Below are positions 1 to 64,000 of a DNA stretch of 64,000 nt, one piece after another (positions within the stretch are counted from its first letter, which is position 1; each line of letters starts with the position of its first letter). The notes under the pieces are model-generated. The model was not told the origin of the DNA. It worked only from the letters and a program-made list of their open reading frames with translations, and did no database searches. Made by a program: the position numbers and the translations under genes. The stretch spans positions 1,984,001 to 2,048,000 of the forward strand of contig JAGKQI010000049.1 in the NCBI GenBank assembly GCA_018806915.1, in the 5' to 3' direction. The stretch is from Phytophthora colocasiae (taxonomy: Eukaryota; Oomycota; Peronosporomycetes; Peronosporales; Peronosporaceae).

Positions 1-245
1 GCGTGGGAATACTTCACTCTACCTCGAAGGGGTTGATCCGGGTCACAGGCGAATACTCGAGCCTTGATCCGGTCGCCTGATCTTCGATCCAGGTCTTCCA
101 AAGGTCCAATGTTGGGGATCTGATCCCTTCCTTTACGATGCTTGCCGCTTCCTATAGCGGGTGTCTTGATGGGTTGAGAGTCGACGAGATCGTCAGGCCA
201 AGCAGCCAATTCCTTCCGATCCGTAGTTCGCACGTAAAGGATAGA
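1..245 (-). CDS. Partial open frame running off the left edge, unidentified
   Basis: The minus strand is open for 81 codons from a TGA at 246-248 to the window edge, with no ATG. The encoded piece is rich in charged residues (K, R, D, E) with scattered prolines. It could be part of a retroelement polyprotein or an exon of a gene lying to the left. I do not recognise it and the frame may be chance. Confidence 0.2.
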
Positions 246-485
246 TCACTAGATAGGGTAAAACTGGCCAATGTATTATCCAGAATTAACCTCTATGCTA
301 GATCTCTTCTCCTTACCTTCTTGATGCTGGTGGGCCAATGTAATTCCCGGTTCCAGTCTTGGATGAAGGCACTTGTGATGTCCAGAGCAAATTCGATTCT
401 GTTCATGGTTATTCCTATGTCTACTAGTCCCATCCTCATCTGCTATCCTACGATTACCTGACATCCAGCTACACAGCTGCCCCTC

Positions 486-612
486 CGATCTTCGATCTCG
501 ATCTCACCTAACCCCTGATCGCGATCTCGATCAGCCGATCTCGATCAACCATCTCGGTCATCGATCTTGGTCCACCGTCTTGAACAATGATCTCGATCAG
601 CAGCCTTCATAC
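486..612. repeat. Degenerate GATCTCGATC short repeat
   Basis: The decamer GATCTCGATC or a near match recurs at least four times here, separated by irregular spacers. The motif is close to self-complementary around GATC. It looks like a decayed simple repeat. No gene is visible between 246 and 622. Confidence 0.6.
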
Positions 613-622
613 TTGATCTCGC

Positions 623-1240
623 GTGCCTGTGTCGTCGACATTTCAGGTCTTGAGCTTCCCGGACTTGATCACCACTCCCCATGCGACTAACACTGCCATC
701 AGGTCCCCTCGGCAACATCTCACGGTTATGTTGTCACCGGCCCACCATAGATCGCACCGGTCCCGACCCTCTGCTGCCTTGATCTCCTTCTCATGCGACC
801 TCAGGCAAGGCGCCCTTTTCTCCTCCGACCCTGAGCCGCCACGCGGGACCGCACGGCGGTTTCTCCAATCACTTAGTCTCACTCGACCAAGACGCCATCC
901 ATTCATCGCTGGCGAGATCCAGACGAACATCGATCTGGATCCATTCGTCAGCCATCGTTCGCGCAATCTGGGGTCATCAACTGACATCTTGCTTCGCCAG
1001 AGGCCCCTGTCGCTTGATCCGACTCTCTCTGGGCCTGACGTTGCCTTTTCTCGGATTTCTTATTCGCGCTTCACCACATCCGCCCCCAGCCTGCAAGTTG
1101 GTCCGTCTCGGTCCACTTCAGGTCTCATTCTCCAATCTTCAGCCCAAGGCACAAGTCACCCCGACAACACTTCGACCACCACCAACGGATCCCTTAATTG
1201 GAGTTATGGTCAGTCAAAGACGGAAATCTTAAATTTTACT
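623..1240. other. GC-rich stretch open on both strands, unassigned
   Basis: A 217-codon plus-strand frame (623-1276) overlaps a 114-codon minus-strand frame (643-987). The stretch is more GC-rich than what follows. Composition alone does not choose a strand, and no known domain is visible in either frame. The plus frame is rich in Ser, Pro, Arg and Thr, as antisense or non-coding GC-rich DNA often is. A decayed retroelement is possible. Confidence 0.25.
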
Positions 1241-1283
1241 TTAACATTTAATAACTTTATCAAAAATAAGGTTTGAGAGGTGC
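1195..1283 (+). repeat. Diverged solitary fragment of the X-arm repeat
   Basis: This stretch aligns by eye with 7155-7245 inside the array. Shared blocks include GAGTTATGGTC, GTCAAAG, TTTAATAACTTT and AAGGTTTGAGAG, with many substitutions between them. It is much more diverged than the array arms are from each other, so it is an older relative in the unique flank. Confidence 0.7.
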
Positions 1284-2469
1284 TGTTGTCTTTGTCGTAT
1301 TGATCAGGCACGATATTTGTGTATATTGTTGGCATATTATTTTTGTTGTTGGAATTGGGTATACAATTTTCAGTACTTGTCGTTGTTTTGAATATATTGG
1401 TATATATTTTTATTTTCCTTTTTTTACGTCCGTTTAAGCTTTCTTAAACGTTAAACCCCTTCTCTAAACTCAAACGTGATTACTAAAGTGCGTCAACAAA
1501 ATTCCAATGGGGCGTCGTTAAAAAAAAATTGGGCGTGAACAAAACGCTGTGTTGCCAGTTATTAACTACCGTACAAGTAATTTTTGATAACATACACTCA
1601 CAGCCCCACAGAGCATTAGAAAGGACGACCGGGTGGGTGAAGTGAAACGCCATAGATTTCTTGGCATCTCGACATCATGACGTAACTTGACACAGCGCTT
1701 GGTACATATCTCATGACAATCACACATCTCCTCAGTTTTGTTTACTTATGCGTCGAAATTCTGTCCGATTTTATCGTTTAACAGGGCAGGTGACAAAGAC
1801 CGAAGTCGCAGAAGCCAATACCCACATCTAGCGAGCTCGAGACAAGCCGCTACAGTACTCCGTTCTAGGCTAACTGGTACGTCAGAGTACAAATGGTGCC
1901 TAACTGAGTTGCTGGTGCAGGTTGTAGTGCTCAACAACACCCCTCCAGCGTATGAAGCGTCTTGTACCACACAACAACTCTTCCATGAGATGCTGAGATG
2001 GCCAGGGACAGTGTTCGGTATGATATTTCAGGTATAATTAAACTTTGGTGCGTTGAACTGGATGCCAATATTGATTCTTTGCATGTTGACAGCTCGTGTT
2101 ACAGTTATCAACTACAAGAAAGCGAGGTGTTTATATTTGAATGAATTTAAGCTCATACAGTGGCAGTCTCTATTCAAGCTACATTCTTGATGCCATCTTG
2201 GGAACGTTTAAGCACGACGTTCTTCGACCTGTGTCATGTTGAATCCATCAACTGTCCATACCGCGAGGTTATCTTTGACGATTGATACTTGTACCAGCTG
2301 TTTCTCTGTAGATTTCTCGACACGACGTCCATCTAGTAATGAAGGTAAATCCCGCAGTCTACTTCATTCCTCTGCGGCGGCTTCATATCAAACACTTCAG
2401 AGTGCCATTCACAACCAGACGCAACAGCAAGACTTTGCTCGGTTGATTTAAAGCCAGCTTCGGGATCGT
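1284..2469. other. No gene recognised
   Basis: This interval is AT-rich with only short overlapping open frames (for example 1738-2037 plus and 1746-1970 minus). None has a recognisable motif. I see no repeat, RNA gene or mobile-element end. Confidence 0.4.
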
Positions 2470-3006
2470 TTAGAATTGTTGCAAGAAAACCCTTGCTTTA
2501 CAGAGTTGGGATGGGGTACAACTGGATTGCGCTTGCTCTATCGTCACCTGACGACCTCGAATATTTTGAGTTGGATCCGTCAGACGACTCATTAACAAAG
2601 TGTTCAAAGCGCTCCATGTTCCTAATTGATTCATATAGTGGTTACTGCCCTCTAAGCACTCTAACGTCTCCGGAAGTTGTGTCATTTCTTTAACCGAAGG
2701 GGAGTTACCAACGTGCAAAATATCTGCTGGTCTTGGTGCTTTAGCTTCTAGATTAAGTAGACTCTGCCACTCAATCGAGCACCGACGGTACTCTCGTAAG
2801 TCATCCCGTGACATGAAAGAGGGATCCGTAGTTGATCGACTGTATATCGTTTTCGCTACCTGGCCCGAATGTGCAGCCTGTAAGTCAAATAGGTTTCGAG
2901 AATGATTGTTTTCTTCGATAAGGAAGTATTTAAAGGCGATTGCAATATGGCGGTACTCTCGAACGCCTTTCTCCAAACCTGCTTTCGTACAAGGGCTGTT
3001 AATCAC
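2470..3006 (-). pseudogene. Tyrosine-recombinase-like C-terminal fragment
   Basis: The 178-codon frame contains, near residue 16, REYRHIAIAF, which resembles the H-x-x-R-H box of tyrosine recombinases. About 30 residues on comes QAAHSGQVAKTIYSR, which resembles the later G-H-S-s box with the downstream catalytic Tyr region. The spacing fits the catalytic C-terminal domain of the family, which in fungi and oomycetes also occurs in Crypton-type elements and at the end of some RecQ-like helicase genes. The start codon of the frame is GTG and a TAA lies 30 nt upstream, so the piece is an exon or a truncated remnant. No N-terminal domain is evident upstream on the same strand. The family call is by motif only. 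Confidence 0.4.
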
Positions 3007-3385
3007 AGTGTTTATCGACTTTGCAGTTTAGTGTCCGTGTTACTGGGTAACCTACAAGGAAAGTAAATATGGTCGGAATCAGTCTATGTTTCAGCTGAAC
3101 ACAATATTCCTAGAGGAAACCTAGCTATAAACAAATTGAAAGCTGGTCGTACGTACACGAGATATACTAAAACGTCTTATTTCGAGTATCATCTAGAAAA
3201 CTACATCCACAGATAGTATTCCAAAAATTGTCGCACAGCCCCCGAGCAGAAAAAAATGCCCCCAATAACTTGGGTTCACAAAAGAAAAAAGACAGCTTGG
3301 CGTTTGTTGATGTATTTCAGACCTCATTTCAGACCTCGCAAATCTCTATACAGCTCTAATTAAAACTGTAAGACAAGCAAACAAA

Positions 3386-3968
3386 TTGAAGAAAAAAAGG
3401 ATTCAAATTGGCCAAAGTAACGCAGCTATCCGTCGCATCGTAATACTAGAACCAAACCTTATGACTTCTTGCAGAGCGCTAAATGGTGTCCGCTCACCAT
3501 ATCGCAAATATAATTGTAGCTCCCTCGCGCGTATTATACAACTTTCATTCCAATTGGTCGGCTCTACACCCGGATTTCGTTGCTATAGCGACATCAATGC
3601 TGAGAAAAGAGCCCAGTACTTTAAAATCGCCGCCACGCTAGTCAACTCTCCGGGTTCGCAGAAGTTTCACGTAGCCAGACGTATCTGTTTCTGCTCTTCT
3701 TGCCGAAAACGAAATGAGAAATTTTTGGGTTGGAAATGTAAAGAAGGTGTTCGGGATGTGATAAAGAGCCTCCGAAACATGAGGAAGTACTTTCAACGCT
3801 TTGTTCGATCTCGATCAACTTTCCAAAATCTACCAAAGTATTCATGCTGAACTGCACTGAGTCCAACAGCCGATCCAAACGTTCTGGGAGATCATTCATG
3901 TACTCAACTCCAGTTATACTGCTAAGATTTTCGTTTTGCCTCTTTACCATCGAAAGTACTGTCACCAT
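3386..3968. other. Overlapping open frames on both strands, unassigned
   Basis: A plus frame (3386-3850, 154 codons) includes a cysteine cluster, C-F-C-x2-C-R, followed 13 residues later by a further Cys, reminiscent of zinc-binding tails of transposases. A minus frame (3642-3968, 108 codons, true ATG) begins with a leucine-rich, possibly helical segment. They overlap at 3642-3850, so at most one is likely to be real. The minus one has the same strand as the recombinase-like fragment at 2470-3006. I cannot choose. Positions 3007-3385 hold nothing I recognise. Confidence 0.25.
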
Positions 3969-4108
3969 GACTTAACAATATCTATCTTCATTTGAATACG
4001 ATTTAGCGACGAACCAGCTGGCACACTCGGCGACGATGAAATTGTTGGCTGTAGTACTAATTTGAGACATCCAATAATCTAAAGTCAGTAAATAAACCAA
4101 CACCGAAG

Positions 4109-4474
4109 TTAGCACAGGGTGAAGTAGATTTTAGCCTCTCTCAATAAGCTGTTGGCAGGTGGAAGTGAGCTCGGCAAGGAAGATTGAAGACCGATGTATT
4201 TGTTTGCTATGTAAGGCAACTTGGCCAAGTTCACTATGTAATTTTGCTGCTGCTCGCGAGTCGTACGTGTTCTATCGTCTTCTGCTCCGCCACCCCCTCC
4301 TGCACGTACTGCAAATACAAGAGCAGAGTTGAACACAATGAATTCTGGGTTGTTGGATGATAGCCACTGGCAAGGATGACTATTGGCAAAATAACCACCG
4401 GATGTATAACAGTTGAGTATTTCGAAACGAAATGTGTGTGTTTTTATTTGCACGATATATACGATTTGGTTCAC
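4109..4474 (-). CDS. Unidentified open frame with a glycine run
   Basis: This 121-codon minus-strand frame starts at GTG, so any real exon start is elsewhere. It contains a Gly run followed by a charged Arg/Glu/Gln-rich stretch and then a Leu/Pro/Ser-rich end. No domain is recognised. It may be an exon or chance. Confidence 0.2.
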   Translation of the reverse strand: MNQIVYIVQIKTHTFRFEILNCYTSGGYFANSHPCQWLSSNNPEFIVFNSALVFAVRAGGGGGAEDDRTRTTREQQQNYIVNLAKLPYIANKYIGLQSSLPSSLPPANSLLREAKIYFTLC

Positions 4475-5034
4475 ACAACATCTGTGTGTGAAGTAGCTGA
4501 CTGCCCCAATTCAACAATTACTTTCATAATAAGATTGCCTCACCTTGTGTTGGCTCTAAAAGAAAGCGTTTGAATATTTCTTTTCTTGATAATACCTCAT
4601 CGCCCCTGTCGTAAGCGAAGAACCATTACTGAGAGATTACAAATTAACCTCCAAATAAAAATTAAGTACGATTTCTAAATTATTTGACCAATACAAAATA
4701 CTGGGGCAACAAGGATAGCAGCGTATATTTTGAGCAGCAAGCGTCCAAAAAGAGTTAAGAGGCCACGTTGATGAAATTAGTCTAGAGTGATACTAGTGCA
4801 CCAACTTTACTGTTCGCCGTTAGGCCACTCAAAGCAAGTCATATACCAATACATATTTATATTAGCACCCGGGGGACTGTTTTTTTGTAAATGCCACACG
4901 TTGTGTTTACCGTGACGTTCTAGCTCGAACAGTACTCCCAATTTTCGGGAAGGGTTGCAATCAACAATTTTTTGTGTACCATGAATTTTGAAAGAACTAC
5001 TGCTGACTCCATACAGGTCCAGTAGATTTGGACG
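4475..5034. other. No gene recognised
   Basis: AT-rich sequence with only short frames. No repeat or regulatory element is supported here. The right end abuts the left terminal inverted repeat of the 5035-5631 element. Confidence 0.4.
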
Positions 5035-5631
5035 TTACCGTAAAATGCGGATGGAGTGAGACAGATTTTATTGGTCTGCAAACAGCAAAACATAAAAAAA
5101 CCTTATGAGGTTATATTGCTGGTGCGGGCTATTGCCAGCCACGACTTCCATCCTGGCAGAGCGCAATTTTCCGCAATGCGGAAACCAAAAAACAGCAACA
5201 GAAAGAAGTTCCATGTAAGTTATTAGGAACGCTATGCTTTTACTTATGTATCTAACTGAAACGTGGTGACTGTAGGGAGCTTGCGCGGCTGAAGCCCAAT
5301 CAGCTGTTGCCGTTGCTAAAGACTTCAAAGTACATAGGTCAACTGTGTATCGCTGGAAAGCTCAGAAAAAAACGTTAGCAACCGCAAAGGCTAAAGCACC
5401 TAACAAATGCGAACAAAAGTAACGAACAGGATGTCTTCAGCACTTTTCAACTGGAAGCTGTTGAGAATACTATCGTTAGCGCATAATAGGTCTTTCAAAA
5501 TGCACAAGTTTTTTCTTAATTCTATCTTTCAGGATTTTTTTAATTTTTATATTGGAGGAGGTGTCACCCCTACAAATCGCTTGATGTCGCACTCAATGCA
5601 CTTGTCCCACTCCATCCGCATTTTACGGTAA
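5035..5631. mobile_element. Short DNA transposon remnant with 29-bp terminal inverted repeats
   Basis: The left end, 5035-5063, begins TTACCGTAAAATGCGGATGG. The right end, 5603-5631, is its reverse complement with a single mismatch over 29 bp. Between them lies a short spliced reading frame with a transposase-type helix-turn-helix (5176-5422), and no catalytic DDE domain is visible. The most economical reading is an internally deleted, non-autonomous derivative of a cut-and-paste transposon that kept the 5' part of its transposase. No clear target-site duplication is visible outside the ends, so the exact boundaries are uncertain. Confidence 0.65.
5176..5422 (+). CDS. Truncated helix-turn-helix transposase N-terminus, two exons
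   Basis: Exon 1 is 5176-5214, starting ATG CGG AAA and encoding a basic Lys/Arg/Asn-rich leader. A 61-nt intron, 5215-5275, begins GTAAGT and ends CTGTAG. Exon 2, 5276-5422, stays in frame to TAA. It encodes an alanine-rich helix followed by VAKDFKVHRSTVYRWKAQ, a classic helix-turn-helix of the homeodomain-like or psq kind found at the DNA-binding end of pogo-type and related transposases. The product would be only 61 residues. Just past the stop a different frame stays open for about 22 more codons to a TAA, which suggests a frameshift truncated a longer protein. The gene lies inside a TIR pair, supporting transposon origin. The splice junctions are predicted from the sequence only. Confidence 0.5.
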
Positions 5632-6039
5632 TACCATGCGAGCTTAAATGAAGACTGCTGACATATGAATATTCCTGTCGAGCAATAAATTCAACTTGAA
5701 CAAAAAGCAGGGAATACACATCACTAAAAGGGTTCAAGTTTGGGGTATAGATCGTGCAATGGATACCCATTGCTCTGTATTTTTTTCACGAAATCCAACA
5801 ACAGAGCTGTGAGGGGAATAACTATGCATGCATGTCGATTCATGTATCCATGGCGAATCGTGAAAAACAAGTAAAAATTATTTGAGTTCTCGTTCAGCGA
5901 AGTCTCGCATTCCTTCGCCCATTAAAAATGTTTCATAAAGAAAGTCAGGGCAGGACGAATGCGTACCAAATACACCGTGAAATCTGTCGTGATAGACTTC
6001 GGCAAAAATATTGCAATCGTGATGTGGTGAAGTGAATAA
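5632..6039. other. No gene assigned
   Basis: Minus-strand frames at 5570-5770 and 5878-6069 are short and unrecognised. One minus-strand segment near 5740-5810 reads as a plausible helix-rich peptide but is only about 28 codons long. Nothing firmer is visible. Confidence 0.3.
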
Positions 6040-6297
6040 GAGATTTCCAGAAAAGGCAATTTCAGGCACGAAGTCGAAGAGAGCAGTATTTCAGCGACTT
6101 CATCGGGTGCTATTGTCGACTCTCAGCAGGCATCTACGACTACAATCAGCCATCCAGTAAGCCTAAGTCCTGTATTATCGGAAAATCAACGCGGCTCACG
6201 GGCCAGACAGCGACCTATCGACTTCGAGCCATCATTCTCACAGCGCCTTCGACACCAAAAACTAGATCGTCACAAAAAAACACCAAAACGAGACTGA
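6040..6297 (+). pseudogene. C-terminal tail of an unidentified protein, abutting the array
   Basis: After a TAA at 6037-6039 the frame is open for 85 codons to TGA at 6295-6297. The peptide is Ser/Thr-rich at first, then has a conserved-looking basic tail (for example RQRPIDFEPSFSQRLRHQK). It looks like the disordered C-terminus of a longer protein whose 5' exons are missing or lie upstream. It could belong with the helix-turn-helix remnant at 5176-5422, but no catalytic domain joins them. The array begins only about 4 bp after its stop codon. Confidence 0.35.
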
Positions 6298-6301
6298 AAC
6301 C

Positions 6302-8636
6302 TGGGGTGTTACGTACATCAAGGACAGGGAGACTACTGCTACTATATATTTCCAACGCGGATGAATGTTCATGCTAAGGTTCTTTAGGGCCCCCGATACC
6401 TAAAATAGACGCCCATATTAGGTCCTCGAACGTTGATATAGGGTCCTCAAAACGTCCAAAAACCCAAATATTTTTTTGTTGTTGTTTCATTCATTAACTA
6501 TTTTAGTTTTTTAGTACCACACTCTTAATTTTGGAAATCCCATACAAAAAAGCCATGTCAACTGCGGAGTCAAAACTGAGTGAAATCGGCCGTATATTGG
6601 AAAATGTATGACAGTACTCCCTTGTGATATAAACGAACGACTGAACCAGTTTTTTTAAACTCCTTCAATACTGAACTTCACTAAATGAAAAGTTGTGAGT
6701 GGAGTATTTCGACACAGGGAAGTTGATTGTGAGATCAGCATAAATGGGCTGATCATCTTTATTTTTAACTTCTTTAATACTACACGTCACTATACGAAAA
6801 TTGGTGAGGTACCGTATTTCGACACGGAGAGCATAATGGCGAGACTCACATGTGATATAAATAAGATAACCATCCTTAAAACGTCTCCGTGTTTAAAACT
6901 CCTTGTATAAGATAAAACTGACTTCAGGTGTTTAATCTGGCCGCCACACGGGACACCACAGGAAACAGTTTGAAAAGTACATTGCTTACATGTGCGTAAT
7001 AAAGGTACACTATCAAAAATGTCTCTTCTTTGAAAAATCCAGTATAAGATAATACTGACTTGAGATATAAGGTTTGGTAGTCACACAAGGCACCATTGGA
7101 AAGAGCATAAATAGGTACGTTAGATCCATCTATACAGATTTGATAGAGTGCAAGTCTAAATTGAGTTATGGTCGGTCAAAGGCGAGCTTTTGAAACGTCA
7201 CTTCAATGTTTAATAACTTTGTTAAAAAAAAAGGTTTGAGAGTGCTACCAAGTACTATCGTGTATAGAGTGAGAAATCATATTAGATACAGCTAAGTAGC
7301 GTTACCAACATTCAAGTCTAGTTGACATTACACCAGAAAGAGGGAAACGTTTTAAGCGGTAAGTGCAGTTAACTATTAGGTGAGTAGATTTGACTTAAAG
7401 TGGAATAAATTTGTCGGTACTTAACATATCGAATTACTGTTTCTTTCTATTATGTTGAGCGCAGCATTTCATGTTGAACCCATGTGAGTAGATTTAATGA
7501 GAGGCAGCAAGCTGTCATGGGTGACATGCGAACAGAGACCCGATTTCGCGTGGAGAGTTTCGAAACGATTCCTGGTATCTTCAACAGGAACTTCAACATC
7601 TTGAAACCAAGGAACTCGATGTTGATCAAGTTTTGGAATGGGCAGTCAACAACAACCTGTTCATTGGCAGAGGCACGGATCGCATCAGTCACAACAAGTA
7701 TGATGTCTTCAACATCTTGCTCAACGGATATGGTGTGTGGACACCCTTCAGCAAAAACGCGTTGAAGCCTTCTCCTCTACTGAACTCGCTACGTGCTACG
7801 TTTGTGATTGTTGGTGTCCTCGCACTAGGGGTTCGCCGAGTCGATGACGACGAAGATGAGGAGATGAAGGAGCTGGATGTGATTGAGCTCTCAACGACAT
7901 ACAGCGAGGAGTTGGACGTACAAGGCGATCGCGACCATGCCATTGACAGTGACACTACTGATCCGGATTATGTTTGCCGAACTTTCGAACACCTCGTTGT
8001 CACTTGAAGGGCCGTCGCTGGTATGTTTGCAAGAACAGCATCGGGAAATTGTAACGCGTCAAAGATCGAAAGAACGTCTGTGTGAAGTGGTGATGGAACG
8101 GTTCGGGGAGAACTGGTATGAGCACGTGGAGAAATTTTGTTGCTTGAGGCATCCCGTCATTTAGACAAGGTCTGGACGTCGTTGGTAGGTTTGGAGGAGA
8201 GTTTTTTAGCGTCTAAGGACAAAAAATAGGACAAAAAACTGCATGTATTAACGATCCGTTGTCTAAACTTTAAATAAAACACTCAAACTGGAATAACTTC
8301 ACTAATATTTCACATATGGAAATGCTACTTAGCATGATTATATAGCGCGTAAATTCTACTTTGAATCCATCTAAGTAGAACGAGGTGACTTTAACCCCCC
8401 CCGCACTCGCACGTTGTATATAACTACATGTTATGAAAAAGGTCCCCACATTTCAAAGATTTAAAAAATGTGTTTTTACTCTAACTGTGTTTGACCGACA
8501 CAGACGTGGTGACGTCGAATCCCACAGATCAGACCTTTGAAGGTCTACTGAGGCGAGGGTCTGGGCGGAAAGTACCATACCCGCCACAAGCATTCGATAT
8601 TAAGACGGATATAATAGGTGAAGGAATAAAGAAGTG
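6302..8636 (+). repeat. X1: left-truncated arm of the inverted array
   Basis: Similarity to the other arms begins at about 6302 (TGGGGTGTTACGTAC), matching position 23,224 within X3. The B-gene half and the minisatellite of the arm are therefore absent. The rest, including gene A, is nearly identical to X3, X5 and X7. The copia-1 target site is empty (AAGTG at 7398-7402). Confidence 0.9.
7452..8164 (+). pseudogene. Gene A, copy 1 (unknown protein, possible 52-nt intron, frame break)
   Basis: I propose exon 1 at 7452-7483 (ATG TTG AGC), an intron at 7484-7535 (GTGAGT to AACAG) and exon 2 from 7536 in frame to TGA at 8005-8007, giving about 167 residues. Exon 2 has a Gln/Leu/Glu-rich helical start, a hydrophobic stretch (SLRATFVIVGVLALGV) and then an acidic run with several consecutive Asp/Glu. 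From about 7982 the next frame carries a good-looking C-terminal part (including VVMERFGENWYEHVEKF) to TAG at 8162-8164. The original protein probably ran through both and lost its frame before the array amplified, since all copies show the same break. No family is recognised. Without the intron the coding start is unclear. Confidence 0.4.
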
Positions 8637-9265
8637 CAATCGACCCGGAGTTTTTGTATGGGATTTTATATTAAGGTTGATGACCGGCTATTCTCGACAT
8701 GCTACAGCACCTCCATGCTCTTAAAAGCCAACATTCGTTTAGTGAGCATTATTAACCATTTTAGCCAATCCATGAACGCTATTAGTTGCATTTTAGCTAA
8801 TAGATGTAGACCGGGACCATCGACTACGCGTCATGGAACCATCGACTTCATGCAAAACATGGCACAAAACTGTGATTTTGGGACCATCAGAGCCATCGAC
8901 TACGCTGTATTCGGCGTACTCTACGTCTAGTTGATAAAATAGAGTATTGATAAAGTAGAGTATAGGAAAAGTACGTTATTTACACCTTCTCTATATTTTT
9001 CCTACACTTGCTTTTCTACACTTTATACTTCGTACACTTTACTTACATTTTACTTTATTTAATTCGTTTTTTTTGCACACTTCTTCATACACTTCATTTG
9101 CAAACACTTTACTTTGTTTATTCTACCCCATACATACAATTTTGTACTCTTTTTCTTCACTCTACGTTTCATTGTTTACTCCACACACTACATTTCTGCA
9201 TTTCAACCATCCTAAAGTTTACACTCTACTTTTCTTTACACTTTCTAACTTCTTTTATTTTACCA
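8637..9265 (+). repeat. S1: junction spacer, plus orientation
   Basis: This unique-sequence spacer joins the A ends of X1 and X2. It begins CAATCGACCCGGAG and ends TTTTATTTTACCA. The first half contains three close copies of ACCATCGACT-type words. The last 265 bp or so of the top strand is almost free of G, with repeated TACACTTTA-like words. Open frames across it have no recognisable protein features. The inverted arm resumes at 9276 (CACTTCTTTATTCC). Confidence 0.85.
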
Positions 9266-9739
9266 TAATCCTTTTCACTTCTTTATTCCTTCACCTATTA
9301 TATCCGTCTTAATATCGAATGCTTGTGGCGGGTATGGTACTTTCCGCCCAGACCCTCGCCTCAGTAGACCTTCAAAGGTCTGATCTGTGGGATTCGACGT
9401 CACCACGTCTGTGTCGGTCAACACAGTTAGAGTAAAAACACATTTTTAAATCTTTGAAATGTGGGGACCTTTTCATAACATGTAGTTATATACAACGTGC
9501 GAGTGCGGGGGTTAAAGTCACCTCGTTCTACTTAGATGGATTCAAAGTAGAATTTACGCGCTATATAATCATGCTAAGTAGCATTTCCATATGTGAAATA
9601 TTAGTGAAGTTATTCCAGTTTGAGTGTTTTATTTAAAGTTTAGACAACGGATCGTTAATACATGCAGTTTTTTGTCCTATTTTTGTCCTTAGACGCTAAA
9701 AACTCTCCTCCAAACCTACCAACGACGTCCAGACCTTGT

Positions 9740-10453
9740 CTAAATGACGGGATGCCTCAAGCAACAAAATTTCTCCACGTGCTCATACCAGTTCTCCCCG
9801 AACCGTTCCATCACCACTTCACACAGACGTTCTTTCGATCTTTGACGCGTTACAATTTCCCGATGCTGTTCTTGCAAACATACCAGCGACGGCCCTTCAA
9901 GTGACAACGAGGTGTCTCGAAAGTTCGGCAAACATAATCCGGATCAGTAGTGTCACTGTCAATGGCATGGTCGCGATCGCCTTGTACGTCCAACTCCTCG
10001 CTGTATGTCGTTGAGAGCTCAATCACATCCAGCTCCTTCATCTCCTCATCTTCGTCGTCATCGACTCGGCGAACCCCTAGTGCGAGGACACCAACAATCA
10101 CAAACGTAGCACGTAGCGAGTTCAGTAGAGGAGAAGGCTTCAACGCGTTTTTGCTGAAGGGTGTCCACACACCATATCCGTTGAGCAAGATGTTGAAGAC
10201 ATCATACTTGTTGTGACTGATGCGATCCGTGCCTCTGCCAATGAACAGGTTGTTGTTGACTGCCCATTCCAAAACTTGATCAACATCGAGTTCCTTGGTT
10301 TCAAGATGTTGAAGTTCCTGTTGAAGATACCAGGAATCGTTTCGAAACTCTCCACGCGAAATCGGGTCTCTGTTCGCATGTCACCCATGACAGCTTGCTG
10401 TCTCTCATTAAATCTACTCACATGGGTTCAACATGAAATGCTGCGCTCAACAT
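9740..10453 (-). pseudogene. Gene A, copy 2 (extra frameshift)
   Basis: Layout is as in copy 1: ATG at 10451-10453, possible 52-nt intron, shared frame break. This copy alone has one extra base near 9914, which moves the first frame into a third frame ending after LKGRRWYVCKNSIGKL. Copia-1 is inserted about 40 bp upstream of its ATG. Confidence 0.4.
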
Positions 10454-10492
10454 AATAGAAAGAAACAGTAATTCGATAAATTTATTCCACTT

Positions 10493-10685
10493 TGTTGCAA
10501 GGGTGAAGCTGGAGTAGTTGAGGGGAAAGAAGAAGAAGAAGTTATGTTTTAGTGTTTAAACGTCAACGCAGTGGTGTGGGAACGACTGGTGGCTAAGAAC
10601 TACACTACTCTCTACTATTGTTATAGTGAGATCCACTATTATCTTGATAGAGAGGTTTTACTATGAAATGATTGCAACTTTAACA
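10493..10685 (-). repeat. Copia-1a 3' LTR (193 bp)
   Basis: The TG...CA ends are intact. It differs from the 5' LTR at a few positions (for example AGTG against AAAG near 10554), and the same 3'-specific variants occur in copy b. A purine-rich tract, GCAGGGAGG in element orientation, borders it on the pol side. It contains an imperfect 47-nt hairpin flanked by CTCTCTA and TAGAGAG. Confidence 0.95.
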
Positions 10686-10864
10686 GCCTCCCTGCATCAT
10701 TACATAGATGATCGACCTACGCAATTATTTAATTTGGTAGGTACTTGCGAACATAAGTAGTGCCCCCTCAGTCACACATTGCTCCACGTGGAAGCCAGCG
10801 TCCTGCAGCCATAGCTTGGCGCTGCCCTTGTTGTAGCGAAGTGAGGCTGGCGCTTGGCAAGCCA

Positions 10865-12268
10865 ATGGCACGCATTAGGGTGACTGGGATCACACGTGAG
10901 GAAGCGCTTCGGGGCACGCCGGCTCCTGGTACGAAAACCCAGAAGAAGAGTGAAGGCCCCGGACTGCTTCCAAGATTAGGGCACTCAAGCGGGCACGCAA
11001 GGCCGCGAGATGCACGCAGTCAGCAGCAGGAGACGCATCACACCACGGGGATCATGTTCGCATCGCTTCAGGGGATGGAGAGACGGCAGGAACGGTCTGC
11101 GGCACCGCTGACGAGGTGGAGCCGACCAGGGCGGAAGTGTGCAGTGCACATGTCACTAAAACGGGGGGAAATAGTGACACCATTGCTGCACCACGTGTCT
11201 CTGTCTGCACTGCTCAGTCTGTGGAGTCAGGCTGCACAACTTGGGTATGTTTGATTTGTACGTTTGTAAATACGGAGATTTCCGCCGCTTGCAAGAATTG
11301 CAAGTGCGCTCCTGCGACTTCTCGGACGGATCTGGCAACTGCTGCAACCGACTCAGCGGCTGCTGCAAACGACTCGGCGGCTGCTGCAACCGACTCCGCA
11401 GCTGCTGCTACCGACTCGGTGACTGCTGCAACAGACCAAGTATCTGCTGTTCTCGACCCTAGTGTGCCTGATAACGAGGTGATCTATTATCCGATCAATG
11501 GCAAATACTATGGCCTAAGTCGTGTGACCGTTTCCAATGGATATGCAACTACCAAGGCGAAGTGGAATGTTGCTCGCATCAACAACCGACGTGATGGAAA
11601 GTTTGGGCGTGAGTATCACGTGCTTTGGGCATTAAATGAAGTCGGAATTGGAAAGTACTACGTGGAGACTTGGGAGCCAATAGAGCAATTGTGTGAGGAT
11701 AATTTTAACGATGAAATGGATCTTGTGGATCGTTGGATAGCTTCGAAGATTGAACATTTCGAGCAATTTTGTAAGGGTGACACGTATGGAACATTTCTGC
11801 TGGGAGCTGATGGACAAAACCTGTGCATGTTTAATGCACTGAATCGCGCTGCTGAATTGGCTGGTCGTCCGGATATAATTACACAGCAGGAAATTGATGA
11901 TTTTTTGTTCAAGATGAGCTCAAGTTGAACCAAGTGGATCTTACTGAGGGAGCCACCTGGAAGACAGTGCTTCGGTTTCTTCGGCGCCTTCGTGATGATG
12001 GTCGCGATTTCAGATATAATGCTCTTACGAAGAAGAATTATCCGTTCCCGGTCGCCGTGGAGCACGTGTACTACAAGAACTCGATCTCGTGGATGGAATT
12101 TATCTGGTTGGCGCTTACAATCACAGCTTCGTCGGTCACTGCGTTGTGCTCACTGTTGAAGGTTCCAAGCGTACTATATACGACTCCGGCGACGGCAAGC
12201 CAATCTCGTCAGCGGCTCATTGGATCAATTTCTTCGCTTTCGTTCGTCCGTTCATCGTTTTCAAGTAG
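10865..12268 (+). pseudogene. Copia-1a accessory gene, antisense to pol: RanBP2 zinc finger, chromodomain-like, cysteine protease
   Basis: This gene lies between pol and the 3' LTR and is transcribed against the element. The first ATG (10865) opens a basic Arg/Lys-rich region. A RanBP2-type zinc finger follows at 11242-11301 (W-x-C-x2-C-x3-N-x6-C-x2-C, all positions present), then Ala/Thr/Asp/Ser repeats, then a chromodomain-like segment at about 11551-11740 (YHVLWALN, then TWEPIEQL). The C-terminal part has a cysteine box, GADGQNLCMF (Cys at 11824-11826), a histidine box, FVGHCVVL (His at 12137-12139), and a YDSGDG motif (Asp at 12182-12184), in the order of OTU or other papain-fold proteases. 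Three frame changes interrupt it: one near 10945, one in a T run near 11903, and one near 12070. The stop is TAG at 12266-12268. The domain calls are motif-based. Confidence 0.6.
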
Positions 12269-12507
12269 GTGATTGGAGTCGGTAGGGATTTCTGCAGGTT
12301 TGCCTTACTAATGATGAACCTTCCTAGCAAATCAGTGTTTGTGCATGGTTAAAATATTCTTGTGCCTGTAAAATTCGGTATGACACCAGGGAAACCTCAA
12401 CGAGGAAAAACCTTTTGCGATCAACAATAAAACCCAGTGGAAAAAAAAATCGCAGTACAATATAGGCACGCTTCATGCAATCGTTTCATTTATGTTTAAG
12501 TAGGATT

Positions 12508-15500
12508 CTACTCAGCTTTTAGGGAATCAATCCTTAGTTTCCTTCTTAGTTCTCTAAACTGATGCTTATCAAGAGCTTTTGTAAAAATGTCAGCAACCAT
12601 ATCTTTAGTGTTGCAGTACTCGACGCTGAATTCGTGTCGTTCAACTTTCTCCTGAACAAAGCAATATCTAATGTGGATATGCTTTGACCTCCCATGCATT
12701 TCAGGGTTGTAGGAGATTTTTATACAGCTCTGATTATCCTCGTAAATAATGTTGGCCTGCGTTGTAGCAAACCAAGTTCTCCTAAGAGTAGTTGGAGGAA
12801 TATCATTTCTTGCATACAATGGCACAGGGCGATATATTCTGCCTCTGTTGTTGACAGGACCACAGTGTGGTGTTTGCGTGAGAGCCATGAGATGGGACTA
12901 TTAGCGAGTGTAGTGACATAGCCTCCGACAGAACGTCTCGTGTCAGGGCAGTTAGCATAATCCGAGTCACTGTATGCCATGAGATGGTCAGCAAGATTAT
13001 CAGGGGTGGTGTCCCGTGAACCTCCCAGCATCAAACCGGTACCTGCAAGGTACTTTAGCCCTCGGATGACAGCATTCCTGTGATCCATTCCGGGATTCGC
13101 TAAAAATTGGCTAACTTCACGCATGTAAAATGCCATGTCGGGTCGAGTGCCTACCATCAGGTACATAACACTTCCGACAGCTTCACGATACGGAATGGCT
13201 TTCATCGCATCTTTTTCTGCCGCACGGAGAGTTTAGCATTCCGTTCTACTGGGGTTGCAATTGGATAAGGAATATATATTCGCTGAATCGGTCAATCACC
13301 TTCGTAGCATATTTGTGTTGGTGGATAAAGATCGTTCGGTTCTTGCGGTCACGTTGAATAGACCAGCCGAGTAAGTACTTCACCTCCCCTAAATCTGTCA
13401 TGGAGAACCTCTTTTTCAGGGCGGATTTAAGCTCACTGACGAGCGCTGGAGTTAGTGCAATAATCAGAAGATCATCGTACACGGCAATATAGCAGGTAAT
13501 GCCTTTCGTCGTGCGCTGGAAAACACAACTGTCCTTGAGGAGTTTGTGGAAGCCAAGACTGACAAGAAAAGCAGACAGCGTTTGATACCAGACACGGGGG
13601 GGGCTGCTTTAAACCGTATAGGCTTTTGAGCAGTTTGCACACGAGATGTTCCTTGCCCGGGATTGTGAATCCTTCCGGTTGAGCCATGTAGATGTCTTCC
13701 TCAAGAAAACCATTCAGGAAATTCAAGATCCAGCAAGGATGCGATCGTAAGCAGTAGTCGTAGTACTTCCATCCTGATAAAGGGGAAAATATTTCATTGT
13801 AATCAATGCCATGGCGTTGTAGAAAACCTTTGATCACCAGGCGAGCTTTAAAGCGATCAATTGCGCATGTTCCGGTGTACTTAACGACGAAAACCCAGCG
13901 GCTAGTAAGAATTTTTCGTCCCTTCGGCGGGGGTACTAGAATCCATGTGTTGTTGTCCATGAGAGACTTGTATTCTGAGTTGGCAGCTTTTCGCCACTGA
14001 TTTGCATGAGAAGACCTCATTGCTTCTTTATACGTAATGGGTTCAGACACATACCGAATAGCTAGTAGTGTGTAGAGTAGCTCTCTGCGTTGTCCCTGTT
14101 CTTTGATGTCCTCCGCAGCATCAAGCCGTACATTTGTCGTGGCCAAGCGGGGGCGTTTGCGGGAAGGAGACACTGGTGAGCCAGGTGTTAGCTCAGTTCG
14201 GAAAGAGTGAATGACATCGGTCTCAGTCGCGTCTCGGAGCAAGGGTGGTTGGTGCTGAGACTGAACAGTCGGAGCAGACTGTGGTTGAGGCAGAGGTGTA
14301 GGAGCAAGGTGGTGCGTTTGCTCTCGTTGTGTTAGGCGACGAGTCGTCGTCTTGTCAGCTAGAGAGGGGAATTCGTCCTCTTTAAAAATGACATCACGAC
14401 TGTACACGATAGCATGTGTGTTAATGTCCAGTAACCGAAAGCCTTTCTTGTGATCGGGGATGCCAAGATACATGCACAGACGTGCACGGGCATCAAGCTT
14501 GTCGCGGTATTGCTCCGTAATGTGGACATATGCACTGCATCAAAATACCTTAATATAATCCATGGATGGGATACGGTTGTACCATAGTTCGTGGGGTGTA
14601 CGACCATCAGTTTTGGGAGCACGGCGTCATATTAATCAGTGTAGTCACATGACAGATACATTCTGCCCAAAGCTGTTTGGGAAGGTTGCCATCCAACAGT
14701 AGGGCTCGAACACGTTCCAAGATTGTTCGGTTTCTGTCGTTCAGCAACACCATTCTGCTGAGGTGTATAAGCATTCGTGAACTGGGCATGCGTACCATAC
14801 TTATTAAAGATCAAACGACCCAGTTTCTCATATTCCTTAGCATTATCCGCTTGCAGCACCCGGATTTCTTCATCATCGATGTGCTGGCGGCGCCATTCAA
14901 GAACTTGGACATCCTTTCTAAAGATGTTCAGAGCCTTCTTTCTAAAAATCTTCGTAGCACGCAAACAGATCACTACGGGCTTTAAGCGGGTACGTAAACA
15001 TATATTGAGAGAAGTCATCGATAAAGATCACAAAGTAACGACAACCAGTAAGGCTAGGTACAGGTAATGGACCACAAATGTCGGAATGGACTTTGCCCAA
15101 GGGCGATGTAGCACGTTCAACAATTATATTAGAGTAGAAAGGGGAGCGGTGAGACTTCGCTAACGTGCAGGCAACACAGAAGAAATCTGCTGGCGGCGTT
15201 ACAGACGCGGTTCCGTCAAGTCCATGAATGGAAAGCTTCCTAGATAAATAACGCAAAGTGCGAGCGTTAGGATGGCCAAGACGTTTGTGTAATAGCAGAA
15301 AAGATCGTTGCTTACCTTTAGCTATGAGTGCCGTAGAGGTGGCCTTTGGTTGGGCGTAGAACTGGTATAGATCCGTAGTAGTAGCCATGGGAGCTTTAAT
15401 GCTGAGGCGCCGGTCAGTATGCATGGTGCATTTCTTGCGGTCAAAGTTGAAGCGGAAGTTATGCTTAACAGCTGCCGGGACTGAAAGTAAACTGAAGTGC

Positions 15501-17128
15501 AGTTGTGGCGCGTACAGTACACCCTGGAGAGACATCGTCTGAGAGTTGCCCTTAGAGTCGAGTACTTCCAGGTCGACGCGTCCAATGCCTTCAATCGGGA
15601 TTTGGTTTTTACCGCCGACTGTGATGGACCCACCACTGGTGGTTATATCAGTAAACCATTGGGACTCGTGCGTTACGTGACGCGTACACCCAGAGTCTAT
15701 GGTCCATGTAGGATCCAGTTGAACGTTGGCCTGAGCCGAGAGGCTTACAGGTGAGTTGACTGTCGTAGCAACCGCTATTAAACCCACGTCACGGCGCTCT
15801 TGGTGAAACACCTTACGGGTGCTGCCATGGACTGCTACCTCACCGTCGGAATCCGACTGAAGGGGGCATGATTTGGATTGGTCGTGGTCACGATGTTGAC
15901 TATGACTGTTTCGTTTAGAGGCAGCACCTCCCCTGTTTCGCTGATCACGGCGATCGGAGCTGTCGTGATCGCGGTTATTGGTGGTGCGCCCACGGTCTCG
16001 AGAGTTGTTGTGGGTGTTGCGGTACGGATGAGTACGCTGCGTACTCCCACCTTTGAAAGCAAAGTTGGCTGGGAGTACAGTACCAGCCTTGACACGACCG
16101 TCTCGTAGGTCCTTTTGCAAGCCACGACACAGGCGAATGTTGTGACGAGGCCGATCACAGTACGAACAGACATTGCTAGAGGTAGGACTCGAAGCCGTGG
16201 TCACCGGAGCAGCTGCGACGAGAGCGCGCTCATTCTTGGTTGCTGTCGTTTCCGGGGTTCCTTTCGATAGCGTGTACCGTTCTTGGGCTTGAAGGTCACG
16301 GACCTTGCCCTCGATGCTTTGCTTTAGATCCTCATACGGGATATACTTCCGCTGGCTCTTCCAAATGCGAAGGTCATTCTTCCAGGACTTGGGCATGGAA
16401 TGGAACAGGTAGATTGACTTCTGTCCTTCCGTCATCACCGATTCGGTGGCCTCTTCTGGGGCTTTCATCGCATTCTCCAGCTTGAGGAAGAACTCTGTTA
16501 AGTTACTCCCTTCGTGGTACTTGATTTCCATCAAGTAGTGCTGGATGAAGTAGGGGTCGCCATGAAAAGCTGCACCCTCGTACTTCTTGCAGATGAAAGA
16601 GAAGATTTCGTAGGACGTCGTGAGATTGCGAACCAGACGAACATGCCTGGTGGTCTTCACCAGGAACGCCTTCGTCTTGGCCTCCTTGCGGCGTCGCTCA
16701 TACTGACTGAGAGGTTGGGGCTTCTCCTTAACAACACGTTTCTTGGTTTTGGTAGCTTGGTGGCGGTTGAAGGGGCGGATGGTGGGCAGATTCTTGCGCT
16801 TAGTAGCGGTGTCGGATTCCTCATCGGAGTCCTCCTCAGAACCCGAGGTTGGCTTCAGTTCTTCATCACTTTCGTCAAAGTCCACCGCGTCGGAGTCGAT
16901 TTCGAGGGTCGTCGCTGGCTTGCGCCTTGGCTTGTCATCGACGTCAGACATGTCGCCATCGCTTTCTTCCGTTTCATCCTCCGAGATTCCATCGTAGTCC
17001 GGTTTCTTCACGAAGCCGAGGAGATGTTTCCCGTCGAGAGATGCGCATACACGAGTCTTCCACACGTCGAAGTTTTCAGCACCGACGAGGCGTGGAAAGT
17101 CATCGTTCGAGGCGTGACTTGGGCTCAT
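12508..17128 (-). pseudogene. Copia-1a gag-pol polyprotein, broken
   Basis: From ATG at 17126-17128 one frame runs 728 codons to 14942. It covers gag, a CCHC knuckle (CSYC...H...C, CX2CX4HX4C), protease (WTIDSGCTRHVTH), the H-H-C-C zinc region (LLHKRLGHPN, CVAC) and the first integrase Asp (HSDICGP). Extra bases in homopolymers near 14945, 14740 and 14620 then break the frame, while copy b is intact there. Shared with copy b are a TGA replacing the Gly after IKVF (near 14540), a deletion of the conserved stretch before LNGFLEED in reverse transcriptase (near 13720), and a break before the RNase H end. The reverse transcriptase core reads VYDD rather than the usual YVDD. RNase H ends in a recognisable DIFTKAL block. 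The product could not function. Confidence 0.9.
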
Positions 17129-17132
17129 GACC
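17111..17132 (-). promoter_or_regulatory. Copia-1a primer binding site (tRNA-Met anticodon arm)
   Basis: Immediately inside the 5' LTR, the element strand reads GGTCATGAGCCCAAG. Its reverse complement can fold as TTGGG-CTCATGA-CCC, an anticodon arm with a CAT anticodon. This is the half-tRNA-iMet priming known for Drosophila copia. The ATG of gag lies inside the site. Confidence 0.65.
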
Positions 17133-17325
17133 TGTTGCAAGGGTGAAGCTGGAGTAGTTGAGGGGAAAGAAGAAGAAGAAGTTATGTTTTAAAGTTTAAA
17201 CGTCAACGCAGTGGTGTGGGAATGACTGGTGGCTAAGAACTACACTACTCTCTACTATTATTATAGTGAGATCCACTATTATCTTGATAGAGAGGTTTTA
17301 CTATGAAATGATTGCAACTTTAACA
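17133..17325 (-). repeat. Copia-1a 5' LTR (193 bp)
   Basis: It has TG...CA ends and is followed on the gag side directly by the primer site. It has one private change (ATTATTATAG near 17260). Confidence 0.95.
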
Positions 17326-18466
17326 CACTTTAAGTCAATTCTACTCACCTAATAGTTATCTGCACTTACCACTTAAAACGTTTCCCTCTTTCTGGTGTAA
17401 CGTCAACTAGACTTGAATGTTGGTAACGCTACTTAGCTGTATCTAATATGATTTCTCACTCTATACACGATAGTACTTGGTAGCACTCTCAAACCTTTTT
17501 TTTTTACAAAGTTATTAAACATTGAAGTGACGTTTCAAAAGCTCGCCTTTGACCGACCATAACTCAATTTAGACTTGCACTCTATCAAATCTGTATAGAT
17601 GGATCTAACGTACCTATTTATGCTCTTTCCAATGGTGCCTTGTGTGACTACCAAACCTTATATCTCAAGTCAGTATTATCTTATACTGGATTTTTCAAAG
17701 AAGAGACATTTTTGATAGTGTACCTTTATTACGCACATGTAAGCAATGTACTTTTCAAACTGTTTCCTGTGGTGTCCTGTGTGGCGGCCAGATTACACAC
17801 CTGAAGTCCCCTTTATCGTATACAAGGTGATATAACCCCGGACACCTTTTAAGGATGGTTGTATTATTTATATCACATGTGAGTCTCGCCATTATGCTCT
17901 CCGTGTCGAAATACGGTACCTCACCAATTTTCGTATAGTGACGTGTAGTATTAAAGAAGTTAAAAATAAAGATGATCAGCCCATTTATGCTGATCTCACA
18001 ATCAACTTCCTGTGTCGAAATACTCCACTCCACAACTTTTCATATAGTGAAGTTCAGTATTGAAGGAGTTTAAAAACTGGTTCAGTCGTTCGTTTATATC
18101 ACAAGGAGTACTGTCATACATTTTCCAATATACGGCCGATTTCACTCAGTTTTGACTCCGCAGTTGACATGGCTTTTTGTATGGGATTTCCAAAATTATA
18201 GAGTGTGGTACTAAAAACTAAAATAGTTAATGAATGAAACAACAACAAAAATATTTGGGTTTTGGACGTTTTGAGGACCCTATATCAACGTTCGAGGACC
18301 TTATATGGGCGTCTATTTTAGGTATCGGGGCCCTAAAGAACCTTAGCATGAACATTCATCCGCGTTGGAAATATATATAGTAGCAGTAGTCTCCCTGTCC
18401 TTGATGTACGTAACACCCCATTTATTTTAGAGGCAGTCTTTACCTCTGAGCGGAATCCGATTTTTA

Positions 18467-18602
18467 CGGTACACTGGTACATGGTACAAGGGTACATTAA
18501 TACATGGTACACAGGTACATGGGTACATAGATACATGGGTACACTGGTACATGGTACACTGGTACATGGGTACACTGGTACATAGGTACATGGTACACTG
18601 GT
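18467..18602 (-). repeat. Minisatellite of X2 (about 10-bp unit, long variant)
   Basis: Variants of GGTACATGGGTACACT repeat through this stretch with a period of about ten. This copy includes the interior TACATAGATACATGGG, shared only with X4. Confidence 0.85.
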
Positions 18603-19264
18603 TCATCGCCTGTCTATGTCATATGGGAGGCTTACCATCATCTTCCCCGTGTCGAAATACCCCACCTCACAAATTTTCGTACAGTGAAGTGAAGTATTGA
18701 CGAAGTTTTGAAAATTGGCTGATTGGACCGTCTATACGACATGAGAGTACAGTCATACATTTTCAAGCCAACTATTTTTTTCACTCACGCTGTTTGGACT
18801 CCGGAAATGACGAAAACCCAAAATTAATAATTTTAGGTAGCTCCAAACTCACTAGTTTAGGTCCGCGACACGTCTTTCCGAAAAGTCAAGCCCTCGGACA
18901 CGTCCGTACCAAGCCCCTATATTAACAGAATAGAAATTAGATGAGAGAGGTATTTAGGACAGAATGGAACGTGTGTTGATGAGTACATAATAAAGAGATA
19001 CTTAGCTTTAGGAGTGACCAGAATACTGGTGGTGGTGTGTATTGAAGAAGAGAAGTGCTTAGTGGCCGTCAAAAGACGAAGTGAAGAGGGAGAAGGAGCT
19101 TATTATGACTCCTTCTATAGTTATGCTTAAGTCAAGTGTAGCAGCTTAGACAGGTTTACAGATCAGCTCTGGGGTACACTGTACCATAGTAAAATGGCTA
19201 CCTCAACAAACAGTATGAAAAAGTACGCAACTAGTCTAACTTGCTAAGCTACCCGCTTCAGTAC

Positions 19265-19963
19265 TTACTCACCGATTGAAATCACCGTCAAGCGCCAGTG
19301 CTGCCCAAGTCTTTCCGCTACCATCATCGCCAGCGCTTCGTCGGTTTCAGCAGTGAGGAACCACTCGCCGCCGATGTTCTTCCATCCGCGCCGTTCGCCG
19401 TTCGCCTTCGCACGCTTGTTCGGGTTGCGCCACGGGAACGTCCTCAAGTGTGCGAGTACGTCTTCGTACACTTGTTGCGTCGTGAGTTGCGGTTCGCCTC
19501 GAAGTTCTTCGTCGGCTTGAGCAGCATCGGCGATCACTTCTTCATCAGCTCCCGCGACCTTCAGCGTGATGGACATGAACCTCGTCGTCGTCCGCTGAAT
19601 GATCGCTCCCATGGCCTCTTGATCCATCGCACGCCACGCTGAAGGGGTGAAACGCCACGCCACGTCGGTCACCAACATCACGGCCAGGCGTCGCCACGTA
19701 GTGTCCCTCCGCATGAAACTTGCCGCCTTGAAGTCCGTGTAGCCGATCATGTTCAACAGGAAGCTGTACCCTGCGATCTGGTCGAACGATGGCTTGACGT
19801 TGTTGTCACCGTGGAAGACGTTCGTCAGCTTGGCCCAGACGTACAGGATGTCGAACGCATGCAGCACGTGGGGCTTCAAAAGGTACTGCATCATCACCAT
19901 CTGCCCGCCGATGATATGCCAGTAGTGGCTGTAGAGGCGCACCGTGTCGAAAATGCTGGCCAC
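19265..19963 (-). CDS. Gene B, copy in X2 (unknown, 232 codons open)
   Basis: This is the reverse-strand copy of the ORF described at 21687-22385, intact here. The first codon is GTG (CAC on the plus strand). It is bordered by the converging long inverted modules. Confidence 0.45.
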   Translation of the reverse strand: MASIFDTVRLYSHYWHIIGGQMVMMQYLLKPHVLHAFDILYVWAKLTNVFHGDNNVKPSFDQIAGYSFLLNMIGYTDFKAASFMRRDTTWRRLAVMLVTDVAWRFTPSAWRAMDQEAMGAIIQRTTTRFMSITLKVAGADEEVIADAAQADEELRGEPQLTTQQVYEDVLAHLRTFPWRNPNKRAKANGERRGWKNIGGEWFLTAETDEALAMMVAERLGQHWRLTVISIGE

Positions 19964-20509
19964 TCGTATAGACGGGCCATTGAGCCAATTTTCAAAACTT
20001 CGTCAATACTTCACTTTACCATACGAAAATTTGTGAGGTGGGATATTTCGACACGGGGAAGATGATGGTGGGATCCCCATAAGACATAGACGGGACAATC
20101 AGCCAGTTTTTGAAACTTTCTCAATACTTCACTTCACTAAACGAAAACTTGTGACGTGAGGTTTTACGATACGGGGAAGATGATGGTAAGACTCCCATGT
20201 AGCATAAACAGGCCAAAAACACGTATAACACCTTCATGTAAAAACTCCTTGTATAAGTAAATACTGACTTGGGATATAAGATCTGGCAGACGCACGTGGT
20301 ACCATCCGGAAAGAGCATGAAAAAGTACATTGTTTTCATGTGCGTAAGAAAGGGGAACGGTATATATAGCCAATGATAGAGCAAGAAACGTCTAATTTTT
20401 AATATGCCTGTATAAGCTAATACTGACATGGGATTACAGTCATACATATTCAAGACAACTTGTTTTTCACTCTCCAATTTTCTGCCGATTTCACTGAGTT
20501 TTGGTTTCG

Positions 20510-21140
20510 CAATCGACTCGGAGTTTTTGTATGGGATTTCCTATATTAAGGTTGATGACCAGCTATTCTCGACATGCTACAGCACCTCCATGCTCTTAAA
20601 AGCCAACATTCGTTTAGTGAGCATTATTAACCATTTTAGCCAATCCATGAACGCTATTAGTTGCATTTTAGCTAATAGATGTAGACCGGGACCATCGACT
20701 ACGCGTCATGGAACCATCGACTTCATGCAAAACATGGCACAAAACTGTGATTTTGGGACCATCAGAGCCATCGACTACGCTGTATTCGGCGTACTCTACG
20801 TCTAGTTGATAAAATAGAGTATTGATAAAGTAGAGTATAGGAAAAGTACGTTATTTACACCTTCTCTATATTTTTCCCACACTTGCTTTTCTACACTTTA
20901 TACTTCGTACACTTTACTTACATTTTACTTTATTTAATTCGTTTTTTTTGCACACTTCTTCATACACTTCATTTTCAAACACTTTACTTTGTTTATTCCA
21001 CCCCATACATACAATTTTGTACTCTTTTTCTTCACTCTACGTTTCATTGTTTACTCTACACACTACATTTCTGCATTTCAACCATCCTAAAGTTTACACT
21101 CTACTTTTCTTTACACTTTCTAACTTCTTTTATTTTACCA
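20510..21140 (+). repeat. S2: junction spacer, plus orientation
   Basis: This joins the B ends of X2 and X3 and is the same sequence as S1 apart from a few changes (CAATCGACTCGGAG at the start). The arms on either side meet it at GGTTTCG and CGAAGCC. The presence of the same S at both A-A and B-B junctions is notable. Confidence 0.85.
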
Positions 21141-21560
21141 CGAAGCCAAAACTCAGTGAAATCGGCAGAAAATTGGAGAGTGAAAAACAAGTTGTCTTGA
21201 ATATGTATGACTGTAATCCCATGTCAGTATTAGCTTATACAGGCATATTAAAAAATTAGACGTTTCTTGCTCTATCATTGGCTATATATACCGTTTCCCT
21301 TTCTTACGCACATGAAAACAATGTACTTTTTCATGCTCTTTCCGGATGGTACCACGTGCGTCTGCCAGATCTTATATCCCAAGTCAGTATTTACTTATAC
21401 AAGGAGTTTTTACATGAAGGTGTTATACGTGTTTTTGGCCTGTTTATGCTACATGGGAGTCTTACCGTCATCTTCCCCGTATCGTAAAACCTCACGTCAC
21501 AAGTTTTCGTTTAGTGAAGTGAAGTATTGAGAAAGTTTCAAAAACTGGCTGATTGTCCCG

Positions 21561-21687
21561 TCTATGTCTTATGGGGATCCCACCATCATCTTCCCGTGTC
21601 GAAATATCCCACCTCACAAATTTTCGTATGGTAAAGTGAAGTATTGACGAAGTTTTGAAAATTGGCTCAATGGCCCGTCTATACGAG
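21561..21687 (+). repeat. Left inverted module flanking gene B (reference copy)
   Basis: This 127-bp segment, with GTGTCGAAATATCCCACC and GTATTGACGAAG, is the imperfect reverse complement of 22912-23040. It ends at the first codon of the B frame. Equivalent pairs flank B in every complete arm. Confidence 0.8.
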
Positions 21688-22385
21688 TGGCCAGCATTTT
21701 CGACACGGTGCGCCTCTACAGCCACTACTGGCATATCATCGGCGGGCAGATGGTGATGATGCAGTACCTTTTGAAGCCCCACGTGCTGCATGCGTTCGAC
21801 ATCCTGTACGTCTGGGCCAAGCTGACGAACGTCTTCCACGGTGACAACAACGTCAAGCCATCGTTCGACCAGATCGCAGGGTACAGCTTCCTGTTGAACA
21901 TGATCGGCTACACGGACTTCAAGGCGGCAAGTTTCATGCGGAGGGACACTACGTGGCGACGCCTGGCCGTGATGTTGGTGACCGACGTGGCGTGGCGTTT
22001 CACCCCTTCAGCGTGGCGTGCGATGGATCAAGAGGCCATGGGAGCGATCATTCAGCGGACGACGACGAGGTTCATGTCCATCACGCTGAAGGTCGCGGGA
22101 GCTGATGAAGAAGTGATCGCCGATGCTGCTCAAGCCGACGAAGAACTTCGAGGCGAACCGCAACTCACGACGCAACAAGTGTACGAAGACGTACTCGCAC
22201 ACTTGAGGACGTTCCCGTGGCGCAACCCGAACAAGCGTGCGAAGGCGAACGGCGAACGGCGCGGATGGAAGAACATCGGCGGCGAGTGGTTCCTCACTGC
22301 TGAAACCGACGAAGCGCTGGCGATGATGGTAGCGGAAAGACTTGGGCAGCACTGGCGCTTGACGGTGATTTCAATCGGTGAGTAA
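21687..22385 (+). CDS. Gene B, reference copy (unknown protein, 232 codons open)
   Basis: The frame opens after a TGA near 21656 and stays open to TAA at 22383-22385. Its listed first codon is GTG, and the first ATG is codon 22, so the true 5' end is unclear. Base composition is clearly more GC-rich than the flanks, as in a captured host gene. The peptide has a Trp/Tyr/His-rich start, a middle with RRDTTWRRLAVML, an acidic Ala/Glu/Asp helix, then a basic patch (PNKRAKANGERRGW), and ends near a splice-donor-like GTGAGTAAGT at 22378, which suggests that a downstream exon was lost. It lies between inverted modules of about 127 bp. I recognise no family, and expression is unproven. Confidence 0.45.
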   Translation: MASIFDTVRLYSHYWHIIGGQMVMMQYLLKPHVLHAFDILYVWAKLTNVFHGDNNVKPSFDQIAGYSFLLNMIGYTDFKAASFMRRDTTWRRLAVMLVTDVAWRFTPSAWRAMDQEAMGAIIQRTTTRFMSITLKVAGADEEVIADAAQADEELRGEPQLTTQQVYEDVLAHLRTFPWRNPNKRAKANGERRGWKNIGGEWFLTAETDEALAMMVAERLGQHWRLTVISIGE

Positions 22386-22911
22386 GTACTGAAGCGGGTA
22401 GCTTAGCAAGTTAGACTAGTTGCGTACTTTTTTTCATACTGTTTGTTGAGGTAGCCATTTTACTATGGTACAGTGTACCCCAGAGCTGATCTGTAAACCT
22501 GTCTAAGCTGCTACACTTGACTTAAGCATAACTATAGAAGGAGTCATAATAAGCTCCTTCTCCCTCTTCACTTCTGTCTTTGACGGCCACTAAGCACTTC
22601 TCTTCTTCAATACACACCACCACCAGTATTCTGGTCACTCCTAAAGCTAAGTATCTCTTTATTATGTACTCATCAACACACGTTCCATTCTGTCCTAAAT
22701 ACCTCTCTCATCTAATTTCTATTCTGTTAATATAGGGGCTTGGTACGGACGTGTCCGAGGGCTTGACTTTTCGGAAAGACGTGTCGCGGACCTAAACTAG
22801 TGAGTTTGGAGCTACCTAAAATTATTAATTTTGGGTTTTCGTCATTTCCGGAGTCCAAACAGCGTGAGTGAAAAAAATAGTTGGCTTGAAAATGTATGAC
22901 TGTACTCTCAT

Positions 22912-23040
22912 GTCGTATAGACGGTCCAATCAGCCAATTTTCAAAACTTCGTCAATACTTCACTTCACTGTACGAAAATTTGTGAGGTGGGGTATTTCGA
23001 CACGGGGAAGATGATGGTAAGCCTCCCATATGACATAGAC
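22912..23040 (-). repeat. Right inverted module flanking gene B (reference copy)
   Basis: This is the partner of 21561-21687 in opposite orientation, clearly similar over about 127 bp. Further degenerate copies follow near 23575-23650 and 23690-23765 in the same orientation. Confidence 0.8.
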
Positions 23041-23050
23041 AGGCGATGAA

Positions 23051-23176
23051 CCAGTGTACCATGTACCTATGTACCCATGTACTCATGTTCCTGTGTACCA
23101 TGTACCAGTGTACCATGTACCCATGTACCTGTGTATAATGTATTAATGTACCCTTGTACCATGCACCAGTGTACCG
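23051..23176 (+). repeat. Minisatellite of X3 (short variant)
   Basis: This is a tandem of CCATGTACCTATGTA-type units with a period of about ten. The same arrangement is found in X5, X6 and X7. Confidence 0.85.
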
Positions 23177-24372
23177 TAAAAATCGGATTCCGCTCAGAGG
23201 TAAAAAGACTGCCTCTAAAATAAATGGGGTGTTACGTACATCAAGGACAGGGAGACTACTGCTACTATATATATTTCCAACGCGGATGAATGTTCATGCT
23301 AAGGTTCTTTAGGGCCCCCGATACCTAAAATAGACGCCCATATAAGGTCCTCGAACGTTGATATAGGGTCCTCAAAACGTCCAAAAACCCAAATATTTTT
23401 TGTTGTTGTTTCATTCATTAACTATTTTAGTTTTTTAGTACCACTATATAATTTTGGAAATCCCATACAAAAAAGCCATGTCAACTGCGGAGTCAAAACT
23501 GAGTGAAATCGGCCGTATATTGGAAAATGTATGACAGTACTCCCTTGTGATATAAACGAACGACTGAACCAGTTTTTTTAAACTCCTTCAATACTGAACT
23601 TCACTATATGAAAAGTTGTGAGTGGAGTATTTCTACACAGGAAGTTGATTGTGAGATCAGCATAAATGGGCTGATCATCTTTATTTTTAACTTCTTTAAT
23701 ACTACACGTCACTATACGAAAATTGGTGAGGTACCGTATTTCGACACGGAGAGCATAATGGCGAGACTCACATGTGATATAAATAAGACAACCATCCTTA
23801 AAACGTCTCCGTGTTTAAAACTCCTTGTATAAGATAAAACTGACTTCAGGTGTTTAATCTGGCCGCCACACGGGACACCACAGGAAACAGTTTGAAAAGT
23901 ACATTGCTTACATGTGCGTAATAAAGGTACACTATCAAAAATGTCTCTTCTTTGAAAAATCCAGTATAAGATAATACTGACTTGAGATATAAGGTTTGGT
24001 AGTCACACAAGGCACCATTGGAAAGAGCATAAATAGGTACGTTAGATCCATCTATACAGATTTGATAGAGTGCAAGTCTAAATTGAGTTATGGTCGGTCA
24101 AAGGCGAGCTTTTGAAACGTCACTTCAATGTTTAATAACTTTGTAAAAAAAAAGGTTTGAGAGTGCTACCAAGTACTATCGTGTATAGAGTGAGAAATCA
24201 TATTAGATACAGCTAAGTAGCGTTACCAACATTCAAGTCTAGTTGACGTTACACCAGAAAGAGGGAAACGTTTTAAGCGGTAAGTACAGCTAACTATTAG
24301 GTGAGTAGATTTGACTTAAAGTGGAATAAATTTGTCGGTACTTAACATATCGAATTACTGTTTCTTTCTATT

Positions 24373-25085
24373 ATGTTGAGCGCAGCATTTCATGTTGAAC
24401 CCATGTGAGTAGATTTAATGAGAGACAGCAAGCTGTCATGGGTGACATGCGAACAGAGACCCGATTTCGCGTGGAGAGTTTCGAAACGATTCCTGGTATC
24501 TTCAACAGGAACTTCAACATCTTGAAACCAAGGAACTCGATGTTGATCAAGTTTTGGAATGGGCAGTCAACAACAACCTGTTCATTGGCAGAGGCACGGA
24601 TCGCATCAGTCACAACAAGTATGATGTCTTCAACATCTTGCTCAACGGATATGGTGTGTGGACACCCTTCAGCAAAAACGCGTTGAAGCCTTCTCCTCTA
24701 CTGAACTCGCTACGTGCTACGTTTGTGATTGTTGGTGTCCTCGCACTAGGGGTTCGCCGAGTCGATGACGACGAAGATGAGGAGATGAAGGAGCTGGATG
24801 TGATTGAGCTCTCAACGACATACAGCGAGGAGTTGGACGTACAAGGCGATCGCGACCATGCCATTGACAGTGACACTACTGATCCGGATTATGTTTGCCG
24901 AACTTTCGAACACCTCGTTGTCACTTGAAGGGCCGTCGCTGGTATGTTTGCAAGAACAGCATCGGGAAATTGTAACGCGTCAAAGATCGAAAGAACGTCT
25001 GTGTGAAGTGGTGATGGAACGGTTCGGGGAGAACTGGTATGAGCACGTGGAGAAATTTTGTTGCTTGAGGCATCCCGTCATTTAG
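24373..25085 (+). pseudogene. Gene A, copy 3
   Basis: Same layout as copy 1: ATG at 24373, GTGAGT donor and AACAG acceptor 52 nt apart, first frame to 24928, C-terminal part in the next frame to 25085. No private disruption is seen. Confidence 0.4.
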
Positions 25086-26140
25086 ACAAGGTCTGGACGT
25101 CGTTGGTAGGTTTGGAGGAGAGTTTTTTTAGCGTCTAAGGACAAAAAATAGGACAAAAAACTGCATGTATTAACGATCCGTTGTCTAAACTTTAAATAAA
25201 ACACTCAAACTGGAATAACTTCACCAATATTTCACATATGGAAATGCTACTTAGCATGATTATATAGCGCGTAAATTCTACTTTGAATCCATCTAAGTAG
25301 AACGAGGTGACTTTAACCCCCCCCCGCACTCGCACGTTGTATATAACTACATGTTATGAAAAAGGTCCCCACATTTCAAAGATTTAAAAAATGTATTTTT
25401 ACTCTAACTGTGTTTGACCGACACAGACGTGGTGACGTCGAATCCCACAGATCAGACCTTTGAAGGTCTACTGAGGCGAGGGTCTGGGCGGAAAGTACCA
25501 TACCCGCCACAAGCATTCGATATTAAGACGGATATAATAGGTGAAGGAATAAAGAAGTGCAATCGACCCGGAGTTTTTGTATGGGATTTCCTATATTAAG
25601 GTTGATGACCGGCTATTCTCGACATGCTACAGCACCGCCATGCTCTTAAAAGCCAACATTCGTTTAGTGAGCATTATTAACCATTTTATCCAATCCATGA
25701 ACGCTATTAGTTGCATTTTAGCTAATAGATGTAGACCGGGACCATCGACTACGCGTCATGGAACCATCGACTTCATGCAAAACATGGCACAAAACTGTGA
25801 TTTTGGGACCATCAGAGCCATCGACTACGCTGTATTCGGCGTACTCTACGTCTAGTTGATAAAATAGAGTATTGATAAAGTAGAGTATAGGAAAAGTACG
25901 TTATCTACACCTTCTCTATATTTTTCCCACACTTGCTTTTCTACACTTTATACTTCGTACACTTTACTTACATTTTACTTTATTTAATTCGTTTTTTTGC
26001 ACACTTCTTCATACACTTCATTTGCAAACACTTTACTTTGTTTATTCTACCCCATACATACAATTTTGTACTCTTTTTCTTCACTCTACTTTTCATTGTT
26101 TACTCCACACACTACATTTCTGCATTTCAACCATCCTAAA

Positions 26141-26521
26141 TGTTGAGTGGCAAGGGCGCGCAGTGCGCGCCTCTCGCAAAAAGGCAGACAGGGAGTCCTG
26201 TCGGCCAAGAGTTAAAAATAAACAACTGAATAAAACACCTCTCTAAGTTGTATTAATTCTGATTAGCAAGTACGAGAGGAAGTTCAGAATATCCAGATCA
26301 CAGCTGTGATCTGGATAGTACAGGCAGAGAGCTGCCTGCCATCCATAGTGCGATGACGATACGAGGCGAGGAGTGCAGCCGTCGAGGACGAAGTCCGAAG
26401 ACGAGCTCACTTCCTCTTTTGCCTCAGACCCCGAGCACGAGTCTGCAGTATAGGCATTATAAAGAGGATAGAGAATAAAAGTAAATAAACTGTTGTGAGC
26501 TTTCCTCAGTTGTACTGTTCA
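26141..26521 (+). repeat. Copia-2a 5' LTR (381 bp)
   Basis: It contains a GC palindrome (GGCGCGCAGTGCGCGCC), a perfect 28-bp palindrome at 26290-26317, a small GGCAG/CTGCC hairpin, and a TATAAA at 26458-26463 that is a likely promoter element. AATAAA words near 26476 could serve in 3' processing. Confidence 0.95.
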
Positions 26522-26537
26522 TTGTAACATTTCAAGT

Positions 26538-27456
26538 ATGAGCAAACCCGAGATGGACAAGAGCTCTGTGGCGTCGTTGAGATTCAACGGCAAGCCTCTG
26601 CACTTCGCCGCGTGGAAGAGCAAGCTGATCATTCACTTGAAGGCATTGAGCGAGGAACGTGCGCTCGAAGAGCTGCAGCACAAGCGTGCAAAGCCGCTGA
26701 GTCGGTACGAAGATTTGCTCAAGAGCCAGCCGACACTGCCGCCACGTCCGCCTGCCGAAGACACGGAAGCGACATGGCAGCACGATTTGCACGAGACACT
26801 TTCTCTGCACGCAGTCTTCGTACATCAAAAGACTGCTGTGTGAGACGCTGCCAAGCGATTTCAAGGGGATTGCTACCAAGCGTATGGACGAACCAGTCCA
26901 TGTGATCTGGCGACTGGTGGAAAAGCAGTACAGCCTCAGCAACGCTACTGGCGTCGTCGGACTGGTTGACCAGTTCATGAAGATCGTGGACTCGGACTTC
27001 AAGAGCGTCGGACAGCTCTTTCAAGACCTGAACGGCGTGCGAAGCCAGGTCAACGTCAATTCGCGTGAGGCTTTGCACACGCACATGCTGTCATCACAGC
27101 TGATGCTGGTAATGGTGCTTTGCGCGTTGCCAAGGCACATGTGGGGCTCCTCAGTTGAGTTTACCCCTGAAGCTTTTACGCTGGAGAATGTCAGCGAAAA
27201 GCTGACCAACATTTTTGGCAACCAGTGCAAGGCTTCAATTCTGGAGCTAGGCAACGGGAAGGCTGTCAACCATGTTGCAGCGGTGCCGACCAAGCAGAAT
27301 GGCTCGGCTTTGGGCAAAAGAAAGGCCCAGTCGGCACCAGCGAATGATCGGCACTACAATCAGGGCATAATGAAGTGCCACTATTGTGCAGGCAATTTCA
27401 ATGGTATGAACAATACCGGCCCGCACAAGCTGCTCGATTGTCCGAAGCGCCTTTGA
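26538..27456 (+). pseudogene. Copia-2a gag, frameshifted
   Basis: ATG at 26538 begins the same gag as copy b (42224-43141). An extra base near 26802 (ACTTTCTCTG against ACTGCTCTG) moves it out of frame. The correct frame resumes and ends with a cysteine knuckle (C-x2-C...GPH-x4-C) and TGA at 27454-27456. The C-to-H spacing in the knuckle is longer than the usual CX2CX4HX4C. Confidence 0.9.
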
Positions 27457-27457
27457 C
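27451..27457 (+). other. Candidate +1 frameshift site CTT-TGA-C at the gag-pol junction
   Basis: Gag ends CTT TGA, and the next base is C. A one-base forward slip at CTT reads GAC and enters the pol frame, which is open from here to 28693. CUU-UGA-C is the heptamer used by bacterial release factor 2, and Ty1 uses a comparable CUU-based +1 slip. The use here is inferred. Confidence 0.5.
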
Positions 27458-30400
27458 AGGGCAGCTGGAGTACATAGGCGCAACATTTGGTCAACGCCAA
27501 GTCGTCTGAAAGGAAAAGCGGGGCAAGTTGCCAAGGCAAAAGCATCCAAGGCAGAAGCAGCAGCCAAGGCACAGGCGGTCAAGGACAAAGCCAAGACTCG
27601 CCGTGAAATCTCTTTAGAAGAGTGCCAGGCTGAGCTTGCTGTCGACGCATGCGATGCTGTGGATTTGAAGTTGCCGGCTACACCGACTGGCTACGCGAGC
27701 CCACCACCATGCTTTGTGGAACTGCCACTGACACCAGGAAAGGGCACATCCCCGTATTCAGACGATGACGAACCAATGGATTCGGTTGTCAACGCAGTTG
27801 AATTCGACCGAGCGAACACCGGAAAGGCCACCGATAAGCAATCGGATGGTGACGTCGAAATGAAAGACACTCAAGAGGAGGTCAGCAATCCAGCGATTGC
27901 CGTGACGACGAAGAACTTCGCCGGCATGATGAGTGAGCTGGAAGAAAAGGTACGAACACTGTATTCGTTTTTATTAACTGAAGATTCATTTCTAACAACG
28001 GATTCTTGGGTGCTAGACTCAGGCTGCGGACACGGCCTAACAAGCGAGATGGCTCGCTTTGTTAGCAAGAGACCCAATACACAGTACATGGTTACCTTTG
28101 CTCAGGGCTCTAAGCATTCTAATACACATATTGGTACAATCAAATTGTATTTACGTGGACCAAAGGGCATAAAACCGTTTCTATTTGACAATATAGCAAT
28201 GGTACCGCATGCAACCTTGAACATTTTGAGCGAGTTCTGGCTCAGACGCAATGAGTACCAAATTTTGGGTTCACTTTGCGGGAAGTTCAAATTTGTGCTT
28301 TATGACAATGAACTTGTGTTTGTTGCAAAAGCGATAAATGGAGCATACTATTTGCAGAATAAAACGTTAATAGAACGGCAAAATTTCTGTAATGCTGTCA
28401 AATCAAAACCCTGCAAACCACTATCAAACCTAGAGATTGGGAGATATGAGAGAATATTGCAGGAGTGGCATGTGAAACTTGGTCACCTAAATAAAGACAC
28501 AGTCATCGAAATGCTTAGCAAAAAGTTGGTAGGCGGGATGCCTATGTTATCAGCTACTGGACTCAGGAAAGTCCCGTTCTTTTGTTTAACATGTGCAGAG
28601 ATGGAGAAGCGGAGAATGTCCTACCGCAATATGAAGGTTCGAGAGACGAACAACCTATCAGTACCATTCATATGGATACAAATGGACCTATGAAAACCAT
28701 GGGTGTGTATGGAAGTTCAGGAAGAATCAAGTACTTCCTGAGTATAATTGATGACAATACGTCGTGGAGATGGACATTTGTCCTACGCGATAAGAAAGAA
28801 GTCTATGAAAAAGTAGAGGAGCTTCTACTGCAGCTAGAACGTGAAGGGAAATTCACAATACGTCGGATCCGCTCCGACGGTGGCACTGAGTTTGTGAATG
28901 CTGCATTCAAGAACTTCTGTAAAGGAAAAGGTATTGCCTTTAAGAAATCTAACACTTACAGTCCAGAGGAAAATGGAGCTGCGGAGCGTGACCACCAGAG
29001 TAAACTGGATAGAGTGCGGTGTGCATTGAAAGACGCTGATATGGCACACAGATGGTGGCCAGAAGCGCTGATGTACATGACCTATGTACAGAATCGCACA
29101 CCTATGAAAAGGTTGGGATACAAAACACCGTATGAAAGGGTTTATGAGAAACCACCCAACGTAAAAGAGTTGCCTGTCTGGGGTTCAGTCTGTTTTGCAC
29201 ACGTGCCAGCTGCCCTACGCAAAGACAAGAAACTGTCCGCTCGAGCTGTAAAGTGTCGACTCCTTGGAGTGTCAGAGGAAACGAAGGGTTTTCGGTTATG
29301 GCACATCTATAACAACAAATACATCCTATCCAGGGATGTGCTGTTCGATACTACAAATGTAGCCACCATGGTCAAACGAGCTTTCGGACAAGCCGATCAA
29401 ACCCTCACTTCTGAATTTGCAGCGCGCGAGTTACCCGCGGCAGAAGAAGTGGAAGCAACTGTCAACGAGAATACGAAGGCAGTGGGAGCTGAAACACCCG
29501 AGCAGGGGTTAACGGAGGCAGTGGGAGCTGAATCAGCCACTCCGGGAACAACCCCAGTAGTGGGAGTTAAGAGTAAACGCCGACGAGAAAGGCTAGTGGA
29601 GGCAACGGAAAGCCGAGAACCACGCCTGCGTCGACAGGTTAAGAAACCTAAACGGTATCAGGACTATCAGTGCTTCCAAGCGATGTTAGATAAGAACATT
29701 ACGCAAGAGATTGCGGAGCACAAAGTGCCTACACCCCGATCGCTCAAAGAAGCCTTAAGGGGCCCTCATAGAGAACACTGGAAAGCAGCTCTAGAGCTAG
29801 AGTACGACTCCTTGATTGAGAATGCAACATGGAAGCTCGTAAGACTGCCACCTGGGCGAAAGGCTTTGCCATCTCATTGGGTACTAGTAGTAAAGTACAA
29901 TGCCGACGGTAGTGTCGAGCGGTTCAAAGCGCGCCTAGTAGCACAAGGTAACCACCAAGAGTTTGGGGTAGACTGTGATGAGGTATATGCACCGGTGGCA
30001 CGATTCGAGTCATTGCGCCTAGTGCTGGCAATTGGAACCATATTGGACTGTCATATCCATCAAATGGATGTCCATACGGCTTTTCTTAATGGCACAATGG
30101 AAGGAGAGCAAAAGATCTATATGAGGCAACCTCACGGATTTGTGAAGCGAGGCCACGGGAATCTGGTCTGTGAACTTCAAAAGAGCATCTATGGCTTGAG
30201 CCCCTCGAATCCGGTATAGAGTACTTCATACATTTTTGACGGAGATGGGTTTTGCACGCTGCCACAAAGAGTTTTGCATCTTCGTGCAAAAAGTGGGAGA
30301 AGAATGGCTAATAGTCGTGGTATATGTTGATGATCTGACGATCATGTCGCGAAGCATGCGACTTATCAACACGCTAAAAGCTGAATTGTCTAATAGGTTC

Positions 30401-31309
30401 AAAATGAAGGACCTGGGTGACATTCACTACATCCTGAAAATGGAGGTGCGACGCAATAGAGAACAGCACGTGATGACGATCTCACAAAGCAAATACATTG
30501 CAGAACTTATCACCAAGTACAAAATGGTTGATAGTGCACCAGTGATGACACCACAAGTAGCTGGCTTAACACTAGAGCCAGAAACGGAAATGACAGCAGT
30601 GCAGATTGCTGCGCAGCCTTATGACTACAGAGGCATTGTTGGATCGCTCCAGTACTTAGTCCGTGGGACTCGACCTGATATCGCCAATGCGGTTAGAGAA
30701 CTTAGCAAGTTTTTGTCTTGCTACAACCGCACACATTGGGATGCAGCTAGGCGAGTACTCAAATACTTGAAAGGGACGTCAACGTACGGTCTGTTTCTCG
30801 ATGGAAAAGCGAGAGATGTGACTTACGAAGTGTACACTGACGCGAGCTTCGCGTGTCAACCAAAAGAACGTAAATCCGTAACTGGATACGTGATCCAAAT
30901 GGCCAATACGAGTGTATCATTGTGCAGTAGTAAACAAGGAGGCGTTTCGCTTTCGACTGCTGAAGCAGAACTTATCGCACTAAGCGAGGGAGCTAAGGAA
31001 AGTGAGTGGTTATGGCACTTGCTGAGAGAAATGGGATTTCCCCAAAACGTACCAGTGCAGGTATGGTGTGATAGTAATGCCGCCATCAGCATTGTAAAAA
31101 ATCCTGGGAATCACAAAGCAAGTAAGCACATAGAAATTAGATTTCTGTTTACTAGGGACCTTGTAGAACACGGTCGCCTTAAAATTGCTTATTGTGCTAC
31201 GCAGGAAATGACTGCTGATATTCTCACAAAAGCTCTGCCGACAAAGCAGTTCCTAAAACAAAGAGAAAAGCTAGGTGTTCGAGATCTGAACTTACCCCCT
31301 AGTACTTAG
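27452..31309 (+). pseudogene. Copia-2a pol: protease, integrase, reverse transcriptase, RNase H; two shared frame breaks
   Basis: The pol frame begins with an Ala/Lys-rich linker, then protease (WVLDSGCGHGLT, DSG at 28016-28024) and the H-H-C-C region (WHVKLGHLN, CLTC). A frame change near 28650 leads to integrase with HMDTNGP, RSDGGTEF and ENGAAERDHQ, holding the D, D and E residues. Reverse transcriptase has FKARLVAQG and MDVHTAFLNG, then loses about five bases after SIYGL near 30200. It resumes with YVDD at 30323-30334 and RNase H (YTDASFA, then DILTKALPTKQF) to TAG at 31307-31309. Both breaks also occur in copy b, so they predate duplication. A purine tract, AGTGGGAG, follows directly and borders the 3' LTR. 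Confidence 0.9.
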
Positions 31310-31315
31310 TGGGAG

Positions 31316-31696
31316 TGTTGAGTGGCAAGGGCGCGCAGTGCGCGCCTCTCGCAAAAAGGCAGACAGGGAGTCCTGTCGGCCAAGAGTTAAAAATAAACAA
31401 CTGAATAAAACACCTCTCTAAGTTGTATTAATTCTGATTAGCAAGTACGAGAGGAAGTTCAGAATATCCAGATCACAGCTGTGATCTGGATAGTACAGGC
31501 AGAGAGCTGCCTGCCATCCATAGTGCGATGACGATACGAGGCGAGGAGTGCAGCCGTCGAGGACGAAGTCCGAAGACGAGCTCACTTCCTCTTTTGCCTC
31601 AGACCCCGAGCACGAGTCTGCAGTATAGGCATTATAAAGAGGATAGAGAATAAAAGTAAATAAACTGTTGTGAGCTTTCCTCAGTCGTACTGTTCA
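31316..31696 (+). repeat. Copia-2a 3' LTR (381 bp)
   Basis: It matches the 5' LTR except for TCAGTCGTAC in place of TCAGTTGTAC near the end. The same 5'/3' difference is found in copy b. Confidence 0.95.
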
Positions 31697-32249
31697 TTTC
31701 AACCATCCTTAAATTTACACTCTACTTTTCTTTACACTTTCTAACTTCTTTTATTTTACCATAATCCTTTTCACTTCTTTATTCCTTCACCTATTATATC
31801 CGTCTTAATATCGAATGCTTGTGGCGGGTATGGTACTTTCCGCCCAGACCCTCGCCTCAGTAGACCTTCAAAAGTCTGATCTGTGGGATTCGACGTCACC
31901 ACGTCTGTGTCGGTCAAACACAGTTAGAGTAAAAATACATTTTTTAAATCTTTGAAATGTGGGGACCTTTTTCATAACATGTAGTTATATACAACGTGCG
32001 AGTGCGGGGGGGGGGGGGGTTAAAGTCACCTCGTTCTACTTAGATGGATTCAAAGTAGATTTTACGCGCTATATAATCATGCTAAGTAGCATTTCCATAT
32101 GTGAAATATTGGTGAAGTTATTCCAGTTTGAGTGTTTTATTTAAAGTTTAGACAACGGATCGTTAATACATGCAGTTTTTTGTCCTATTTTTTGTCCTTA
32201 GACGCTAAAAAACTCTCCTCCAAACCTACCAACGACGTCCAGACCTTGT

Positions 32250-32962
32250 CTAAATGACGGGATGCCTCAAGCAACAAAATTTCTCCACGTGCTCATACCA
32301 GTTCTCCCCGAACCGTTCCATCACCACTTCACACAGACGTTCTTTCGATCTTTGACGCGTTACAATTTCCCGATGCTGTTCTTGCAAACATACCAGCGAC
32401 GGCCCTTCAAGTGACAACGAGGTGTTCGAAAGTTCGGCAAACATAATCCGGATCAGTAGTGTCACTGTCAATGGCATGGTCGCGATCGCCTTGTACGTCC
32501 AACTCCTCGCTGTATGTCGTTGAGAGCTCAATCACATCCAGCTCCTTCATCTCCTCATCTTCGTCGTCATCGACTCGGCGAACCCCTAGTGCGAGGACAC
32601 CAACAATCACAAACGTAGCACGTAGCGAGTTCAGTAGAGGAGAAGGCTTCAACGCGTTTTTGCTGAAGGGTGTCCACACACCATATCCGTTGAGCAAGAT
32701 GTTGAAGACATCATACTTGTTGTGACTGATGCGATCCGTGCCTCTGCCAATGAACAGGTTGTTGTTGACTGCCCATTCCAAAACTTGATCAACATCGAGT
32801 TCCTTGGTTTCAAGATGTTGAAGTTCCTGTTGAAGATACCAGGAATCGTTTCGAAACTCTCCACGCGAAATCGGGTCTCTGTTCGCATGTCACCCATGAC
32901 AGCTTGCTGTCTCTCATTAAATCTACTCACATGGGTTCAACATGAAATGCTGCGCTCAACAT
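32250..32962 (-). pseudogene. Gene A, copy 4
   Basis: Same structure as copy 1 with ATG at 32960-32962. The C-terminal part is in the neighbouring frame down to 32250. No extra disruption is visible. Confidence 0.4.
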
Positions 32963-34156
32963 AATAGAAAGAAACAGTAATTCGATATGTTAAGTACCGA
33001 CAAATTTATTCCACTTTAAGTCAAATCTACTCACCTAATAGTTAACTGCACTTACCGCTTAAAACGTTTCCCTCTTTCTGGTGTAATGTCAACTAGACTT
33101 GAATGTTGGTAACGCTACTTAGCTGTATCTAATATGATTTCTCACTCTATACACGATAGTACTTGGTAGCACTCTCAAACCTTTTTTTTTACAAAGTTAT
33201 TAAACATTGAAGTGACGTTTCAAAAGCTCGCCTTTGACCGACCATAACTCAATTTAGACTTGCACTCTATCAAATCTGTATAGATGGATCTAACGTACCT
33301 ATTTATGCTCTTTCCAATGGTGCCTTGTGTGACTACCAAACCTTATATCTCAAGTCAGTATTATCTTATACTGGATTTTTCAAAGAAGAGACATTTTGAT
33401 AGTGTACCTTTATTACGCACATGTAAGCAATGTACTTTTCAAACTGTTTCCTGTGGTGTCCCGTGTGGCGGCCAGATTAAACACCTGAAGTCAGTTTTAT
33501 CTTATACAAGGAGTTTTAAACACGGAGACGTTTTAAGGATGGTTGTCTTATTTATATCACATGTGAGTCTCGCCATTATGCTCTCCGTGTCGAAATACGG
33601 TACCTCACCAATTTTCGTATAGTGACGTGTAGTATTAAAGAAGTTAAAAATAAAGATGATCAGCCCATTTTATGCTGATCTCACAATCAACTTCCCTGTG
33701 TCGAAATACTCCACTCACAACTTTTCATATAGTGAAGTTCAGTATTGAAGGAGTTTAAAAAAACTGGTTCAGTCGTTCGTTTATATCACAAGGGAGTACT
33801 GTCATACATTTTCCAATATACGGCCGATTTCACTCAGTTTTGACTCCGCAGTTGACATGGCTTTTTTGTATGGGATTTCCAAAATTATATAGTGGTACTA
33901 AAAACTAAAATAGTTAATGAATGAAACAACAACAAAAATATTTGGGTTTTGGACGTTTTGAGGACCCTATATCAACGTTCGAGGACCTTATATGGGCGAC
34001 TATTTTAGGTATCGGGGGCCCTAAAGAACCTTAGCATGAACATTCATCCGCGTTGGAAATATATATAGTAGCAGTAGTCTCCCTGTCCTTGATGTACGTA
34101 ACACCCCATTTATTTTAGAGGCAGTCTTTTTACCTCTGAGCGGAATCCGATTTTTA

Positions 34157-34292
34157 CGGTACACTGGTGCATGGTACAAGGGTACATTAATACATGGTAC
34201 ACAGGTACATGGGTACATAGATACATGGGTACACTGGTACATGGTACACAGGAACATGAGTACATGGGTACATAGGTACATGGTACACTGGT
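34157..34292 (-). repeat. Minisatellite of X4 (long variant)
   Basis: It shares the interior TACATAGATACATGGG with X2 but also has the ACACAGGAACATGAG segment of X3, X5, X6 and X7, so it is a mosaic of the two types. Confidence 0.85.
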
Positions 34293-34955
34293 TCATCGCC
34301 TGTCTATGTCATATGGGAGGCTTACCATCATCTTCCCTCGTGTCGAAATACCCCACCTCACAAATTTTCGTACAGTGAAGTGAAGTATTGACGAAGTTTT
34401 GAAAATTGGCTGATTGGACCGTCTATACGACATGAGAGTACAGTCATACATTTTCAAGCCAACTATTTTTTCACTCACGCTGTTTGACTCCGGAAATGAC
34501 GAAAACCCAAAATTAATAATTTTAGGTAGCTCCAAACTCACTAGTTTAGGTCCGCGACACGTCTTTCCGAAAAGTCAAGCCCTCGGACACGTCCGTACCA
34601 AGCCCCTATATTAACAGAATAGAAATTAGATGAGAGAGGTATTTAGGACAGAATGGAACGTGTGTTGATGAGTACATAATAAAGAGATACTTAGCTTTAG
34701 GAGTGACCAGAATACTGGTGGTGGTGTGTATTGAAGAAGAGAAGTGCTTAGTGGCCGTCAAAAGACGAAGTGAAGAGGGAGAAGGAGCTTATTATGACTC
34801 CTTCTATAGTTATGCTTAAGTCAAGTGTAGCAGCTTAGACAGGTTTACAGATCAGCTCTGGGGTACACTGTACCATAGTAAAATGGCTACCTCAACAAAC
34901 AGTATGAAAAAAAGTACGCAACTAGTCTAACTTGCTAAGCTACCCGCTTCAGTAC

Positions 34956-35651
34956 TTACTCACCGATTGAAATCACCGTCAAGCGCCAGTGCTGCCCAAG
35001 TCTTTCCGCTACCATCATCGCCAGCGCTTCGTCGGTTTCAGCAGTGAGGAACCACTCGCCGCCGATGTTCTTCCATCCGCGCCGTTCGCCGTTCGCCTTC
35101 GCACGCTTGTTCGGGTTGCGCCACGGGAACGTCCTCAAGTGTGCGAGTACGTCTTCGTACACTTGTTGCGTCGTGAGTTGCGGTTCGCCTCGAAGTTCTT
35201 CGTCGGCTTGAGCAGCATCGGCGATCACTTCTTCATCAGCTCCCGCGACCTTCAGCGTGATGGACATGAACCTCGTCGTCGTCCGCTGAATGATCGCTCC
35301 ATGGCCTCTTGATCCATCGCACGCCACGCTGAAGGGTGAAACGCCACGCCACGTCGGTCACCAACATCACGGCCAGGCGTCGCCACGTAGTGTCCCTCCG
35401 CATGAAACTTGCCGCCTTGAAGTCCGTGTAGCCGATCATGTTCAACAGGAAGCTGTACCCTGCGATCTGGTCGAACGATGGCTTGACGTTGTTGTCACCG
35501 TGGAAGACGTTCGTCAGCTTGGCCCAGACGTACAGGATGTCGAACGCATGCAGCACGTGGGGCTTCAAAGGTACTGCATCATCACCATCTGCCCGCCGAT
35601 GATATGCCAGTAGTGGCTGTAGAGGCGCACCGTGTCGAAAATGCTGGCCAC
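34956..35651 (-). pseudogene. Gene B, copy in X4 (three homopolymer deletions)
   Basis: Relative to the reference copy, one base is missing from each of three runs: TTTT near 35569, CCCC near 35333 and CCC near 35300. Each lies in a homopolymer, so either decay or sequencing error could explain them. The first two also occur in X7. Confidence 0.5.
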
Positions 35652-36198
35652 TCGTATAGACGGGCCATTGAGCCAATTTTCAAAACTTCGTCAATACTTC
35701 ACTTTACCATACGAAAATTTGTGAGGTGGGATATTTCGACACGGGGAAGATGATGGTGGGATCCCCATAAGACATAGACGGGACAATCAGCCAGTTTTTG
35801 AAACTTTCTCAATACTTCACTTCACTAAACGAAAACTTGTGACGTGAGGTTTTACGATACGGGGAAGATGACGGTAAGACTCCCATGTAGCATAAACAGG
35901 CCAAAAACACGTATAACACCTTCATGTAAAAACTCCTTGTATAAGTAAATACTGACTTGGGATATAAGATCTGGCAGACGCACGTGGTACCATCCGGAAA
36001 GAGCATGAAAAAGTACATTGTTTTCATGTGCGTAAGAAAGGGAAACGGTATATATAGCCAATGATAGAGCAAGAAACGTCTAATTTTTTAATATGCCTGT
36101 ATAAGCTAATACTGACATGGGATTACAGTCATACATATTCAAGACAACTTGTTTTTCACTCTCCAATTTTCTGCCGATTTCACTGAGTTTTGGCTTCG

Positions 36199-36829
36199 TG
36201 GTAAAATAAAAGAAGTTAGAAAGTGTAAAGAAAAGTAGAGTGTAAACTTTAGGATGGTTGAAATGCAGAAATGTAGTGTGTAGAGTAAACAATGAAACGT
36301 AGAGTGAAGAAAAAGAGTACAAAATTGTATGTATGGGGTGGAATAAACAAAGTAAAGTGTTTGAAAATGAAGTGTATGAAGAAGTGTGCAAAAAAAACGA
36401 ATTAAATAAAGTAAAATGTAAGTAAAGTGTACGAAGTATAAAGTGTAGAAAAGCAAGTGTGGGAAAAATATAGAGAAGGTGTAAATAACGTACTTTTCCT
36501 ATACTCTACTTTATCAATACTCTATTTTATCAACTAGACGTAGAGTACGCCGAATACAGCGTAGTCGATGGCTCTGATGGTCCCAAAATCACAGTTTTGT
36601 GCCATGTTTTGCATGAAGTCGATGGTTCCATGACGCGTAGTCGATGGTCCCGGTCTACATCTATTAGCTAAAATGCAACTAATAGCGTTCATGGATTGGC
36701 TAAAATGGTTAATAATGCTCACTAAACGAATGTTGGCTTTTAAGAGCATGGAGGTGCTGTAGCATGTCGAGAATAGCTGGTCATCAACCTTAATATAGGA
36801 AATCCCATACAAAAACTCCGAGTCGATTG
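36199..36829 (-). repeat. S4: junction spacer, minus orientation
   Basis: The same 631-bp spacer as S2 and S6 but inverted relative to them, between the B ends of X4 and X5. It lies at the mirror axis (about 36,508) of the two copia-1 copies. Confidence 0.85.
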
Positions 36830-37376
36830 CGAAACCAAAACTCAGTGAAATCGGCAGAAAATTGGAGAGTGAAAAACAAGTTGTCTTGAATATGTATGAC
36901 TGTAATCCCATGTCAGTATTAGCTTATACAGGCATATTAAAAAATTAGACGTTTCTTGCTCTATCATTGGCTATATATACCGTTCCCCTTTCTTACGCAC
37001 ATGAAAACAATGTACTTTTTCATGCTCTTTCCGGATGGTACCACGTGCGTCTGCCAGATCTTATATCCCAAGTCAGTATTTACTTATACAAGGAGTTTTT
37101 ACATGAAGGTGTTATACGTGTTTTTGGCCTGTTTATGCTACATGGGAGTCTTACCGTCATCTTCCCCGTATCGTAAAACCTCACGTCACAAGTTTTCGTT
37201 TAGTGAAGTGAAGTATTGAGAAAGTTTCAAAAACTGGCTGATTGTCCCGTCTATGTCTTATGGGGATCCCACCATCATCTTCCCCGTGTCGAAATATCCC
37301 ACCTCACAAATTTTCGTATGGTAAAGTGAAGTATTGACGAAGTTTTGAAAATTGGCTCAATGGCCCGTCTATACGA

Positions 37377-38075
37377 GTGGCCAGCATTTTCGACACGGTG
37401 CGCCTCTACAGCCACTACTGGCATATCATCGGCGGGCAGATGGTGATGATGCAGTACCTTTTGAAGCCCCACGTGCTGCATGCGTTCGACATCCTGTACG
37501 TCTGGGCCAAGCTGACGAACGTCTTCCACGGTGACAACAACGTCAAGCCATCGTTCGACCAGATCGCAGGGTACAGCTTCCTGTTGAACATGATCGGCTA
37601 CACGGACTTCAAGGCGGCAAGTTTCATGCGGAGGGACACTACGTGGCGACGCCTGGCCGTGATGTTGGTGACCGACGTGGCGTGGCGTTTCACCCCTTCA
37701 GCGTGGCGTGCGATGGATCAAGAGGCCATGGGAGCGATCATTCAGCGGACGACGACGAGGTTCATGTCCATCACGCTGAAGGTCGCGGGAGCTGATGAAG
37801 AAGTGATCGCCGATGCTGCTCAAGCCGACGAAGAACTTCGAGGCGAACCGCAACTCACGACGCAACAAGTGTACGAAGACGTACTCGCACACTTGAGGAC
37901 GTTCCCGTGGCGCAACCCGAACAAGCGTGCGAAGGCGAACGGCGAACGGCGCGGATGGAAGAACATCGGCGGCGAGTGGTTCCTCACTGCTGAAACCGAC
38001 GAAGCGCTGGCGATGATGGTAGCGGAAAGACTTGGGCAGCACTGGCGCTTGACGGTGATTTCAATCGGTGAGTAA
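37377..38075 (+). CDS. Gene B, copy in X5 (intact frame)
   Basis: The same 232-codon frame as at 21687-22385, without disruption, followed by the same donor-like GTGAGTAAGT. Confidence 0.45.
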   Translation: MASIFDTVRLYSHYWHIIGGQMVMMQYLLKPHVLHAFDILYVWAKLTNVFHGDNNVKPSFDQIAGYSFLLNMIGYTDFKAASFMRRDTTWRRLAVMLVTDVAWRFTPSAWRAMDQEAMGAIIQRTTTRFMSITLKVAGADEEVIADAAQADEELRGEPQLTTQQVYEDVLAHLRTFPWRNPNKRAKANGERRGWKNIGGEWFLTAETDEALAMMVAERLGQHWRLTVISIGE

Positions 38076-38738
38076 GTACTGAAGCGGGTAGCTTAGCAAG
38101 TTAGACTAGTTGCGTACTTTTTTTCATACTGTTTGTTGAGGTAGCCATTTTACTATGGTACAGTGTACCCCAGAGCTGATCTGTAAACCTGTCTAAGCTG
38201 CTACACTTGACTTAAGCATAACTATAGAAGGAGTCATAATAAGCTCCTTCTCCCTCTTCACTTCGTCTTTTGACGGCCACTAAGCACTTCTCTTCTTCAA
38301 TACACACCACCACCAGTATTCTGGTCACTCCTAAAGCTAAGTATCTCTTTATTATGTACTCATCAACACACGTTCCATTCTGTCCTAAATACCTCTCTCA
38401 TCTAATTTCTATTCTGTTAATATAGGGGCTTGGTACGGACGTGTCCGAGGGCTTGACTTTTCGGAAAGACGTGTCGCGGACCTAAACTAGTGAGTTTGGA
38501 GCTACCTAAAATTATTAATTTTGGGTTTTCGTCATTTCCGGAGTCCAAACAGCGTGAGTGAAAAATAGTTGGCTTGAAAATGTATGACTGTACTCTCATG
38601 TCGTATAGACGGTCCAATCAGCCAATTTTCAAAACTTCGTCAATACTTCACTTCACTGTACGAAAATTTGTGAGGTGGGGTATTTCGACACGGGGAAGAT
38701 GATGGTAAGCCTCCCATATGACATAGACAGGCGATGAA

Positions 38739-38863
38739 CCAGTGTACCATGTACCTATGTACCCATGTACTCATGTTCCTGTGTACCATGTACCAGTGTA
38801 CCATGTACCCATGTACCTGTGTATAATGTATTAATGTACCCTTGTACCATGCACCAGTGTACC
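38739..38863 (+). repeat. Minisatellite of X5 (short variant)
   Basis: Matches the arrangement in X3, including the ATAATGTATTAATG segment. Confidence 0.85.
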
Positions 38864-40063
38864 GTAAAAATCGGATTCCGCTCAGAGGTAAAAAGACTGC
38901 CTCTAAAATAAATGGGGTGTTACGTACATCAAGGACAGGGAGACTACTGCTACTATATATATTTCCAACGCGGATGAATGTTCATGCTAAGGTTCTTTAG
39001 GGCCCCCGATACCTAAAATAGACGCCCATATAAGGTCCTCGAACGTTGATATAGGGTCCTCAAAACGTCCAAAAACCCAAATATTTTTTTGTTGTTGTTT
39101 CATTCATTAACTATTTTAGTTTTTTAGTACCACTATATAATTTTGGAAATCCCATACAAAAAAGCCATGTCAACTGCGGAGTCAAAACTGAGTGAAATCG
39201 GCCGTATATTGGAAAATGTATGACAGTACTCCCTTGTGATATAAACGAACGACTGAACCAGTTTTTTTAAACTCCTTCAATACTGAACTTCACTATATGA
39301 AAAGTTGTGAGTGGAGTATTTCGACACAGGGAAGTTGATTGTGAGATCAGCATAAATGGGCTGATCATCTTTATTTTTAACTTCTTTAATACTACACGTC
39401 ACTATACGAAAATTGGTGAGGTACCGTATTTCGACACGGAGAGCATAATGGCGAGACTCACATGTGATATAAATAAGACAACCATCCTTAAAACGTCTCC
39501 GTGTTTAAAACTCCTTGTATAAGATAAAACTGACTTCAGGTGTTTAATCTGGCCGCCACACGGGACACCACAGGAAACAGTTTGAAAAGTACATTGCTTA
39601 CATGTGCGTAATAAAGGTACACTATCAAAAATGTCTCTTCTTTTGAAAAATCCAGTATAAGATAATACTGACTTGAGATATAAGGTTTGGTAGTCACACA
39701 AGGCACCATTGGAAAGAGCATAAATAGGTACGTTAGATCCATCTATACAGATTTGATAGAGTGCAAGTCTAAATTGAGTTATGGTCGGTCAAAGGCGAGC
39801 TTTTGAAACGTCACTTCAATGTTTAATAACTTTGTAAAAAAAAAGGTTTGAGAGTGCTACCAAGTACTATCGTGTATAGAGTGAGAAATCATATTAGATA
39901 CAGCTAAGTAGCGTTACCAACATTCAAGTCTAGTTGACGTTACACCAGAAAGAGGGAAACGTTTTAAGCGGTAAGTACAGCTAACTATTAGGTGAGTAGA
40001 TTTGACTTAAAGTGGAATAAATTTGTCGGTACTTAACATATCGAATTACTGTTTCTTTCTATT

Positions 40064-40776
40064 ATGTTGAGCGCAGCATTTCATGTTGAACCCATGTGAG
40101 TAGATTTAATGAGAGACAGCAAGCTGTCATGGGTGACATGCGAACAGAGACCCGATTTCGCGTGGAGAGTTTCGAAACGATTCCTGGTATCTTCAACAGG
40201 AACTTCAACATCTTGAAACCAAGGAACTCGATGTTGATCAAGTTTTGGAATGGGCAGTCAACAACAACCTGTTCATTGGCAGAGGCACGGATCGCATCAG
40301 TCACAACAAGTATGATGTCTTCAACATCTTGCTCAACGGATATGGTGTGTGGACACCCTTCAGCAAAAACGCGTTGAAGCCTTCTCCTCTACTGAACTCG
40401 CTACGTGCTACGTTTGTGATTGTTGGTGTCCTCGCACTAGGGGTTCGCCGAGTCGATGACGACGAAGATGAGGAGATGAAGGAGCTGGATGTGATTGAGC
40501 TCTCAACGACATACAGCGAGGAGTTGGACGTACAAGGCGATCGCGACCATGCCATTGACAGTGACACTACTGATCCGGATTATGTTTGCCGAACTTTCGA
40601 ACACCTCGTTGTCACTTGAAGGGCCGTCGCTGGTATGTTTGCAAGAACAGCATCGGGAAATTGTAACGCGTCAAAGATCGAAAGAACGTCTGTGTGAAGT
40701 GGTGATGGAACGGTTCGGGGAGAACTGGTATGAGCACGTGGAGAAATTTTGTTGCTTGAGGCATCCCGTCATTTAG
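40064..40776 (+). pseudogene. Gene A, copy 5
   Basis: Same possible intron and frame break as copy 1, with no private disruption. Confidence 0.4.
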
Positions 40777-41826
40777 ACAAGGTCTGGACGTCGTTGGTAG
40801 GTTTGGAGGAGAGTTTTTAGCGTCTAAGGACAAAAATAGGACAAAAAACTGCATGTATTAACGATCCGTTGTCTAAACTTTAAATAAAACACTCAAACTG
40901 GAATAACTTCACCAATATTTCACATATGGAAATGCTACTTAGCATGATTATATAGCGCGTAAATTCTACTTTGAATCCATCTAAGTAGAACGAGGTGACT
41001 TTAACTCCCCCGCACTCGCACGTTGTATATAACTACATGTTATGAAAAAGGTCCCCACATTTCAAAGATTTAAAAAATGTATTTTTACTCTAACTGTGTT
41101 TGACCGACACAGACGTGGTGACGTCGAATCCCACAGATCAGACCTTTGAAGGTCTACTGAGGCGAGGGTCTGGGCGGAAAGTACCATACCCGCCACAAGC
41201 ATTCGATATTAAGACGGATATAATAGGTGAAGGAATAAAGAAGTGCAATCGACCCGGAGTTTTTGTATGGGATTTCCTATATTAAGGTTGATGACCGGCT
41301 ATTCTCGACATGCTACAGCACCTCCATGCTCTTAAAAGCCAACATTCGTTTAGTGAGCATTATTAACCATTTTAGCCAATCCATGAACGCTATTAGTTGC
41401 ATTTTAGCTAATAGATGTAGACCGGGACCATCGACTACGCGTCATGGAACCATCGACTTCATGCAAAACATGGCACAAAACTGTGATTTTGGGACCATCA
41501 GAGCCATCGACTACGCTGTATTCGGCGTACTCTACGTCTAGTTGATAAAATAGAGTATTGATAAAGTAGAGTATAGGAAAAGTACGTTATCTACACCTTC
41601 TCTATATTTTTCCCACACTTGCTTTTCTACACTTTATACTTCGTACACTTTACTTACATTTTACTTTATTTAATTCGTTTTTTTGCACACTTCTTCATAC
41701 ACTTCATTTGCAAACACTTTACTTTGTTTATTCTACCCCATACATACAATTTTGTACTCTTTTTCTTCACTCTACTTTTCATTGTTTACTCCACACACTA
41801 CATTTCTGCATTTCAACCATCCTAAA

Positions 41827-42207
41827 TGTTGAGTGGCAAGGGCGCGCAGTGCGCGCCTCTCGCAAAAAGGCAGACAGGGAGTCCTGTCGGCCAAGAGTTA
41901 AAAATAAACAACTGAATAAAACACCTCTCTAAGTTGTATTAATTCTGATTAGCAAGTACGAGAGGAAGTTCAGAATATCCAGATCACAGCTGTGATCTGG
42001 ATAGTACAGGCAGAGAGCTGCCTGCCATCCATAGTGCGATGACGATACGAGGCGAGGAGTGCAGCCGTCGAGGACGAAGTCCGAAGACGAGCTCACTTCC
42101 TCTTTTGCCTCAGACCCCGAGCACGAGTCTGCAGTATAGGCATTATAAAGAGGATAGAGAATAAAAGTAAATAAACTGTTGTGAGCTTTCCTCAGTTGTA
42201 CTGTTCA
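41827..42207 (+). repeat. Copia-2b 5' LTR (381 bp)
   Basis: Essentially identical to the 5' LTR of copy a, with the same palindromes and TATAAA. Confidence 0.95.
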
Positions 42208-42223
42208 TTGTAACATTTCAAGT

Positions 42224-43141
42224 ATGAGCAAACCCGAGATGGACAAGAGCTCTGTGGCGTCGTTGAGATTCAACGGCAAGCCTCTGCACTTCGCCGCGTG
42301 GAAGAGCAAGCTGATCATTCACTTGAAGGCATTGAGCGAGGAACGTGCGCTCGAAGAGCTGCAGCACAAGCGTGCAAAGCCGCTGAGTCGGTACGAAGAT
42401 TTGCTCAAGAGCCAGCCGACACTGCCGCCACGTCCGCCTGCTGAAGACACGGAAGCGACATGGCAGCACGATTTGCACGAGACACTGCTCTGCACGCAGT
42501 CTTCGTACATCAAAAGACTGCTGTGTGAGACGCTGCCAAGCGATTTCAAGGGGATTGCTACCAAGCGTATGGACGAACCAGTCCATGTGATCTGGCGACT
42601 GGTGGAAAAGCAGTACAGCCTCAGCAACGCTACTGGCGTCGTCGGACTGGTTGACCAGTTCATGAAGATCGTGGACTCGGACTTCAAGAGCGTCGGACAG
42701 CTCTTTCAAGACCTGAACGGCGTGCGAAGCCAGGTCAACGTCAATTCGCGTGAGGCTTTGCACACGCACATGCTGTCATCACAGCTGATGCTGGTAATGG
42801 TGCTTGGCGCGTTGCCAAGGCACATGTGGGGCTCCTCAGTTGAGTTTACCCCTGAAGCTTTTACGCTGGAGAATGTCAGCGAAAATCTGACCAACATTTT
42901 TGGCAACCAGTGCAAGGCTTCAATTCTGGAGCTAGGCAACGGGAAGGCTGTCAACCATGTTGCAGCGGTGCCGACCAAGCAGAATGGCTCGGCTTTGGGC
43001 AAAAGAAAGGCCCAGTCGGCACCAGCGAATGATCGGCACTACAATCAGGGCATAATGAAGTGCCACTATTGTGCAGGCAATTTCAATGGTATGAACAATA
43101 CCGGCCCGCACAAGCTGCTCGATTGTCCGAAGCGCCTTTGA
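42224..43141 (+). CDS. gag: Copia-2b gag, intact (305 residues)
   Basis: Gag forms the particle that packages the element RNA. This copy runs uninterrupted from ATG at 42224, 16 bp after the LTR, to TGA at 43139-43141. The N-terminal part (LHFAAWKSKL) has the Trp-containing start common to copia gag proteins, and the middle is helical. The C-terminus is basic and carries a zinc-knuckle-like C-x2-C...GPH-x4-C of unusually long spacing. It is followed by CTT-TGA-C, the presumed slip site into pol. It is the only undamaged retroelement gene in the window. Confidence 0.85.
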   Translation: MSKPEMDKSSVASLRFNGKPLHFAAWKSKLIIHLKALSEERALEELQHKRAKPLSRYEDLLKSQPTLPPRPPAEDTEATWQHDLHETLLCTQSSYIKRLLCETLPSDFKGIATKRMDEPVHVIWRLVEKQYSLSNATGVVGLVDQFMKIVDSDFKSVGQLFQDLNGVRSQVNVNSREALHTHMLSSQLMLVMVLGALPRHMWGSSVEFTPEAFTLENVSENLTNIFGNQCKASILELGNGKAVNHVAAVPTKQNGSALGKRKAQSAPANDRHYNQGIMKCHYCAGNFNGMNNTGPHKLLDCPKRL

Positions 43142-43142
43142 C
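43136..43142 (+). other. Candidate +1 frameshift site CTT-TGA-C, copy b
   Basis: The same heptamer and phase as at 27451-27457. The pol frame is open from here to 44378. Confidence 0.5.
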
Positions 43143-46100
43143 AGGGCAGCTGGAGTACATAGGCGCAACATTTGGTCAACGCCAAGTCGTCTGAAAGGAA
43201 AAGCGGGGCAAGTTGCCAAGGCAAAAGCATCCAAGGCAGAAGCAGCAGCCAAGGCACAGGCGGTCAAGGACAAAGCCAAGACTCGCCGTGAAATCTCTTT
43301 AGAAGAGTGCCAGGCTGAGCTTGCTGTCGACGCATGCGATGCTGTGGATTTGAAGTTGCCGGCTACACCGACTGGCTACGCGAGCCCACCACCATGCTTT
43401 GTGGAACTGCCACTGACACCAGGAAAGGGCACATCCCCGTATTCAGACGATGACGAACCAATGGATTCGGTTGTCAACGCAGTTGAATTCGACCGAGCGA
43501 ACACCGGAAAGGCCACCGATAAGCAATCGGATGGTGACGTCGAAATGAAAGACACTCAAGAGGAGGTCAGCAATCCAGCGATTGCCGTGACGACGAAGAA
43601 CTTCGCCGGCATGATGAGTGAGCTGGAAGAAAAGGTACGAACACTGTATTCGTTTTTATTAACTGAAGATTCATTTCTAACAACGGATTCTTGGGTGCTA
43701 GACTCAGGCTGCGGACACGGCCTAACAAGCGAGATGGCTCGCTTTGTTAGCAAGAGACCCAATACACAGTACATGGTTACCTTTGCTCAGGGCTCTAAGC
43801 ATTCTAATACACATATTGGTACAATCAAATTGTATTTACGTGGACCAAAGGGCATAAAACCGTTTCTATTTGACAATATAGCAATGGTACCGCATGCAAC
43901 CTTGAACATTTTGAGCGAGTTCTGGCTCAGACGCAATGAGTACCAAATTTTGGGTTCACTTTGCGGGAAGTTCAAATTTGTGCTTTATGACAATGAACTT
44001 GTGTTTGTTGCAAAAGCGATAAATGGAGCATACTATTTGCAGAATAAAACGTTAATAGAACGGCAAAATTTCTGTAATGCTGTCAAATCAAAACCCTGCA
44101 AACCACTATCAAACCTAGAGATTGGGAGATATGAGAGAATATTGCAGGAGTGGCATGTGAAACTTGGTCACCTAAATAAAGACACAGTCATCGAAATGCT
44201 TAGCAAAAAGCTGGTAGGCGGGATGCCTATGTTATCAGCTACTGGACTCAGGAAAGTCCCGTTCTTTTGTTTAACATGTGCAGAGATGGAGAAGCGGAGA
44301 ATGTCCTACCGCAATATGAAGGTTCGAGAGACGAACAACCTATCAGTACCATTCATATGGATACAAATGGACCTATGAAAACCATGGGTGTGTATGGAAG
44401 TTCAGGAAGAATCAAGTACTTCCTGAGTATAATTGATGACAATACGTCGTGGAGATGGACATTTGTCCTACGCGATAAGAAAGAAGTCTATGAAAAAGTA
44501 GAGGAGCTTCTACTGCAGCTAGAACGTGAAGGGAAATTCACAATACGTCGGATCCGCTCCGACGGTGGCACTGAGTTTGTGAATGCTGCATTCAAGAACT
44601 TCTGTAAAGGAAAAGGTATTGCCTTTAAGAAATCTAACACTTACAGTCCAGAGGAAAATGGAGCTGCGGAGCGTGACCACCAGAGTAAACTGGATAGAGT
44701 GCGGTGTGCATTGAAAGACGCTGATATGGCACACAGATGGTGGCCAGAAGCGCTGATGTACATGACCTATGTACAGAATCGCACACCTATGAAAAGGTTG
44801 GGATACAAAACACCGTATGAAATGGTTTATGAGAAACCACCCAACGTAAAAGAGTTGCCTGTCTGGGGTTCAGTCTGTTTTGCACACGTGCCAGCTGCCC
44901 TACGCAAAGACAAGAAACTGTCCGCTCGAGCTGTAAAGTGTCGACTCCTTGGAGTGTCAGAGGAAACGAAGGGTTTTCGGTTATGGCACATCTATAACAA
45001 CAAATACATCCTATCCAGGGATGTGCTGTTCGATACTACAAATGTAGCCACCATGGTCAAACGAGCTTTCGGACAAGCCGATCAAACCCTCACTTCTGAA
45101 TTTGCAGCGCGCGAGTTACCCGCGGCAGAAGAAGTGGAAGCAACTGTCAACGAGAATACGAAGGCAGTGGGAGCTGAAACACCCGAGCAGGGGTTAACGG
45201 AGGCAGTGGGAGCTGAATCAGCCACTCCGGGAACAACCCCAGTAGTGGGAGTTAAGAGTAAACGCCGACGAGAAAGGCTAGTGGAGGCAACGGAAAGCCG
45301 AGAACCACGCCTGCGTCGACAGGTTAAGAAACCTAAACGGTATCAGGACTATCAGTGCTTCCAAGCGATGTTAGATAAGAACATTACGCAAGAGATTGCG
45401 GAGCACAAAGTGCCTACACCCCGATCGCTCAAAGAAGCCTTAAGGGGCCCTCATAGAGAACACTGGAAAGCAGCTCTAGAGCTAGAGTACGACTCCTTGA
45501 TTGAGAATGCAACATGGAAGCTCGTAAGACTGCCACCTGGGCGAAAGGCTTTGCCATCTCATTGGGTACTAGTAGTAAAGTACAATGCCGACGGTAGTGT
45601 CGAGCGGTTCAAAGCGCGCCTAGTAGCACAAGGTAACCACCAAGAGTTTGGGGTAGACTGTGATGAGGTATATGCACCGGTGGCACGATTCGAGTCATTG
45701 CGCCTAGTGCTGGCAATTGGAACCATATTGGACTGTCATATCCATCAAATGGATGTCCATACGGCTTTTCTTAATGGCACAATGGAAGGAGAGCAAAAGA
45801 TCTATATGAGGCAACCTCACGGATTTGTGAAGCGAGGCCACGGGAATCTGGTCTGTGAACTTCAAAAGAGCATCTATGGCTTGAGCCCCTCGAATCCGGT
45901 ATAGAGTACTTCATACATTTTTGACGGAGATGGGTTTTGCACGCTACCACAAAGAGTTTTGCATCTTCGTGCAAAAAGTGGGAGAAGAATGGCTAATAGT
46001 CGTGGTATATGTTGATGATCTGACGATCATGTCGCGAAGCATGCGACTTATCAACACGCTAAAAGCTGAATTGTCTAATAGGTTCAAAAATGAAGGACCT

Positions 46101-46995
46101 GGGTGACATTCACTACATCCTGAAAATGGAGGTGCGACGCAATAGAGAACAGCACGTGATGACGATCTCACAAAGCAAATACATTGCAGAACTTATCACC
46201 AAGTACAAAATGGTTGATAGTGCACCAGTGATGACACCACAAGTAGCTGGCTTAACACTAGAGCCAGAAACGGAAATGACAGCAGTGCAGATTGCTGCGC
46301 AGCCTTATGACTACAGAGGCATTGTTGGATCGCTCCAGTACTTAGTCCGTGGGACTCGACCTGATATCGCCAATGCGGTTAGAGAACTTAGCAAGTTTTT
46401 GTCTTGCTACAACCGCACACATTGGGATGCAGCTAGGCGAGTACTCAAATACTTGAAAGGGACGTCAACGTACGGTCTGTTTCTCGATGGAAAAGCGAGA
46501 GATGTGACTTACGAAGTGTACACTGACGCGAGCTTCGCGTGTCAACCAAAAGAACGTAAATCCGTAACTGGATACGTGATCCAAATGGCCAATACGAGTG
46601 TATCATTGTGCAGTAGTAAACAAGGAGGCGCTTCGCTTTCGACTGCTGAAGCAGAACTTATCGCACTAAGCGAGGGAGCTAAGGAAAGTGAGTGGTTATG
46701 GCACTTGCTGAGAGAAATGGGATTTCCCCAAAACGTACCAGTGCAGGTATGGTGTGATAGTAATGCCGCCATCAGCATTGTAAAAAATCCTGGGAATCAC
46801 AAAGCAAGTAAGCACATAGAAATTAGATTTCTGTTTACTAGGGACCTTGTAGAACACGGTCGCCTTAAAATTGCTTATTGTGCTACGCAGGAAATGACTG
46901 CTGATATTCTCACAAAAGCTCTGCCGACAAAGCAGTTCCTAAAACAAAGAGAAAAGCTAGGTGTTCGAGATCTGAACTTACCCCCTAGTACTTAG
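43137..46995 (+). pseudogene. Copia-2b pol, broken
   Basis: Same domain order and motifs as copy a, with the two shared frame breaks near 44335 and 45885. One extra A in a run near 46086 adds a private break just after the YVDD region. RNase H is complete from there to TAG at 46993-46995. One substitution in integrase (YEMVY against YERVY in copy a) is a coding difference outside homopolymers. Confidence 0.9.
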
Positions 46996-47001
46996 TGGGA
47001 G

Positions 47002-47382
47002 TGTTGAGTGGCAAGGGCGCGCAGTGCGCGCCTCTCGCAAAAAGGCAGACAGGGAGTCCTGTCGGCCAAGAGTTAAAAATAAACAACTGAATAAAACACC
47101 TCTCTAAGTTGTATTAATTCTGATTAGCAAGTACGAGAGGAAGTTCAGAATATCCAGATCACAGCTGTGATCTGGATAGTACAGGCAGAGAGCTGCCTGC
47201 CATCCATAGTGCGATGACGATACGAGGCGAGGAGTGCAGCCGTCGAGGACGAAGTCCGAAGACGAGCTCACTTCCTCTTTTGCCTCAGACCCCGAGCACG
47301 AGTCTGCAGTATAGGCATTATAAAGAGGATAGAGAATAAAAGTAAATAAACTGTTGTGAGCTTTCCTCAGTCGTACTGTTCA
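47002..47382 (+). repeat. Copia-2b 3' LTR (381 bp)
   Basis: Carries the same 3'-specific TCAGTCGTAC as copy a. Confidence 0.95.
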
Positions 47383-47931
47383 TTTCAACCATCCTAAAAT
47401 TTACACTCTACTTTTCTTTACACTTTCTAACTTCTTTTATTTTACCATAATCCTTTTCACTTCTTTATTCCTTCACCTATTATATCCGTCTTAATATCGA
47501 ATGCTTGTGGCGGGTATGGTACTTTCCGCCCAGACCCTCGCCTCAGTAGACCTTCAAAAGTCTGATCTGTGGGATTCGACGTCACCACGTCTGTGTCGGT
47601 CAAACACAGTTAGAGTAAAAATACATTTTTTAAATCTTTGAAATGTGGGGACCTTTTTCATAACATGTAGTTATATACAACGTGCGAGTGCGGGGGGGGG
47701 TTAAAGTCACCTCGTTCTACTTAGATGGATTCAAAGTAGAATTTACGCGCTATATAATCATGCTAAGTAGCATTTCCATATGTGAAATATTGGTGAAGTT
47801 ATTCCAGTTTGAGTGTTTTATTTAAAGTTTAGACAACGGATCGTTAATACATGCAGTTTTTTGTCCTATTTTTTGTCCTTAGACGCTAAAAAAACTCTCC
47901 TCCAAACCTACCAACGACGTCCAGACCTTGT

Positions 47932-48644
47932 CTAAATGACGGGATGCCTCAAGCAACAAAATTTCTCCACGTGCTCATACCAGTTCTCCCCGAACCGTTC
48001 CATCACCACTTCACACAGACGTTCTTTCGATCTTTGACGCGTTACAATTTCCCGATGCTGTTCTTGCAAACATACCAGCGACGGCCCTTCAAGTGACAAC
48101 GAGGTGTTCGAAAGTTCGGCAAACATAATCCGGATCAGTAGTGTCACTGTCAATGGCATGGTCGCGATCGCCTTGTACGTCCAACTCCTCGCTGTATGTC
48201 GTTGAGAGCTCAATCACATCCAGCTCCTTCATCTCCTCATCTTCGTCGTCATCGACTCGGCGAACCCCTAGTGCGAGGACACCAACAATCACAAACGTAG
48301 CACGTAGCGAGTTCAGTAGAGGAGAAGGCTTCAACGCGTTTTTGCTGAAGGGTGTCCACACACCATATCCGTTGAGCAAGATGTTGAAGACATCATACTT
48401 GTTGTGACTGATGCGATCCGTGCCTCTGCCAATGAACAGGTTGTTGTTGACTGCCCATTCCAAAACTTGATCAACATCGAGTTCCTTGGTTTCAAGATGT
48501 TGAAGTTCCTGTTGAAGATACCAGGAATCGTTTCGAAACTCTCCACGCGAAATCGGGTCTCTGTTCGCATGTCACCCATGACAGCTTGCTGTCTCTCATT
48601 AAATCTACTCACATGGGTTCAACATGAAATGCTGCGCTCAACAT
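47932..48644 (-). pseudogene. Gene A, copy 6
   Basis: Same structure as copy 1; ATG at 48642-48644. No private disruption is seen. Confidence 0.4.
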
Positions 48645-49839
48645 AATAGAAAGAAACAGTAATTCGATATGTTAAGTACCGACAAATTTATTCCACTTTA
48701 AGTCAAATCTACTCACCTAATAGTTAGCTGTACTTACCGCTTAAAACGTTTCCCTCTTTCTGGTGTAACGTCAACTAGACTTGAATGTTGGTAACGCTAC
48801 TTAGCTGTATCTAATATGATTTCTCACTCTATACACGATAGTACTTGGTAGCACTCTCAAACCTTTTTTACAAAGTTATTAAACATTGAAGTGACGTTTC
48901 AAAAGCTCGCCTTTGACCGACCATAACTCAATTTAGACTTGCACTCTATCAAATCTGTATAGATGGATCTAACGTACCTATTTATGCTCTTTCCAATGGT
49001 GCCTTGTGTGACTACCAAACCTTATATCTCAAGTCAGTATTATCTTATACTGGATTTTTCAAAGAAGAGACATTTTTGATAGTGTACCTTTATTACGCAC
49101 ATGTAAGCAATGTACTTTTCAAACTGTTTCCTGTGGTGTCCCGTGTGGCGGCCAGATTAAACACCTGAAGTCAGTTTTATCTTATACAAGGAGTTTTAAA
49201 CACGGAGACGTTTTAAGGATGGTTGTCTTATTTATATCACATGTGAGTCTCGCCATTATGCTCTCCGTGTCGAAATACGGTACCTCACCAATTTTCGTAT
49301 AGTGACGTGTAGTATTAAAGAAGTTAAAAATAAAGATGATCAGCCCATTTATGCTGATCTCACAATCAACTTCCCTGTGTCGAAATACTCCACTCACAAC
49401 TTTTCATATAGTGAAGTTCAGTATTGAAGGAGTTTAAAAAAACTGGTTCAGTCGTTTGTTTATATCACAAGGGAGTACTGTCATACATTTTCCAATATAC
49501 GGCCGATTTCACTCAGTTTTGACTCCGCAGTTGACATGGCTTTTTTGTATGGGATTTCCAAAATTATATAGTGGTACTAAAAAACTAAAATAGTTAATGA
49601 ATGAAACAACAACAAAAAAATATTTGGGTTTTTGGACGTTTTGAGGACCCTATATCAACGTTCGAGGACCTTATATGGGCGTCTATTTTAGGTATCGGGG
49701 GCCCTAAAGAATCTTAGCATGAACATTCATCCGCGTTGGAAATATATATAGTAGCAGTAGTCTCCCTGTCCTTGATGTACGTAACACCCCATTTATTTTA
49801 GAGGCAGTCTTTTTACCTCTGAGCGGAATCCGATTTTTA

Positions 49840-49966
49840 CGGTACACTGGTGCATGGTACAAGGGTACATTAATACATTATACACAGGTACATGGGTACA
49901 TGGTACACTGGTACATGGTACACAGGAACATGAGTACATGGGTACATAGGTACATGGTACACTGGT
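49840..49966 (-). repeat. Minisatellite of X6 (short variant)
   Basis: It is the reverse complement of the X3 arrangement, unlike the other minus-strand arms X2 and X4. Confidence 0.85.
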
Positions 49967-50630
49967 TCATCGCCTGTCTATGTCATATGGGAGGCTTACC
50001 ATCATCTTCCCCGTGTCGAAATACCCCACCTCACAAATTTTCGTACAGTGAAGTGAAGTATTGACGAAGTTTTGAAAATTGGCTGATTGGACCGTCTATA
50101 CGACATGAGAGTACAGTCATACATTTTCAAGCCAACTATTTTTTTCACTCACGCTGTTTGGACTCCGGAAATGACGAAAACCCAAAATTAATAATTTTAG
50201 GTAGCTCCAAACTCACTAGTTTAGGTCCGCGACACGTCTTTCCGAAAAGTCAAGCCCTCGGACACGTCCGTACCAAGCCCCTATATTAACAGAATAGAAA
50301 TTAGATGAGAGAGGTATTTAGGACAGAATGGAACGTGTGTTGATGAGTACATAATAAAGAGATACTTAGCTTTAGGAGTGACCAGAATACTGGTGGTGGT
50401 GTGTATTGAAGAAGAGAAGCGCTTAGTGGCCGTCAAAAGACGAAGTGAAGAGGGAGAAGGAGCTTATTATGACTCCTTCTATAGTTATGCTTAAGTCAAG
50501 TGTAGCAGCTTAGACAGGTTTACAGATCAGCTCTGGGGTACACTGTACCATAGTAAAATGGCTACCTCAACAAACAGTATGGGAAAAAGTACGCAACTAG
50601 TCTAACTTGCTAAGCTACCCGCTTCAGTAC

Positions 50631-51329
50631 TTACTCACCGATTGAAATCACCGTCAAGCGCCAGTGCTGCCCAAGTCTTTCCGCTACCATCATCGCCAGC
50701 GCTTCGTCGGTTTCAGCAGTGAGGAACCACTCGCCGCCGATGTTCTTCCATCCGCGCCGTTCGCCGTTCGCCTTCGCACGCTTGTTCGGGTTGCGCCACG
50801 GGAACGTCCTCAAGTGTGCGAGTACGTCTTCGTACACTTGTTGCGTCGTGAGTTGCGGTTCGCCTCGAAGTTCTTCGTCGGCTTGAGCAGCATCGGCGAT
50901 CACTTCTTCATCAGCTCCCGCGACCTTCAGCGTGATGGACATGAACCTCGTCGTCGTCCGCTGAATGATCGCTCCCATGGCCTCTTGATCCATCGCACGC
51001 CACGCTGAAGGGGTGAAACGCCACGCCACGTCGGTCACCAACATCACGGCCAGGCGTCGCCACGTAGTGTCCCTCCGCATGAAACTTGCCGCCTTGAAGT
51101 CCGTGTAGCCGATCATGTTCAACAGGAAGCTGTACCCTGCGATCTGGTCGAACGATGGCTTGACGTTGTTGTCACCGTGGAAGACGTTCGTCAGCTTGGC
51201 CCAGACGTACAGGATGTCGAACGCATGCAGCACGTGGGGCTTCAAAAGGTACTGCATCATCACCATCTGCCCGCCGATGATATGCCAGTAGTGGCTGTAG
51301 AGGCGCACCGTGTCGAAAATGCTGGCCAC
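50631..51329 (-). CDS. Gene B, copy in X6 (intact frame)
   Basis: Undisrupted 232-codon frame as in the reference copy at 21687-22385. Confidence 0.45.
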   Translation of the reverse strand: MASIFDTVRLYSHYWHIIGGQMVMMQYLLKPHVLHAFDILYVWAKLTNVFHGDNNVKPSFDQIAGYSFLLNMIGYTDFKAASFMRRDTTWRRLAVMLVTDVAWRFTPSAWRAMDQEAMGAIIQRTTTRFMSITLKVAGADEEVIADAAQADEELRGEPQLTTQQVYEDVLAHLRTFPWRNPNKRAKANGERRGWKNIGGEWFLTAETDEALAMMVAERLGQHWRLTVISIGE

Positions 51330-51876
51330 TCGTATAGACGGGCCATTGAGCCAATTTTCAAAACTTCGTCAATACTTCACTTTACCATACGAAAATTTGT
51401 GAGGTGGGATATTTCGACACGGGGAAGATGATGGTGGGATCCCCATAAGACATAGACGGGACAATCAGCCAGTTTTTGAAACTTTCTCAATACTTCACTT
51501 CACTAAACGAAAACTTGTGACGTGAGGTTTTACGATACGGGGAAGATGACGGTAAGACTCCCATGTAGCATAAACAGGCCAAAAACACGTATAACACCTT
51601 CATGTAAAAACTCCTTGTATAAGTAAATACTGACTTGGGATATAAGATCTGGCAGACGCACGTGGTACCATCCGGAAAGAGCATGAAAAAGTACATTGTT
51701 TTCATGTGCGTAAGAAAGGGGAACGGTATATATAGCCAATGATAGAGCAAGAAACGTCTAATTTTTTAATATGCCTGTATAAGCTAATACTGACATGGGA
51801 TTACAGTCATACATATTCAAGACAACTTGTTTTTCACTCTCCAATTTTCTGCCGATTTCACTGAGTTTTGGCTTCG

Positions 51877-52507
51877 CAATCGACTCGGAGTTTTTGTATG
51901 GGATTTCCTATATTAAGGTTGATGACCAGCTATTCTCGACATGCTACAGCACCTCCATGCTCTTAAAAGCCAACATTCGTTTAGTGAGCATTATTAACCA
52001 TTTTAGCCAATCCATGAACGCTATTAGTTGCATTTTAGCTAATAGATGTAGACCGGGACCATCGACTACGCGTCATGGAACCATCGACTTCATGCAAAAC
52101 ATGGCACAAAACTGTGATTTTGGGACCATCAGAGCCATCGACTACGCTGTATTCGGCGTACTCTACGTCTAGTTGATAAAATAGAGTATTGATAAAGTAG
52201 AGTATAGGAAAAGTACGTTATTTACACCTTCTCTATATTTTTCCCACACTTGCTTTTCTACACTTTATACTTCGTACACTTTACTTACATTTTACTTTAT
52301 TTAATTCGTTTTTTTTGCACACTTCTTCATACACTTCATTTTCAAACACTTTACTTTGTTTATTCCACCCCATACATACAATTTTGTACTCTTTTTCTTC
52401 ACTCTACGTTTCATTGTTTACTCTACACACTACATTTCTGCATTTCAACCATCCTAAAGTTTACACTCTACTTTTCTTTACACTTTCTAACTTCTTTTAT
52501 TTTACCA
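51877..52507 (+). repeat. S6: junction spacer, plus orientation
   Basis: 631 bp between the B ends of X6 and X7. It has the same orientation as S2 although it occupies the mirror position of S2 about the 36.5-kb axis, where minus would be expected. Confidence 0.85.
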
Positions 52508-53052
52508 CGAAGCCAAAACTCAGTGAAATCGGCAGAAAATTGGAGAGTGAAAAACAAGTTGTCTTGAATATGTATGACTGTAATCCCATGTCAGTATTAG
52601 CTTATACAGGCATATTAAAAAATTAGACGTTTCTTGCTCTATCATTGGCTATATATACCGTTTCCCTTTCTTACGCACATGAAAACAATGTACTTTTTCA
52701 TGCTCTTTCCGGATGGTACCACGTGCGTCTGCCAGATCTTATATCCCAAGTCAGTATTTACTTATACAAGGAGTTTTTACATGAAGGTGTTATACGTGTT
52801 TTTGGCCTGTTTATGCTACATGAGTCTTACCGTCATCTTCCCCGTATCGTAAAACCTCACGTCACAAGTTTTCGTTTAGTGAAGTGAAGTATTGAGAAAG
52901 TTTCAAAAACTGGCTGATTGTCCCGTCTATGTCTTATGGGGATCCCACCATCATCTTCCCCGTGTCGAAATATCCCACCTCACAAATTTTCGTATGGTAA
53001 AGTGAAGTATTGACGAAGTTTTGAAAATTGGCTCAATGGCCCGTCTATACGA

Positions 53053-53749
53053 GTGGCCAGCATTTTCGACACGGTGCGCCTCTACAGCCACTACTGGCAT
53101 ATCATCGGCGGGCAGATGGTGATGATGCAGTACCTTTGAAGCCCCACGTGCTGCATGCGTTCGACATCCTGTACGTCTGGGCCAAGCTGACGAACGTCTT
53201 CCACGGTGACAACAACGTCAAGCCATCGTTCGACCAGATCGCAGGGTACAGCTTCCTGTTGAACATGATCGGCTACACGGACTTCAAGGCGGCAAGTTTC
53301 ATGCGGAGGGACACTACGTGGCGACGCCTGGCCGTGATGTTGGTGACCGACGTGGCGTGGCGTTTCACCCTTCAGCGTGGCGTGCGATGGATCAAGAGGC
53401 CATGGGAGCGATCATTCAGCGGACGACGACGAGGTTCATGTCCATCACGCTGAAGGTCGCGGGAGCTGATGAAGAAGTGATCGCCGATGCTGCTCAAGCC
53501 GACGAAGAACTTCGAGGCGAACCGCAACTCACGACGCAACAAGTGTACGAAGACGTACTCGCACACTTGAGGACGTTCCCGTGGCGCAACCCGAACAAGC
53601 GTGCGAAGGCGAACGGCGAACGGCGCGGATGGAAGAACATCGGCGGCGAGTGGTTCCTCACTGCTGAAACCGACGAAGCGCTGGCGATGATGGTAGCGGA
53701 AAGACTTGGGCAGCACTGGCGCTTGACGGTGATTTCAATCGGTGAGTAA
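53053..53749 (+). pseudogene. Gene B, copy in X7 (two homopolymer deletions)
   Basis: One base is missing in the T run near 53137 and one in the C run near 53369. Both are also missing in X4, at the mirrored sites. The rest matches the reference. Confidence 0.5.
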
Positions 53750-54413
53750 GTACTGAAGCGGGTAGCTTAGCAAGTTAGACTAGTTGCGTACTTTTTCCCA
53801 TACTGTTTGTTGAGGTAGCCATTTTACTATGGTACAGTGTACCCCAGAGCTGATCTGTAAACCTGTCTAAGCTGCTACACTTGACTTAAGCATAACTATA
53901 GAAGGAGTCATAATAAGCTCCTTCTCCCTCTTCACTTCGTCTTTTGACGGCCACTAAGCACTTCTCTTCTTCAATACACACCACCACCAGTATTCTGGTC
54001 ACTCCTAAAGCTAAGTATCTCTTTATTATGTACTCATCAACACACGTTCCATTCTGTCCTAAATACCTCTCTCATCTAATTTCTATTCTGTTAATATAGG
54101 GGCTTGGTACGGACGTGTCCGAGGGCTTGACTTTTCGGAAAGACGTGTCGCGGACCTAAACTAGTGAGTTTGGAGCTACCTAAAATTATTAATTTTGGGT
54201 TTTCGTCATTTCCGGAGTCCAAACAGCGTGAGTGAAAAAAATAGTTGGCTTGAAAATGTATGACTGTACTCTCATGTCGTATAGACGGTCCAATCAGCCA
54301 ATTTTCAAAACTTCGTCAATACTTCACTTCACTGTACGAAAATTTGTGAGGTGGGGTATTTCGACACGGGGAAGATGATGGTAAGCCTCCCATATGACAT
54401 AGACAGGCGATGA

Positions 54414-54540
54414 ACCAGTGTACCATGTACCTATGTACCCATGTACTCATGTTCCTGTGTACCATGTACCAGTGTACCATGTACCCATGTACCTGTGTAT
54501 AATGTATTAATGTACCCTTGTACCATGCACCAGTGTACCG
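54414..54540 (+). repeat. Minisatellite of X7 (short variant)
   Basis: Same arrangement as X3 and X5. Confidence 0.85.
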
Positions 54541-55688
54541 TAAAAATCGGATTCCGCTCAGAGGTAAAAAGACTGCCTCTAAAATAAATGGGGTGTTACG
54601 TACATCAAGGACAGGGAGACTACTGCTACTATATATATTTCCAACGCGGATGAATGTTCATGCTAAGGTTCTTTAGGGCCCCCGATACCTAAAATAGACG
54701 CCCATATAAGGTCCTCGAACGTTGATATAGGGTCCTCAAAACGTCCAAAAACCCAAATATTTTTTTGTTGTTGTTTCATTCATTAACTATTTTAGTTTTT
54801 TAGTACCACTATATAATTTTGGAAATCCCATACAAAAAAGCCATGTCAACTGCGGAGTCAAAACTGAGTGAAATCGGCCGTATATTGGAAAATGTATGAC
54901 AGTACTCCCTTGTGATATAAACGAACGACTGAACCAGTTTTTTAAACTCCTTCAATACTGAACTTCACTAAATGAAAAGTTGTGAGTGGAGTATTTCGAC
55001 ACAGGGAAGTTGATTGTGAGATCAGCATAAATGGGCTGATCATCTTTATTTTTAACTTCTTTAATACTACACGTCACTATACGAAAATTGGTGAGGTACC
55101 GTATTTCGACACGGAGAGCATAATGGCGAGACTCACATGTGATATAAATAAGATAACCATCCTTAAAACGTCTCCGTGTTTAAAACTCCTTGTATAAGAT
55201 AAAACTGACTTCAGGTGTTTAATATGGCCGCCACACGGGACACCACAGGAAACAGTTTGAAAAGTACATTGCTTACATGTGCGTAATAAAGGTACACTAT
55301 CAAAAATGTCTCTTCTTTGAAAAATCCAGTATAAGATAATACTGACTTGAGATATAAGGTTTGGTAGTCACACAAGGCACCATTGGAAAGAGCATAAATA
55401 GGTACGTTAGATCCATCTATACAGATTTGATAGAGTGCAAGTCTAAATTGAGTTATGGTCGGTCAAAGGCGAGCTTTTGAAACGTCACTTCAATGTTTAA
55501 TAACTTTGTAAAAAAAAAGGTTTGAGAGTGCTACCAAGTACTATCGTGCATAGAGTGAGAAATCATATTAGATACAGCTAAGTAGCGCAACCAACATTCA
55601 AGTCTAGTTGACGTTACACCAGAAAGAGGGAAACGTTTTAAGCGGTAAGTACAGCTAACTATTAGGTGAGTAGAATTGACTTAAAGTG

Positions 55689-55881
55689 TGTTAAAGTTGC
55701 AATCATTTCATAGTAAAACCTCTCTATCAAGATAATAGTGGATCTCACTATAACAATAGTAGAGAGTAGTGTAGTTCTTAGCCACCAGTCATTCCCACAC
55801 CACTGCGTTGACGTTTAAACTTTAAAACATAACTTCTTCTTCTTCTTTCCCCTCAACTACTCCAGCTTCACCCTTGCAACA
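55689..55881 (+). repeat. Copia-1b 5' LTR (193 bp)
   Basis: Ends TG...CA. An imperfect hairpin at 55720-55766 pairs CTCTCTA with TAGAGAG and ATAGTG with CACTAT. Confidence 0.95.
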
Positions 55882-55903
55882 GGTCATGAGCCCAAGTCAC
55901 GCC
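55882..55903 (+). promoter_or_regulatory. Copia-1b primer binding site (tRNA-Met anticodon arm)
   Basis: GGTCATGAGCCCAAG starts directly after the LTR. It contains the gag ATG (55886-55888), which pairs with the CAT anticodon. Confidence 0.65.
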
Positions 55904-58900
55904 TCGAACGATGACTTTCCACGCCTCGTCGGTGCTGAAAACTTCGACGTGTGGAAGACTCGTGTATGCGCATCTCTCGACGGGAAACATCTCCTCGGCT
56001 TCGTGAAGAAACCGGACTACGATGGAATCTCGGAGGATGAAACGGAAGAAAGCGATGGCGACATGTCTGACGTCGATGACAAGCCAAGGCGCAAGCCAGC
56101 GACGACCCTCGAAATCGACTCCGACGCGGTGGACTTTGACGAAAGTGATGAAGAACTGAAGCCAACCTCGGGTTCTGAGGAGGACTCCGATGAGGAATCC
56201 GACACCGCTACTAAGCGCAAGAATCTGCCCACCATCCGCCCCTTCAACCGCCACCAAGCTACCAAAACCAAGAAACGTGTTGTTAAGGAGAAGCCCCAAC
56301 CTCTCAGTCAGTATGAGCGACGCCGCAAGGAGGCCAAGACGAAGGCGTTCCTGGTGAAGACCATGGACAACACGCATGTTCGTCTGGTTCGCAATCTCAC
56401 GACGTCCTACGAAATCTTCTCTTTCATCTGCAAGAAGTACGAGGGTGCAGCTTTTCATGGCGACCCCTACTTCATCCAGCACTACTTGATGGAAATCAAG
56501 TACGACGAAGGGAGTAACTTAACAGAGTTCTTCCTCAAGCTGGAGAATGCGATGAAAGCCCCAGAAGAGGCCACCGAATCGGTGATGACGGAAGGACAGA
56601 AGTCAATCTACCTGTTCCATTCCATGCCCAAGTCCTGGAAGAATGACCTTCGCATTTGGAAGAGCCAGCGGAAGTATATCCCGTATGAGGATCTAAAGCA
56701 AAGCATCGAGGGCAAGGTCCGTGACCTTCAAGCCCAAGAACGGTACACGCTATCGAAAGGAACCCCGGAAACGACAGCAACCAAGAATGAGCGCGCTCTC
56801 GTCGCAGCTGCTCCGGTGACCACGGCTTCGAGTCCTACCTCTAGCAATGTCTGTTCGTGGTTTGGTGATCGGCCTCGTCACAACATTCGCCTGTGTCGTG
56901 GCTTGCAAAAGGACCTACGAGACGGTCGTGTCAAGGCTGGTACTGTACTCCCAGCCAACTTTGCTTTCAAAGGTGGGAGTACGCAGCGTACTCATCCGTA
57001 CCGCAACACCCACAACAACTCTCGAGACCGTGGGCGCACCACCAATAACCGCGATCACGACAGCTCCGATCGCCGTGATCAGCGAAACAGGGGAGGTGCT
57101 GCCTCTAAACGAAACAGTCATAGTCAACATCGTGACCACGACCAATCCAAATCATGCCCCCTTCAGTCGGATTCCGACGGTGAGGTAGCAGTCCATGGCA
57201 GCACCCGTAAGGTGTTTCACCAAGAGCGCCGTGACGTGGGTTTAATAGCGGTTGCTACGACAGTCAACTCACCTGTAAGCCTCTCGGCTCAGGCCAACGT
57301 TCAACTGGATCCTACATGGACCATAGACTCTGGGTGTACGCGTCACGTAACGCACTAGTCCCAATGGTTTACTGATATAACCACCAGTGGTGGGTCCATC
57401 ACAGTCGGCGGTAAAAACCAAATCCCGATTGAAGGCATTGGACGCGTCGACCTGGAAGTACTCGACTCTAAGGGCAACTCTCAGACGATGTCTCTCCAGG
57501 GTGTACTGTACGCGCCACAACTGCACTTCAGTTTACTTTCAGTCCCGGCAGCTGTTAAGCATAACTTCCGCTTCAACTTTGACCGCAAGAAATGCACCAT
57601 GCATACTGACCGGCGCCTCAGCATTAAAGCTCCCATGGCTACTACTACGGATCTATACCAGTTCTACGCCCAACCAAAGGCCACCTCTACGGCACTCATA
57701 GCTAAAGGTAAGCAACGATCTTTTCTGCTATTACACAAACGTCTTGGCCATCCTAACGCTCGCACTTTGCGTTATTTATCTAGGAAGCTTTCCATTCATG
57801 GACTTGACGGAACCGCGTCTGTAACGCCGCCAGCAGATTTCTTCTGTGTTGCCTGCACGTTAGCGAAGTCTCACCGCTCCCCTTTCTACTCTAATATAAT
57901 TGTTGAACGTGCTACATCGCCCTTGGGCAAAGTCCATTCCGACATTTGTGGTCCATTACCTGTACCTAGCCTTACTGGTTGTCGTTACTTTGTGATCTTT
58001 ATCGATGACTTCTCTCAATATATGTTTACGTACCCGCTTAAAGCCCGTAGTGATCTGTTTGCGTGCTACGAAGATTTTAGAAAGAAGGCTCTGAACATCT
58101 TTAGAAAGGATGTCCAAGTTCTTGAATGGCGCCGCCAGCACATCGATGATGAAGAAATCCGGGTGCTGCAAGCGGATAATGCTAAGGAATATGAGAAACT
58201 GGGTCGTTTGATCTTTAATAAGTATGGTACGCATGCCCAGTTCACGAATGCTTATACACCTCAGCAGAATGGTGTTGCTGAACGACGAAACCGAACAATC
58301 TTGGAACGTGTTCGAGCCCTACTGTTGGATGGCAACCTTCCCAAACAGCTTTGGGCAGAATGTATCTGTCATGTGACTACACTGATTAATATGACGCCGT
58401 GCTCCAAAACTGATGGTCGTACACCCCACGAACTATGGTACAACCGTATCCCATCCATGGATTATATTAAGGTATTTTGATGCAGTGCATATGTCCACAT
58501 TACGGAGCAATACCGCGACAAGCTTGATGCCCGTGCACGTCTGTGCATGTATCTTGGCATCCCCGATCACAAGAAAGGCTTTCGGTTACTGGACATTAAC
58601 ACACATGCTATCGTGTACAGTCGTGATGTCATTTTTAAAGAGGACGAATTCCCCTCTCTAGCTGACAAGACGACGACTCGTCGCCTAACACAACGAGAGC
58701 AAACGCACCACCTTGCTCCTACACCTCTGCCTCAACCACAGTCTGCTCCGACTGTTCAGTCTCAGCACCAACCACCCTTGCTCCGAGACGCGACTGAGAC
58801 CGATGTCATTCACTCTTTCCGAACTGAGCCAACACCTGGCTCACCAGTGTCTCCTTCCCGCAAACGCCCCCGCTTGGCCACGACAAATGTACGGCTTGAT

Positions 58901-60514
58901 GCTGCGGAGGACATCAACGAACAGGGACAACGCAGAGAGCTACTCTACACACTACTAGCTATTCGGTATGTGTCTGAACCCATTACGTATAAAGAAGCAA
59001 TGAGGTCTTCTCATGCAAATCAGTGGCGAAAAGCTGCCAACTCAGAATACAAGTCTCTCATGGACAACAACACATGGATTCTAGTACCCCCGCCGAAGGG
59101 ACGAAAAATTCTTACTAGCCGCTGGGTTTTCGTCGTTAAGTACACCGGAACATGCGCAATTGATCGCTTTAAAGCTCGCCTGGTGATCAAAGGTTTTCTA
59201 CAACGCCATGGCATTGATTACAATGAAATATTTTCCCCTGTTATCAGGATGGAAGTACTACGACTACTGCTTACGATCGCATCCTTGCTGGATCTTGAAT
59301 TTCCTGAATGGTTTTCTTGAGGAAGACATCTACATGGCTCAACCGGAAGGATTCACAATCCCGGGCAAGGAACATCTCGTGTGCAAACTGCTCAAAAGCC
59401 TATACGGTTTAAAGCAGCCCCCCCCCGTGTCTGGTATCAAACGCTGTCTGCTTTTCTTGTCAGTCTTGGCTTCCACAAACTCCTCAAGGACAGTTGTGTT
59501 TTCCAGCGCACGACGAAAGGCATTACCTGCTATATTGCCGTGTACGATGATCTTCTGATTATTGCACTAACTCCAGCGCTCGTCAGTGAGCTTAAATCCG
59601 CCCTGAAAAAGAGGTTCTCCATGACAGATTTAGGGGAGGTGAAGTACTTTCTCGGCTGGTCTATTCAACGTGACCGCAAGAACCGAACGATCTTTATCCA
59701 CCAACACAAATATGCTACGAAGGTGATTGACCGATTCAGCGAATATATATTCCTTATCCAATTGCAACCCCAGTAGAACGGAATGCTAAACTCTCCGTGC
59801 GGCAGAAAAAGATGCGATGAAAGCCATTCCGTATCGTGAAGCTGTCGGAAGTGTTATGTACCTGATGGTAGGCACTCGACCCGACATGGCATTTTACATG
59901 CGTGAAGTTAGCCAATTTTTAGCGAATCCCGGAATGGATCACAGGAATGCTGTCATCCGAGGGCTAAAGTACCTTGCAGGTACCGGTTTGATGCTGGGAG
60001 GTTCACGGGACACCACCCCTGATAATCTTGCTGACCATCTCATGGCATACAGTGACTCGGATTATGCTAACTGCCCTGACACGAGACGTTCTGTCGGAGG
60101 CTATGTCACTACACTCGCTAATAGTCCCATCTCATGGCTCTCACGCAAACACCACACTGTGGTCCTGTCAACAACAGAGGCAGAATATATCGCCCTGTGC
60201 CATTGTATGCAAGAAATGATATTCCTCCAACTACTCTTAGGAGAACTTGGTTTGCTACAACGCAGGCCAACATTATTTACGAGGATAATCAGAGCTGTAT
60301 AAAAATCTCCTACAACCCTGAAATGCATGGGAGGTCAAAGCATATCCGCATTAGATATTGCTTTGTTCAGGAGAAAGTTGAACGACACGAATTCAGCGTC
60401 GAGTACTGCAACACTAAAGATATGGTTGCTGACATTTTTACAAAAGCTCTTGATAAGCATCAGTTTAGAGAACTAAGAAGGAAACTAAGGATTGATTCCC
60501 TAAAAGCTGAGTAG
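55886..60514 (+). pseudogene. Copia-1b gag-pol polyprotein, broken
   Basis: Gag begins at ATG 55886. Compared with copy a, this copy keeps six extra bases near 56362, but its zinc knuckle is ruined (CSWFGD in place of CSYCD near 56856). It also has a private nonsense codon, TAG at 57356-57358, 21 bp after the protease DSG (57327-57335). The integrase part (57488-58480) is intact here, with HSDICGP, LQADNAKEY and QQNGVAERRN. The TGA at 58478-58480, the reverse transcriptase deletion near 59300 and the break near 60290 are shared with copy a. The C run near 59418 has nine bases, against eight in copy a and the seven the frame requires. RNase H ends at 60514. Confidence 0.9.
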
Positions 60515-60751
60515 AATCCTACTTAAACATAAATGAAACGATTGCATGAAGCGTGCCTATATTGTACTGCGATTTTTTTCCACTGGGTTTTATTGTTGAT
60601 CGCAAAAGGTTTTTCCTCGTTGAGGTTTCCCTGGTGTCATACCGAATTTTACAGGCACAAGAATATTTTAACCATGCACAAACACTGATTTGCTAGGAAG
60701 GTTCATCATTAGTAAGGCAAACCTGCAGAAATCCCTACCGACTCAAATCAC

Positions 60752-62152
60752 CTACTTGAAAACGATGAACGGACGAACGAAAGCGAAGAAATTGATCCAA
60801 TGAGCCGCTGACGAGATTGGCTTGCCGTCGCCGGAGTCGTATATAGTACGCTTGGAACCTTCAACAGTGAGCACAACGCAGTGACCGACGAAGCTGTGAT
60901 TGTAAGCGCCAACCAGATAAATTCCATCCACGAGATCGAGTTCTTGTAGTACACGCGCTCCACGGCGACCGGGAACGGATAATTCTTCTTCGTAAGAGCA
61001 TTATATCTGAAATCGCGACCATCATCACGAAGGCGCCGAAGAAACCGAAGCACTGTCTTCCAGGTGGCTCCCTCAGTAAGATCCACTTGGTTCAACTTGA
61101 GCTCATCTTGAACAAAAAATCATCAATTTCCTGCTGTGTAATTATATCCGGACGACCAGCCAATTCAGCAGCGCGATTCAGTGCATTAAACATGCACAGG
61201 TTTTGTCCATCAGCTCCCAGCAGAAATGTTCCATACGTGTCACCCTTACAAAATTGCTCGAAATGTTCAATCTTCGAAGCTATCCAACGATCCACAAGAT
61301 CCATTTCATCGTTAAAATTATCCTCACACAATTGCTCTATTGGCTCCCAAGTCTCCACGTAGTACTTTCCAATTCCGACTTCATTTAATGCCCAAAGCAC
61401 GTGATACTCACGCCCAAACTTTCCATCACGTCGGTTGTTGATGCGAGCAACATTCCACTTCGCCTTGGTAGTTGCATATCCATTGGAAACGGTCACACGA
61501 CTTAGGCCATAGTATTTGCCATTGATCGGATAATAGATCACCTCGTTATCAGGCACACTAGGGTCGAGAACAGCAGATACTTGGTCTGTTGCAGCAGTCA
61601 CCGAGTCGGTAGCAGCAGCTGCGGAGTCGGTTGCAGCAGCCGCCGAGTCGTTTGCAGCAGCCGCTGAGTCGGTTGCAGCAGTGGCCAGATCCGTCCGAGA
61701 AGTCGCAGAAGCGCACTTGCAATTCTTGCAAGCGGCGGAAATCTCCGTATTTACAAACGTACAAATCAAACATACCCAAGTTGTGCAGCCTGACTCCACA
61801 GACTGAGCAGTGCAGACAGAGACACGTGGTGCAGCAATGGTGTCACTATTTCCCCCGTTTTAGTGACATGTGCACTGCACACTTCCGCCCTGGTCGGCTC
61901 CACCTCGTCAGCGGTGCCGCAGACCGTTCCTGCCGTCTCTCCATCCCCTGAAGCGATGCGAACATGATCCCCGTGGTGTGATGCGTCTCCTGCTGCTGAC
62001 TGCGTGCATCTCGCGGCCTTGCGTGCCCGCTTGAGTGCCCTAATCTTGGAAGCAGTCCGGGGCTTCCTCTTCTTCTGGGTTTTCGTACCAGGAGCCGGCG
62101 TGCCCCGAAGCGCTTCCTCACGTGTGATCCCAGTCACCCTAATGCGTGCCAT
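60752..62152 (-). pseudogene. Copia-1b accessory gene, antisense to pol: RanBP2 zinc finger, chromodomain-like, cysteine protease
   Basis: Copy of the gene at 10865-12268 with the same domains. The basic N-terminus from ATG 62152 is in frame here, whereas copy a has small insertions there. One G is missing from a run near 61852, which copy a has. So each copy is intact where the other is broken over the N-terminal half, showing that a continuous frame existed. The breaks in the T run near 61117 and before the histidine box are shared. The stop is at 60752-60754. The 237 bp between the end of pol and this gene hold no recognised feature. Confidence 0.6.
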
Positions 62153-62331
62153 TGGCTTGCCAAGCGCCAGCCTCACTTCGCTACAACAAGGGCAGCGCCA
62201 AGCTATGGCTGCAGGACGCTGGCTTCCACGTGGAGCAATGTGTGACTGAGGGGGCACTACTTATGTTCGCAAGTACCTACCAAATTAAATAATTGCGTAG
62301 GTCGATCATCTATGTAATGATGCAGGGAGGC

Positions 62332-62524
62332 TGTTAAAGTTGCAATCATTTCATAGTAAAACCTCTCTATCAAGATAATAGTGGATCTCACTATAACAAT
62401 AGTAGAGAGTAGTGTAGTTCTTAGCCACCAGTCGTTCCCACACCACTGCGTTGATGTTTAAACACTAAAACATAACTTCTTCTTCTTCTTTCCCCTCAAC
62501 TACTCCAGCTTCACCCTTGCAACA
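62332..62524 (+). repeat. Copia-1b 3' LTR (193 bp)
   Basis: Preceded by the purine tract GCAGGGAGG and a pyrimidine. It carries the 3'-specific variants CACTAAAAC and CAGTCGTTCC seen in copy a. Confidence 0.95.
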
Positions 62525-62578
62525 AAGTGGAATAAATTTGTCGGTACTTAACATATCGAATTACTGTTTATTTCTATT

Positions 62579-63291
62579 ATGTTGAGCGCAGCATTTCATG
62601 TTGAACCCATGTGAGTAGATTTAATGAGAGACAGCAAGCTGTCATGGGTGACATGCGAACAGAGACCCGATTTCGCGTGGAGAGTTTCGAAACGATTCCT
62701 GGTATCTTCAACAGGAACTTCAACATCTTGAAACCAAGGAACTCGATGTTGATCAAGTTTTGGAATGGGCAGTCAACAACAACCTGTTCATTGGCAGAGG
62801 CACGGATCGCATCAGTCACAACAAGTATGATGTCTTCAACATCTTGCTCAACGGATATGGTGTGTGGACACCCTTCAGCAAAAACGCGTTGAAGCCTTCT
62901 CCTCTACTGAACTCGCTACGTGCTACGTTTGTGATTGTTGGTGTCCTCGCACTAGGGGTTCGCCGAGTCGATGACGACGAAGATGAGGAGATGAAGGAGC
63001 TGGATGTGATTGAACTCTCAACGACATACAGCGAGGAGTTGGACGTACAAGGCGATCGCGACCATGCCATTGACAGTGACACTACTGATCCGGATTATGT
63101 TTGCCGAACTTTCGAACACCTCGTTGTCACTTGAAGGGCCGTCGCTGGTATGTTTGCAAGAACAGCATCGGGAAATTGTAACGCGTCAAAGATCGAAAGA
63201 ACGTCTGTGTGAAGTGGTGATGGAACGGTTCGGGGAGAACTGGTATGAGCACGTGGAGAAATTTTGTTGCTTGAGGCATCCCGTCATTTAG
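62579..63291 (+). pseudogene. Gene A, copy 7
   Basis: ATG at 62579-62581, 54 bp after the end of copia-1. Same layout as copy 1 with one substitution (GAACTC against GAGCTC near 63012). Confidence 0.4.
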
Positions 63292-63773
63292 ACAAGGTCT
63301 GGACGTCGTTGGTAGGTTTGGAGGAGAGTTTTTAGCGTCTAAGGACAAAAAATAGGACAAAAAACTGCATGTATTAACGATCCGTTGTCTAAACTTTAAA
63401 TAAAACACTCAAACTGGAATAACTTCACCAATATTTCACATATGGAAATGCTACTTAGCATGATTATATAGCGCGTAAATTCTACTTTGAATCCATCTAA
63501 GTAGAACGAGGTGACTTTAACCCCCCCCCGCACTCGCACGTTGTATATAACTACATGTTATGAAAAAGGTCCCCACATTTCAAAGATTTAAAAAATGTGT
63601 TTTTACTCTAACTGTGTTTGACCGACACAGACGTGGTGACGTCGAATCCCACAGATCAGACCTTTGAAGGTCTACTGAGGCGAGGGTCTGGGCGGAAAGT
63701 ACCATACCCGCCACAAGCATTCGATATTAAGACGGATATAATAGGTGAAGGAATAAAGAAGTGAAAAGGATTA

Positions 63774-64000
63774 TGGTAAAATAAAAGAAGTTAGAAAGTG
63801 TAAAGAAAAGTAGAGTGTAAACTTTAGGATGGTTGAAATGCAGAAATGTAGTGTGTGGAGTAAACAATGAAACGTAGAGTGAAGAAAAAGAGTACAAAAT
63901 TGTATGTATGGGGTAGAATAAACAAAGTAAAGTGTTTGCAAATGAAGTGTATGAAGAAGTGTGCAAAAAAAACGAATTAAATAAAGTAAAATGTAAGTAA
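63774..64000 (-). repeat. S7: junction spacer, minus orientation, cut by the window edge
   Basis: Starts TGGTAAAATAAAAG directly after the A-side tail of X7 and continues to the window end. It is the mirror of S1 (9039-9265), so another inverted arm is expected to the right. Confidence 0.85.

Follow-up and report, generated by a model that had tools for sequence, protein, structure and literature searches.

A strictly alternating inverted array beside a chromosome end of Phytophthora colocasiae, probably formed by inverted recombination

Organization of the array

The window analyzed here is a stretch of 64,000 nucleotides from the 92.5-Mb genome assembly of P. colocasiae. Its self-alignment, together with that of a 144-kb sequence (40 kb added per side), reveals an array of inverted repeats in the assembled sequence. 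The repeated unit X of 4.4 kb is composed of two parts, B (21141-23225) and A (23225-25562). Eight such arms, strictly alternating in orientation, are separated by seven spacers S of ~632 bp. Arms 1 and 8 consist of the A part only. From the left, the layout reads F (1840-6301) A1 S1 A2'B2' S2 B3A3 S3 A4'B4' S4 and, in the right half, B5A5 S5 A6'B6' S6 B7A7 S7 A8' F' (66739-70608). The features are:

1840..6301, + strand: flank F, left copy; mirrored outside the window at 66739-70608
6302..8639, + strand: arm 1, A part only
8640..9272, + strand: spacer S1, A-A type
9273..20509, - strand: arm 2 (A'B'), interrupted by Copia2
10479..17325, - strand: Copia2 inside arm 2, flanked by a 5-bp target duplication (AAGTG); mirror arm 7 holds its twin (55689-62523)
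20510..21140, + strand: spacer S2, B-B type
21141..25562, + strand: arm 3 (B3A3), uninterrupted; reference copy of X
25563..31771, + strand: spacer S3, A-A type, containing Copia1 (26141-31698)
31772..36198, - strand: arm 4
36199..36829, - strand: spacer S4, B-B type, on which the mirror symmetry is centred
36830..41247, + strand: arm 5
41248..47454, + strand: spacer S5, A-A type, containing the Copia1 twin (41827-47384)
47455..51876, - strand: arm 6
51877..52507, + strand: spacer S6, B-B type
52508..63763, + strand: arm 7 (B7A7), with the Copia2 twin inserted at 55689-62523
63764..64000, - strand: start of spacer S7, A-A type, running on to 64401 outside the window

Past S7 follow arm 8 (64402-66738), F' (66739-70608), a telomere-associated (TAS) unit (~70609-72545) and a satellite of ~824 bp from 72557, which is also found on contig C2.

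An earlier note on this DNA had counted seven strictly alternating arms in at least 57 kb of nested palindromes from 6302 onward. The alternation and the palindrome stand, but the count becomes eight because arm 8 lies outside the window, and the symmetry is wider. It spans 1840 to ~70608 (69 kb) and overshoots the window by 6.6 kb. In the 144-kb self-alignment, 1840-5037 mirrors 70608-67410 at 99.8% and 5625-20509 mirrors 67415-52508 at 99.1%. With random orientations, strict alternation of eight arms would have a probability of 2/256. The path through these ~5-kb repeats, mostly >98% alike, is the assembler's, and the array is known as assembled sequence.

The spacers are oriented + + + - + + - from S1 to S7. 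The expected spacer of about 0.63 kb is indeed present at both A-A and B-B junctions, but its length is not constant, as S3 and S5 each carry a Copia element of 5.56 kb. The head-to-head duplication is centred on a single non-palindromic spacer, as in U-type exchange or a breakage-fusion-bridge cycle.

Divergence of the copies

The arms had appeared nearly identical; they are close, but not exact duplicates. Substitutions between copies amount to 0.09-1.6% in A and 0.1-0.7% in B, and X2 and X7 carry a 6.8-kb Copia insertion. The two flanks F and F' differ by 5 substitutions in 3868 positions (0.13%). Arm A2 is the outlier, with 31-37 substitutions relative to all other A copies and 37/2288 relative to its mirror partner A7. 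Judged from the sequence, this would need a divergent or converted tract, and it counts against the origin favored below.

The spacers fall into two groups. The A-A spacers (S1, S3, S5 and S7) share two bases that differ from those on contig C20, while the B-B spacers (S2, S4 and S6) share three such bases. S2, S4 and S6 are identical, and S1 and S7 show no substitutions between them. The spacers at the two kinds of junction form separate lineages.

Insertions and coding content

Copia1 (in S3 and S5) and Copia2 (in X2 and X7) occupy mirror-image places, and the Copia1 copies contain one LTR difference that is identical in both. The left flank F carries a 596-bp element (~5035-5630) with terminal inverted repeats of ~28 bp, which the right copy lacks. 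Three of the four Copia pieces scanned match RVT_2, SH3_retrovirus or rve in Pfam, and one Copia piece has its best named protein relatives in Phytophthora. Four array ORFs and two flank ORFs gave no Pfam match, and the window gave no Rfam match at gathering scores. For the 232-aa ORF of B, no relative was found at E<=0.001 among 431 candidates, so no gene function is argued for X.

Alternating inverted units are the expected product of hairpin-ended replicons, rolling-hairpin replication or double rolling-circle amplification, which the earlier note had listed. That the array is extrachromosomal or derived in this manner is nevertheless hardly credible here. It lies within a contig of 2.09 Mb (C50), copies at 99-100% occur on this contig alone among the genome matches listed, and the ten ORFs scanned contain no replication or recombinase domain other than those of Copia.

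Genomic setting at a chromosome end

The array is located ~34 kb from the end of its contig, beside TAS repeats. Sequences related to X or to the TAS unit are found at the telomere-bearing starts of contigs C3, C6 and C20, within ~280 bases of the end of C52 and elsewhere in the genome. In having relatives next to telomere-bearing contig ends, the array sequence agrees with a subtelomeric TAS repeat family. The last 999 bases of C50 contain no telomere repeats.

The two outer borders of the array differ. At the left border (1840), C20 is colinear across the breakpoint (1196-2719, 92%), whereas F' halts at this very point. On the right, F' stops at 70608 and is followed by a TAS unit that agrees in head motif and orientation with copies adjoining other contig ends. 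A distal breakpoint with chromosome-end sequence beyond it is what U-type exchange or a breakage-fusion-bridge cycle leaves behind.

TAS units are headed by the telomere-like motif TTAGGGTTTAGGGTTCCTA. The motif at 70608 has 21 sites in the genome (<=2 mismatches), 14 of them placed at TAS units: nine, 70608 included, open a stretch matching the TAS unit, and five more, on C43, lie ~95 bp ahead of a TAS-like stretch, as at 70608. One of the other seven sites marks the outer end of the array's own TAS unit. Telomere healing of a broken end at 70608 was considered and dropped, since a motif that recurs in this manner and heads other TAS units makes the tract no proof of healing by telomerase.

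The undisrupted locus and the joints of the array

Contig C20, which begins with telomere repeats, retains an undisrupted A-S-B locus in the order B'-S-A'. The B'|S continuity is found again in the TAS copies of C20 and C52, and a relic at -14735 on C50 preserves the S|A continuity. The joints A|S and S|B, however, are new. In a genome-wide search with 20-base words (<=1 mismatch), A|S occurs at four sites and S|B at three, all of them in the array. The B-side break is at the same base in both new joints (TTCG^CAATCGA), while the A-side breaks (ACCA^ and ^CACTTC) are 10 bp apart. The joints show 0-1 bp of microhomology, and the two ends of S, CAATCGA and TTTTACCA, do not form an inverted repeat.

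Since S natively lay between A and B, its presence at both kinds of junction is accounted for. The claim that this presence goes beyond independent fold-backs is borne out by the order on C20 and by the reciprocal joints. S|B cannot be obtained from A|S by homologous exchange, and we therefore infer that both joints date from one event. A|S and S|B would then be the crosswise-rejoined ends of two breaks, in a single reciprocal event.

Replication template switching at short inverted repeats, by ODIRA or hairpin fold-back and independently at each junction, yields the same head-to-head and tail-to-tail geometry, and the accessible parts of PMC10766186 and PMC4981268 document it for inverted amplification. 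For this array it is very unlikely. The loop is ~632 bp, the microhomology is 0-1 bp, and two separate fold-backs would need to coincide to the base on one side and to within 10 bp on the other. At the S borders of C20, no linking inverted word >=5 bp was found within 20 bp, although random placements contain one by chance in 76% of cases.

A misjoin in the assembly graph is a somewhat more serious, though still improbable, alternative. Two chromosome ends or haplotypes with F-A-S could have been joined through the repeat; the symmetry around S4 would then be false and the A-S-A' and B'-S-B joints real. The array is repetitive and near a contig end, F and F' differ by just 0.13%, and the right side is a chromosome-end unit followed by satellite, in a contig without telomere repeats in its final 999 bases. 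Against this, the new joints lie at identical breakpoints across all seven copies and are found nowhere else, and the copies are not exact duplicates but carry private substitutions and junction-specific S lineages. Homology between the halves also ends at 1840/70608, where the left side continues colinear with C20.

Proposed origin of the array

The array probably is a chromosomal, chromosome-end structure that arose by inverted (U-type) recombination rather than a replicon, being founded by a two-break event and then amplified. In the first step, as deduced from the joints, the B|S and S|A borders of an ancestral A-S-B would have been cut once each and the ends rejoined crosswise, yielding A-S-A' and B'-S-B junctions together, each with one whole S. 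This may have proceeded by staggered breakage of two chromatids (sister or homologous), by inversion of S in place and exchange with an uninverted S, or by inversion of an S-X-S segment within an older direct repeat. In the second step, as indicated by the S lineages, the palindromic dimer [X, S(A-A type), X', S(B-B type)] would have been amplified as a unit. Thereafter, a sister-chromatid exchange between inverted arms may have generated a large and presumably dicentric inverted duplication. Its bridge would have broken in F', whose broken end now bears a standard chromosome-end TAS unit. Lastly, recombination between flanking arms would flip spacers, whose orientation would therefore no longer follow the mirror symmetry. 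In this scheme, the dicentric stage, the breakage and the point at which capping took place are inferred.

This origin is favored because of the C20 order, the reciprocal breakpoints, the array-only joints and the junction-specific S lineages. It is further favored because F/F', Copia2 (X2/X7) and Copia1 (S3/S5) are in mirror places with a shared LTR difference, and because C20 is colinear past 1840 while F' stops and meets a TAS unit. The earlier argument that head-to-head and tail-to-tail alternation demands inverted exchange, with breakage-fusion cycles among the options, agrees with it.

The spacer pairs S2/S6 and S3/S5 count against this origin, as they are in direct rather than mirror orientation. 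To accommodate this, one has to assume either two flips or that X3-S3-X4-S4 was later duplicated directly. The substitutions do not choose between the two: the summed A+B differences are 27 for the mirror pairs (A3/A6, B3/B6, A4/A5, B4/B5) and 24 for the direct pairs (A3/A5, B3/B5, A4/A6, B4/B6). Nor do they choose whether the palindrome centre was always S4 or was first a Copia1-bearing spacer.

A plain local history without a dicentric is the least unlikely of the alternatives. Here, a direct duplication to A-S-B-A-S-B would be followed by a single ordinary inversion of S-X-S; the ~10-kb dimer would then have multiplied by unequal crossing-over, and the flank would have undergone an inverted duplication of its own. 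Reasoning from the joints, S-X-S inversion in a direct repeat gives exactly those observed. The B|A joint inside X (23225) resembles a direct-duplication joint, and the 15-kb blocks X3-S3-X4 and X5-S5-X6 are in direct orientation at 99.5%. On its own, however, such a history leaves unexplained the outer position of F', the mirror placement of Copia2 and the termination of F' where a chromosome-end unit follows.

Under the favored U-type origin, the array records to the base how an inverted chromosome-end array started, namely in a single reciprocal event with two breaks around a 632-bp segment. This start can be read since C20 retains the A-S-B locus undisrupted. The array also indicates that no special replicon is needed for the same spacer to occupy both head-to-head and tail-to-tail junctions, and suggests that chromosome ends of a Phytophthora-type genome may evolve by breakage, inverted exchange and capping. 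More speculatively, and with little likelihood, X and S may act as mutual inverted repeats: recombination between X arms would flip S, and recombination between opposite S copies would flip X. The array would hence be a self-perpetuating hotspot of inversion and chromosome fusion at a Phytophthora-type end, with spacer orientation and arm number still changing between nuclei. If so, it could seed further breakage-fusion cycles and end-to-end exchange.

Comparison with known systems

No oomycete report of such an array was found in the titles and abstract openings of the literature covered, which was partial. A hairpin-ended or rolling-hairpin replicon differs from the array, as the unit is neither terminal nor extrachromosomal but ~34 kb inside the contig end. 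In contrast to double rolling-circle (2-micron-like) systems, the spacer ends are without inverted-repeat recombination sites. Subtelomeric TAS or Y'-like arrays (yeast) consist of units joined head-to-tail at short telomere-like tracts. The array has such tracts near chromosome ends in common with them, but alternates strictly instead.

The accessible parts of PMC10766186 and PMC4981268 describe junctions at inverted repeats of 5-6 bp with loops of 40-80 bp, for ODIRA, or at short inverted repeats of eroding ends; the 632-bp loop and 0-1 bp microhomology of the array do not fit this pattern. A known system with two inverted junctions and an inverted middle copy has both features in common with the array, but, as far as its accessible description goes, the array differs in joints without short inverted repeats, a long shared loop and reciprocal breakpoints.

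An 'inv dup del' is an inverted duplication with terminal deletion and telomere capture. The array is similar in its inverted duplication and its distal arm, cut short and ending at a chromosome-end unit. INV-DUP-DEL and telomere-deletion classes are named in the accessible part of PMC10766186; relative to the former, the array has nested palindromes with four arms per side instead of one fold-back, and its capping is a presumed step.

Also close are the breakage-fusion-bridge cycles and inverted-repeat sister-chromatid exchanges in Zymoseptoria tritici (PMC3681731) and Candida albicans (PMC7371428). As far as the accessible parts of these papers describe them, they resemble the array in inverted exchange between sister chromatids at inverted repeats, a dicentric intermediate, large palindromes and a stepwise gain of inverted copies. 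Unlike in these fungal cases, the chromosome-end repeat itself is amplified, one spacer is in both kinds of junction, and the array is known from an assembly rather than followed in progeny, with founding breakpoints that can be read to the base.

Layout of the array

Self-comparison of the window and its flanks recovered eight arms in strictly alternating orientation, with seven copies of a ~632-bp spacer (S) between them, one at every junction. The earlier note had read this alternation correctly. The array it described is present in the assembled sequence, but its size was understated, as all of it lies within mirror-symmetric sequence spanning 1840-70608. The outermost arms consist of A parts only and are bordered by mirror copies of a flank, F and F', giving the overall order F [A S A' B' S B]x3 A S A' F' (prime: inverted copy; arms X and spacers S are numbered from left to right). 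The genome assembly comprises 105 contigs (92.5 Mb). The window is C50:1984001-2048000 in a contig of 2,088,399 bases, and coordinates below 0 or above 64000 lie on C50 outside it. The right border of the palindrome (70608) is ~34 kb from the contig end.

Main features of the array and its flanks
1840-6301 and 66739-70608: flanks F and F'
21141-23225: B part of a full arm X
23225-25562: A part of the same arm
36199-36829: spacer S4, centre of the mirror symmetry
26141-31698 (in S3) and 41827-47384 (in S5): Copia1, 5558 bp, mirror-image places
arms X2 and X7: Copia2, ~6.8 kb, mirror-image places
5035-5630: 596-bp element, ~28-bp terminal inverted repeats, inserted at TTA/TA in left F only
72557-104399: tandem array of a ~824-bp satellite, to the tip of C50

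The 596-bp element has two near-full and twelve partial copies elsewhere in the genome, all at 99%. Since it is present in the left F alone, its insertion was probably later than the mirror duplication. Among named proteins, those most similar to a Copia piece come from Phytophthora (P. palmivora 88%, P. megakarya 87%, P. cactorum 83%), which makes the host Phytophthora-like. Copia1 is flanked by an apparent direct repeat of ~16-18 bp of S sequence, far longer than the 5 bp observed for Copia2. A 232-aa open frame is also present in two B copies (21687-22385 in X3, 19265-19963 in X2), for which no Pfam match and no relative were found.

Native locus and proposed founding event

One undisrupted locus with the order B'-S-A' is found on C20, a contig with telomere repeats at its start; its matched parts are 94-97% identical to the array. 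The locus is not pristine: ~2 kb splits its A', and the B side is partly interrupted or absent. The relative order of F and A also differs between C20 and C50. The adjacency of B' and S recurs in copies of a telomere-associated repeat unit (TAS) on C20 and C52, and that of S and A in a relic on C50 at -14735. These adjacencies place the native site of S, as judged from sequence, at the border of A and B.

Left of the window, a partial A copy (-1629..-469) is 99% like the array, and the S-A relic (-14846..-14610) is 94% like C20. Both may be signs of further chromosome-end rearrangement. On C94 (331995-340714), part of A is found as an 85% relative in five head-to-tail copies at ~2045-bp spacing.

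Each junction of the array has one native and one new side. At A-A junctions (S flanked by A parts) the S-A side is native, and in the new joint the A end ...AAGAAGTG is fused to the B-side end of S (CAATCGA). At B-B junctions the B'-S side is native, and the S end ...TTTTACCA is fused to CGAAGCC of B. In a whole-genome search with 20-base words (at most 1 mismatch), the new A-to-S joint was found at 4 sites and the new S-to-B joint at 3, all inside the array. The B-side cut is identical in both (TTCG^CAATCGA), and the A-side cuts, ACCA^ and ^CACTTC, lie 10 bp (TAATCCTTTT) apart. The two joints would therefore be the crosswise-rejoined ends of one break pair, with a 10-bp loss. Microhomology is 0-1 bp, and within 20 bp of both S borders of the C20 copy no linking inverted word of at least 5 bp was found. 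Homologous exchange between A-S-A' and A-S-B should be unable to yield the S-to-B joint, so neither joint would derive from the other.

The joints thus argue that the array was founded by one reciprocal two-break event. Together with a native S between A and B, this answers a puzzle raised earlier, namely the presence of S at both kinds of junction. Three histories could lie behind the event: staggered breaks on two chromatids followed by sister (or homologue) union; an S that was inverted in place and then underwent exchange with an uninverted copy; or an S-X-S segment that was inverted inside a direct repeat. Identical joint letters are expected from all three routes.

Copy divergence and growth

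The array copies are no trivial duplicates. Substitutions number 5/3868 between F and F', 8/5557 between the Copia1 copies and 18/6824 between the Copia2 copies. The A copies show 2-37 differences per 2286-2336 bases (28 pairs) and the B copies 2-15 per ~2080 bases (15 pairs). The palindromic array at this chromosome end looks real; the main remaining doubt is that the assembly path through S4 may join the wrong halves.

The seven spacers form two lineages, split by junction type. Relative to the C20 copy, S1, S3, S5 and S7 (A-A) have two departing bases in common, and S2, S4 and S6 (B-B) have three. The latter are identical to each other, while S1 and S7 show zero substitutions and two gap openings. 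The A-A and B-B junctions therefore have separate histories, and the amplified unit would thus be a palindromic dimer, not a single arm. A2 carries 31-37 substitutions relative to each of the seven other A copies. As these are mostly clustered and not common to its mirror partner A7, the arms likely exchange sequence by gene conversion.

Sister-chromatid exchange within the inverted B'-S-B (or A-S-A') region would leave the overall order given above, in which F' forms the far side. The S1/S7 pair is mirrored, but S2/S6 and S3/S5 (with Copia1) are direct. Two later spacer flips between inverted arms could account for this. Alternatively, the palindrome may first have been centred on the Copia1-bearing spacer, after which X3-S3-X4-S4 was directly duplicated, with one flip. 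The direct copies of this 15-kb block are 99.5% identical; the summed A and B substitutions (27 for mirror pairs, 24 for direct pairs) give no choice between the two views.

The chromosome end

C20 is colinear with the left copy across 1840 (C50 1196-2719, 92%), the point at which F' ends. Directly beyond F' follows TAGGGTTTAGGGTTCCTA. The telomere-like motif TTAGGGTTTAGGGTTCCTA (at 70608 and 72541 on C50) has 21 sites genome-wide with at most 2 mismatches, and at least 9 of these, including the palindrome border, head a TAS-matching stretch. Five more, on C43, lie ~95 bp ahead of a TAS-like stretch. At six sites the base preceding TAGGG is not T, as though telomere tracts had linked TAS units to different DNA.

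TAS relatives occur on many contigs, several near contig ends:
C20, from 327
C22, from 323
C3, from 278
C52, to ~280 bases from the contig end

Among the matches listed, telomere repeats lie at the starts of C3, C6 and C20. Exact telomere words of at least 11 bases occur in 144 kb only at ~70608 and 72542, both ends of the TAS unit. As TAS relatives adjoin other contig ends and the motif heads TAS units, the inverted copy is bordered on its outer side by a chromosome-end unit in normal orientation. The satellite (copies ~98% alike) starts right after the telomere-like tract; no telomere repeat was found in the last 999 bases of C50. It also occurs at C2:41176-47187, on a telomere-bearing contig (one of 21 candidates scored).

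Comparison with known systems

The hairpin or rolling-circle replicons named in the earlier note do not fit, as the array lies inside a 2.09-Mb contig and no such gene was found in the ORFs scanned. Neither does ODIRA, for which PMC10766186 gives an expectation of 5-6 bp inverted repeats and 40-80 bp loops. No comparable array in an oomycete appeared among the titles and abstract openings of the literature searched. Zymoseptoria (PMC3681731) and Candida (PMC7371428) provide described cases of inverted exchange at long inverted repeats that passes through a dicentric, and chromosome-end palindromes after telomere loss are described for budding yeast (PMC4981268). For their own system, the authors of the yeast study favour short-inverted-repeat synthesis over sister-chromatid fusion. 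The array belongs to an already known class of rearrangement.
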